Of a stretch of DNA of 64,000 nucleotides, positions 1 to 64,000 are shown one piece after another. Source of the DNA: Perkinsus olseni (lineage: Eukaryota > Perkinsozoa > Perkinsida > Perkinsidae); NCBI GenBank assembly GCA_013115135.1, contig JABANP010000279.1, forward strand, positions 1 to 64,000. The letters are read 5' to 3'. A model generated the notes under the pieces. The model was not told where the DNA came from. It saw only the letters and a program-made list of their open reading frames with translations, and ran no database searches. The number at the start of each line of letters is the position of its first letter. The first letter of the stretch is position 1. The translations under genes were made by a program, and so were the position numbers.

Positions 1-7
1 GCTCATC

Positions 8-1910
8 ATGCCTAGCTTCTACATCACCGGGTAGTAAGAGGATAACGATTTCATTAACTCAGTCAGCGATCGACGGACTGTCTATCGACTGCCAACTCGT
101 TTATGGACGGCTCGTGGGTCAATGCAGGTGCGACAGCGGCTTCGGTAGAGACCTCGTCAGCCGCCTGTACGAGAAGGGTCACCAAGTCTTCGCGGGCTGC
201 TTGTTGAAGCAGTCTATCGACGACATCGAAAAGGAGTTCCCTCCTGGTAGCAGTGGGGCCGACCAGCCGTCGTGAGCACTTCTCCTTGTAGGCCAAGGGA
301 AGGGGCGTGTGGTGGCGATTCTGTTAGACGTCACCGATGAGGCGAGCGTCCACAAAGCAGCAGAAACCATCAAGGGACTAACTGACCGTTTAGATGGTCT
401 GGTCAACAACGCTGGCATATTGATAGACGCAGGGCCAGCAGAATGGGTGAGTTCGGTGATTCGGGTCGTGCGCCAGGGCCTCCGGAGTCCCCTGCGATCC
501 CCGTAACATCGTTGTTATTACGGGAGTGAGAGGAGCGTGTCCATTCGCAGTTGGTGATTGTGTTTGTGACGTCCTGCGCGCCCATTACCGTCAAATTCGA
601 ATCGGCAAGCTCCGTTTGATTCCGTACGCGTAGTTAGCAGTATAGGGTACAGGCCCTCGCTTTCGGCTCTTCTCTGATCCGCTGTTGATGTGTCAGAGCT
701 CAACGGCCCTATTCCGCAAGATGCTGGAAGTGAACGTCATCGGCATGTCGAGTGTGATGAAGTCCGTTGTCGATCTCATCAGACAAGCCCAGGGCCGCAT
801 AGTCAACGTGGCTAGCTTAGCAGGAGGGTTTGCTTTCCCATGCCGTGAGCGGACGGTCTCCCATGGTCTTATCGTCCACTCCTCTCTCGGTGTTCAGTCG
901 GTACCTATGTCGCGACCAAGTACGCTGTCGAGGGTTACAGTGATTCCATCAGGCAAGACCTTCACCCTTGGGGTGTCACAGTGCATGTCGTCGAACCAGG
1001 GTAGTAGGCCTGCCTGGGAGGACCCGGCACTGACGCAATGCTGTTGTCTCAGGATATTCCCTATGACTGGGTTGTACTCTGCCGGGGCGACCTTCAAAGA
1101 TGCCGTCACGAAAAGATACGCCGAGTTGCCAGAGGGAGTACAGAAGGCCTACGGTAGGCAGCGGGGACTACAGCAGGTCCTCCAGAGTTCGCAAAGCTGT
1201 ACGTTGTCCGCTGATGGACCGTGAGGAGTCTCTTCGGCGCCGCTGCTTAATCGACCCTCCGACAAGGCGAAGTTGTGTGCTGAGTGCCCCGGAAGCAGGC
1301 CATGAAGTCTCCTACTTACAATTCCTGATTGACCAACAGAAAAGCGCAGCTCGCGAGCATAATTCGATTGGCTTAGGTTAGAGTCAATTAGACTGTTGTT
1401 AGGCGAAGCCCATCTGCACTCGGTGCGAGAGGCTCTCACCGGTTCCTTGTATGGTGTCCTTTCCAACAAGGACAGATCGAAAGTATCGGAGGCCATGGAA
1501 CACGCTCTACTCAGCCCTTCTCCAAAGTAATACTATACACTGCGAATCGCAGTCTGCGATTGTCCCGGCCGTCTGCCTGCTCAGCTAGTTCTTTAGGTAT
1601 CGCTACAGGGTCGGCGTTGACAGCATGACGATGTATCTTTTATCATTCTTACCAGAGGTGAGGCACTCGAGTCGGCTTCATGCATTGTGACCCTCCCCCT
1701 TCCCCTCAGTGGCTGCGCGACACCGTCTTCGAGCTACTACCGAAGTGGGTCCTCGGTCTTGACGTGGCTCCACCAGCCCATGCTCCTAAGGATGGTCTGT
1801 CGATTGCCAAAAGTCGCTACCATGCTCCAACCAAGCGAGTCTTCATGGTCGCCGCCGTCCTCCTGGCATCTCTCCTTCTATGGGGGATTCTCCGTCTTGT
1901 GTGGCTCTGA
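8..1910 (+). CDS. Short-chain dehydrogenase/reductase, retinol-dehydrogenase-like, with C-terminal membrane anchor
   Basis: Nine exons: 8-30, 128-246, 292-446, 697-844, 898-1000, 1053-1153, 1403-1526, 1597-1657, 1710-1910. Together they are 1035 nt, exactly 345 codons with the stop, and all junctions agree in phase. The protein opens MPSFYITGCDSGFGR, a Rossmann TGxxxGxG cofactor motif. LDVTD (adenine-ring pocket), NNAG, and the catalytic Ser region followed by YVATK (YxxxK) come in the SDR order. The pattern TGCDSGFG, VEPG and a late EAMEHAL segment is that of the RDH/HSD17B-like branch, so an NAD(P)-dependent oxidoreductase acting on a lipid alcohol or steroid is likely; the substrate cannot be read. 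The last about 23 residues (FMVAAVLLASLLLWGILR) form one hydrophobic helix, suggesting a tail anchor in ER or lipid-droplet membrane. Two introns (447-696, 1154-1402) are about 250 nt, the others 45-97. Confidence 0.88.
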
Positions 1911-2482
1911 GCTTCATGTTCGCCCAGATCCTCCTGATGATAGCATGACTACCTCATCTTGACTACGAGTCCTCTAGCCCGTAATTTTTTATCATTTCTC
2001 ATCGTTTCGTGTACGTCGGAAGTGATTGTGTTAGCTTTGAGTGGCCGGGCAGTTAAATAGAGGGAGGCGATCGGTGCAGCGGGCACGTTCGCGTGTTTGA
2101 TGAGACTAAGCGTCTTGTTGTGGGGCCACCCAGGCGCATTATCGCTCCAGCAGCGGCAATCCACGTGCGGCCCGGACGCTGCGGGTGCTGCCAGGAGGTT
2201 GCCTTCTCACGATTTATGCGGTGTGAATGATATCCTCGTGGGCCGTGGGTAGCACTGGCGCGAGGCACCTGATGTCGTGCTCGACTCTTATTGTAGTGAG
2301 GCTCCCACTGTGGGAGTATTCAGTCCCCTTTGCAGATAGAGAGCTAAGCAAATGGCTTCATCATTGTTCATAGTGGTCTCGCTGCTGCCTTCCCTCTTAG
2401 TCCTGGATGGAAACCCATCTAGGACTCATCCATTCTTGATGCATCTGATGGATGCTTTTTAGTTTTCAAGAGGACATTGCTG
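1911..2482. other. Intergenic, no gene recognised
   Basis: This stretch lies between the stop of the dehydrogenase gene and the likely start of the adenylyltransferase gene. I see no conserved protein segment in either direction, only short unsupported open frames. It should hold the 3' end of the first gene and the promoter or trans-splice acceptor of the second. Confidence 0.4.
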
Positions 2483-3641
2483 ATGGTCCATCGGGCGAAT
2501 CAACTCAGCGATGGTCCGCGACTGGGAAAGTTTCTCGCTTATCTCGTATTAGCATACCCAGTTGCCCATCACTGCATGCCTGGCGTGAAGACTGATGCAA
2601 TACCGCCTAGCAAGCGGAAGACAGTCGCCGTGATCGGTGGCTCATTCGATCCACCAACATTGGCTCATCTCATGGTGGCGTCGCAAGTAAGTGTTGCCCT
2701 CTGTGGGAGGTACATACGCAGTGGACAGTGTCCTTGTCTGCGAAGCGACCTTTAGATCTGGATGAGAACTGCCGCGCATGCCGCTACGGTTGTTGGTTCT
2801 CATCCACTTCCAACGGCCATTGAGTGCCTCTGTCGTCGGCTGTATCGTCCATATGCCCATCAGGTTGTACAGCTGGGTTGTGCTGATGAGGCGTGGATGG
2901 TTCCCTGCGGCAACAGACCCGACAAGGACACCCAGGTCGATGCGGCGACCCGGCTGCGCATGACCCAGGCCGCCATAGAGGCGGTGATACCCGAGGAATT
3001 CCCGGTAAAGTGCTGCGACATCGAGGTGCGTGTAGCGGAGTACATCGATGAGCATTCATCATTCACCTTGCTAGGTGGCCAATGGGTCCTTCATTCCCAC
3101 GGTTTTTCTGATGCGCCGCCTGCGGGAGGGCCATCCGGATATTGCTTTCCGTTTTGTCATCGGCACCGATCTGCCGCCGACATTACCCGACTGGGACCAT
3201 GGCGATGAGCTAATAGCAGAGAATGAATTCATAGTGCTCCCGAGGTGCGCGGGGCCCGTCAGCGAACGGCTCGCTTGATGTTTTACTCAGGCCTGACTCA
3301 AAGCCAGAGTCTGAATGGCCGAAGGGATTGAAGTACGTAAGGGTCACCGATCGGGTTACTGTTGATCGACCCCTCCTCACCACGGACATCAGCAGTACAG
3401 CAGCGCGGAATAGGCTGCGAGAGCTTGGCTGGCTCGGGGCCGCGTCCATCGTACCCTAAACAGGTAAGGGGTGCGTAGTAAACATCCATCTCCCCGGGGC
3501 CCTGGAGGATGGCTTCGCGGGTCCTTCGGAGCTCCTGGTCCTCGCGCTGGGGCGATCGACAAATGCTAGGGTTCTCAGGTGCTGCAGATTATCCGTGACG
3601 AAGGGTTATATGGAGTCGACAGCTTCACTTCATCCCGATGA
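2483..3641 (+). CDS. Nicotinamide/nicotinate mononucleotide adenylyltransferase (NMNAT/NadD family)
   Basis: Joins ATP to NMN or NaMN in NAD synthesis. Exons: 2483-2686, 2864-3025, 3075-3244, 3291-3463, 3579-3641. Motifs come in family order: GGSFDPPTLAH (the GxFxPxHxxH nucleotide site), WMVPCGNRPDK, FVIGTD, and ISSTAARNRL (the ISSTxxR motif). The frame breaks once, at CCC(3454-3456)-TAA. If one base after CCC is skipped, the reading becomes SIVPKQ, meets a good donor (cag|gtaagg) and continues in exon 5 as VLQIIRDEGLYG, which matches the family's closing VP..V..YI....LY spacing with no gap. Without the skip the protein ends before that helix. The ATG at 2483 is the first in frame; a later Met at 2578 is also possible and would remove a non-conserved leader. 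The call is firm; the 3' end depends on how the shift is read. Confidence 0.82.
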
Positions 3642-4510
3642 TCTATGATAATGCAGAAGAGTACTCCACTGGCGTTTCGGCAGTTTCTTCTCCAATTCGA
3701 TCCGTATGTGTCGAGCTACTCAATTGCTGGGCGTGGCGACAGGAGGGGGTCTTCGGTTCCAATGACGTGGGAAACATTCGTGGTGGCCCATTGCGGGCCC
3801 AGTAGTGCGAGCATTGTTAGCCGCTTGAGGATCTTCAGCCCCGTTGGAAGGATTGATGCCGATCGTTGACTGCCCTCCAGCAGTGTCGATTTCGAAAGAG
3901 GACACTCACTGTGATGGGTGAGGAGGACTGGCGTAAGGATGCATGATCATGAAATAGTCGCTAGAAATTTGTTGCGCGCTGAGGGGGGCGCACTTCCGGA
4001 TAGGAGTATTTGGAATCACGCGTGGATTTCACGCCGTGAACTCCACGTTCGCGCAGACGAAGCGTGTTCATCAGTATACTTGTAAACTAAAAGCGAAACC
4101 TTGAGCCCTGATTAGTGAAAGGAAAAATCGAAAAGCAATGGTTGCTACAAATTTGGTACGGAGCCTACAGTATTGCGGTACCTCGCTACCACGATCGATA
4201 ATCGGCCCCTGCTGAATTGTGAGCGGTAAGCTGACTAGTCTCACGGCAATCGCGTAGAAGCTATCGAATGGGGTAGGCCCGGAGGACCACCCACTTTGGT
4301 GTCGAGAAATCTTTCATCTCGCAGGGTTTGTCGAGCCCTTCGGCCGCAACTTTTCCGTCCGATATCGGATTCCTCATTCATCTTCACCCTCTCTGGTCGC
4401 CTCTGTCTAGTCGAAGCTTGTCCTACTACTCCGGTCGCCACCTGCTTGTCTGCCTTCCCCATCGTGGCCCGGTATACCATTTCTACCATTCAGTGCGCAG
4501 TACAGTATCG
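3642..4510. other. Intergenic, no gene recognised
   Basis: Open frames here are short and show no family motif. A 74-codon frame at 3645-3869 has neither a recognisable domain nor convincing splice partners. The 3' part may contain the promoter of the DNA polymerase gene that follows. Confidence 0.35.
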
Positions 4511-7500
4511 ATGAGTCAGCAGACGGGACGCATCCCTGATGAGAGGGCGGGCAATTCACTGATTGAGCAACTACAGGAACTGGCCAGAGGTTGCCGGTGC
4601 TGCCGAGATACCCGTAAAGTGCGACCTTCAGTCACGACTGGAGTACCGAGTCAATTTCCTGGCGCTAGCCAGTGGCACAAAACAGGCTGGCAAGGCCTTG
4701 CGACGCAGGTGGGAGTCCTGCCAAGAGGGTTCCCAACCGATATCGAGAGGTTGGTTAGAGTTATCCATCTCAGGGTCACTTTGCCAAGTTTTCCACCGCC
4801 GTCGGGGATGCCCAGCCGGCCAAAGACAATTCTCTCCTGGTTCAGGTGAGCCTGCAAGACCCCCGTTTAATCACGACGTTGTTGATCTCCGTTAGGGGGT
4901 GCAGCCAGCTGAGAATGCAGCCTCGGTGGAGACGAGGGAAGATACCTCAGCAGTAGAGAAAAATGGTCGTGGTGCCGCTGTTGGCAAGCAACCGAGAGTC
5001 CATAAGCGTCAGAATGTACGTAGCCGCCCCGCCCTTCGGTCGATACCTCTTCGGTCTAGTGTCCACGCATTGCGTGTGATGCTGTTCCTCAGACTGGCCC
5101 GCTGCCGCTGCCTCCTACACTCTCAGCTCTGAGGGAGCTATTGGCGCCGACGGCAGCAGTGTGGATCGATATGGAGAACGAACCAATGATCGCAGAGCTT
5201 TTGGCGACCATCAATGGCAGTGCCGATAGCCTGATATCCTTGGGAGTCTTCAACAGCGACAACACGACCAACTTCCGCATACCCAGGCATGCGGAGCTCC
5301 AGAGGTGACGGCGTATCCTGGTACACTTTGTCTCAATGCTGCCCAGCCATGTATGATACGACAGTTGAATGTGCATTCCGGTTACCGAAACTCTGGCGTG
5401 CGGTTGATGACGGCTTTGCCGGTTTTGTCACCGTTCAAGTCCTTTCGCTGCTGCCCTAACCGATCCTCAGGCTAATCATGGCCTAGCCACTACCCTGCCT
5501 CGAGTCTCGTATGCTCTCTAGCTCTTGTCATACTCGGAAGGCGCGAGCGAATCATTCATCCTCAGGTACGCCATTTCGGCTGCATTTGAGGACCGTTTCC
5601 CGAAGCCCTTGGCTTTCGCCATACTCCATCAACGCGGGGTTCTCGAAGTGCAGGAAAGGCAGGTAGTATCACCGTGGCTTGCATTCGGGTCTGCTCTTGG
5701 TGCCAGTCCCCGCAGCTCGGGAGGCTATGGATTGCACTTGTCGTTATCTCAGGTTTATGTGCTCCCCTATTGTGAGCGAACCATGGATTTTTTAGCGGAC
5801 ATTTTGTCGTGCCGTCGGTGCGATGTACAGACGCCGGCCTTCGTATTCAACATCCAAGAAACTCTGAGATACTTTGCGATTGACCGGTGAGCTGCGAAGA
5901 GCTAGCTGCTCTCAGCATCGCCTTCGAGCCCATCTCAGGCCGAGTGAAATGCTCTATGCCGACGTGGGTGACCTGGCGATCCTGGCGTGGGTGCTCGACT
6001 CTGCTGCTGGTAGCGCTTGCTACGATATTGACCACCTCAAGACGGTCTATGGAGAGGACAGCGCCAACAAGCGAGCAGGAGAGCCGGCCACTCTGCAGGA
6101 GTGAGGGCATGCCCCCTTGGGCTGGGCTACCCGTCTCGAGTCAGGTCCCACCCCTGGAGAATGCTGGTCGACCATGACTTGCCTGAGTCTAGCGACCTCA
6201 TAACGGTGCTGTCCGGCAAGGTAGGCTCAAGCCCGAGGATTGGCTTCTCTCATGCTGAGCCATACTCTCCTTTACGGCTGTTGTGCATCAGGTGAACGCA
6301 CAAGACCAAACGGAAGTCGCGTTACAACAGGAGCTGCCAGTGGCTCCGAGTGTTGACTCTGATGTCGGTCACCGGAGCGCCATTCGACCACTCGGTCATG
6401 CAACAGTGGCGTTCTGACCTCGAAGGTAGCGGCGCTTCATTCGAATTTGCCGCACTTTCGCTGTACACTTCAAATGCGGATTTTCTCGGCCGCAACGGGA
6501 GATGTCATCCCTCAATGTCAGTGACTATGGCGAAGCTCGAGCGGGAGGCCCAAGCCTTGGTGAAGAAGGAGATCTTGATGACATCACCGGCACAGGTCCG
6601 TCGTGTTTCGATGTGTTTCCTCACTATGAGCCACCATTTCAATATAGTAGTTAGTCCGTCAGGTAGCGGCCCTCCTGTACGACGACCTCGGCCTACAGCC
6701 CCCAGCTGGTCGCAGGAGCCGCAGTACCGGGGATGAGGTAGATATCAGCATCTTGGGCTTCCGAGGAGTTACTTCCAACAGGTGTTGAGCATGATGGTCG
6801 ACCAGCATCCGGTCGTGTCGATCATACGCAAGCATAGACAAGTGGCGAAGCTCATCACGACTTACGTGGACACCATCAGGTCTCTACCCGAAAGCGCTCC
6901 CAGGCCTGGTCTGCTGGAGTACTTCCAACCGCGGAGCGGAGTGGCGGCAGGTTGCAACTTTTTGGGCAAGAACCGTCTGTACACTGTGTGGAACCAGACT
7001 ATGACGGTGACTGGCCGCCTGTCGAGTAGCAATCCCAACCTGCAGAACATCCCCCGGTCGCACGAGCTCGAGGACCTCGGCGTCATCAGCTTACGGAAGG
7101 CCTTCATTTCGCCCATCCTCGACTCCCACTGTCTGCTCAGCGTCGACTATCGCCAAGTGGAAATACGGGTCCTAGCTCACTTTGTGGGCAGGGGAGCGTT
7201 ACGGGAGAGTTTCGCCGTCGACGGTGCGGACATCTACACCAATATGGCGGCCATGATACTACGGAAACCGGCTGAAGAAGTTACGAAGCCCGAGAGAAAC
7301 AAGGCGAAAGTCTGCTGTCTAGCTCTGGTCTATGGCTCTGGTATCCATCTACTGGCCAGGCAGATGGGGGTCACCACCACCGTGGCCCAGGGTTTCAAGC
7401 GACAGTTCAGCTATGCCTTTCCCGAGTTGGAAAGGTGGATGTTCAAGGTTTGGAGAGACGCGAACAAAGACGGCTACGTTGAGACCATCTGCAAGCGCCG

Positions 7501-7870
7501 ACGAAGGATTGATCGGGATGAGAATGGTGGGCTCTCGAGCGAGGCCAAACGGTTCTGTATCAATAGCATCATCCAAGGCAGCGCTGCTGATATTATGAAG
7601 TCGGCTATGGTGCAAATAGCGCACGCCCTGGACGAGGTCAAATGGCAGCATGGTCGACCACAGCTGCTGTTGTCGATCCACGACGAGTTCGTGCTCAGCT
7701 GCCACAGAGATGACGTTGATAGGTTGGGCCGCTTGCTGCTCCGAGAGATGCAGAATCCTGCACTCCCGGGCCACGATGAAGGCGATCGATTTAGTGTTCC
7801 ACTGGAGGTGAGCATGAAGTACGGTCAGAACTGGGCCGACATGAAGGAGCTCAGCATTACTCTTGGTTAG
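4511..7870 (+). CDS. Family-A DNA polymerase, theta/nu-like, without a visible helicase part
   Basis: The last exon (6782-7870) encodes a complete palm/fingers region. It has TVTGRLSSSNPNLQNIP, motif A SVDYRQVEIRVLAH, motif B RNKAKVCCLALVYGSG and motif C LLSIHDEF with the catalytic HDE. Upstream exons 6522-6595 and 6663-6737 join in phase and give the thumb-side PAQ|VAALLYDDLGL segment. Exons at about 5800-6105 give a degenerate exonuclease-like domain (AWVLDS, FNIQETLR). The N-terminal 4511-5000 part is low-complexity and its start is tentative. Motif A has Arg where most relatives have Ser (DYSQ becomes DYRQ). No helicase motifs are seen, so a POLN-like or PolA-like enzyme fits better than full POLQ; role in lesion bypass or end joining is family knowledge. 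Between ELPVAP and VLTLM near 6346 the frame moves by +1 unless an unrecognised intron is used. Confidence 0.85.
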
Positions 7871-8097
7871 TTCGTTACATTACTCAATACCATTACCTAC
7901 TCTGCACGATGTTTTAAGCTATAAAGAATGCTTTCAAAAGGCGGAGCGTTGCGTTGGGATGTAGTTTTGGAGAGAACCCGGTCGCGCCTGCTCGTCGATC
8001 GACAGCAAGCCCGAACACTAAGCATCTTGGGTGGCCCCTCCGAGCAGCTCTGAGTAGCGCCTTCCTGTAGTTGAACGCGTATGCGCGTAAGTCTACT

Positions 8098-9497
8098 ATG
8101 GTCACCAGCAGCCGCTGCAGCCCTGGACCTATCTTTGATAGTGACATCTCCTTGGAAGAATCTGGAACGGCGGCAAGCGTTGCGGCAAGCTTCCTTCTGG
8201 CAACTTCAGATGGTCGGACTTCCGCACCTCAGGGAGTGGTTCAACAGCTGCTCTGGAGTAACTTACGACCACTTCCCGAACGTGACCCTCCGCCTGGTCT
8301 TCGCCATGGGCGCGATCTCCCCGAGTTCGAGGAGAGCTCTCGCGTTGAGCTGCAGAAGTATCCCCGCGTGACCTGGTAGCGGACCCCATCAGGGCTTGAA
8401 AGCTGGCCAGGTGTTGTCGCTAGGTGGTCTTCGACAGCTCTCCCGACCTGGACCCACCAGTCAAGCGGGACGTCACCTACGTCCTCGACCGCCCGACTGC
8501 CCGCGGCTCGAGGATACTTCTGGCCACGCGATGGGTTTTTGGAGAGCAACCCTCAATCGGAATTTATGGTAGCTGATAGACATCGGGCCGCTTCCTCGAG
8601 AGCTCTTTTCCTGCGAAGGTTTATCTCGATGATGACTCCTTCTTGAGTATCCCTCGGCTGATACCACATCTTCTCCAACTCACAGGAAACGAAGCGACTA
8701 TGCTGGTTATGGGGTGAGTCGCGGGACTTCAGTTACTGGACTCAGTCCAGTGTCAGTCGGAACCGCTAGACGATCTTGGAGTTCGCCGGTTCATCCCAGG
8801 CAGGTAGTACCTCCTGCCAGGTACCTCATGTCGACACCGCTAGACGTCACTGTCTCCGGCATTGACATTTGCGACATCTGTAAACCGTGCAGCAAGTGCC
8901 TGGACGACCAGTCACTCCGGGACGTGTGCGCTCAGTTCAACCTCGCTCTCGGGGCCCTGCCTGCACTACGTATCCACGTGCCAAATTTATGGTGCGGAGG
9001 TCGTAGAGCAGTGCGTAGCCGAAGCCTTGAGTGAATCCCAGCGGATCGTAACTGTGACCGCTACCCTGTGCTCAACGTCGTGAACCGCCTTCCAGGTGGA
9101 CTACTTCGGTAGTCGTTGGACTCCGACTTGGCCTCTCGGGATGGGGTGGGTGTTGGGCTCAGAAGTAACTAGATTCATTGCACGCAACGCCGGCGTCCTG
9201 AAGTCCAGAGGAGCTGCCGATGTGCAGATTGGGTGGGCCTGAAAGTTCCAGGATTTGCTGGTGTTGTGGTATTGCAGTAGATACTGGCTAGCCGGCCTCG
9301 AGGATGTTCACTGGGTGGATATGAGCGACGGTCGCTTCCATGACTTCCCTCGTCGTCACAGCATGTTCACTAGGGGATGCGGCAACGACAGTATCCTTAT
9401 TCACCGCATTCGCCATGATAGCTGGCAATCATACAACAGCCATGCATGCACTCTGGATTGTCCGACTGAAATCGATGGGGAGGTCGAGCCTTCCTGA
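8098..9497 (+). CDS. GT31-like (beta-1,3-hexosyl) glycosyltransferase, tentative
   Basis: Several exons join in phase: 8098-8370 region (…ELQKYPR), VVFDSSPDLD…VLDRPTARGS to about 8563, a short exon NEATMLVMG near 8692, a Cys-rich exon 8828-9076, then about 9096-9217 and 9289-9497. The C-terminal part is what suggests the family: WPLGMGWVLGSEVTRFIARN, ADVQIG|YWLAGLEDV, then FHDFP and SILIHRI. These resemble the G-x-GYVLS, EDVxxG and VHK blocks of galactosyltransferase-type GT31 enzymes of the Golgi. The Cys-rich exon (CDICKPCSKC) is unusual for the family, and a clear DxD motif was not found. Within it the frame moves by +1 at the run GGGG (8951-8954), giving LGPCLHYVSTC. The start is uncertain; an ATG at 8081 next to a gtaagt donor is an alternative. 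Confidence 0.5.
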
Positions 9498-9639
9498 ACA
9501 GAAGAGAGAATGTTGCGTTATCGAGTTGAGGAGCATTCCTTGGTGGTCTCCGTTGTCTCTGCGGCGGATGTGACGCAATGCATTGGGGTACGGTTTGGTC
9601 ATCAGTGGCAATCTGAGTGACACTTTTTAAATCGTGAAG

Positions 9640-12593
9640 ATGTCCTCCACACCGTCGGAGAGGCCGCCTCCAACCATGGCAAGCATCTTGAAGGAAGTCG
9701 AAGCCGTGGGCAATGAACAAACAAGAGTGTTCAACGAAGCGGAGCAACAACTGTCCCGGCTTAGAGAAGCTTTGCTGGCTGTCAGACATGACGTGAGCTA
9801 CTACTGAGTCTTATGCCTGTCACAAGATCCCTTCAGGCGACCCCCTGCGGCTCTGACGACGCTCGCTACTAAGGCGAAGGACTCGAGCGCCGCATCCCTG
9901 CTCGGAAAGCGGCATCAAAACTACCATGCAAGACTGTCTCAACTCTCTCGGTCTCTGTCCGAGTGAGTGGGGAGTCCTCTGCGACTCCGGTACCTTCGAC
10001 GTCCGCAGGTTCCAAGCCCTGGCTGAGGGAGAGGTAACTAAGGCCATACGGCAACACGTTATGCCGAAATCACCAGAGACGCCAGAGCAGCAGGCGGACT
10101 TCGCTCGATACATGCGGAAACTCGTTGCTGTGGGGCTTAGTCAACCTCCACGCCATGGGCCGTACGACTGCAATAGGTGCATCTTCTGCAAACAGGCAGT
10201 TTTGACGCGTTCGAGGCTTTCATCGAGGAGGTGGGGCTCCTGGACGGTATCATGGACTTGGTCCCCGAGCAGTAGGACTCACTGTTCAGAGACCGGGTAC
10301 TGATTGCCCCGTATGTTGGTCAGTTATTTGCGGACATATCGAGAAGCCGAGCGCGTCAAAGCAGAGGGCGAGCTCGAGGAGGCAATGGAGTGGCTGAAGA
10401 AAAATAGAACAACTGGGAGAGCCACGGCGATGAGGAGGGAGATATTCGACAACACTCAGCGCGATCTTCTGCTGCAGAAGGTAGATAGCGTGGAAGCCTC
10501 AGTCGGGTGTCATTGGCGTCTTGCTCAGGTGTGCGAGATGATTGGAAGTGGAGTTGAGTCTGCTGAGATCTTAGAGTTAGTGCTCAGTAGACTGTTCGCT
10601 GGTCAGCGGGATCCTAGGTACGTCCGTGAGAATTTTGAAGGCGGGGACCCTACGGTTGGGCGAGTTAGTGCAGAGCAAAGGAAGAAACTTCAGAGCTGCC
10701 TCTTGGCCCTGGCCTACCCCACGGCGAAACGCGAAGCTCATTTGGGTACAGCAGTTGCCTTTCTATCATTCATCATGATTGTGCTTTCGCTCAGCGACAG
10801 CTGCTGGGCTGGGCAACAACGCATTGGATAGATTTTGGACTCTCTTTTTTCGGGGAACTTGGCCGGTAGGGGAGGGCGACACTAAGCTCGTGTGATCAAA
10901 GGCTCGTTCTCGAGGGCCATATGTACTCTCCCACGAGGGATGAACGAACGCCGAGCGTGGAGGACCTTCGCGAAGAGAGAACGTCGCTCCCTCCGAGAGA
11001 ATGTCCTCCTCCCAAACGATACCGATTGTGGACGCCTGAGCCTCGGGAGGGGTGAGTGGTTGCGAGGCATGTAACGCTGCTCGGACTCTGGGTCGATAGG
11101 TATGCTCGAACTGGCTTCTATTCTGTATGTACCCCGCCGAGCGCCGGTTTGCCCGAGGACGTCGAGGAGATTATTACCACGGCCAAAGCGGAGTTGTAGG
11201 CATGCGTCTCTACGCGGGGTTACCTTGAAATTGACGATCAGGGACGACCCGGTTTCCCTGCACTGTTGGGATGACGAGCCGGTACTGCCGTCTACGGTAA
11301 GATGAAGCCGTGACTCGGGCTGAATATCTAGTACAGATTCCTGCCGTTACGACGGTCGACAGTCGTTTCCAACCCGGAGGGCAATTCTCCTCACCTCCAT
11401 CGCTACGGTGAGTCTGCCTTGCGCCTTCCGGGAGTACACACAGGAAATGGATGGCAGAACTCACCTCCGACAGAGAGAACGTGATCGGCCTCCGATTCGG
11501 ATAACGCGGCGGACTCCTCCCGCTCCTAGAGCAGCGAGGGAACGTCAACGCCAGGTAAAGCGCGCAAGGTTCGAGCAGGTGCGGCCTTCATCGCCGATCC
11601 TGGGATGTTTAGGCTACCTCTGCGGAGTATGTTTCGCCGAGAGCACCGCGGCCAACGGCGATCCAGCTGCATGATGCAAACTTTGTCATGCGGATTCTCG
11701 CAGTACTGCAGTTATGGCATAGCATGTTCGGCTGTATTCTGTGCACCACTTTCAGGAAAATGCCCGCCGAGTTGCACGGACGCCGGATCCACCACGGCAG
11801 GAAGAACCGCCTGCTGAATCCCATAACAGGTTGGATAAGTCCATGCGGTGTTGTAGAAGCATTCCACTGCTCAAGACAGGTTTGCTAGCTCCAGCCGCGT
11901 CCTATCACAGCCATCCGAGGGCGACACCCCAGGAGTACCCAAGGAATCACCATTGTACTTGGTGAGCTGAGCTTTGAATCCAACTCTGTTCACGAGGTCT
12001 TCTGGCAGTTGCTCGCCAGCGGAAGAGTGGCTGTGCGGCAGCTTTTGGAAGTCCAGTCTGTTGTACAGCGTCATGAAGTGCTGGGCGTATGAGGAACCGC
12101 ATAGGGCCATCGGACGCGCACCCTCTGATCTGCAGGTCCCTTGCGAATCACTCCCCGTTGAGTTCGACTTGCCTGAGCGGTTCACACCCCACTCGGTGTT
12201 CACTTGTCCCGTGTCTCGTAAGATGACAACAACAGCCGATGACTGGGATAGGCCTGACTTTCCCATAATGCTTGTGAGTGTATGCTGATTTGTAATTTGA
12301 AGTTGACGAAGTTGCAGGTGTGCGGACACGTCGTGAGCAACTCGGCGTTTCGACAAATTGTTACCACTGCGCATCGCCGGAAGGGGACTAGCGATGGTCG
12401 GGATATCAATATCAAGTGCCCTATATGTCCAAGAATCATGTTATCTTCTCAAGCTGTACCACTGCGGAACTTTGGGGTAACTTTCTGTTTTCCTGTAGTA
12501 TTGCGTTTAAGAGTTTTTCCTTGCTGCAGGGGTCTTGACAACGGGATAATTATAGCTATAGATATCGAATCCTGCTTGAGCTTTATTCGATAA
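9640..12593 (+). CDS. RMND5/GID2-like subunit of the CTLH/GID E3 ubiquitin ligase
   Basis: The first exon 9640-9792 begins MSSTPSERPPP and continues in a helical, heptad-rich segment. A later segment FDAFEAFIEEVGL and EAMEWLKKNR fits the LisH-CTLH part. The C-terminus decides the call: GRVAVRQLLEVQSVVQ, SLPVEFDLPERFTPHSVFTCPV, PIML|VCGHVVS across a 44-nt intron (12274-12317), and IKCPICP. This is the SP-RING-like end of RMND5/Rmd5 (LVCGH…KCPYCP) that pairs with MAEA to catalyse ubiquitin transfer. Between about 10870 and 11930 lie disordered, Arg/Pro-rich exons not present in typical homologues; their borders are poorly fixed. The last coding bases are uncertain: read-through ends at 12593, while an intron after NFG would stop about 60 nt earlier. 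A second gene hidden in 10.9-11.9 kb cannot be excluded. Confidence 0.72.
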
Positions 12594-13222
12594 CGCGTGC
12601 TCTCCGCTTCGCGGCTCATATATTGCTTTGGAAAGCACGTGTGCTTGGAGGTGCGACACACTGTGCTTGGTGGGCGCTTGTATATGGATATTGCTGTATA
12701 TCTGCTTAATCGAGCCGCTGAGTCAAGATGATAGCCCAATCCTGAGGTGTCTTGTGTTCGAGTCGAGGTTTGGCACGCGAAGGCAATGAACTGGACTGTC
12801 AGCAAGGATTCCTGCACGCGGTCGCGCGTGCTGCGAAAATGTGGGAGCACTCGGATCTCATCCCGAGACCCGAGATGTATGTACTCGCCCAATAGATTGA
12901 CCGGTCAAAAGAAATATCTTACATTCACTGCGTGGAATAAACGCGCAAAACAGATTCTCTCTAACCAAAACTAAGAAAAACGACGTGGGTATCCAACTAC
13001 CTCAGCCTCGGTGATACCAAGAAAAAATAGGATGTGATATCTTTCATCCACACCTGAGGAACTTTTTAACACAACACCCAAGTCTTGATCCATTCTTGAC
13101 TCTACTAACGATCACTGATCACACAAAGATTAATTGATAAATAATGTACTGCGGTTGACGTGCAGATCCCCAGAAGGACACAGCCTCTAGAGCGCTAAAG
13201 TAAGACGGGAAATACGCAAGAT
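12594..13222. other. Intergenic between convergent genes, A/T-richer
   Basis: The plus-strand RMND5-like gene ends on the left and a minus-strand gene ends on the right, so this is shared 3' flank. It is richer in A and T than its surroundings (for example 12980-13150) and has no supported coding segment. A minus-strand open frame at 12449-12892 overlaps the RING exon and looks incidental. Confidence 0.5.
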
Positions 13223-14945
13223 TCAGTCCATCGTCTTGCTGCCACACAAATTCCCGAGGAATGATCGGCTCTTCTTCGCTGGTTTCTTGGCGGTACTGGA
13301 GGAACCGACTGCCTCGTTATTCCTCTTTTCGGCCACCCTGAAAGACGAATAGCGATTCAAGATCTCGGCGAAAGAACCTCCAAAGACTTACTGCTTGTCC
13401 TCCGCAGGCTTGGTTTCGACCACAATCTTCTCCGGTATCTTTTCAACGGGAGCTTCTTGAGTCTTCTCGACCCCGGGAGTTTCGGGAGCAGAGCTGGCCG
13501 GAACTTGCTCGTTCGCGGTAGGAGCCGTCGCCTCAGGAGCGGCTTCGACGGGCTCAGCCTTCGCCTTGGAAGAATCGTTCGCTGCTGTTGACGATGACGG
13601 GAGCTTCTCTGGCGAGACGGCCTTCTCCTCCACTTCTCGAGACTTTTCGGGCTCCGTCGATCGAACGTCCTCACGAACCTCGGGTTGGACGTCGGCACTG
13701 TCAACAGGCTCGTCCCCACGAGAAGTGAATTGGCTGACAAGAAGAGCAATTATAGGACGAAATCAAAAGACAAGCAAAATCGCGCTTTCAACGTCTCAAC
13801 TCACCCGATGTTCTCTTCCCTGTCGCACACCTCAACACCTCCCAAGAACAGTCCGAGAACGGAACCCTGTGATTCTTGAGACTCAGCTTCGGCCTTGGGC
13901 GCGGACTTCTGAGGCGAAGGCTCCCTTCTAGTTGGAGACTCCTGCTTCTTCGCCTTCCGGCTGCCGGTCCCACGGTTCATAGGATGGCCCATGATATGTC
14001 CGAAGTAGTCGACATCATCATCACCGTCATAGGACGCTTCGGGCTCAGAAGCCTCCCTGGTAGGCTCAACCTCAGCACGAGAATTCTCCTCAGGCACTCT
14101 CTCGCCGGACTGCTCAATCGCTGCGGCTGGAGGCTTCTCAGAGGCCTTTAGCACAGTATCGGACTCGCCCTTGGTCGCTTCACCAAAGTCTCTGCTCTTC
14201 TCGTCGACCTCATTAGTCTTCTCGACAACCTCATTAGCCTTCTCATCAACATCATCAGCCTTCTCATCAACATCATCAGCCTTCTCATCAACATCATCGG
14301 CCTTCTCATCAACATCATCGGCCTTCTCATCAACATCACCAGCCTTCTCGTCAACGTCTCGATCAACAGTGCCAAGCTCCTTGGTTTCACCTTCACATGG
14401 GTCTTCCTCCTCGTCATCTTCTTCGTCAGCACTCAACGGGTGACCAAACAAATGTCCAAAATAGTCAGGTTGAGGCTCTCGAGGGCCCTTAGGGGTGCGG
14501 GGCTTCGACACTTTCTTCTCAGTATCTTCTTCCTTCTTAGGAGATTCATCTGTTGCCCTGTCACAACAAACATGATATAACCAAGCTCGATCTCACATTA
14601 AGATCTGCACCAGGCTAATACTTACTCATCTTTCTCGGGCTCGAGCCCTTCCGCTACGAGGAAAGTCTTGCTCGGGTAGAGGCAGTTCTGGACAAAATTT
14701 TCGGTGAAGTCAGGTGGAGCGATGCTATCCGCAGAAGGGAGAGGCGGGGCGATGGGCACCGACTGCCATAAAGCCTATAAACAGAAAGACAGATGCGTTC
14801 ATACGAGTCAGCCACAGCAAATGAAACAACTCACCATAGGAGCCTCGCCGTACTGCGCCATCGGGCTCAACGTATTAGCTTCATTGTAAGACTCAGCTTG
14901 CTGATCAATGTTAATCTCCTTAGGAACTTCAACACTGGTGGCCAT
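13223..14945 (-). CDS. Acidic DYFGH-motif protein, paralogue 1 (unrecognised family)
   Basis: Five exons on the minus strand: 14835-14945, 14626-14774, 13805-14557, 13392-13733, 13223-13337, all in phase. I do not recognise the family. The protein starts MATSVEVPKEI, has a conserved 50-residue head (WQSVPIAPPLPS, NCLYPSKTFLV), then a long Glu/Asp/Lys-rich region with two copies of a DYFGH-[LI]-[FM]-GHP motif: PDYFGHLFGHP and VDYFGHIMGHPMN. Next comes SVLGLFLGGVEVCDREENIG, a Glu/Pro/Ala-rich exon and the end KKPAKKSRSFLGNLCGSKTMD. Between the two motifs lies a 7-residue tandem repeat (DDVDEKA). There is no signal peptide or membrane helix, so a soluble or membrane-attached scaffold is likely. 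Two more copies follow in tandem upstream. The His pairs in the motif could bind metal, but that is a guess. Confidence 0.85.
14236..14360 (-). repeat. 21-bp tandem repeat inside the first acidic paralogue
   Basis: Five almost identical 21-bp units (agccttctcatcaacatcatc on the plus strand; positions 14236-14340) and a diverged sixth (14341-14360) lie end to end. On the coding strand each is seven codons, DDVDEKA, so length changes keep the frame. The other two paralogues lack this array, so it arose after duplication. Confidence 0.9.
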
Positions 14946-15678
14946 TACGCAGAAGCTTACCAAGGATCAAAGCTGAATGAACAGGAGATAGCGGACACCC
15001 GGAAGATGAGACGACTCCCTAGCGCATCTCGCTTCGCCAACACAGGACGCAGCGAGGACGATATGAAACGGTCACACAGGCAGGGGCGCACAAGTTTTGC
15101 GTCCGAAGGACAGAGTTAAGATAGTGAGCTAAAATCAGCAGTGCAGCTCAGAGCTCATTAGGCATGATAGAATGTGAATGGGCGTCTAGGCAGGAATACG
15201 GAGGTTCACAGGAATGATGATATCTAGTGGGATGCAAACCACAAACGAGAACTTGCAAGTGATAAACTACAGTCGAAGCCGCAAATCCTCAAGGGCGATA
15301 AATCTCACTCACAGACAACGTCACTAGTTCAAAGACCAGAAGAGCGAACGGGAACCGCCAACCGTAAATCCCCCTCGAACCCGAAAACTTCGCTAATTGA
15401 CCAACTCAGTTCCAACGAGTTGACTAACGACCTCCTCACAGCAGCCAGTATACTCATACAATCAGTAGCGGATCAAACAAAATCAGTGATAAAAATGATA
15501 GTTGATGTTCAATGACATATCTGATTCCAGAAAGAACCATCATAGGATGTCCATCACATAGCAATGGCTCCTGCAGTGTACTAGCGTCGACATTAATTTA
15601 GTGTACTGTACACATAATGACATGCATAACGTGGAGGTACTGAGATCACGGTCTCTGTACGTTCAAGTCTCCGATACT
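14946..15678. other. Intergenic between acidic paralogues 1 and 2
   Basis: Holds the upstream region of paralogue 1 and the 3' flank of paralogue 2. No conserved coding segment is seen. Short frames at 14793-15119 and 15601-15930 overlap exons in the wrong sense or show no family similarity. Confidence 0.45.
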
Positions 15679-17172
15679 CTAATCTTGGTTCCGGCTCCCG
15701 CACAGTCCAGCGAAGAAGGACTTCTTTCTCGTCGTACTTCTAGCAGAGCTTGTCTCGACGGGCTGCTCAGCCTTGCCGGACCTACGAGCGGAAAGAGAAT
15801 AACGCACACCGGAGTATCCGAAGCTCGCGCCCAGGATCACAGGACTCACTTTTTAGCTTCTACGCTCACACTACGGGCTTGCACGACCTCGGGGTCTCGA
15901 GACGGCTGCGGCGCGACAGCAGGAGCTTGACTCTCCTGCTTCGCCGGCATAGCAACTTCCGGTGGAGATGGCTTCGAGCTCTCTTCGACGACTCGATGAT
16001 GCACTGCGTCGCGGGGAAGTTCAATCTTGGGTGCATCGACGACCTCAGGCGTCTCCTCTACGGCCTCAACTTCTGGCACGGTAGCTTCCTCGGTCTTGGC
16101 GACTGGGGCAGTCTCGTCCACGTCCTTCGCACCACCGCCAGCATCAGCAGATTCCTCTCCGGGTCGAACAGTGAATTGTCTGAAGGAGGATACACAATCC
16201 ATCAAGAAGGTAACAAATCATATCCCGCTTACCCGATGTTCTCCTCTCGGTCGCAGACTTCAACGCCTCCCAAGAACAAGCCCAAAACGGATCCCTGAGT
16301 CTCTTGTGAATCGGTCTCTTCAATCTTGGGGGCTTCTTTCTCTTTGGGAGTTTTGATCTTGCGCTGGCTGTTACTATGATTCATAGGATGTCCCATTATG
16401 TGCCCGAAGTAGTCGACATCGTCATCCTCGGTTGACTCCTCAGAGATCTCATGCTCCTTGTCCGACTCGGAAGGAACCGGCTTGCTCTCAGGGCGCACGT
16501 CCACAACCTCGTGTTCAACTTCGGGTGTTCCCACATGCTCAGGAGCTGCGGGAGATTCAGGAGCTTCCACCACCACGTCTTCCTGGATTGGCTCCTCAGG
16601 GGCATCAGCGACGGGATCCTCCACGTCGTTCTGCTCAGCTTCGTCCCGACACTTTGAAGTCGAATCCTCTTCTAAGTCCTCGTCATCGTCCGCAGAGATA
16701 GGATGCCCCAATAAGTGACCGAAGTAGTCCGGTTGCGGCTCACGAGGAAGTCTTGGAGTTCGTACCTTAGTCTCAACAACCCTGAGGCAGGCAAGAAATA
16801 GGACCCAATTCGAGAAATTGGCAGCGAAACTTACTCATCTCGCTCCTCAGACTCCTCTTTCTCCTCGTGCTCAGCAAAGCCCTCGGATACGAGGAAGCTC
16901 TGGCTGGGATAAAGGCACTTGTGTACAAAAGCTTGCTGGAAATCCATAGAGGCAATATCTCTTGCGGAAGGTAACGGAGGAGCAATAGGGACGGACTGCC
17001 ACATGGCCTGAGAGAGGAACAGCTGCACCACAAAGATTCGAAGTAATGAAACAAAGAGACCTACCACTGGAGCTTCGCCATACTGGGGCATGGGACTCAT
17101 GCCATAAGCACCATCGTAGGGCTCAGCATGCTGCTCGTAGACTTGCTCTGTAGCTTGGACATTAGCTGCCAT
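15679..17172 (-). CDS. Acidic DYFGH-motif protein, paralogue 2 (unrecognised family)
   Basis: Same exon plan as paralogue 1. It starts MAANVQATEQVYEQ (ATG complement at 17170-17172) and shares the head AMWQSVPIAPPLPSA and KCLYPSQSFLV. The motifs PDYFGHLLGHPIS and VDYFGHIMGHPMN frame a Glu/Pro-rich spacer, and SVLGLFLGGVEVCDREENIG is identical to paralogue 1. A further acidic exon follows (about 15846-16187). The last exon ends TTRKKSFFAGLCGSRNQD with its stop at 15679-15681. The conserved blocks carry few changes while the acidic spacers share almost no sequence, so selection seems to act on the two motifs, the EVCDREENI block and the C-terminus. Function unknown; no enzyme motif is visible. 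Confidence 0.82.
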
Positions 17173-17643
17173 CATGCGGGAGTATCTCAGAAGCTGAGAA
17201 AAACAGAGTAAAAACAAGCGAACCGGCAAGTACACAAGCGAGATCCATCCAAGTAGTGGATTGACAAACAAAGAGGCAAGACCATTGATGAAGCTACCCT
17301 TATGGGTTTCACTGGCAATGTCGTACCCAGCAATGTTAATAAGACATGAGATACGATAAAGCGGTGATGATAGATGCCGGATTCCAACAGGAGGGTCCCT
17401 CCGTATGATAGACAGGAGCTTGTACAAGCACTGAGTTACAACTCCTTGGGCGCCGTAACAGCCAGAGCAAGCTCACCACAAACCCTTCTGAACATCTAAT
17501 TAGAACAAATAATGTACTGTGAGTCATGTTACCATGCAACCACCAAGATCACAGTCTCGATAGATAGAAAAGTCCGATCGGACAAAGTGAAGCTGATCAG
17601 TCAACCCATCCGCAGAAGCAGTCGAGAAAGGTCATCTTCACGC
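17173..17643. other. Intergenic between acidic paralogues 2 and 3
   Basis: Upstream region of paralogue 2 and 3' flank of paralogue 3. No supported coding segment; the minus-strand frames here only continue upstream from exon 1 of paralogue 2. Confidence 0.4.
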
Positions 17644-19422
17644 TTAGTTCTTGCTGCCACATAAGCTCCCAAAGAAGGACTTCTTCTTCGTAGGTGCAGC
17701 AGCGGCGTTTCGCACTCTGCCCGAGACGGCGTTATCATCAACGACTTTATCAGTGATCTTCTCACTTGGAACTCTGAGAGAATCAATGATCGACACCGAA
17801 TCAAGTTACCAAGCTAGCTTACTTTTGAGCTGGGGCGTCGGGCCGCACGAAAGACTGGGCGGCAACGTTCGTGTTGCTCTGAGCAGTAGGGTTGATCTCC
17901 TTCGGAACCCGGGACCCTTGCTTGGACTTGAGCACTTCATCACTCGCCTTGGCCACTGGCGACGTAGCCACAGCATTCTCAGGTTCGCCAGGGCCCCCAG
18001 TCTTCTCGGGCTCGTCACTGTCTTCGACTGGCGCCACCTCATCGTCCTCCGGCAACTCCACGGGCGGGTCAATCTTCGATGGCTCCTCAATCAAAGCAGA
18101 CACGTTCTTGATGGGGCTATCCTTGAAAGCAGACTGATCGATCTGCTGCTCAGCAGCACTCAGATGACTGTCATCATTGGCCTCGGCATCGCCATCCGCA
18201 GCAGCCTCGAGCGCCTCCTCTTTAGATACCTCCATGCTTGAGTCTTCGTTCTTAGCGAAATGCCTGAAAATGGAAGCAAATCAACAAATTGGCAATTTAA
18301 CACTAAGGCGCCGCTGGCTACAACTTACGATATGTTTTCCTCGCGGTCACACACCTCAACTCCACCCAGGAACAGGTTCAAGACAGACACCTGAGGCTCG
18401 TCCGACTCAATCTTCTCGGTCTTAGTCTTCTTCGACTTCTTCGTCTTGTGCTTCGGGGTCTTCTTTCGGCCGTTTCCTCGATTCATCGGGTGACCCATAA
18501 TGTGCCCGAAGTAGTCGAAGTCATCGTCGCCAGAGTCGTCCGAGCTCTCAGCGTCCTCGGTGGGAGCAAGCTCCGGAGTGGCAGCTCTGCCCTCGGTCAC
18601 CTTACCAACAGGAGACTCATCCTCCTCATCCTTGGCGTTCACAGATTCCTGGTCTTCCTCGGGGGTTTCTACACTCCTCTTTGCCTCGGGCTCGTCCTTA
18701 TCGTCTTCGACAGACACGATACTGTCGTCCTCGTACAGTGTAGGGTTCATAGGGTGGCCGAGGAGATGACCAAAGTAATCGGGCTGAGGGGCTGGGGGTT
18801 GAAGGAGTGGAGCGAAAGCTGAACCACCAATCTCGGTGCCATTAGCCTTGAACATAAGATCAGTTCCATCAGGGATGCCAGGAGCCGAGAACCTGAGGCA
18901 CCAAGGCGGGAGAATTCGGGAGAATGAACGGGAGAATTCGCGAGGCCACGATACTTACGCTATAGCTCCCTCGTCCAAGACATTCTTCCCAGCGTACAGG
19001 CAGCGGTTCACGAACTGCTGCTGGAAATCGGACGGAGCCAGAGCCCTCGCCGAAGGAAGCGGAGGAGCAATAGGCTGAGCCATCCAGGGCGCCTGAGGAA
19101 GCAGAATCCAATCAGCAACAGTCAAGGAGGGGTTCGCCTCGAACGAAACGGTCGGTCAGGCAACATCCCGCGAGCAGCCGTCCTTCCAACACGGAATGGG
19201 CCGTGAAGGACAGCGCTAGAACAAACGAGTAGTAACAGTCGAGTCGAAAGATCTAGAAGGCGAAGAGACCGACTAGAGGGCTCCATGTACCATAGGAGTT
19301 TCGCCGAACTGAGGCATCGGGCCGAGGGCATTGAGGTCGTCACCGGGCAGAGGCTTCACCTCGACAGGGGGGACGGACGGCAACTCAGCAGCAGGGAGGC
19401 CAGTTTCAATCTCAGTGGACAT
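17644..19422 (-). CDS. Acidic DYFGH-motif protein, paralogue 3 (unrecognised family)
   Basis: Starts MSTEIETGLPAAELPS (ATG complement at 19420-19422). The head keeps GPMPQFGETPM and PIAPPLPSARALAPSDF, with RCLYAGK in place of CLYPSK. The large third exon (about 18325-18890) has PDYFGHLLGHPMNPT and FDYFGHIMGHPMNRG, then a Lys-rich KKTPKHKTKKSKKTK stretch and SVLNLFLGGVEVCDREENIS. A fourth acidic exon follows (17819-18262), and the end is PTKKKSFFGSLCGSKN with stop at 17644-17646. It is the most diverged of the three and probably the oldest branch. In all three proteins the C-terminus is a basic cluster, two aromatic or aliphatic residues and a Cys near the end, which could be a palmitoylated membrane-binding tail (inference). 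Confidence 0.82.
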
Positions 19423-20162
19423 TATGAGAGTTCGTAATGGACCGATGAATGAGTTAGATCTTGCGCTGCAAAGCTCCGTCGCGTAGGCGGGCGAAACGGC
19501 CAGACAAATTTGGCGCACGCCCCCATGATCGATGCGGCGCGTTCTAGGGCCTCGTGCGAATGCCGTCGCGACACATGTTGAATCGAGGAAGGTGAATGCA
19601 TTCGGACTGGGCTGATATTCATCGGGCCTCAGGGAATCTAGCACAGAGGACCGATCGGAGTGAAAGAGTGTTGTCCAAAAGAACCTCTGTAGCCCTATCG
19701 CGTGTGGGCGAGGCGAAGAGCGAGGAACGGTAGGCAAGGGGACAACGCACTGTCTCACGCACTGATCGCGCATCCGCTGACTGTGAATCCTGCTAGGATT
19801 TTTACCAGGGAGGGGCTCCACTGAATAAGCCTCTTCGCTGCATGGGTTGGCGTTAGTACTTGTTGACACTTCGTTGGGCACACCGCGATCATGAAGGCCG
19901 TGGTAGTCGGCACAACTGCAGTTTCAGGAGACTCCCTGAGCCGTAAATGACGATGGGTAGTGATAAGCGCTTTCTCCAACGGTCGGGCGATAGTCGCGAC
20001 CGCCGTATATTAATATTCTTCTTCCGTTCGAACCGCTATCAACCAACATGATTTTTCATCTCCCGCCTTATAACAAGTTGAAGCGTTTCTGCGGGACATT
20101 TTGTTGAGTTGTCTTTGAGGAGTGTGGGGGAGGGTAGAGTTTCGCAGATTTTCCGCGTCTGA
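19423..20162. other. Divergent promoter region
   Basis: Lies between the start of the minus-strand acidic gene and the start of UTP25 on the plus strand, so both promoters must be here. I see no coding exon. The minus-strand frame up to 19881 is just the upstream extension of exon 1. Confidence 0.5.
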
Positions 20163-22630
20163 ATGGCGAAGTTCAGAAACTACAAGACGAAGGCGAAGAA
20201 CCCCTTGGGGAAGAAGAGGAAGCGGAAGCTGGACGCGGAAGATGTGATGGAGAAGAAACAGAAAAAGCTGGACAAGAAGGCGAAGCAGGAGGCTAAGGGT
20301 AGAAGGGAAGGCGGCTGTCATGCGGGCGTTTGTGGACTGCAGTCAGCGGGCTGTTCATCGTCCATTCCGATGCCGCGTAGTTAATGTTGCGTCAAAGAAC
20401 AAATTTCTTCTGTAATTAAACAGTAGATGCGTGACCCTAACTCAGAATTACTCTTAGTCCTGAAGAGGCGTGTCGGACGTTGAATTACAGCGACAACGGC
20501 TTGCGTTCTCACCGGGCGTGTGTTATGTTACCGAAGGACCTTCACTTAGGTGCCTTGAGGAGCGCGAGGATGGAGGCTGCCGCTGCTGCTGAGGCTGCGT
20601 CCAGGGCAACTCATGCGGCTGTGCGGGAAGCTCTGACGGGCAAGGCTGAGGGGCCGAGCGAGGACATCGGCGATTTCGACAAGCTACTTATGTCATTGGG
20701 AGTGGACGCTGATAGGCTTTCGAGTGACGAGGAAGAGTCCGTGGTGGGTGAAGGAGAGGAGAGCCCGGCAGAAGCGGCTGAGCTGGAAGGCGCCGTTGAA
20801 CTCGACGATAGCGAGGAGCTCCCTGAGGACCTTCCCGATGAAGCGGAAGCGGAGGCGGAGGAGGATGGCGATGCACCTGACGAGACGATTGTGGTATCGG
20901 AGGAGCAAGAGGACGGTGCTGGTAGCGAAGCTGGTAGTGACGACGAGGAAGAGGAGAGCGCCGAAACTGTGGGTTACTCTTCGTACAACCTGCAGGAAAT
21001 CCCCCAGCTGGGAGCGCACAACGATGTCACTGCCGAGGTGACGGACCAGCTGGATCGGTGCAAGGTTCATGGTACTCATCGGACGGTGGAGCTGTTGGAG
21101 AAAAACGAGGGCTTCGTCGACCTCCTGCCGAAGATACAGCGGTCCTTCGAGGAGAATGGGTGCAGCAATGAGGCTTTGAGCGGGAAGGGCCGTGCATTGG
21201 CGTCCGCCCTGTCTACCTATAGCGACGTCGTCTATGGTGGCATGGACTTTGAGGCGCAGAGGGAGACTCGGCAGGTGGCCATGTCTCATGTCATGGCACA
21301 TGTAGTGAGGGCCAGGAACACTGTGTGGAAGAACAACGAGAAGCTGCGGAAGCACGCCTTGCTCGGGGAGAAGACGGAGGAGTTCGACTCGGATCCGTAC
21401 CGAGATCAGGGATTCTCCCGGCCTCGAGTGTTGATCCTCTGCCCCTTCCGTAACGTGGCTCGGGAGTATGTGCAGTGGCTGCTCAAGTTGGCTCCCTAAC
21501 AACCAACAGACGATGAACAAGAAGCGCTTCGATGACCAGTTCGGCACGGACGAGTTTTCCAGCAAGAATGAGGCGACCGACTGGCGGAGACGGTATCTTT
21601 CCGGAGGACGACTTCGCCGATGACGACTTCCGGGTGGGCATCCAGGTGGGCAGGAGGATGGTCCGCCTGTACGCCCCCTTCAGCGCCTCGGACATCATCA
21701 TAGCCTCCCCTCTAGGGCTCCGACTCATCACTGGTGCCGAAGGGGATGCCAAGCGTGAGTTTGACTTCCTCTCTTCAATCGAGATGGTCCTTCTTGACCG
21801 GGCCGATGTGCTCAGTATGCAGAACTGGGACCATGTGCTCGAGATTCTCAAAGTCACCAACGTCCAACCCTCGACCCTTCCCGAGGGCGCCGATATTTCC
21901 CGGCTTCGGCCTTGGATAGCCGACGGGCTCGCCAGGAGGTTCCGACAGACGGTAGTGTTGACCGATACCTACAACCCCCTCATGGACTCGGTGATACATG
22001 ACACGTGGGAAGAGGGCAAAGAAGGCAACTGGCGAGGGATGGATCCGCATGCTGCCCTCTACCAAGCTCGGCACGGTCGCCAAGTGCTCGGTGAATCTCG
22101 GCATAGCGAAGCAGCTGTTCATGCATGTTGCTGTCGATGACCCCTCAGAGGCCTCGGATAAGTACCTCAAGTTCTTCGAGGAGCGATACTGGAAGGACAT
22201 CGGCGCCGGCCTCGGCCGTCTGGCGATTTGCGTGAGCTCCTACTTCGAGTATCTTAGGTTGCGCGCGTTCCTCAAGAAAAATGACGCCTCCTTCGTGGCG
22301 ATTGATGAGTATTCTTCTAACAAGTCCATGGGTCGAGCTCGGCAGTTCTTCTTGACTCAGCAGAAGAAGGTCATCCTCATGACGGAGCGTTTGTTGTGGT
22401 ATAGGAAGCTCCGAATCAAGGGCATTCAACACTACCTCTTCTACGGTGTGCCAGAGCGACCGGAGATCTACGAAGATCTCCTCCGGGACGTCAGAGTGCC
22501 GAGCCAGTGCTACTCCACCTGCCTCTATAGCAGCTGCGATGGCTATGCTCTGGAGAGGCTTGTGGGCAGGAGAAAGGCTGCCGAAGCTGCTCACGGCGCC
22601 CCCTGGGAAGGTATCTGCATTCTCGTAAAC
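20163..22630 (+). CDS. UTP25: UTP25 (DIEXF) U3 small nucleolar RNA-associated protein
   Basis: Nucleolar component of the small-subunit processome needed for 18S rRNA maturation; a DEAD-helicase-like fold without working helicase motifs. The first exon (20163-20298) is a Lys-rich nucleolar tail, MAKFRNYKTKAKNPLGKKRKRK. A 251-nt intron follows (20299-20549). The main exon carries an acidic stretch, then VLILCPFRNVARE, NKKRFDDQFGTDE, VRLYAPFSASDIIIASPLGLR, FDFLSSIEMVLLDRADVLSMQNW, and late GRARQFFLTQQKKVILMTER and GIQHYLFYGVPE, all in family order. The family alignment needs three +1 frame changes with no intron: after CCC 21494-21496 (followed by TAA), near TTT 21555-21557, and within about 22021-22060. 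Everything else is conserved, so it is either translated by shifting or carries insertion errors. The 3' end is uncertain because a possible last intron abuts the next gene. Confidence 0.85.
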
Positions 22631-22748
22631 CCTCTAGTGGTCATCATCATCACCACCAACGTTGTTTCCGTACACTTATCAGATCCTTTACTGTTGAGTT
22701 GGCTTTTAGGGGACTTGATAATTTTGCAGTTTTTTTCTGTGTTTTCGG

Positions 22749-23073
22749 ATGGCCGAGCAAGGCATCAGCCCGGATGGAGATGCCGCGGTTCCGGTCGAGC
22801 GCGCGGCCGAGGCTGGGGAGGATGTCTCTGTCGACTCGCCAGCTCAGCGAAGGGTCTTGCGGAGAGTAATTGATGTTGAGATCCGAAGACCCTCGCAGGC
22901 TGCCGTATAGGGGCCGGCCGAGGGATAAGTCCTACAAGCCGTACTATCGTAGTAGGGACAGACGACAGTACAGGCAGAGCAAGATCGTGGCTAGAAAACG
23001 TAGTAGCAGTCGTCTGAAGGACCTGAGGGAGGAAGTGCGGACCGAGAAACGAAAGCGTGCGTCCCAAGAGTAA
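22749..23073 (+). CDS. Small basic protein, copy 1 (unrecognised family, frame-shifted)
   Basis: Starts MAEQGISPDGDAAVPVERA. A tail of about 60 residues is in the next frame: RGRPRDKSYKPYYR, then Arg/Lys-rich helix to KRKRASQE. Aligned with copy 2, the reading changes by +1 at or just before CCC (22890-22892): RRVID…RP then RRLPYRGRP, with no gap against copy 2. Family unknown; the density of basic residues suggests nucleic-acid or ribosome binding. An AG 13 nt before the ATG, after a T-rich stretch, could be a splice or trans-splice acceptor. Start and tail are well supported by the paralogue; the link between them is what is odd. Confidence 0.6.
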
Positions 23074-23458
23074 TCATGATCACATGGTCATGGTAATCAT
23101 AGTTGAATGAAGTGAGTCTCATAGTTTATATCATTCTATTCTCGGCGTCCATTGGCTGTACTGACGTCTATCCGCTATCATTGACCCCTTGCTCCTATGA
23201 CCATCATCGCTCCTGTGCTTCGGTCATTCTTCTACCATCTTTGAATCGAGCAACATTTCTAAATCTTTGAATCCCTATCTTGCTACTACTTTGACGTCGC
23301 TACCTCTCATCGTGTCGCTTAACGAGGATGTTTCGCGTTTTCAATTCTGGCACTCTTTCCCTTGGGGTGCTTGATGCGAACTTTGGGGGCCCACAGCCTA
23401 GTTCTTCTCCTAGGTTGCCTCTCTCTGTTTATGCCCTACCTCCACTACAGCCAAGAGG

Positions 23459-23866
23459 ATGATGGTGGGAGCGGCGATGGAGTCCGATGATGATGACGTG
23501 GTCATTGGCAACACTACCAACGTGATGGAGAGTAGGGATGCCGCAGAGCCATCACCGAGGCCCAACGCCCCATCCAGGCGCGTGATTGACGCCAGTCGAG
23601 AAGATCCCCTAGGGCTCCCCAGTCGTGGCCGTCCGAGGGACAAGTCTTACAAGCCCTACTATAGAGGGAAGGATCGACGGCAGGTCAAGGGGAGCAAGAT
23701 GGATGCTGAGAGGGCGAAGCGGAGGTACTTGAGGGAACTGCGAGAGGACGAGAAGGCCGAAGAGAGAGCCCGCAGAGCATGCATCAAAGTGGATAAGGAA
23801 GGGAACCCCATCGTTGATAAGAGGATTAAACGTACTAAGCGGAAGGCGAGGACTGCGAAGAAATAA
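23459..23866 (+). CDS. Small basic protein, copy 2 (unrecognised family)
   Basis: One uninterrupted frame of 135 codons with an acidic head (MESDDDDVVIGNTTN) and a basic tail. The core is RRVIDASREDP, then RGRPRDKSYKPYYRGKDRRQ, shared with copy 1, followed by an Arg/Lys/Glu helix ending KRKARTAKK. The frame is open here, which makes this copy the reference for judging the break in copy 1. No domain is recognised. A nucleolar or RNA-binding role is suggested only by composition and by sitting next to UTP25. The Met at 23477 (MESDDD) may be the real start. Confidence 0.65.
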   Translation: MMVGAAMESDDDDVVIGNTTNVMESRDAAEPSPRPNAPSRRVIDASREDPLGLPSRGRPRDKSYKPYYRGKDRRQVKGSKMDAERAKRRYLRELREDEKAEERARRACIKVDKEGNPIVDKRIKRTKRKARTAKK

Positions 23867-24483
23867 TCTTTCACCAACGGACTGTCAACGGTGGCCATAC
23901 GCGGCCCAATCAACGTAACCTTCGCCACCACTCAAACCAGGCGACGTGCGTGATGATTAATGAGTGATCTCTCCTTCAAGCTATGATTCTTACTATATCG
24001 GTCGTCGAACGAATAACGATTCTGCTTTCGTAGCCGGGTCATTGACGCGTCCCTTCTGGTGTCAATCGACTTGGCCATCAATCGTTTCTGTGTTACGGCT
24101 CTCCCTGTTGTGTTGATGAGCGGGAACCTCAGGGGTCCTACTGGTTGAGCCGTGGAGTGAGTTCAGGGCCGTATAGAGTTAATCAAGAAACACGGGAATA
24201 GCGCTCGGGGACCGCCTCGTGGTTACTCCCGGGAACTCGTCGAATAAACCTGCTATGGGTGTCGTTAAGACATGGTCATGGCGGTTCCTTTCGTCCGCCA
24301 TCCCACCCTTAACTGAGTAGCGTTGGGGGCGTACTCCCTAGGTCGTGTGGCCTAGGGCGCATGCGACAGAGTACACCGCAGTTCGGCGCTACCCTGCCGA
24401 TCGACTCAATCCGCCATGCTTCTTGACTCAGTAGTAGGTGTTGACAGGCTATCCTCTCTTTCAGTTGATTGTTTTCCTGTTGT
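23867..24483. other. Intergenic, no gene recognised
   Basis: Between the second small basic gene and the first C2H2 gene. A minus-strand frame at 24309-24581 overlaps the next gene and has no recognisable content. Nothing else is seen. Confidence 0.4.
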
Positions 24484-25449
24484 ATGGTTGCTGCCGACCG
24501 CGATAGAGAGAGTGACTCCGAGGTTGAGATCATCACGCCGCCAGTGCGGAAGCGACGAAGGCGGAATCCTGCTGTGGTCATTGACTTGGTGGCTGACTGC
24601 GATGCGAAAGATGAGGATGAGAAACCTGAACTTCCCGTGGTCCACGATTGGCGAGGGAGACGTGACCGGGGATTGAACTTGCGTGGGGATCATGAGCGAA
24701 ATCCGAACGATGGTGAAGGTGGAGAAGCTGCTGAGCATCAAGCGATGGCTCATGCAGAATCAGAGAGCAGCGATAGTGAGTCGAGCGAAGACATACACTC
24801 CGACTGGGGGACCGTCGATTTGCCGGCGGATGAGGTGGTGCCTGATGAACACGCGGACCTTCGCCGGTTCAGATGCCACGTGAGGGGCTGTCTGAAGGTC
24901 TTCGACACGCGGCAGCAGCGGGATGAACACGTCGGTCTGTTGCACAAGGAGAGTCAGGAAGCGTTCGAGATCCGATCCAGGGTCTTTGCGAGGGAGAAGG
25001 ACCGTGATGGCGAGATCGTGATGGTGGCGGGAGTGCCCTGCCCTCGGCCCTCTGCTGCGATACTACTGTCCTGGTTTCTCGAGGAGTGGTAGTACTATTC
25101 TCGGAAACGCCTTCATCCAGCACTCGAGCAGGCCCTTGCCGATGGTGTGACTCGCAACCGTTCGGCTGGGTGGAGTTTTGTGAGGATATGTGCTGCCTTC
25201 ATCACTGCGTTGAGGGTGGAGCAGGAGGTGAGGGGAGTGCCACTGAGGGGGATGGAGCAGCTTGTGGAAGCGGTGTACAAGGCTGGGGCGCCGGCAAGGC
25301 TTGAGGAAGGGCACGAGAACCGCCATACGTCGAGGAAGCTCCTGCGAGGGATGTTCGACAGGCCACCACACTTCGAGAAAGTTGACCCGACGGAAGGGCG
25401 CGCGATGGTGTCACTGCTATATCGATTCTCGGACCGACTCGAGCGATGA
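24484..25449 (+). CDS. C2H2 zinc-finger family protein, copy 1, with an in-frame TAG
   Basis: Starts MVAADRDRESDSEVEI with an acidic, Arg-rich head. It carries one finger, CHVRGC then HVGLLH (C-x4-C-x12-H-x4-H), followed by a segment VPCPRPSAAILLSWFLEEW. A TAG at 25090-25092 stops the frame, but the same frame continues to 25449 as HPALEQALADG, GWSFVRICAAFI and MVSLLYRFSDRLER. These match the C-terminal domain of copy 2 (HPEIEKALAEG, GWTLARICASLI, LLLWRYSK). So the stop splits one domain: true stop, read-through, a missed intron or decay are all possible. Single fingers of this type are usually nuclear or RNA-binding; no target can be inferred. Confidence 0.55.
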
Positions 25450-25763
25450 CGCTAAGGTACCACTGGGTAGAAGAGTAGTATCAGTAGTCGATGGGATGGT
25501 TGCTGCCTCTTGCTCGCTTGAACACTGGCTGGCCAACTCGGAGGGATCTACGGGGTCTGCTGTGCGGGGTGGGAGAACTCCTCCTCCGAAGGCGTCAGTC
25601 CTGTGCGGTCTAGTGAACTGTCTTTGTACTGCGGGTTGTGAACAGCAGAGCTCGTGAATTCTTTTCATGACGAAGGAGATGTGTCGCGTTTCGAGACGGG
25701 GGGTAACGCCTGGGTGGGTGGGGTTCGCTGCAAGCTAATCTCTCTTAGTGTTTCTTACTCCTC

Positions 25764-27671
25764 ATGTCCCCTGGCGGGCTGTCTGATGTGGTCGAAGTGA
25801 AGAGCTCCTCTTCAGAAGAGTCCCTCACATTCGCCGAGGACGTCTACGAGAGGACTCCGGCGGCCCGGCGTCTCAAAGGCGGTCGACGGAAGCGCCGGCC
25901 GACAGTCGACTTGACTGCTGATGAAGGCGCCGCTAAGAAGAAGCGAGAGCCCGCTTGCCGTGGGATGTCATTGGTCGAAGGGAAGGAGGATAAAACCAGT
26001 AGTACTCCGAGCCGTAGTGATGCGGCTGGAGAGGGTGGGGCTCGGCCGGAGACGTCGGCTATCGGGGGGTATAATCGCTTTGCGGCTAACTGTGTTGGTT
26101 CACGCGGCAAAGGGCAAAGGCGGAGAAAGCAGGAATCGTCCTTCGGTGGCCATAACGAGGATAAGGTACTTGGACGGCGGTATCGAGATGAGGAGAAAAG
26201 CCCGCCGAAGGCTGAGAGAACACCACTGGGTAGGGCGAAGCAGCAGCGAGGGCCGCAGAGGCTGGAACCATTGTCTTCTGAGGGTTCCCGTCGGAACGGC
26301 GGAGGCAGCCAGGCCGCAGTCAGCATGGTGTCTCCTCCGCCTCCTCCTCGTAGGGCTGAGCAATGGCCTTGTCCCTTCAAAGTTGTCTCCTCTGAAGAAG
26401 GAGCTTGCTGGCGACTTCGATGGTCGAAGCTCGGTCTCAACTGCCGCCGCTACTGAGAGCTCCGTTGGGCTGAGGACGCGTGTCAATTCAAGACGGGGAG
26501 GAGATGATGTTCCCCAACCGCAGCCATTGAAGGTGGATGCAGCTATCAAGGACGAGAGTGAAGAGTTGAACGACAGAGCATGCGTTCAGGGAGAGCCGTC
26601 CGCTCGGGAGTAGTCGACGGCGGCATGCCCCAAACCGTGGTCAGGTTGTGCAGCCAGAATCTTCGGCTGGGCAAGCGGGCGAAGGCAGGAGGGACAAAAG
26701 CATCGGATCCGAGGGGAAGATCTCCGTCTAGGAGTGCTGCTGGGGCTGCCTTCTCTGAGGAGCCGCGGAGCTGTTCTGGTAGTGGGGGAACAGCGAGAGG
26801 AAGGGCTCAATATCGGAGCCCTGCAGAGGATACCTCTCGGCAGAGGACAAGGAGACGTTCTGATGATGGCGCCGTGGCGAAGGCTTCTGGGGACAAACGG
26901 GCAGAACCAAGAAATACACAGAGGAAGGCAAGGCGCAGGAAGGAGAGGGGAGGGTCGAAGCCACAGGAGACGAAGGATGAGATTGATTCAGACTGGGAGT
27001 GGAAGGGACCTCAATCGAGCAGCAGCAGTGGCGAAGTATATCTGCGTAACGGAGAGCCTATCGAGGTGGAACGGCTGTGCCCGGTGAGGGGCTGTCATGA
27101 GACAGTTCCTGCATCAGAGCTGGATAGTCACATCCTAGCCCGGCATCAGGGTAGCAGCCATGCTGCGGAGGTCCGGAGGAGGTTCGAAAATGAGAGGGCC
27201 TTCAAGGAGAGGAAGGAGAAGCCTGCAGAGGAGCGTCCGAAGTTTGCTGGGGTCAGGTGCCCGACACCGCTGGTTGGGCTGTTGCTGGCCCAGGGGTCAA
27301 CTTCATGGGTGCCGGTGAACTACCGTCCTCACCCGGAAATCGAGAAGGCCCTCGCGGAAGGCGGCTTTCAGCAGCATCCTCAGCAGGGGTGGACTCTGGC
27401 TCGGATCTGTGCGAGTCTGATATACAGCTGCCGTATCGAGCGTATAGGGAAGATGAGGGAGAGGTGCCTTGAGGAGCTCCTTAGTCGGACCTATCAACCC
27501 ATCATGGAGAAGCTGCCTAGAGCTGAGAGGAATGGCGAGTTGGAGCCGATAAGGCAAGCGATGTGTGTGGCGTATAAGCGCCGGACAATGTCGATGGACC
27601 AAAGGGCTACTGTACTACTGTTGTGGCGGTACTCGAAGACGTTGCCTGCAATGAAGAGTGATGACGCTTGA
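25764..27671 (+). CDS. C2H2 zinc-finger family protein, copy 2 (longest copy)
   Basis: Starts MSPGGLSDVVEVKSSSSEES. A long Arg/Ser/Glu-rich head is followed by a finger (CPVRGC, then HILARH; C-x4-C-x11-H-x4-H) and a C-terminal domain with CPTPLVGLLL, HPEIEKALAEG, GWTLARICASLIYSC and RATVLLLWRYSKTLP. The frame changes by +1 at CCC 26373-26375 (EQWPCP then SKLSPLKKE), and a 35-nt intron (26610-26644) then brings the reading into the last frame, which runs open to the stop at 27669-27671. The C-terminal domain is conserved in all three copies, so it is probably the functional part; I do not recognise it. Confidence 0.6.
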
Positions 27672-27839
27672 CTGCACTCTGGTAGTACAACCCTCGGTAG
27701 GTTAGATAGGTATTTCGTTCGAGCAGGACCTGGTTAGAACCATGGAAGCGGACGATTACGATAGCTTCCCATTTGGGAATCGTTAAGGAGAGATGCTTTA
27801 TCAACGTAGAGGATATTGAGGTGAGGTCAACGATGTGTT

Positions 27840-28300
27840 TTCCTAAGACTTCGACTGAACTCTCGAAAGTGTGTGACGCCCTGCCAAGTCCTCCTCTTCA
27901 GGTAGAGTGAGATGGCCCTCGAGGGTCCTTCTCGTCTGAGCCAAGCGGCCGTACGAAGCTGTGTTACTTGCGTTTTCCGTGGTTTTCTGTTGCGTTGGCT
28001 GTACTAGGTGACCTTGATCATTCCGGCTTATCATAGCTACGAGGGTTTCACCACCTCCTACGCCTCGAGAATGGAAGGTGTTATTGGCTGGTCTTCTTTT
28101 CCAGAGGAAATCGTCCTTCGATGGCAGGAATGAGAAGGTACTCGGGAGGTAGTATGGGGAGCAGAATGATGGCCGACAGAAATCCGTGAAGTCTTCACGG
28201 TGAGTACACCGTGCGGAGTTTCACTGGCTAGCGTCTTATTGTGCAAGATCGCCAAGTCAGCACGGCAACGGTACCTTCCGGGGCCGAATGACCTGCTAGG
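27840..28300 (+). pseudogene. Relic of the C2H2-family head region
   Basis: Nucleotide stretches here resemble the head of copy 2. For example, the region around 28105-28150 parallels 26130-26175 (both read roughly 'ggaatcgtccttcg' and then 'aggtact'), but no long frame remains. It sits between copies 2 and 3 and looks like a leftover of a fourth duplicate. Confidence 0.4.
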
Positions 28301-28584
28301 TTAAGAGAGCTGTCGTGGAAGCGACATTGTCGTCATGACGGCCCACCTCAGCCGCAACTGCTCAAGATAGAGCTTGTCATGGACAGCAGAAGTGTGAGAA
28401 GGAATACGGCACCTCGGCCGCGTCCAGTGGGATTCGACTTAGAGAACAGTCGACGTCATTATGCTCAACTGTATCCTCGCTGATCTCCTGCCGTGAGAGA
28501 GCTTCGCTTCCTTGATACACTAGCGGCGAGAATGGCGCTTCAGTCGATTGGTTCATCAGTTCATGAATATTACTCCCCGTCATT

Positions 28585-29710
28585 ATGAGCAATCGTCGTG
28601 GCTCCCCCGTGTACGTCAACGGCGATTTAGCGGGCTTCTTGAATGCCTTGGCAGACTATGAGGCCAGCATGCGGCCGATCCGCCTCGCGGCTCTCACGGG
28701 ACGGTTGCCAGCGCCTGACACTGTGAGCTACGCTCCACCACCCGACCCAGCGCAGCCGTTCGAACAAGAACTCCCTCCCGGTGCGTCGCATCATTCTTGG
28801 CTGGCGAGGGAGTGATCCTCATTGTTGTCTTTTCTTCTTCCAGATCCTCATGTCGTCGAGCTACCCCCTGCGACCTCTAATGGCTGCTGTACAGACGCCT
28901 GTGGTGTGCCGACCGAGAAACGGCGACGCACAATGTACGACACTAACTATTTTAAGGGAGAAGCAAGAGTCGCCAGAAGATGGATGGAGAGACATGGAGG
29001 AAGGGGATGGCCCGAGCCACAGGGAGCAAGAAGAGGAACTTTAGATTCAGACTGGGAGTGGTGCGAGCCCTCCGGTCACCAGGCGGGCAGCCTATCGCCG
29101 TAACCGCAAGCGGAATGAAGTCGACCGAAGGTGTCCCGTCAGGGGCTGCCACGCGGTGGTTGATCCGTCGGAGCTTGATAGTCACATACTAGCTCAGCAT
29201 CAGGGTAGTAGCCATGCGGCTGAGATCCGACGGAGATTTGAGGATGAGAGGGCCTTTCCGGGAGAGGGAGGAAAATCCCGCAGGGGAGCGTCCGAAGATT
29301 GCTGGGGTCAGGTGCCCGACACCGCTGGTTGGGCTCTTGTTGGCCAAAGGGACGACATCATCGGTACCGGCCAACTACCGTCCTCACCCAGAAATCGGTC
29401 GAGCGCTGGCGGAAGGCGAGTTCCAGCAGCATCCTCGTGAAGGGTGGACTCTGGCTCGGATCTGCGCGAGTCTGATATACAGCTGCCGTATCGAGCGTAT
29501 AGGGAAGATGAGGGAGAGGTGCCTTGAGGAGCTCCTCAGCCGGACGTCTATCAACCCATTATGGAGAAGCTGCCTAGAGCTTATAGGAACGGCGACTTAG
29601 AGCCGATATGGGAGGCGATGTGTGAAGCATACAGGCGACGGACACTGCCGATGGACGAGAGGGCTACTGTACTACTGCTGTGGCGGTACTCGAGGGAGTT
29701 GCCTCAGTGA
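28585..29710 (+). CDS. C2H2 zinc-finger family protein, copy 3 (several frame changes, perhaps decaying)
   Basis: Starts MSNRRGSPVYVNGDLAG. A 63-nt intron (28781-28843) joins LPP to DPHVVELPPATSN in phase. The rest matches copy 2 closely (SDWEW, CPVRGCH, SHILAQH, CPTPLVGLLLAKG, GWTLARICASLIYSC, RATVLLLWRYSRELPQ) but needs three frame changes: +1 near CCC 29068-29070, +1 at TTT 29255-29257 (ERAF then REREENP, gapless against copy 2), and +2 or -1 near 29545-29550 where two bases are extra relative to copy 2. Amino-acid changes between copies are mostly conservative, arguing against a long-dead pseudogene, but three breaks in one gene fit recent decay as well as any shift mechanism. Confidence 0.5.
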
Positions 29711-30183
29711 TGAAGTAGTGGTCCTCGAGGCTCTGGTTGCCCTGCTCAAGAGCTTATTTTCTTTTCCTACGTACTCACTAGGGTAGCTCGTTAGCTACGC
29801 TTGTCAAGGGGGACCGCATGATCTCAGAAACGCTGCTGCCGGCTGAGGTAATAGTCAACAGCTTCGTCGTTTTTCTGGGGCACTTGCTGATCTCCTGTCA
29901 ATGCATTGGCCGTTCGGTGTCGTATGGCGTCCTGCTGTTTTCCTCCTAGGTTCGGTACCAGTATGAGTTGCTTTTGATTCCCTGGCTTGTGCGTTCACAG
30001 TTGTATGAAGCTTCGTTATTTGTGTTTCGTGAAGCTCCTTTGTTGTGCTTGCCGTATCGGTAGGATTGGTCCTCTCGCAGCTTTCCTACCTAGCAAGGCG
30101 TCACCGCTGTCGGCTCCATGGGGTGGAGGGTTAGTTCGATCGTCTCGTAATTCGTCCAGCGTCGTCAGATTATCGTTTTTCTG
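29711..30183. other. Intergenic, no gene recognised
   Basis: Upstream flank of the 5-oxoprolinase gene. Short T-rich frames (for example 29987-30184) show no family similarity. Confidence 0.4.
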
Positions 30184-33100
30184 ATGACTTCCGGCGACGC
30201 CGAGAAGTTCCGCTTTGCCATCGACCGCGGCGGAACCTTTACGGACGTTTATGCCGAGGTGCCTGATGGCCACGGCGGCCATCAGAGGATAGTCCGCAAG
30301 CTGCTCTCCGAGGATCCGGACAATTACTCGTAATAATGGGGCCTTATTTGCGCCGTTTACGGGATTCCGAGAATGTCGCCATAGAAAATAGAGCCAGAGG
30401 ATATACAGGCTTTTTCACGGTTTCCGTACCGGTAGCCTTGTTGTGGCGAATCTAGGGTCGCTTTGTCGCCTACCGGAATGTAGCGACTGAATCGACTACG
30501 GTTACTCTCAGGGACGCCCCTAGGGAAGGTATTCGTCGAATTCTGCAGGAATTCACTGCTGAGCCTCACCCGCCGGAAAAGCCAGTCGACTGCTCTAAGA
30601 TCGAGTCCATTCGTATGGGTACCACCGTGGCTACCAACGCCTTGCTGGAGCGGAAGGGCACTCCTTGCGCCCTGCTGGTCACGGAGGGCTTCGCTGATCT
30701 GCTGGAGATTGGCAATCAGACGCGCCCGGCCATCTTTGATGTCAAAATACGCCGGCCGGACACGCTCTACACGAAAGTGGTTGAAGTGCCTGAACGTGTG
30801 ATCTTGGCTCGAGAGACCGACTACCTTCCCGGACAAGTCCATCAAAGGGAGAACGGGGGAGGAAGTCAGAGTCGAGCGACCGTTAGATAAGACCACGCTG
30901 AAGGCCAGGCTACAGCAGCTCCTCGACGAGGGTATCAGCAGCGTTGCCATCCTCCTCATGCACAGCTACATCTATGGAGACCACGAGAAGGAGGTCGCGG
31001 ATCTCTGCCGGTCGATGGGGTTCGCTCACGTGTCGGCCTCGAGTGAAGTGCTGGCGATGGCTAAGGCTGTAGCGAGGGGGCACACAGTGGTGGCCGATGC
31101 CTACCTGACTCCGACTATAAGGACGTACTTGAAGAACTTCTGTGACGGTTTCGACCGAGCATTGACTGAGACTGACAATACGAGGCTGTTGTTCATGCAG
31201 TCCGATGGAGGCTTGGCACGAATGCAGGACTTTACTGGTCACAAGGCGATACTGTCCGGCCCGGCCGGCGGGGTTGTGGGCTTCGCCAAAACGACGGCCC
31301 GCGCTCTTGGCAGCGACGTAGCGGTGGTGGGCTTCGACATGGGCGGCACCTCCACTGACGTCAGTCGTTATGACCCTAGGGTGGGGTTCGAGCACATCTA
31401 TGAGACGGTCACTGCTGGCGTTACTGTACAGGCTCCTCAGCTGGACATCACTACGGTGGCAGCCGGTGGCGGTAGTCTCTTGACCTATGAGCACGGTCTG
31501 CTGTGTGTTGGCCCGGAGTCGGCAGGGGCGCATCCTGGCCCGGTGTGTTACCGGAAGAAGGGTGGGAAGTTGGCCGTGACGGACGCTAACTTGGTTTTGG
31601 GAAGGCTCTTGCCGAGTCATTTTCCTCGTATTTTTGGAGAGACCCAGGATCAACCTCTGGATACTGAGGCCTCGCGCAGAGCCTTGCGGAAGCTGTCCGT
31701 GGAGATGGGCCTCGGTGATGATATCGATGCTTGCGCTGCGGGATTTATTCAGAGTTGCCAACGAGGCTATGTGCAGGCCCATCCGTAACATGACTCAGAT
31801 GAGAGGCTATGATGTCCGGACGCACGTCCTGGCGTGCTTCGGTGGCGCCGGAGGTCAGCACGCCTGTGCGATGGCACGGGCTCTCGGTATCGACACAGTC
31901 TTCGTCCACCGCTTCTCGGGAGTCCTCTCGGCCTTTGGTCTGGCCCTCGCGGATGAGGTTGTTGATAAGCAAGTTCCGGCGGCTCAGGAATGGCAGCTGG
32001 AGGGTCCCTGGATGGACACCTTAGGGGAGCTGGAGAAGGAGGCGATCAGCGCATTGGAGAGGGCTGGCCATCACGGCAACATCCACACTAAGTACTTCTT
32101 AAATATGCGCTACTCGGGCACCGATACGAGCATCATGACCGCTGTTGAGGACAGCGACAACGGCGACTACCAAAAGGCCTTTGAACGGGCTTACAGAAGG
32201 GAATACGGCTTCCTTATGACTGGCAGGGAGCTGCTCATTGACGACATCAGAGTGAGGGCCAGAGCTGTGAAGGAGGACGGCTTCGAGTTCACCCGCCCAC
32301 CGCCCACGGAGGAGTACGAGGCAGAGCATGACGAGCTGGCGAGCGTTTACTTCGAGGGTGTCGGTCGAGTAGAGAAAACCCCGGTGTTCTTGGAGGCCAA
32401 TCTGAAGCCGGGGGCAGTGGTGAGGGGTCCGGCCATAATAGTCCAGAGTACTGGTACCATCGTAGTGGAACCAGATTGCACGGCCAAGGTTAATGGCGAT
32501 GGCGACTACGTTATTGATGTCAAGCAACTGGGCGGCGGTGATGAGGTGATGGACCTTGAAGTGGCCGACCCTATACAGCTGTCAATATTCAGTCACAAGT
32601 TCATGAGCATAGCTGAGCAAATGGGCCGCTGTTTGCAGCGGACGGCAACCAGTGTTAACGTTAAGGACCGCCTGGACTTCTCCTGCGCTGTCTTTGGCCC
32701 GGATGGTGGTCTGATCGCTAACGCTCCTCACATACCGGTCCACTTGGGTGCCATGCAAGAGGCTGTGAAGATCCAGCTGAGCTTATGGGAAGGCAAGCTC
32801 AAGCATGGGGACGTGCTGGTGTCGAATCATCCGCAGTTGGCGGGAGGCTCGCACTTGCCGGACATAACGGTCATGACGCCTGTTTTTGAAGGGGGCAAAG
32901 TGGCCTTCGTGGTGGCCTCAAGAGGGCATCATGCGGACGTGGGTGGAATTGAACCCGGGAGCATGCCGCCCAACTCCACCTGCTTAGCAGAGGAGGGCTG
33001 CGCTATCGTCACGCACAAGCTGGTCAGTGCCGACCAAGGCTTCGACGAGGCTGGGATCACTGAGCTCCTCACTACGGCGGGGACGAGGAATCTGGAGGAC

Positions 33101-34202
33101 AACCTGGCGGACTTGAGGGCGCAAGTGGCGGCCAACCAACAGGGCATATCTTTGGTTCATGAGATGATCGTATCTTACGGGTTGGATGTTGTCCATGCGT
33201 ATATGCATCACATCAGAGAGAACGCTCGCCAGGCTGTATTGGGCATGCTGTATACGTGGTCTAAGAAGCACGGTACCGAAGGAGAAGCGGAAGACTCTAT
33301 GGACGACGGCAGTGTAATTAAGCTGAAGGTAGGCAAGTTGACAACTGTGGGGCATCGAACCCGGGTGTTCTGATCTGTGTGTCTTGACAGGTTCGTCTGC
33401 ACCAGGAGGACGGTGCCAAGAGAGCTAGTGCCGTCTTCGACTTCACTGGATCTGGTCCCGAGGTGGTCGGCAATACCAATGCCCCGCCAGCCGTGACGAT
33501 GTCGGCGGTCATCTACTGCCTGCGGTGTATGGTCGACTCGGACATCCCCCTCAATCAAGGCTGCCTTGAAGCCGTCCGTGTAATCCTCCCTCAGCGCGGC
33601 CACTGCATGCTCAACCCATCACCCGAGGCAGCCGTGGTGGGCGGCAATGTTGTCACCAGCCAGAGGGTGGTAGACGTTATCTTCCGTGCCTTCCAATTCT
33701 GTGCCGCTAGCTGCGGATGCATGAACAACGTCACTTTCGGTGATGCAACCTTCGGCTACTACGAGACTGTCGCCGGTGGCTCGGGCGCTGGCCCGACTTG
33801 GGACGGCGTCAGCGGGGTCCACACGCACATGACTAACACGAGGATCACTGATGTTGAGATCATGGAGCGCCGCTATCCCTGCATTGTCCGTCACTTCGGC
33901 CTTCGCGAGGGCAGTGGTGGCGACGGCTCCCACCGCGGCGGCTGCGGTGTCCTGCGCGAGCTCGAGTTCATCCGTCCGCTCCACGTGTCCGTGCTGACGG
34001 AGCGTAGGGCGAAGGCACCGTACGGCATGGCAGGAGGAGGGTCCGGGATGAAGGGATTGAACCTGTGGTTGAAGCGAGGGAAGCGGGTCAGGAGGTTAAT
34101 ATTGGTGGCAAGAGGACCGTCCAGATGGCCAGAGGTGATCGACTAAGGCTGCTGACTCCGGGTGGGGGTGGCTACGGCAGCAAGGCCGAGCAAGTTTTCT
34201 GA
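30184..34202 (+). CDS. OPLAH: 5-oxoprolinase (ATP-hydrolysing; hydantoinase A plus B fusion)
   Basis: Cleaves 5-oxo-L-proline to glutamate with ATP, in the gamma-glutamyl (glutathione) cycle; cytosolic. Exons 30184-30329, 30512-33328 and 33391-34202. The order is complete: [15 protein letters not shown] (ATP site of HyuA), [61 protein letters not shown], then the HyuB half with [45 protein letters not shown] and MTNTRITD, ending TPGGGGYG. Three frame changes interrupt it without introns: +1 at CCC 30828-30830 (YLP then DKSIKGRTG), +1 near TTT 31744-31746 (GF then RVANEAM, a tightly conserved place), and -1 or +2 near 34068-34075 (LWLK then [11 protein letters not shown]). About 1270 residues, the usual length for the fused enzyme. 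Confidence 0.9.
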
Positions 34203-34391
34203 GATTAGTGCCATCGTCAAGTTGAGATTTTTTTGTTGCTAGTTGACTCGTGACATTCTTCACTTTTTAATATCGCTGCCGCAGTGGCGGATTACTTTCT
34301 GATCTTGTAGCGGTGCAGTGTTGACCGTTATCCAGCCCTGCTCGATCGCGTCTCCTGTATTTCGCTTTAGTGTCCTCGGTAGTGATACCAC

Positions 34392-35351
34392 ATGTCTGAG
34401 ACGACCGTCTCGACGGGCGGCGTGATGACTCGCGCCAAGGTCGCTGTGGTGGAGAAGGAGAAGGCTGAGCACGAGGAGACGCAGGCGGATGTTGGTGTTG
34501 AGAATGAACACAAGCAGGAGGAGGTGGAGAAGGCAGAGACGATCGATGAAGGCCATGAGCAGGCTGATAAGAAGGATGGTAGGCTTCGTGGGCCAGCGGG
34601 TAACTTCAGAGTCACCAAGCTGGGCCTGTAGAATAGGGCCTGCACCTCTCTGCGTCCCCTCGGCAGTACTCCGAGAATTCGCGATTGATAGTGTTGTCCT
34701 CGTCTGGCAGGCCCAGCGATTCCGAAAGTAGCTGATGAGAGCGAGGCTGATTCTAAGAAGCAGGACTCGGCTCAACCACCAGTCGATGGCCTTACCCAAT
34801 ACACGGGTTCTCAGCCCCAAGGTAGAGATGCAGCCTCTGCTCCACTACCCCCTCACTGCTCCGCCTCAGCTGCCGTTCTGCCGCCCTCGGCGCAGCCTTT
34901 GATGGCCGACATGCCGGTGGACAAGCCGAGCCCTTCTGATATCAAACGGAACCTGACGCCTCGAGAGGCTCGGCAATTAGTCGAACTGCAGTATCATGAG
35001 CAGCTAAGGCAATACCAACGGTGGCTGACGGCCTTGGCCGAGGCTGCCAGGGAGAGGCGTCGTGCTGAGGAGGGACAACACCAGCAACAGGAGAAGGTGG
35101 TGGTGTCATTCGATGGGCTGTCTCTGGACTTGTGTTCCCTTCAGGGCGAGCAGGAACCCTCATCGGCTTCCTCCGCGACTCAACATGCACAGCAGCCGGC
35201 AGTATCATCTGCAACCGACGGAGGCGACGGTGGGACTGCACAAGATGACGAGCAGGCTGCTAAGAAGCGGAAAATGGATGGGCAGGCCAATGAGAGCCCA
35301 CGGCAAGGGAATTCTGAGGCAAGAAGAGCCAGGAGGAGCGGCCGGCGCTGA
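34392..35351 (+). CDS. Lys/Glu-rich coiled-coil protein (unrecognised)
   Basis: Starts MSETTVSTGGVMTRAKVAVVEKEK and runs in a highly charged, Gln/Glu/Lys-rich frame to about 34631. A second open stretch from about 34710 to 35351 includes LTPREARQLVELQYHEQLRQ, a likely coiled coil, and ends in a basic tail (ARRARRSGRR) that resembles a nuclear localisation signal. An intron of about 80 nt probably joins the two, but its phase does not fit cleanly, so they may be separate. No domain is recognised. It may be a nuclear protein by composition only. Confidence 0.45.
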
Positions 35352-35781
35352 TCAACTTCTCTGCTCAGGCCACGAATCTTCCGGTCGGAGAGACGAGTCG
35401 AGAGCCGCCTTCGGGGGGCTAGTCCCCTGCATAGAGTATTATTATTACTGTGAATGAGCTTGCACTATACAATGGATCGAACTGTGATGGTCATTGACTT
35501 TACGGCTACATAAGTAGCATCGACCGTTCTGATTCTTCGCTGTAGTGTTACGGTCGGGCATGGCAGGGGTTTGCCCAGTCTCTGTGGCACAGGAGACAGA
35601 TATTGTGTGATGTAGGCGCTAGATGATCTGGGCTGGTATGCAGTCGGCCAGTGGTTACCGTAGCCAGCACGCAGGCCATTCACCACGCTCGACTTTGTTG
35701 ACCGCAGCTGTGCTTATTCGGTGCCAGGGGATTCTAAATTACCCGTATCCTGCATCCTTCGAGTTAAGATTCTTTGTTATT
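35352..35781. other. Intergenic, no gene recognised
   Basis: Between the charged protein and the TLDc gene. Nothing conserved is seen; it should hold the TLDc gene's promoter. Confidence 0.4.
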
Positions 35782-37112
35782 ATGGGAAATCATACGTCTA
35801 CATCGGCGGACTCGCCCGCTATTGCTACATCGAGTGACGCCGCCACGACTGGCCGAACCAGCCGCGCCCTACCGGAAGCGGATATGAACAGCCTCCATGC
35901 TTTCTTCAAGGCAGCTGCAGCGGACGGTCGTGTTACACTGGAGTCCCTCAGCGATCATCTCTCGGTTGCCTACAAGCCCTTCGCGCCAGCGTTATTCGAG
36001 TTCATATCTGGCGGTGGTGTCAAGTCGGCCAAGGTTGATAAGATGGTCGAGAGCTCAGCGGAGCTCCTGGCCAACCGGGCCGACTGGGCCTCCCTCATTC
36101 AGGCGTTCGGGACACCTCATGCCGTCCTGCAGTTCGTGGTTGCGTCTATCGATCCGAGCCGAGCCGCCCCGAGATATCAAGATTGCTGAGAGCTCCGAAG
36201 TTTACGACTTCCAGACTATGATGCCTGGCATAGGCCCGGTGTTCAACGAGTCGCTAAGATGTGCGCTTTGCATGGACAGCGATGGTCAGACGGCCGACTC
36301 GACCTCGAGTGCGCCCAAGTTCGTGAAGGAGTACCATGTACTCTTGCTAAGGACCATATACCCGGACCTGATGCCGTCGCTGAGTACGCTTTACTGGAGT
36401 TCAGCACACGGCCGTTCGCTGCAGCGGCTGATGAGCAATTCAGGCCTTTACCCCGGGCCCTACTGTCCTCGTTATTAAAGACACCAAGGGCCGTGTGTGG
36501 GGTGCAGCTACAGGCAGTGCTCTGGATTGGTCCAAGGATACCATCGTCCCTGACGCCAGCGCGAAGGGTGGGTATGATCTTTTCAACAAGATCGCCGTCA
36601 CGACCACGCTGTATCAGCTGGAGCCGGAGATCCGCGTCATCCGAGGCCGCACGCGCTCGAGCGCCGACAACTATGTGTATCTGAATGCCAAGAACAAGCT
36701 GAGGGCGAAGGGCCTCGGCTTTGGTGGCAGAAGTGGCGGAGAAGGCGACTGCCGTGTGTGGATCAACGAGGACCTTACTAAGGCTAGTGTGATGGACTAT
36801 GATGCTACTTATGATGCGGGACAGATCCTGAGTGCTGTTGATGACGATGATGACGACGACAGTATGAGGGAGTCGGATATCAGTGACATCGCAGTGCTCG
36901 GTGGTGGCGGTGCTGCTGCGCTGAGGATGCGTGATGAGCAGCTGGAGAGGGACAGGCAGGCGAAGGAGGACTCGAGGAAGGTGGATCTGAAGAGGTTCAT
37001 GAAGGTGTCCGAGTTCGACAAGGAACAGCTGCTTTCCAAGACCTTCGGTGCTACTGCCAATGCTCGGGATGCTATCCGGGAGCAACGTGGCGAGAAGGAC
37101 AACGGTCAGTAG
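35782..37112 (+). CDS. TLDc-domain protein with probable N-myristoylation
   Basis: Starts MGNHTSTSADS, where Gly2 followed by Asn and Ser at position 6 is a typical myristoylation start, as in MEAK7/TLDC1-type proteins. A helical region (residues about 30-125) precedes the TLDc domain: LYWSSAHGRSLQRLMS, PGPTVLVIKDTKGRVWGAA, SADNYVYLNAKNKLRAKGLGFGG. The C-terminus has a run of Asp and a charged helix ending GEKDNGQ. TLDc proteins act in oxidation resistance and V-ATPase/TOR signalling at membranes (family knowledge). The frame moves +1 twice without introns: at GCC-GCC-CCG (36163-36171), and at CCC-GGG-CCC (36452-36460), where the conserved GPT-VLVIKD context fixes the place to a few bases. 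Confidence 0.82.
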
Positions 37113-37342
37113 GATGACCAGAATTTCAGAATTATTTCAGAAAAGGCCTGCTAGACCAGACCATTTGGAGACACTCTCTGTCAACTCCACCGTCATAGTT
37201 GACGTCTGCGAGTTGGCTTTTAACACAGTGATTGGAAGTTAACTTCCTCCCGTTTATTCGTTTGAAGCATTAGTATTGTCTGGTCTGAGCTGGCCTTGTG
37301 TTATCAATGAGGCTTGGTCGGTGGTGACTTTTTCCGCTAGTC

Positions 37343-40342
37343 ATGAGCCTTCTTTTCAACACGTCTTTGCCTAGGCGGCCACGTACGTATGGCAAGCAGC
37401 ATGTGGCGGTGCCAAAGTTCCCTCCCAAGGCACACTCGACCCCCTGCTGAGCCTGGCTGGACCCCGGAGTTGCCGAAGCAAGGCCCCGATGGAGCCATGC
37501 GGGTCGTCTTCGGCCGCAGCTATGGTCTTGTGTTCCCTCCGACGGACTGGCGACCCGATTCGAAGCAAGCGCAGGTTCCTGACTGGGAGCTTGAGAAGGA
37601 CGTTGTCTATGGCTACAACGGCGAGGTTCGGGGCTCCCTGAGAATCATCGATGATGGCCGTGTTGCGATGTACCCTCTAGGGTCGATGGTGGTCATGCAC
37701 ACGCTGGAAGATTCTTCCCAGCGGTACTTCGAAGGTCACTCGGCCGACGTCCTCTGCCTGGACTACTCTGAGGAGACTGGGTTGGCTGCCAGCGGCCAGC
37801 AGGACCCCAAGGGCATCGAGGGTCCCTTCGTCTGTCTATGGCGCCCAGATACCCCGACCGAGACAGTCGCTCAGTTGCACTACCATCAAAGGAGCGTCAG
37901 TGCGGTGGCGTTCGTCCATGGTGGTAGCATGCTGGTCAGTATTGGTACTGACGACGCTAACATGGTGGCCGTATGGACCCGTCTGCCGCATCGCCCGCCC
38001 GGCCGTGGGAGCGACGGTCTGCCATTGAAACCGCCGAGAATAACCACACCCGTCTTCACGATGAGCAGTGGTCGCAGTCCAACCTTCTCTCTGACCGCCT
38101 CTAGAGGCTCGGCCCTCCTGTCGGTAGGCGAGGGACACTACAAGTTCTGGAAAGTTGATCGGCAGACTGGCGAGCTGGCATGCAAGCGAGGCACCTTTGG
38201 CCAGTCACCACCGAGTAAACAACCCCAGTGTGCCGGCTTTTCCGGAGACATGTCGTTTCTTGTGTGGCTGCAACGGGTACCTCTATCTCCTGCAGAACGG
38301 CGTGGCGACCCAAGCGGTGTCCCTAGGCCCTCACAAAGTGGGTTGTGCCGCCGGTCTGCCCGATGGCACGATTTTGGCGGCAACACACGGTGGCGAGATT
38401 GCGCTGATAGGCGGTGGTCCTAGCGGGAGGTTGAAGACGATGTGGCAGCATAGCATCAAGGACCTCGCTGGAACGGGCCGGGCTGGAGACGTCAAGCGGC
38501 TCATGGGAGTTGGCAGTAGGAGGCTTCGTCTTTTTGTGCGCTGCTCATCCACGGTTTAGATTCCACTGGCGGCGCTAGATTTAATAGCATAGCGGTCTGT
38601 CCCGGGAGAAGGGTCACGGCCCTGCTCGGCACTGCTGGTCATAGCCTGCTCCATTTCGACGTCGCAGGGAGGGCGATCATTGCAGTTGTGCAGGTAGGCT
38701 GTAGCTGACCACGCGATGGGCGTCTATTGTGCGCTCAGGTGGCACATGGTGGCGAGATGTGGGGACTGGCCCATCATCCAACCCACACGCTCTGTGCCGA
38801 CTGGGGGTACCGGTGGGGACGTTCGGTTCTGGAACACCTACGAGAGGAGGCCACTGGTCGGCAAGGTAAGCAGTCTTTTAGACCAAATACACAGACGTGA
38901 CCATATCGTGTGAATTTCTTTGAGCGGTTTGATGTTGATAGCAGAACTCTATGCGGTCTTTTCTTGACCTGGATCGTCCAGCTTCTTTTTTCCTCTTTGG
39001 TTTGTCCTCTTCCTCCCTTCGTATTTCGGCAGGTCATATCTTGCGCCGAGGCAGTGTACTCGCTGTCCTTCAACGCCCAAGGAGATCTCTTCGCCATCGG
39101 CCAGGGTGAAGGCCTCCTCACCGTCTTGCACTTTCCTAGCCTCTCACAGGTCGGTGCTGACTGAATCATTCTCATGCTACGCGATGCTGTAGGTATATTC
39201 CCGTCGACTGTCTGCGACTCGAGAGAGAATCTGTGATGTTCGTTTTTCGGACGATGGTGTCTGGCTAGCGGCCGCCTGTTGGGACCAGAAGGTCTATCTC
39301 CTACGCGTTCAATATGGGGCCACACTGAGGGTTGATGTCAACGACAGGGTAGTAGGGTTGTTCGGCCATCTTGCCTGACTCCGATTTTATCGCTCATCGT
39401 AGCGGTTCTCGTGTGTACCTTCTTCGACGATTTAACGTTGTTATTCTCTCAACGAAGGCGAACTGATACGATTCATGAGTTAAGATAAGATTCTTTTGCA
39501 TTAGTCATCGTTGTTTTAGGCGGTGAAAGGCATCACCGTTGCCCTGCACGCTATATTGAAAGGCAATTCGTCTTCGCCATTGAATGTGATGTTCACCAAG
39601 GATGGGTCGATAGTTATGAGTAACAGCAAGGACACCCAGATTCTCTTCTGGCGGACCAAGGATGGAGCTCGCATGACCTCCGCTAGCATGTAAGATTTCC
39701 TGACTGCGATCTTAGGTTGGTCCGTGGCTTTCTCGTGAGGCGGAAGTGAGAGGTTTTTTTGCAGGTTCCGAGATGCCAAATGGCAAGACAACTGGTCATG
39801 CGTGTTGGGATGGCCGGTGATTGGAGTCTGGGCCGACCCCGAGTACGACCAGACTGATGTCAACGCAGTCCACCAATCATCCGGCAATAATACCAGGCTG
39901 CTTGCTCTGGGAGATGACAATGGTAAAGTGAAGCTGTTGAGGTTCCCTTCGCCCTACTTGAACGCTAGAGGAGCTTCATACAGCGGTCATGCAAGCCACG
40001 TGACGAATGTGAGAGTTGCCATAATTCTCCCTAGCTCTGCACCGCAGTTTTCAGGTGCGCTTCAGTCCGATCAACACACTCGTGTCCATCGGCGGCGGCG
40101 ACCACTGTGTCATCCAGTGGAAGCTGGTCCCAAGGGCCCGAAGTGGTGGCCGGCATGCTGGAGCTGCCAAGTGCGCCTGGCTCGAGGTCGACGCAGAAGC
40201 GGACTTGGAGGACCCGTTGGGCATCGGAAAGGTCGAGAGAGCGCGGTCACCAGAGGTCACTTCCGGTCGGGCTTATAATGAGGCTATGAGGCAGCATAGG
40301 AATAATTCATCATCTATCAGGAACATGTTGTCTTGGGACTAG
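37343..40342 (+). CDS. EMAP/EML-like microtubule-associated WD40 protein
   Basis: Opens with a HELP-type region (VVYGYNGEVRGSLRIIDDGRVAMY) and two beta-propellers of WD repeats: FEGHSADVLCLDYSEETGLAASGQ, then THGGEI, AHGGEMWGLAHHP, and at the end GWPVIGVWADPEYDQTDVNAV, LGDDNGKVKLLRFPSPY, SGHASHVTNVRFSP and SIGGGDHCVIQWKL. These are EMAP signatures; the protein should bind tubulin, often in cilia or spindle. Introns are 44-85 nt. The ATG at 37343 gives MSLLFNTSLPRRP and joins the rest by a +1 change at CCC 37442-37444; an ATG at 37389 avoids this but gives an unrelated leader. Two further +1 changes occur near 38256 (FSGDMSFL then CGCNGYLYLL) and within 38796-38809 (then GGTGGDVRFWN). The last exons read through cleanly to the stop. 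Confidence 0.85.
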
Positions 40343-40797
40343 CGGTCTGTGTTCTTACGTTGTGCTCAGTCATCAGTCGAGTTGCGTTACACAGGAGGGA
40401 TACTGAAAGTGAGAGATCCTCAGTTACGATTGTACGGCTTGGGATAATGCCGTATGAATCCGCGGGTTCAGCAACGGGCGGATTGATCGATGCTCCCCAT
40501 CCCGCCTTGCGTGAGCGTCTGATGTCGGGCGGAGCGGCAAATACCTTCACGATGCGGTCCAACTGCTCCAGGGTAATAGTGGTCGCCGAGGGCATGACGG
40601 TGTTCCTTATGTAGGCTTCGCGGGAATAGTAGGAGGTCGATTACCATCGAGTATCATAGATCTTTTTCGGAGTAGAAAGCGATCTGCTCTTCCTGTTTCT
40701 TTTGGTAGAAACATTCGTTTACTGATGCTAACACTATTACTGTATTGATAACCCAAATGCTCTGGGTAAAGCATCTTGGCTTCGAGGGTGTAACCTA
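40343..40797. other. Intergenic or 5' exon region of the KCC gene
   Basis: No conserved protein segment is seen. Because the first recognised KCC exon has no Met, the true first exon may lie here. Confidence 0.4.
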
Positions 40798-43700
40798 GTG
40801 AGGCTCTGTCTCGTGTGCGAGCATCAGTCCAAGGAAGACTGTGGTGCTCTGCAGGCATACAAGCTGTTAGAATCGGATGGTGGCGACGGACTGAATCCAT
40901 TAGGAGCCGGGGACTCCAGTGCAGAGGCGAGGCCCGCTAAGAAGAAGAAAGGTAGTCCTGCTGCTGGCGGTGGTAAAACAGTCTCTTGGCAGGTTCATTT
41001 ATCGGAGTATTTGTTCCTACCTGCGAGAACATGTGGGGAGTAAGTCGTTCAACTTGTGGTGGCCGGCCTGGCATGTATGCTGTCCAGGTCCTCATCTTCC
41101 TTCGCTTCTTCACAATAGTCGGCAACGCAGGATTATTCCACTCTCTTCTCATCGTCCTATGCAGTTTCATTGTTGCCTTCTGTAAGACCCCCCGGTGGCC
41201 CCTCTCCATACGCCTTTTCCTACTAGGTACTACGGCCTGTATGTCTGCCATGGCTAGTAGTGGTGGTCTGGTCTCTGAGGGAGGTCCCTATTATATGATA
41301 TCCCGTAGGTCTGGGGATAGCGTTTTTCCCATAGGGATAAACGATAAGGCTCACCTCGTGGTGACTTGTAGGCTCACTCAAGACGTGTTACGATTGTTGC
41401 ATTGATGCTGGCACTCGTTCCATCCTTGCGCAGGCACTATCGGAGCCTACCCTGGAGTGTCCATTGGTATAGCGTACTGGCTAGGCGGCACTCTCCTCGC
41501 GGTGATGGAGTCTGTCGGTGCTATCGATACCCTTCTCATGTTGCTACCCAAGGCTTCCCAGCGGGGCTGTGATCCTGCCGGAGTCAGCGTCTTGGCTGTC
41601 TCCTTTTCTGACACCCCTACCTTTATCATTCGCCCTCTTGTTCGTGCAGTTCCTCACGGTTTTCTTCGGCGGCATCGACGCGGTTTCGAAGCTGGCTGTC
41701 CTCTTCATCGTCACTGTCCTTGCCACCGTGGTTGCCTTCTTCGTCTCCCTAGCAGTACCCGTATTCACAACAGGCGCCGACTTTCTCAGTGGCAACTTGT
41801 GGCCGCAGTACTCTGCCGGCACCAGCTTCAGTTCGATGCTCTCCCTCTTCTTCCCTTGCTTTACGGGGATACTTTCGGGAGCTAACCGTACGGATGTCCT
41901 CAAGGACCCACCGACCAACCTCAAGCGAGGGACCTTCGGTGCCATCTCCTTCTCCCTGGTCATGTACTCGTTATTCATGCTGCTCTGGGCATCTGCGGCG
42001 GACGCTGACAGTCTCCGAGGTAACCTTGTCTTCTGCCAGTCTGTTGCGGTACGGTGGTCACGTTCAGGTGCTATGGACAACGGTCTGCTCTACAAGCTGC
42101 TACTGCCGAATGCTCCGGTGGCCTTCGTGGGGGTTATGATCTCCTCGCTGTCTCAAAGCATGCAGTGTCTCGTAAGGCTGGCAGAGTTATTAGCCTCTCC
42201 GACCCACCTCCGGCTCAGGTTGTTGCCCCAAGGCTCCTATATTCCATAGCGTCTGATAACCTACTGCCACCTCTCCGCCCCATCGCTGTGCTGAGTGGGA
42301 AGTCGCAGGTAACCCTGGAGCGATGCCTTGGCTTCGTGGATTTTACGCCTTTCAGGAACCTCATCGCGCCCTTGTGGTGACGATGATTCCTGCATGTCTT
42401 GCCCTAGGCATCCTCGGATCCTCCTTGGACAGCATCGCTCCGCTGTTGACGATGTGTTTTCTGCTCTGCTATGCTTGCATCAACCTCAGCTGCCTCGTCC
42501 AGGTGAGTTCCTCGTGAACCCTGGCTCCCCGTTCACGCTCCGCTGTTTCAGACGGTCCTAAGCTCCGTCGAACTGGCGTCCAGAGGGTATCCATACTTCC
42601 TACGGCCGAGCGTGGTACATATCTTCCAGCCTTCTGGGCTTCATCGCCTGCTGTGCTGTGATGCTCACGGTGCACGTTGTGTTTGCCCTGGTTGTCTTTG
42701 CTATTTGTATCGCTGTCTACGTCTACACCGACTACGTCAATGAGCGTGCGGCCTAGGGGCTCAGGAATTGATGGCATCAGGTGGGCTGACGGAGCTATCT
42801 CGGGTAGCCGCACATCCGAGGTGTCCTGTGTAGATACAACCTAGCACTGCAGACCCTGTTAGCCAAGGGGGACGAGCAACACCGTCGTGTCAATTGGCGT
42901 CCTCAGCCGCTGGTCGTCTATCAGGCTGGCCGGGAGGGGTCGGTCCACCATGATCGAATTAGCTGTAACTTTTCTTGGCGTCAGGGAGTGTGACGTTCTG
43001 CTGAGCATCTGCGGCCAGATCAGAGGTGTCAGTAAGGGCATGTGCGTCGTCGCGGCCATCGCCGTTGGAGACCGAACGGACAGGGTAGGCAAGGCTCGCT
43101 TACAGAAGTGAATATGGCTGCTCCACCATCAGCATCTGCAAGAAGCCCGAGGTGCCGAGGCTCATCTTCTCGAACACAAGATGTCACAGCGTAAGTAAAG
43201 ACCAAGACCGCTCATCAGTTGATCCGTGTTTCCCCATCAGGGAAGCTTGATGGCTTCGCTACGGTGATACCTAGTCCGTCGATGTACGAGGGCGTCTCCA
43301 GTGCAGTGACCATCACCGGTCTCGGTGGTCTCAGACCTAACACTGTGAGCAGCTACTGCTGGGGCGAGGTGGGATGCCATGGATGCAGGTCATTATTGCC
43401 TGGCCGGAGAAAGCGGACGGGTCGGAGCCGAGCAGCGGAGCCGCGGTTGAATTTGTGAGTTGGCGTTCGCGATGAAAGATGTTCGAGTAAACTTGAGGCT
43501 TGGTGCAGGTCCGGACGCTCGAGGTCTGCCGAATCGAGCAGAAAGCAGTGATTTGCGTCAAGGGTGCGTCTTCACGCTCTCTGTCCCGCTCCTTCTTGGA
43601 CTACTTCGAGCACCCGGGCTACAGGGAGAGTCAGAAGGTCAGAACTCCGGTCAAATGCTACCAGTAATGAGAGTATTGCTGTCAGGTTGTTGATGTGTGG

Positions 43701-46084
43701 TGGATCATCCATGATGGCGGATTGCTGGCGCTCCTTGCTTGGCTCTTCACAACGCACGAGGTCTGGGTCTGGAAGACCACCAGGGTAGTACCGCGTCTAC
43801 CGCTAGCTCCATCGATCGTTGCTCTCCGCAGTTAGTGCCTGAGACCGTCACCCGAGGCTTTATATTGTCAGGTGCGAATCTTCGTAGTGATGGAGGAAAT
43901 CACCGCGGAGCAGGCAGCAGCAGCCGGGCAGAAGCTAGAGAACACTCTCAGACGGAAGCGACTGTTCCAGACGGTTGAGGTGGAGGTCGTCGTTTTGGAT
44001 GATAAGATGATCGAGCCATACACCTATGATTGGACTCTTCGCTACGAGGAGAGGGCGCAGTTCCAGCCCACGGTGGGTCGCGTGCACGTCAGCGTCCTTT
44101 CGAGGAGGGATGGGGTCAGATTCACCAAGCACACGCCAAGGAGAACGTCTTCCCGAGCCAGCTCGATGACCTATTCTCTGACATCAACGCTAATGATGCT
44201 GCCGAGGACACCGGTGACCACCCGGACAAGGCCAAGCCCAGTCGGGGATCGGTCGACGATCTTCCCGAGAAATCGGGGTCGAGGCCGTCAGCGATGGATT
44301 CGGATCAGCTACAGGTCAGGCACGGTCTCCCGGTGGGTACAACTGAGGTTGATTTCTTCCAGATTGACGTGCCGCGCTCGGCCGAGGCAGAACCCGCCGG
44401 CGTGCCGATTATTAACATTCACGATGCGCAGACCCACACCCCGAGGACGCCTCAGGACCGGCCCAGTGGGGATGATACCCGAGGCCTTGCTAGGCGAACG
44501 TCGTTTTCAAGCATCGGTTCCCTCAGTTGCACGTACGGCCGAGATATCGGATTGCCGAGAGGAATTTTCCGTCCTTTCAGGGAGGGCCAGGCAGTGTATA
44601 CGAATGATGGAAGGCGCAGGAGTCAGGTTTACAACAGTCTTGGCTCGGTCGATGAAGCGGAGCTCCGGCAGAAGATAGCGGATTCCCTACGGGCGCAGGG
44701 AGGTGGGGCGTCCCCGCGCGCGGCGTCTTGGATGGGCTTCCTTACCTCAGTGTTGGTGAGCCCAGCGCGGGAGAAGCAGCTGTTGCGGAGTGTCGGCGCG
44801 CGCGTGCTGAACAGAAGGGCTGCTATGGAAAATGCTGCAGGCAAGCCCGAATGGATTTTCGTGGCGCGCGACATATTTCCTTCAGCTTGTGGTCTCAATA
44901 GCCCGTCGATGATGGGGTCTAGTATGGCGGCTAACCCGGCCATGTTCGACCATCATGACACCAGTGGGGGACGCTATAACTCAGGTCAGTCCAGCAGAAC
45001 TCTTCTCGCCGGGAGCTGGCATCATCTCGCTTTTGTCATGGTCTCCCTCCTTCGGCCTCCAACGAATCGGGGCACGATAGTATGACGGTATGTTAGTCCC
45101 TTCAGGTCAGCTACTGGACCCCCTACTACCGGGCTCTCGCCTGCCTAGTACGTGCTGAACGGAGATGAGCTTCGGTTTTAGCTGGCTTTTGCAGGTATGG
45201 TCGGCCAAACCCCTGTGCCCTCATCAGCGTTCGATGGAACCTCTCATGCTCCGAGCCGTCTCATGGCGCATAGAACGGGCCAGCCCAGCTTCACTAGGCT
45301 GCAGAGCCAGATGTTCCTGCAGCCGCCGCAAGCGACTGGGGGGAGTGCCCAGCAAGAGCTGACTCCCACCGGCAACTTTGTACCGCACCCCGGCCCCGCT
45401 TCGTCTCGCGGCAAGGACCTGCCTTCTCCGCCCGCGTCCGGTTTGGAAGTGCCGCTCATGGTGAGTCCTGTCGAAGAGTTTAGATGCTGGTTCCACTCCC
45501 TACTGTGGAAGTCGATCACCGCCCGCCAGGTGCCGGTGGAAGAGGGTTCAACGGAGTCAGTCGGACATGAGAACGATGGTTCGGAGCGGCCTCGCGATGT
45601 CTCCGCCAGCCACGATGACTGCGAGCAGTATTTCTACACGCTCAATCGGATCATCTTATCACGGTAAGGGACCCCTTTTTGGATGCAGATGGGACTCATT
45701 ATCCGTACAGGTCCTCAGAGAGCTCCCTAGTCCTGATGAACATGCCAAGCATCTGGTCGGTTGAAACAGATGATGACTGTGAAGCCTTCACTGCGTAAGT
45801 CTTTCTCATCGTTTGTAAAGTGGTAATTCCCGCCTGACGTGAACCGACTCTGCTGTTCTGGAATGCCAATCGAACTTGTCCTAGTATTCATCTCGTCCGA
45901 CAGAGCCTCGCAGCCAACAAATCGAATAGCGGGAGAGTCTTGAGGGGGGATTCTTTTCCTTCCCAACTCGATCGACTGTGCATTTGCATCTTAATGGCGC
46001 TTCAGGTACTGTGACTGCCTCACTGCGGGGCTCGAGAGGGTTCTTCTTGTGGCCGGCGGTAGAGACACCCTGTTGGACTTCTGA
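40798..46084 (+). CDS. K-Cl cotransporter (SLC12/KCC family), start missing
   Basis: Electroneutral cation-chloride cotransporter of the plasma membrane. The membrane part has [85 protein letters not shown] and [20 protein letters not shown]. The cytosolic part has [47 protein letters not shown] and [22 protein letters not shown], a long disordered insert, then [19 protein letters not shown] and the KCC ending [18 protein letters not shown]. More than 20 exons with 44-60 nt introns. Frame moves +1 near TTT 41604-41606 and at AGC-TCC (42561-42566; TVLSS then SNWRP); 42730-42950 is not fully resolved. The reading frame opens at 40798 without a Met, so the first exon is unknown. Confidence 0.88.
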
Positions 46085-46348
46085 TGCCGCCCGTGTATGC
46101 TGCTACTACTGCTACGTCCACTCAACTAGATTTTTTTCTAAGCCGGAAGCTACTCGGTGGGTCTCTGAATAACAGACATGCCCGAGTAGACTGCTGCCAT
46201 CAAGCGAGGAGGTTAGTCCCCGCTGTGCCCTATTAACTCTTATTATCAGTAGCTATTGCATTCACTTGTTTTCATACTAACAGCGGTCCTCTTTGGTTCA
46301 AATACGCCGGACCTCCGAGTTGGGGTTTCCGCAGTAGAGCCTATTGTA

Positions 46349-48638
46349 ATGTCAACGGCGGCCAAGTCTGAACTGAGGGACGATGAGTAGGTATATGGGC
46401 GGTCATGATGCGTGGAGTTGGTGCCCAGCTCGTGGTCGCTGAGACTAGGTCCAAGTATTCTTGCTCAGTGATCGGACGACCTCGCCATCGCCGCCGCCCT
46501 CGACAGTGGACACCGACCAGAGCTTGTTCGAGGCTGATAGGTTCCGGCCGGCTAGGTTGTTCCCTATTGGTGAGTTGACGCCTCTGGAAGGCATTGCATA
46601 TTGAGATCACGCACTGTCCTCAGGCCTGACTGTGGATGACCCGATAAAGGCAGGGCTCGCATGCAAGAAGAAGCCACGGTGGCGGCGGAGACCCGTGGTA
46701 AGTTTGTCGAGTTCTCACCGCTTCAGGCTACTCGTTGACGCTTCGATAGCTATTGACCCGTACGCGGAGTAAGTAGCAAGCGGGTTCCTTGTGAGCTGCA
46801 TCTCTCTTCTGAACACGCAGCCCCTCCGGTGCTTGTTGGCTAGCCCCTGCATCTTTTACGAGCGAATGCTTGTCGATCTGTGAAATCAGAAATGACCAGT
46901 ATCACTTTTGCTTCAGGTACAACCCAATGGCCTCACGACTTACCACTGGGAGAAAGGTATCGGACCATGGATGATGACGAGGGGCAGCAATCAGACGGCT
47001 CCGAGCATCGAACAAATTCTGTGGCTACCACTTATCTCCCGGCGAGGAGGGCTAGGGTGTTCCAAGGGGAAGAGGGACTCATCCCGGACGTCTTGGACCA
47101 GCGGGTTTGGGTAAAGATAAAGGACGAAATTGAGAAGCGATTCAAGTGTAATGGCGCTGCTGTTGTTTGACTCGCGAAGTTCTATAGGAATTAGCTTCGA
47201 GCGGGTAGAGCTGTACCAGAGGCCAGTTCCGTCAGGTACCTGTATCAAACAGTGCGACTTCGAGCAAATCCCTCTTTACCCAAGAGGAGTGCCAATACCT
47301 CCTGGAGGCCGCGAAGGTCTATGGTGGTCACGAGCGGTGGCCAGTAGTAGTCGATCGCTGGATTACCCGATGTGACTCCGACTTGAAGGCTAATCACTGT
47401 GAGCTAAGGCCCTCCTCGCGCCACGGGCATCGGGGTCTCCTGTTGCCAGGCCCGTGTCGAGAACGTTTTTTGAAGAGCTTAATGTATGTTATGCTTGTCC
47501 ATTTACTGGCGATCGAGAGGAAGGACGGCATCCACTCGATCAGCGATGCACAGCACAAGTCGTGCTCCCTGTTGGCGGCAAAGTAAGGGCGCGGCGCAGT
47601 CGTTGCGGCCGGACAGGCGCTGTCAGGTACCATAAGGATTATGATGATAATCGAAGGCAAATCTCGGAGAAACAGCTGAATCTTGACGAAGGCTCGAGGC
47701 TCCACTTCCGACTCAACTTTCGCAATTTACTAAGAGCGTGTCAAATACCGGTGGTAGGTGCCCTCTTCTGTCGGTTCCTGGTTATTGTGACTTCCCACTG
47801 GACGTCTTTAGACCAGCAAGTACGCAGAGTTCGTGGATGGCGTCAAGGGCGAGCATGTTACGAAGTCATCGCGGAAGAAACGCAAGCGTGAGGTAGGGTG
47901 CTTGTTAGGCGGTGCCTCTCCTGGTAGAGCTAGTGCTTGCGGTGGTGTATGTTCAGGCCGATCCCTCAGAGATCCGAGCAGCCAGGAGTTGCTCGCTGTT
48001 CCCGCCACCTGTGATCGGAGCCAGTTTGTCAAGTAAGCTTGCTCTAACTCTGTACCCAGAGCTTGGTGCATCAGAGTGCTCGATCGTCTCTCGTCTTCAG
48101 CTACTAATATCCGGCATCCATTCCACTACCATATTCTCATGGCCCAGAATGGGTCCCTCCCGAATGGGGTAAGCACCTGCCTGTTTTTCTTTTCGGAAGT
48201 ACGCCGAGGTACCGTCGTGTCAGACACCTCGTACGGGGCATTCCAAGCATGACAGCGCGGCGACTTGCGTCCAGAGCGAAGTCAGCACCATCCTGTCGGC
48301 TATGGGCTTCCCGCAGTTGCAACCCCAGTGCCGGACCCCTAGAACTAGTCGATTGTAGATCTTGCCCGTAGCCACTCCCTCGACGATCGCAACTCTCAGG
48401 TATGCCGTGCTCTGCAAGAAGATCGAAATACTGGCCATGCTGCGTGAAATCCATGCTCAAAGTAAGCTCGAAGAAAGCAAAGTCTCGGAACTGTCTCTTC
48501 CTTGCAGGGCGGTTGCAAGTAGAGGACCTTCATGCTGAGTACACTAACCTTACTCAGCGGATAAAGCTCCTCTCGCGAGCTGGTACACTACAGCGATCTC
48601 AGGCGGCTCAGAGGGCGAGGCCGAGATCGGCAAGATGA
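46349..48638 (+). CDS. SWC4/DMAP1-like subunit of SWR1/NuA4 chromatin complexes
   Basis: Starts MSTAAKSELRDD; the exon joins DDRTTSPSPPPSTVDTD in phase after a short intron. Characteristic segments follow in order: ACKKKPRWRRRP, then GLTTYHWEKG (the HW block), TQEECQYLLEAAKVY with RWPVVVDRW (SANT-like region), FFEELNVCYAC, KYAEFVDGVKGEH, and at the end a helix EYTNLTQRIKLLSRAGTL close to the DMAP1 C-terminus. Identity rests on this combined order and on spacing, because single blocks are weakly conserved. The protein would act in nucleosome remodelling and acetylation in the nucleus. The middle (46950-47250) is low-complexity and its exon borders are uncertain. Stop at 48636-48638. Confidence 0.68.
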
Positions 48639-48850
48639 ACTATTGTATCATCAGTTAACGTCGCTCACTGGAGGGAGTTGTGTTGTGTTAATTCATGGGC
48701 GCTCGAGAATGCGGCTTTTGTACACCCCAATGTACGTGAGGGGTACATCTCTACGGCTTCTCGAGCCTCGCGGACTCTATTCTGACCACTGCTGCCGTCG
48801 TGTAAGAATCGCGATCGAACCTCTGCGCGATTCAGAGAGCGCTGAGGGTG

Positions 48851-50011
48851 ATGACTGCGGCCTTTGCCATATCACGGCGCTTGGCCGGCAGCGGTATGTA
48901 TCGCAGTTCTCTCAGTATGTTCGTCTGTTTGCTTGTGTTCTGCTGTCTCTTCACAACTCCATGGTGCTTCAATTGTTTCTCTGAGTATGAAGTGTCGTGG
49001 TGGGGCGCTCGAGGGGAAGAATTCAATTACACGTTCAGTGCCTCTCACTTCCAGCTAAAAGCAATCAACTTCTACGACACTGGGAAGCGGCCACCTCTGA
49101 AGGAAGCCTACGTGCTAGCCCGTTCGCCTAGAGACTTCGTTCTGCGCATGATAGACGAGTGCCCGAGCGCCATGGTCATCGCCTATGGTCTGCTAGCGGA
49201 GTCCCGCCTCTCCATCGACCCAGAGGACGCCGCCGGTCTGCGGTGGTTGGCGGTCTTCCAAGCTGTCTATGAGGGCATACCAGAGCCGAGAAGAGATTCT
49301 ATGCTTTCTGGCTGGCCTCTCTACAGGGCCGTGGCCAACCTGAATGGGATATTGCAGTCGGACCCTATGACTGCCGAGGTCGTCTATGCTGGCTGCATGC
49401 CGGTAGAAACACTACTAAACGGCACTCGAATCACCACCTATGATACCTGTGCTGGTCCTTGGCACGGCTGGTCATACTGTGAAGCTTACGCCGATTTCCT
49501 CCGGTCCGGCAAACCCGATGCCGGCTTCGTACTCTTCCTCAATGGAAACTTCTCGGTAGAGTACGTCGAGCTCGTTATTCGCTCGATCCAAGCCGGAACG
49601 TTTCATGCGAGATTTGCGTATCTTGGAGAGGGTAGGCAGTTGAAGACCGCCGAGGCTGATGTCTGTGGTATGCCGACAGGAGAGCGGCTGGCTGGCTACG
49701 ATGGAGGCTTATTTGTGGCACGAAGCGACGCACTGCAATCCGTTGTCTCTTCTGGGATCCCTTCATGTGACTGCGATTCTCTCGATCGAGTATGGCATGT
49801 CCTGTTCGGCCGGCCGGAAGAATATCTGCGAATCAGCGAGTCGCTCGAGATACCTATGGGGTTGAGGTTGAAGTACTTGGATACGCACACACGAGAATCT
49901 TGGCTCGATGCTGAGCTCGGACCAGTAGTTCCGAGCCGCCCGATGCCCATGCCTTGGGAGGAGGATAGTGACATGGATTGGGGCGGAGGCAGAATCATGG
50001 ACCCGTTGTAG
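48851..50011 (+). CDS. Intronless secreted or type II membrane protein (orphan)
   Basis: An uninterrupted 386-codon frame, unlike its intron-rich neighbours. It starts MTAAFAISRRLAGSG and has a hydrophobic segment at residues 18-38 (SMFVCLLVFCCLFTT), a signal peptide or signal anchor. The rest is Cys-containing, with likely N-glycosylation sites (NYTF, NGTR, NFSV) and alternating aromatic and charged residues, and ends in an acidic tail (EEDSDMDWGGG). I do not recognise a family. The segments YDTCAGPWHGWSYCEAY and VLFLNGNFSVEYVELVIRS suggest a globular enzyme or lectin of the secretory pathway, but no catalytic motif is visible. No frame break occurs over 1.16 kb. Confidence 0.75.
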   Translation: MTAAFAISRRLAGSGMYRSSLSMFVCLLVFCCLFTTPWCFNCFSEYEVSWWGARGEEFNYTFSASHFQLKAINFYDTGKRPPLKEAYVLARSPRDFVLRMIDECPSAMVIAYGLLAESRLSIDPEDAAGLRWLAVFQAVYEGIPEPRRDSMLSGWPLYRAVANLNGILQSDPMTAEVVYAGCMPVETLLNGTRITTYDTCAGPWHGWSYCEAYADFLRSGKPDAGFVLFLNGNFSVEYVELVIRSIQAGTFHARFAYLGEGRQLKTAEADVCGMPTGERLAGYDGGLFVARSDALQSVVSSGIPSCDCDSLDRVWHVLFGRPEEYLRISESLEIPMGLRLKYLDTHTRESWLDAELGPVVPSRPMPMPWEEDSDMDWGGGRIMDPL

Positions 50012-50219
50012 CATTTCCTTGCTCATTCGAGTTGTGTTATTCTCTATGGGGTCCTGCAATTCAATCTATCGTCGAGTCGTTGAACCGGTTTTTTTATGTT
50101 CCCCTTGTTGCAAGGTTGGCCTTTAAGGCGTGTCTGGAACCTAGTAGCTGCATACTGTCGGACTCGGCCGGACTGGTGCTCACTGCTAGCGCGGGAATTC
50201 AGTTTTTTTATTAATCCTC

Positions 50220-50564
50220 ATGGGCGAAGCGGAAGTTGATTCGCAGCAGCCGGCTGTTGGTCATGCCCTCGATGGACTGGCTCATCCTCGGCACAGGCTC
50301 AGGAGGCTCACCTCCTCTGGATGGTACCGAGCCCTTTATGATTGCTTGTGGGACCTTTCCGTGATGCTCAGGATCCCTACACCTGCTGGGTCTTCATTCG
50401 CGTCGGCGATCCCTCGGTCAATGTCCTCAGTATCCTGTTTCGAGCCAAGCTTCATATTCGATTCATGTGACTACGACGCTATACCTGAGGATGTCGAAGC
50501 TGACCTGATTGGGGAAACTCCGACTGCCTCCGAAGGGAGAGGAAGAACCATCTTCACGAGGTGA
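50220..50564 (+). CDS. Open frame of unknown nature
   Basis: A 114-codon frame starting MGEAEVDSQQPAVGHAL. It has no recognisable domain and its composition is ordinary. It lies between the orphan secreted protein and the sugar transporter, with about 300 nt free on each side. It may be a small gene, an upstream exon, or chance. Confidence 0.25.
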   Translation: MGEAEVDSQQPAVGHALDGLAHPRHRLRRLTSSGWYRALYDCLWDLSVMLRIPTPAGSSFASAIPRSMSSVSCFEPSFIFDSCDYDAIPEDVEADLIGETPTASEGRGRTIFTR

Positions 50565-50887
50565 ACACTGTTACCTCGCCTTCTATTCGTGGAAGTGTGC
50601 TCGGAGACCTTCATCGTCGTGTACTCCCACAGCGGCATCGCCAGGCGAATGCCCGTATCTGTGTCGAGCTCCCATGTAGAAGTGAAAACTGAGGCGTAAT
50701 GGGTCAAGGATACTGATAGTGCTGCGACGACTAGGGTCAGCTGCGACCGATTTATTTGTTCGGTTTAGATTCCGACGGGACGTCACCGGCAGAGGCCGCT
50801 GCTAGATCATCAGAGAACTGGGCGAAGGTGAAGGCCATTACAAGATGGCAGCGACAGCTATCAGCCACCAGAAAACGCAGAGCGAAG

Positions 50888-52170
50888 ATGGTGAGATCAA
50901 GTCGTCTCTTGAAGCGATGATCTCGTTCCCGGTTCGTAGGCCACATCCTTCGCCCTTCTCTACTTCCTGTGTGGGGTAGGGTCTCATATACCCATGGAGC
51001 TGCTGGTCACCGAGGACAAGTCTGCAGCTTTCCTGTGTGCCATCTTGGTACGTCTCGTCGGCTCACCAATGGCCCCGTCCTCACTGCTGCCCCATGGTGT
51101 TTAGATTCATCTCTTCATCGTTGTGAGGCGGCTCCCCAGCATACCAGCGATGATTGGCGATCATAGAATACCGATGAAGTGGCACTTTATGTTCAGCGCA
51201 TGCGCTTTCGGATATGCTTACCTCAAAGCCCTCGGAATCACTATGCTCCCAATGACAGCTGTGGTGAGTATCTTGCTCCTCGGCCTCGCCTCCTGAATGT
51301 GTTTGCTTGATCGGATAGCGATAGACCGACGTTCCGGCCTCTGACCTGCCTCAGAGAGATGCCACGCTACGGGTCCTAATGCCTGGCTCAGGTCGTGGTG
51401 TCGAATCTTCAGCTGGCGACTGGAATGATCGTAGGGGCGTTGTGGCTGGATAAGAGGTACGCAGCTTCCAAAGCTGTCTTGCTCGGGAGGGACTCCGCCT
51501 CCCTAGCCGATCAGTCCAAGCATGCTAGATACACCTCGGTCCAGATCGGATCAGTCCTCCTCACAACCTCCGGCATCATCGCATGCGCCCTTCTGTCATC
51601 GCACGGCTCTTCCCAGGCAATTGAGAGCAGCGACATGGCGCTTGGTTTGGCCCTGATGTTCACTGCCGTCCTCTGTGGGACTCTACAGACCTTCTTAGTG
51701 AACCGTTGCTTCTCTATCTACGGCCCCCACGTCGACGAGCAGTTGCTCATGCAGCACCTCATCGGCCTACCGCTACTGCTGGCATCACCCCGGGGAGCCG
51801 AATCCATTCGAAGAGTATTGCTGTCCCAAAGTTCCGGTCGCGCAGCTCTAGTGACCATAGCCTACCTGTCTGGTAAGCTGGCTCGCTTGATTTTTGTACT
51901 CACGTCACGCCTCATTCAGGTAACATGGTGCTTGCCCAGCTCTGCCGGCGGTACATGCTGAGACTGTCGAGTACTACGCAACACGTGACTTGCGAGCTCA
52001 TGGCCACCATCCAGCGATTCGCCTGCCTGCTCCTGTCGGCCTACGTCTTCCATGCCCCGCCTTACCCACCCAGGACGATGGCGCTGGGAGCAGCAGCGCT
52101 GCTGATGGGCTCTCTGGGATACGTGTGGGCTCCACAGTACGCGGGAGCCGGGAAGACAAAAGAAGAGTGA
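50888..52170 (+). CDS. Nucleotide-sugar transporter, SLC35B4/UAA family
   Basis: A multi-span Golgi or ER membrane antiporter for UDP-sugars. The start codon at 50888-50890 is followed at once by a 49-nt intron (50891-50939), after which the reading is ATSFALLYFLCGVG and PMELLVTEDKSAAFLC (first helices). Further exons give MKWHFMFSACAFGYAYLKAL, VVVSNLQLATGMIVGALWLDKRY (the conserved helix ending KRY), SVLLTTSGIIACALL, ALGLALMFTAVLCGTLQTFLV and the last helices IQRFACLLLSAYVF and ALGAAALLMGSLGYVW. The tail ends KTKEE. An intron of 52 nt at about 51872-51924 joins in phase. Length and helix order fit SLC35B4-type UDP-xylose/UDP-GlcNAc transporters; the exact sugar cannot be read. Confidence 0.82.
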
Positions 52171-52765
52171 CTGATACTGGCTGCTTTGGTCGTTCACTAG
52201 TGTCTATTTTAATGCGTGATTTGATCTAACAGAGTGGTTTCGAATATCTGGAGTACTTGTGTGACGAGCGGGCCTGATCGATCTTGCTAAGTTACCTCAA
52301 GGATTTCCGACGCCTGAGCCAGTGGCTGCTTCCCCCATGTCATTATACGACCGCGTTGCTCGGGTCACGCGCACCACGAGAGCGTTGGATTCACACAAAT
52401 GCGCTATTGGTCGGTGGAGACGTGTTTGACTGATCGAACGGCGATAGAGTCACTAGCCTCCGACGCTGGCCTCGGGGCCTCTACTGCTGGTTTCCTTCTC
52501 AGTGTCTCGTACCTAACGCGGAGGTTGTCGACTACGACCGAGTTGATTATCTGTTTCAGCAATAGCTCATGTCATACAACTGAAGTTAGCCCGAGCGATA
52601 TATCCCCGCTGGCATGCCCAGGATGGGCTCCTGTCTGCCATACTGAGATACCTCCGAGCTAGCACTCGGGACCGGACGTTGTGTTTCCATCGGCGTGTGA
52701 GCCGTCCCGCGTTGCGTTCTTGTGTATATCTGCAGGAGTCGATTTCCTCTCAGTCCTCTCTTTCA
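52171..52765. other. Intergenic, no gene recognised
   Basis: Flank between the sugar transporter and the EF-hand protein. Short frames such as 52399-52662 have no recognisable content. Confidence 0.4.
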
Positions 52766-54033
52766 ATGGTCAACAAATGCCAGTCAAGCCCTGGCACCAC
52801 GGACGAGTCTGAGAGTGCTCTCCAGCTTATCGCCAGCAAGTGTCACGGTACCGGTGCCAAGGACCTGCGTGACATCTTCCAGCACACGTTGAAGTCGTGT
52901 AAACAGAGGACCAAATGCTTCAGGGAAGTCTTCGTCCGCAAACTCACGGACGAGTTTCCCGTCTTGAGCCCGGGCCAGATTGAGGCCTTGGCGGAGCGAT
53001 ACAAGTCGCTGTCGCACCCCGAGAAGGTCGAACTACTGGGACTTTCAACGCGACGTGGATGCGCTGAAGGGAGAGAGGCCCAAGCAGGTTTGGGCGTGCA
53101 GGTCGTCTGATATTCCAGAGGCAGTCCGTATCCTCTTTCGTGCGGCCTTCGACCAGCGTGTCGACTTACGCGAGCTTTGTGCAGAGGCTGATGGGAGCCC
53201 GTGGAGAATCGCTCAACGGTTGAATGTTCACTTATCAGGAGAAGACGCTCAGACGATGATGGACACCTTCGGGCTTCCTACCGCCGGTCAGGGCTTCACC
53301 ATGGACCCCTTACCGTCTTCACGAGGCCTACAAGAGGTTTGTCTGGAACTTCTCCCACAATGACTTCAGAATTACCAAGCCGGCCACCGAGTCCACGGCA
53401 CAGGACTGGGCACCTCAACCGTTGAATGTACAGGCTAAGAGCACTGAGGGGGTTGAGGAGGCTCTAGCCAGGCTCAAGCATCATATGGCTGCGTACATGA
53501 TATCTCCTGCGGCTCTGGCCGACTACTTCGAGTTCAATGTCCCGTCTCCCGTTGACCGCATGCGTGGCGAGACCGCTACGATCGACCTGTTCCGCCGAGG
53601 CCTCTCGAATCTGCTCTGTGCGCTCACGCAGGATACGCCGCTGACACAGGCTGATGTCAATTGCCTCACCGCTCACTTCGCGCCATCTTACAGACGCCTG
53701 TGCACGGCAGCGGCAGGCGTCCCGATTCCGGTGCCGCAGGTCGAGTTGGATGCTCTAGACCCGGGTTCAATTCTGATGAAGGCCTCCGACGTTCACCTCA
53801 TGCCACACTGCAAGGCGTTCGACAACAATCGCTCCGGCTGCGTACGAGTTTGGGATCTCTCGCAAATTCTGGCACGCGCCAATATCCACGCCAGCCAGAC
53901 CGACGTGCAGGCCTTAGCCCAGGCCTTTGGTAGAGGCGATGGCTGGATCGACTACACAAGAATGTGCAAAGCGGCGGAGCGGAGCGCTGCTGCAGCCGGA
54001 GGGAGGGAGCGTGAGTGGAATCAGTCTGGTTGA
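52766..54033 (+). CDS. EF-hand-repeat protein (EFCAB6-like), degenerate loops
   Basis: Starts MVNKCQSSPGTTDESES. The protein shows repeated helix-loop-helix units with mostly degenerate calcium loops: DLRDIFQHTLKSCKQRTKCF, then LSPGQIEALAERYKS, YWDFQRDVDALKG, AVRILFRAAFDQRVDL, KAFDNNRSGCVRVWDLSQIL (the best EF loop, D-N-N-R-S-G) and AFGRGDGWIDYTRMCKAA. The arrangement resembles EFCAB6-type proteins of cilia or nuclei. The frame moves by +1 twice with no intron: near CCC 53018-53020 (LSHP then YWDFQRDV) and at CCC 53307-53309 (MDP then YRLHEAYKRFVWNF). Both moves restore the repeat periodicity. After them the frame is open to the stop at 54031-54033. Confidence 0.6.
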
Positions 54034-54386
54034 GGTGCTCGTACGTGACGCACATGTAAGATGTTGTGTAAAACCAAGGTTGTAATGTTGCGCTGAATAT
54101 CGATCATCTGGGCGTGCGCGATCCGCAAATCACTCGGGCCGACTCTGCTCTGCTTTGCGTAAGATATGGAGCTCTGTTATTGCGACGCTGTGTGGACGAG
54201 TGAAACTGGATAGCGGAGCGAGTGCCTCGGCAAATCCTCTATGGCTAACCGTAAGTAGGAATGAGTGCTACTGGTCGCGACCAGAGAAGGCGGCATCGGC
54301 GCGGTGTCCGCCCTCTAGCTCCGGACTTGTGCAGCGTCATCATTCTAGGCCGTACGAGCTCTGTTCACAGTTTGAGTCATTTTATT
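54034..54386. other. Intergenic, no gene recognised
   Basis: Upstream flank of Sec23. No conserved coding segment seen. Confidence 0.4.
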
Positions 54387-57787
<3,401 letters not shown>

Positions 57788-58222
57788 ATGCGGCATTATG
57801 TGTTATCAACCTCACCGCGGCTACAACATTTTGTCGTATTGGTTTCCTTGCTGGGGAATGGGTAACGGGTTGCGCTATCAGTTTCAGCTCAAGTGGTTAG
57901 GGGATGATAACGGAGGATGTATGATCATACGCAGAGGCTCCCGACTCGGGAGCCACCTCAATCGAAACTCGAGCTCCCGAATTTTCGGTTTCACAGCACG
58001 CACGAATTCGGCTGTCGCCTGTAGTACTTCTATGAGCCCAGCGATTGATGGTGTCACTAACAGTACTATGTATATGAGGGATTCACGCATATTTTTCATC
58101 TCGCCACCGGATAGCACAGGTCTCACTGAGAACATCCTGCGGCACAATACTTCCCGTAGATAAACATGAACATTACGACAGATGCGAAATCACGAACCGT
58201 GCGGCTACACCAACTGCGTCTT
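57788..58222. other. Intergenic between convergent genes
   Basis: Shared 3' flank of Sec23 (plus) and the p32-like gene (minus). Overlapping open frames on both strands at 57798-58163 have no recognisable family. Confidence 0.4.
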
Positions 58223-58930
58223 TTAATATCCATAATATTTGTCGAACCCCGGGTCGAGTAAGAATTGATAGAGCCACGGCCTGGCCCCTTCATTCTTGAA
58301 GGGACCACGAGGGTTATTCTCGATGTAAGCAGCCACCTCCGTACAAGTACTCTTCGTTACACCCCTAGCTTCGAATATCGCCATCGCCTGGTCGTACAGC
58401 ACAGCTAGTGGATAATGGGCACGGAACTCGTAGGTCAGACCGAAAGTCTCTTTTTCTTTAAGAGGATACGCTCCTCTATTGGAAGGCTCCTTGTGAATGG
58501 TTCGAAAAACAAGTTCACCATAATGGCTGAGAACAGTGATCGGTTGATCAAGCGAGCCTCAATTGAGAACAACAGACCACGTGGAAGGCCTTACTTGTAT
58601 GCGATTATCTTAATTTCGTCCTCGGTTTCCCTTTTAATCTCGATATGACATTTTTCTTGATGACCCGATCTTTCAACACGCACCTCGAGGGATTCATAGC
58701 GAATAACACAAGTTTCGCTTCGGTCGTAACGATAATCTGGGCCGAAGGATTGGTCATAGACCTCAACAGAAATTCTTGGCTTCAACGAGAGGATCTGGAA
58801 GGACGTGATGGCACGTGAGTGTCACCCTCAAGCTTACTTTTACCTGCGAGGGGTGAGCCTTCAGGGCCATCACCGAGGTCACAACTGACATGAGTGATAG
58901 AACGGAGTGAGTCGAGTGAGTGACCATCAT
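58223..58930 (-). CDS. p32/MAM33 (mitochondrial acidic matrix) family protein
   Basis: Three exons on the minus strand: 58844-58930, 58595-58794, 58223-58526, with introns of 49 and 68 nt; lengths and phases agree exactly. The protein starts MMVTHSTHSVLSLMS, which may be a short targeting sequence, then ILSLKPRISVEVYDQSFGP and beta-rich EVRVERSGHQEKCHIEIKR. The C-terminal helices PLAVLYDQAMAIFEARGV and WLYQFLLDPGFDKYY follow the MAM33/p32 pattern (ALYD.LM.FL..RGV … WL..L..F). The family forms doughnut-shaped trimers in the mitochondrial matrix and binds ribosomal or RNA partners. About 196 residues, the family's usual size. Identity is by pattern only, so a moderate call. Confidence 0.68.
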
Positions 58931-60360
58931 AGAGAAAACGAGTGCAACTGATGCACAACGGTGCTAATCTCTCGTGAGTTGTATTTCATCGACGTGGTAG
59001 TCTAACAGTAATACTGTAGTAATACGTACATTGTATTACTGTGAGAGTAATACACTGTACGTATTACTAATTGTACGTATTCGACGTCACATCTACGCAA
59101 GCAGTGACTCCGAATCTCCCCACTGTCAATGACACAGAGCGGGGTCGTCATCCACTAAACGTGGAGGCTTAGCCTAGCGTACTTTATGGCACCTGTCGCC
59201 GCCGTCTTGCAGTTTTGTCGTGCCGAAGCTGGCGAGCGGTTGGAAAACATCATTTGAGCGGCGTTGGAAAATATGTTCGAGCGCTAAGGATCGCAGAAGT
59301 CACTTGCTGATGCCCGTATGTTCGTGCATTCTCGCGGGGTAGATTGAATCAGCAGATTCATAGACGACAGATCTTTGAATGATCTCCTCACAGATTTACA
59401 GGTGCTGCCCCGAAGGGCTCGAGACGAATTTCCGATCGCGGAAAAGTTTTCCCCAAGGTGTGGGAAAACTGCTACAAGTTGTAGCCTACAACGGGAAGTC
59501 AGATTCCGCTGGATTTTCATTCATGCGTGCTAGCCATCCAGATTGATATCGCTGCTGTCACGTCTACTGTAGGACCCAGCGTTCTCCCGTCAGTCGCGCC
59601 GGTAAACATTGTTGGGTGATTTTGAACTAGTCGGCTTTCAACAGTGGTGCAATAGGATATAGGGTAGGGCGAAGGTTGCATTATGAAGGAGATCCATGGG
59701 TCGACGGGCCGCCCCCATAGGACTCGTGACGAGTCACTCGTCCCTCCAGACTCACAAAATCTGGGCCCAAACCCATTACCCGGTTTTGCTAAAACGGTTT
59801 TGCTATAACCGTTCACTGAAACTAAAATCGCAGGACCGTGTTAGTCCGCCTGCAGTGGGTTTCGGAAGCACTTTCTACCATATAAGATCGTCATGTTAAA
59901 ATCGAACTTCCTCCAGGCAAGATGTGACGGAGAGTATCTGACAGAGACGGAGGTGAGGAGCGAAAAATTAAGCTTACACTTTTGCGTGAGAGAAGTAGCA
60001 TGAAATGCAGCAATGGATGGATTAGAATTCAATACGCGAAGTTTTGAGTTCATAGTGAAGCAAGGCGGAGGAGAAGCATGGAACAATCGAAACTAGAGAC
60101 CAAGAGAGCATGGAACGCGGTTGAGAACCCCGTGTTGAAGCGAACATGTTAGGAAAAACCCCCGTGTTGCGAAAGACCCGAGACCACGACCTACTCGAAA
60201 TACGGATAGCTGTGTATCCTCGATTACCAATGGAAAGACAGAATCCGTCCAGTGAGCTCCTTGGGACAGAACACATAGGGCGGAAAGTCAAGTCGTTTGA
60301 TCTCTGAAGCTCACGAAGCACTGCGAACACAGGAGGCCTGTATGCTTGAAGCGGATCGCT
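58931..60360. other. Intergenic, with an inverted repeat
   Basis: No supported coding segment on either strand. The notable element is the hairpin at 59018-59068. This region is also the upstream side of the p32-like gene and the 3' flank of the minus-strand EF-hand gene. Confidence 0.4.
59018..59068. repeat. Near-perfect inverted repeat (hairpin), 23-bp arms
   Basis: The left arm (59018-59040) and right arm (59046-59068) are reverse complements with one mismatch, separated by gtgag. Both arms contain GTAATAC/GTACGTATTACT blocks, and related partial copies (acagtaatactg) lie just upstream. The site is AT-rich in a GC-richer setting. It could be a hairpin, a transcription-factor palindrome, or ends of a very small MITE-like insertion. 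Confidence 0.85.
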
Positions 60361-61968
60361 TTATGAGACCATTTGCTCCTTTAACAATGATACATAACTT
60401 CTTGCGAAGTTCACCAGGAACGATTGAACAGTCGCGACAGGAACATAATCGTCCAAGTGCTCATCGTCGAGTGTCATGAGCTCCATGCCCTCGGACACCT
60501 CCTGCAGTAAATCCAGGAAGCCTGAGAAGCTCACTCTCGCTCGTCGCTAACGCCTTCGAATTATCACACCTTGTTGATCGCGGAAGTCCGCTATATGGTA
60601 TTGTTGCAGAAACGTATGTAGATGGTACACGGCGTCTCGGGTCATGAATCTGGAATGCGAGTACGCTTGTGGAATTGGTAACCAGTACAAACAGAACGCC
60701 TACTTCACTCCGGGATAGGATGGGAAGGTTGTCGTCCGTTCGCCTTGTGCAACCAAGCGACATATCCAATCCGAGAACAGGCTATAGTTGGAAGACACAA
60801 AGACCTGCGGTACAGGTGAAATTGAAGAGGGGTACGAGATGGTGACACAGCGGTACATCATTGTACATATCCACGACGCAATGGGCTTGAAGATACTCTT
60901 TGAAGTCGTAGCTGCCATAAGTCTTTGAAGAGGCCGTTGCAGTACCTGAGACAACCCATCTCAGCCTGGGTCCTTCGGGCTCGTTGAGAGACGGACCGGA
61001 CTGTATGAGCTGTGCTGAATGAGCATCATTCCCCCCACACAGACCACGGTACTTATCTTCTTACTCTGCGAATCCCATCAGCTCTGTGGAGTCAACGACC
61101 CCATCTCGTGCGGCATCCATCTTCCACAGTATCTGCCGGTGACTAATAATGGTGCCTCCCCCGACGCGTTCCGGCCCCACAGCCATGTGGTTGAGGTCAA
61201 TCGACACATCCTGAGGAGTTCGGAGATTCCGTATCTCATCAAGATAGAGGAATTGCCTTTCCGCCAGGTTGTTTTTACTTGCGCTTCTCGCATCGGCGTC
61301 CTGAACGCACGGTATCATCGAACGTGAGCAAGTCGGTATACCTCATCCAGGTCGGGGGTTTTAGCGGTCGTCAGGGTATTCGAGTCCGCTTTCACCCGCT
61401 GGAACTCCTCCAGTATGTATCTAGTGGGCAAGGCTCTCTCATGTACCATTGCGTTCTTCGAGTCTTACTGACCGATGGGCGAATCAGCTACACTGGCATG
61501 AGCACCCATTTACTGTCACAGAGGCTGGACCGTGGTCTCGCCTCACCATTGACATCACCGAGCGCAATGCTCAACTCAACAACGGGTGTCTTCCGGAAAT
61601 GGCAATACTCATGCAGATCATGCACAACGCTCAAGAGGTCGGGATGACCTCATCCACGACGTTACCTCGGATGAGCAGCACTCGCTTTAGATCAGCACAG
61701 AAAAGCTCCACGAGCTGCATGTAGGCTAGAGAGCCTTCACCTGGGTCCAGGCTCCGTTATGATGGCCGGTGCCGGAGGACACACCTTCAGGAACATCGAA
61801 AAGGTTGGTAATGACGACACCAGCATCTGAGCTATGGAGGACCATCTGCTCGTTCACAACTCTGATCCGAGAGATGTTCTCCGAACAAGCTGGTGATTTG
61901 CCTGAGTCGATACTGGAGCAACTACGCCGGTGAAGATTCACCTTCGTACTCTCTAAGCCTTTCGACAC
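60361..61968 (-). CDS. Multi-exon EF-hand protein (unrecognised), tentative start
   Basis: Minus-strand exons can be followed from about 61968 down to a stop at 60361-60363. Upstream pieces read RIRVVNEQMVLHSSDAG and SSGTGHHNGAWTQ|LVELFCADLKRVLL, then KTPVVELSIALGDVNGEARP, HERALPTRYILEEFQRVKA and TPDLDEVYRLAH, with LAERQFLYLDEIRNL. One exon contains a good EF-hand: ILWKMDAARDGVVDSTEL (D-x-A-x-D-G-x-V-D-x-x-E). The last exons are YGSYDFKEYLQAH…DMYND|VFVSSNYSLFSDW, AFCLYWLPIPQAYSHSRFMTR and FLDLLQEVSEGMELMTLDDE. Downstream joins fit in phase; two proposed introns would be only 23-26 nt, which is doubtful. One junction (GFAE to YGSYDF) needs a +1 change. Family not recognised. Confidence 0.52.
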
Positions 61969-63592
61969 CTAATGCGTACACACTCCCCCCACGTAGTTTT
62001 GCAGAGTGTGACTTCGGATCCTGTGAAGATTGCTTCCAACTACGCGGATGTAGGAGGATACCACTTTTCCAGCTGATCCCCGAGTGAGGGAACCTGAGAA
62101 ATGAGGGAATGTCGCCGTTGCATCGGCTTTCAGCTCCATTCAAGAGGCAGGTGATCAGCAATGCTTGGTAGACCAAATGGTGAAACCCGACTCACGGTGC
62201 ATGTTCGCTACTGCCCCTGGTGACCCGATAGCCTGAGAAAGCGAAGGCTGATCACGATAGGAAAGTGAACAGTCATAAAACACTGAAGATTGGGTTGAGC
62301 AGTCGGTGTGGTCCTCTGAGGGAGTGACAACGACCGCAATGGGCTGAAGGGTAGATCTGAACGATTACCTCAGTAGACCTTCGCAAAACACTGGGCGAAG
62401 CTCCGAACCCTGAATATAAGAAAGGGCGATGTGCAAGTGACGGTCTAGAAACTACGAGTCCTTCCAGACTTAGGGGAGAGTTGGTCATCAACACCATCGA
62501 TTATCTGATGCGACAAGCAACATGAGCGAAACGTGAGCCGAGTTAGCCTACGATGTCCACCGCGTGCTGGGATGCGGGAAAGAGTTCACTGTTGTTTTCG
62601 GCAGACGGGCCAGAAGCTCCCCTCTGGGGACTTATATTTGGTGTTAGTTTCTGGAGAGGGAACCTCGCCGGAGCAGCTGCCTGCATCTTACGCTCCCCAG
62701 CCTTGGCGGCTCACTCGAAATATCATCGAACTCGATGTCCTCCATCACTAAGCGACCTCTGGGACGCCGTTGAGAGAATTTTGTGAACTGATCAGAAGTT
62801 CTGATTCAGAACGACTTAAGCACTCCAGCAGGGCATAAAGTGCATAAATTCCGCAGAGCTCGTAACTTTACTATCAGCTTTCTATAATCTATCTCTGAGA
62901 TGGGTGGCCCCTAGCATAGTTATTTACAGAGGGATCCTACGTCACCCACCCCGAGTGACATCGAAGATTTGTTGGTGAAGTCGCTCAGGGCCAAAGTGCG
63001 CCTCAATGTCTCTCCCTGAGAGGAACCGTTTCTGTGGCCTCTCTAACAGCGGCTAGGAGCTCACCGCGTGCGATACTTTAACGCTGGCCTGATTCGCCCA
63101 CTCGACACCTTCGAATTCAACCTGACCGCCGGCATCATTAGCCAACTCAATGTGGCACTGGCATACGTTGATGACTTGAACCTCGGATATGAAATCATCG
63201 AGCCTGTGGTGTTTGAGCCATTCCTGAATCGTCAAGCTCACTGCACCCAGGTCTGCCTCGGCCTCCTGCTTGGTGAGGCTATCGACTATGTGGAAGACCC
63301 TACACAAGGGCAGTGATGGGCTGTCATTTAGCCTCCCCTCACCGTATTCTGCAGTCGCGCCATACCGGATGTTTCCGAAAGAGGTAGGCGAGCATGATAC
63401 CCCAGCCGCCGTCGCCAATATTCCACCAGACGTCCTGTAGTCGTGTCCCTAGTGACACAACTAGTTGTCCCCCTAGCTTCGATGTATTCTGACGCTATTA
63501 TGATGATCTGTATGTATTCATAAGTTACTAGGCACTTAACGTCATAAGTCTCAATGCCAAGCAGCAGTGTTGAGAGTGAGTTAAAGGCTAAC
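61969..63592. other. No gene recognised; possible 5' exons
   Basis: May contain first exons of the minus-strand EF-hand gene (for example around 61922-62176), but none is convincing. A plus frame at 63068-63316 contains YVDD, and a minus frame of 121 codons covers the same bases; neither has family support. Confidence 0.35.
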
Positions 63593-64000
63593 ATGGTGGA
63601 GAACCCGTGTCTTCAGTCCTTGTGCAAGCATTTGGACCTCGATCAACCCTCAACTTCTGGTATATCTCAAGCAAGAAGAATTTGATGTTATTATCCAAAA
63701 AGCCATTACTGATAAGAAGGTATCTCTGGCTGAAGTACTGGGCTGGAGGGAAGCATATGAGAAGCTACTGGCGACGAAGAGTTCGCAGAAAACTGCAAGG
63801 GTTACTTCGGAAAGCTCCACGATAAGTTCGAAGTTGTCGCATAATGGGTCGACAGTGTCTACGGTACCAACGGAACTCCCTCTGGCTTATAAGTTTATGT
63901 CGGATATGTCTTCGGAAGAAGTGATATCAACAAGTGATATGGTAGAGCTTATAAGTGAAATCCCTCTGCCTGGTAAGAAGTGCTTTGAAGGACACCAAGA
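63593..64000 (+). CDS. Start of an unrecognised gene, cut by the window edge
   Basis: Starts MVENPCLQSLCKHLDLDQP at 63593 in an open frame; after CCC (63647-63649) the reading continues, by +1, as QLLVYLKQEEFDVIIQKAI and then a long open frame with SLAEVLGWREAYEKLL and a Ser/Thr-rich region to at least 63994. The +1 frame is plainly coding in character and closed in the other two frames. There may instead be a start inside the second frame. Function unknown; the 3' part is outside the window. Confidence 0.4.

What the first reader, a model, noticed from the sequence alone, without database searches (positions are those of the whole stretch)
3454..63650. About 20 frame changes, nearly all +1, in otherwise intact genes
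Family or paralogue alignment forces a jump to the +1 frame with no usable intron at: 3454 (NMNAT); 6346 (polymerase); 8951 (GT31-like); 21494, about 21555 and 22021-22060 (UTP25); 22890 (small basic protein); 26373, 29068 and 29255 (C2H2 copies); 30828 and 31744 (5-oxoprolinase); 36169 and 36452-36460 (TLDc); 37442, 38256 and 38796-38809 (EML); 41604 and 42561-42566 (KCC); 53018 and 53307 (EF-hand); 57637 (Sec23); 63647 (edge gene). Against these are only two -1/+2 cases (about 34070 and 29545). Genes such as the dehydrogenase, SLC35B, p32 and the orphan at 48.9 kb have none. Two explanations compete: genuine +1 ribosomal frameshifting, or insertion errors in a long-read assembly, which also favour extra bases in short homopolymers. 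The strong direction bias is what makes it worth testing.
Basis: partly seen in the sequence, partly recalled or inferred. Interest (0 to 1): 0.88.

Follow-up and report, generated by a model that had tools for sequence, protein, structure and literature searches.

The report
Assembly errors mimicking frameshifted parasite genes
The many one-letter frame jumps in these Perkinsus genes are most likely errors of one genome assembly, which seems to have written two versions of a variable letter side by side, so they are not evidence for unusual protein synthesis.

Summary
The window is contig C200 (68,493 bp) of a Perkinsus olseni assembly: gene model P0128 (FOZ60_006892), on a contig of that length, matches it in 414 of 414 residues. 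The frame changes are in the sequence: 11 were placed exactly in the window (8 of +1, 2 of +2, 1 of -1).

Programmed frameshifting is not supported. At 7 of 7 reader sites where a gene model from another P. olseni assembly could be compared, that model runs straight through; P. chesapeaki (2 sites) and P. marinus (1 site) do too. The same defect hits tubulin, HSP70 and HSP90 genes on other contigs, while sister copies are intact. CCC-T, a candidate shift word, is read normally elsewhere.

Best explanation: consensus error at heterozygous sites. Of 12 exact +1 events, 11 fit two synonymous alleles written side by side and 10 fit a transition; random insertion predicts 0.43 and 0.23. Two contigs of one locus differ in just this way. 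An indel artefact of merged haplotypes is in print (PMC5632298). No read data were available.

The parts
3451..3454 (+). +1 frame change, end of the NMNAT-like gene
   Evidence: model P0004 (FOZ63) runs through without a gap
6343..6346 (+). +1 frame change, family A polymerase gene
   Evidence: model P0004 runs through
   Evidence: model P0003 (FOZ62) runs through
   Evidence: model P0003 runs through; fits three letters at one fourfold-degenerate position
21494..21616 (+). net change from frame 2 to frame 1 in UTP25 (reader: two +1 steps at 21494 and 21555)
   Evidence: PF22916 positions 1-88 before, 130-257 after
22002..22109 (+). +1 frame change in UTP25
   Evidence: PF22916 before, PF06862 after, in the next frame; the own gene model P0128 crosses this stretch with a 60-base intron at 22091-22150
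29255..29255 (+). +1 frame change, second copy of the C2H2-like gene
   Evidence: one base longer than the paralogue here (A1)
29546..29547 (+). +2 frame change, second copy of the C2H2-like gene
   Evidence: two bases longer than the paralogue here (A1); fits three letters at one fourfold-degenerate position
30807..30841 (+). +1 frame change, 5-oxoprolinase
   Evidence: PF05378 28-123 in one frame, 117-175 in the next
31745..31752 (+). +1 frame change, 5-oxoprolinase
   Evidence: PF01968 1-219 in one frame, 217-287 in the next; PDB alignments
36157..36160 (+). +1 frame change, TLDc gene
   Evidence: P0126 (FOZ62) and P0127 (P. chesapeaki) run through
36449..36452 (+). +1 frame change, TLDc gene
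   Evidence: P0126, P0127 and P0129 (P. marinus) run through
37436..37439 (+). +1 frame change, EML gene
   Evidence: P0124 and P0125 (P. olseni, other contigs) run through
38253..38256 (+). +1 frame change, EML gene
   Evidence: P0124, P0125 and P0130 run through
38796..38799 (+). +1 frame change, EML gene
   Evidence: P0124 and P0125 run through

Best explanation
The frame changes are consensus errors of this one P. olseni assembly and are not features of the organism's genes. Where merged haplotypes differ at a letter, the consensus sometimes wrote both alleles one after the other, which adds one base; where three alleles differ, it adds two. Most coding differences between haplotypes are synonymous changes at third codon positions, so the extra letter sits there and the protein is otherwise intact; this also gives the +1 bias. 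Shown: models from other assemblies lack the shifts; unrelated housekeeping genes carry them; the letters fit doubled synonymous alleles; two contigs of one locus differ in just that way. Inferred: that each site is heterozygous in the sequenced isolate, that FOZ62/FOZ63 models come from other isolates (from their name prefixes), and which step of the assembly made the error.
For: (1) 7 of 7 comparable reader sites are continuous in other P. olseni models; P. chesapeaki at 2 sites, P. marinus at 1. (2) The UTP25 and EML regions occur once in G000, so the continuous EML models come from another assembly. (3) Elsewhere in G000, 2 of 9 HSP70-type genes examined, 2 of 6 tubulin genes examined and the HSP90 gene on C368 carry one +1 each; 6 of 6 other copies aligned to reference copies have none. 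(4) 11 of 12 exact +1 events fit two different synonymous letters side by side (random insertion 0.43, P = 7e-4; base duplication 0.44, P = 9e-4) and 10 of 12 a transition (0.23 and 0.27, P = 2e-5 and 7e-5). The five events outside the window, found after the idea was noted, fit both in 5 of 5. (5) Both +2 events tested fit three letters at a fourfold-degenerate position (null 0.17-0.18 each). (6) Contigs C9 and C186 carry the same locus with 39 coding differences in 1,968 bases: 38 third-position, 38 synonymous, 35 transitions; log-likelihood of the 12 events -14.9 under that spectrum, -21.5 under duplication, -21.9 under random insertion. (7) Indels at haplotype differences in a merged long-read assembly are described in PMC5632298 (passages).
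Against: 10 of 12 events also look like run extensions, more than plain doubling predicts (0.45, P = 0.008); doubling may need an allele equal to its neighbour, true of 29 of 39 haplotype differences, but that is a guess. One of 12 events (36157) does not fit synonymous doubling, and the -1 at 8318 is not explained by it. No second haplotype of the UTP25 or EML locus is in the assembly, so heterozygosity at these sites is not shown. The sequencing method of this assembly was not seen. The non-coding control (ribosomal RNA) did not complete. C9 and C186 could be a duplication instead of haplotypes.
Confidence: 0.8

Rival explanations
1. Ordinary insertion errors of long-read sequencing (lengthened short runs or random extra bases), unrelated to heterozygosity, left by incomplete polishing.
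For: 10 of 12 exact +1 events can be read as a run extension; PMC8081667 (passages) names short consensus indels causing frameshifts as the commonest error of unpolished long-read contigs.
Against: 2 of 12 cannot be run extensions; 10 of 12 transitions and 11 of 12 synonymous doublings are unlikely under duplication (P = 7e-5 and 9e-4) or random insertion (2e-5 and 7e-4).
Confidence: 0.15
2. Genuine +1 programmed ribosomal frameshifting in nuclear genes.
For: Strong +1 bias in otherwise intact genes; two sites (3454, 21494) have a proline codon directly before a stop codon; Perkinsus mitochondria shift at AGGY/TMGGY and CCCCT and are thought to import cytosolic tRNAs (PMC9550989, passages).
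Against: Shifts absent in models from other P. olseni assemblies, P. chesapeaki and P. marinus at the compared sites; present in one tubulin or HSP70 copy and absent in its sister; 13 of 107 in-frame CCC codons in intact stretches are followed by T with no shift.
Confidence: 0.02
3. Real insertions in the sequenced isolate (decaying genes).
For: Absence in other isolates would fit; a doubled or polyploid genome could tolerate loss.
Against: At least 11 exact events in one window, in genes otherwise intact, plus HSP90 and tubulins elsewhere; only the extra bases mark decay in the exactly aligned genes, where 429 of 440 and 553 of 564 residues are identical.
Confidence: 0.02
4. Overlooked small introns.
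For: Introns as short as 43 bases are found here, and the submitted UTP25 model uses a 60-base intron across a frame change.
Against: At the 7 compared sites the relative's protein continues with no residue missing and one base is extra, too little for an intron.
Confidence: 0.01

Closest known systems
Indels introduced when a long-read assembler merges heterozygous haplotypes (PMC5632298, early FALCON assembly of hummingbird; passages seen)
   Same: Indels at nucleotides that differ between haplotypes, in merged regions, spoiling gene models.
   Different: There the error was traced in a diploid bird and cured by phasing; here it is inferred from letters alone, in a protist reported as polyploid (title of Bogema et al. 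2021 seen in reference lists), and without reads.
Programmed frameshifting in Perkinsus mitochondrial genes (PMC9550989, passages seen)
   Same: Genus, +1 direction for many sites, proline codons among the candidate words.
   Different: Mitochondrial sites are conserved across four species and follow consensus words; here the compared sites are not conserved and no word holds.
Abundant +1 frameshifting in Euplotes nuclear genes (recalled, no call)
   Same: Many nuclear genes with +1 changes.
   Different: Recalled Euplotes sites shift at a lysine codon before a stop codon; in the printed contexts two sites have a stop codon directly after the candidate word, and both follow a proline codon.

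Membership tests
Programmed ribosomal frameshifting | Extra base conserved between isolates or related species | tested here: not met
   7 of 7 compared reader sites are continuous in other P. olseni models; 2 of 2 in P. chesapeaki, 1 of 1 in P. marinus
Programmed ribosomal frameshifting | A shift word that is avoided or rare where no shift occurs | tested here: not met
   CCC followed by T: 13 of 107 in-frame CCC codons in 18 intact stretches, 3 of 23 in window stretches; only this word was counted
Programmed ribosomal frameshifting | Extra base kept in RNA, peptides across the site | not testable with these tools
   no RNA or peptide data
Merged-haplotype consensus indel | Absent from other assemblies of the species | tested here: met
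   7 of 7 compared reader sites
Merged-haplotype consensus indel | Letters fit two alleles with the spectrum of haplotype differences | tested here: met
   11 of 12 synonymous doubling, 10 of 12 transition; haplotype spectrum 38 of 39 synonymous, 35 of 39 transitions; but run-like events exceed the prediction
Merged-haplotype consensus indel | Both letters present as alleles in reads | not testable with these tools
   no reads held
Merged-haplotype consensus indel | Same excess in non-coding DNA | not tested
   ribosomal RNA search did not complete
Homopolymer insertion error | Extra base always extends a run | tested here: not met
   10 of 12 can be so read, 2 of 12 cannot

The most novel reading that the evidence does not exclude
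At some of the 10 untested or undecided sites nuclear translation of Perkinsus shifts by +1, with cytosolic tRNAs shared with the frameshifting mitochondria.
Probability: 0.02. Interest if true: 0.85.

Novelty: not a real feature. Interest (0 to 1): 0.12.

Why it matters
It removes a false lead in a genus where real mitochondrial frameshifting makes a nuclear claim tempting. It shows that at least one public gene model from this assembly (P0128) crosses a frame change with an intron, so counts of genes, pseudogenes and introns drawn from it need care. The doubled-allele signature (synonymous, third position, transition) is a simple check for other heterozygous or polyploid protist assemblies.

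Tried and rejected
Slippage at a proline codon or CCC-T looked attractive by eye because many sites contain a proline codon. It was dropped when other assemblies lacked the shifts, when exact placement moved some sites, and when CCC-T proved to be read normally. Homopolymer lengthening alone was set aside on the synonymy and transition counts. A second copy of the UTP25 and EML loci was looked for in the assembly; the only match was the window itself. An Rfam scan of the window at gathering scores gave no match and ARAGORN no tRNA. The genome tRNA search was not followed up. Of the six genes in the query, relatives came back for UTP25, TLDc and EML only.

Rows left out of counts: the HSP70-like gene on C249 (about 30% identical to its reference, so its -1 and +1 are unreliable); an EF-G-like gene, L084, which looks frame-split but has no close reference; the tail of P0130, which does not match the gene; the runs on loci from the minus strand, which were read on the wrong strand and redone (the runs of L039 and L042 against L046 are valid and show no frame change). 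The site 29255 was not in the 12-event test. The local HSP90 reference residues used were recalled; that the gene is split rests on PF00183 positions 1-154 and 136-505 in two overlapping frames, and one search supports the downstream frame. The null models place insertions uniformly over intact coding stretches; classes that a model cannot produce were given a floor of 0.01, and the 78 doubled cases come from 39 differences in one gene.

Full report
What the window is. A polymerase fragment finds P. olseni gene models at 99% and 89% identity (P0003 and P0004). The window lies in G000:C200, in an assembly of 61,483,535 bases in 968 contigs; C200 is 68,493 bp long. The P. olseni model FOZ60_006892 (P0128) sits on a contig of 68,493 bp and matches the window in 414 of 414 aligned residues. 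The window is therefore almost certainly from the FOZ60 assembly. The prefixes FOZ62 and FOZ63 of other models point to other assemblies of the species; that they are other isolates is my inference.
Noticed in passing
   Followed up: yes
13388-18954, minus strand: Open frames at 13801-14592, 16229-16834 and 18325-18954 share a motif of the kind DYFGHLLGHPMN and a similar start region; they look like a small tandem family of unknown kind.
   Followed up: no
26960-27680 and 29000-29720: Two copies of a C2H2-like gene, 87% mean column identity, the second with frame changes against the first.
   Followed up: partly
L039/L040 and L071/L072 (G000 C9 and C186): The same two-gene locus on two contigs, about 3-4% different: separately assembled haplotypes or a recent duplication.
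   Followed up: partly
G000:C778:264811-265975 and 307743-310471: Tandem arrays of tRNA matches at spacings of about 166 and 181-183 bases.
   Followed up: no
L084 (G000:C290:92380-93300): An EF-G-like gene that also looks split between two frames; no close reference, so not counted.
   Followed up: no
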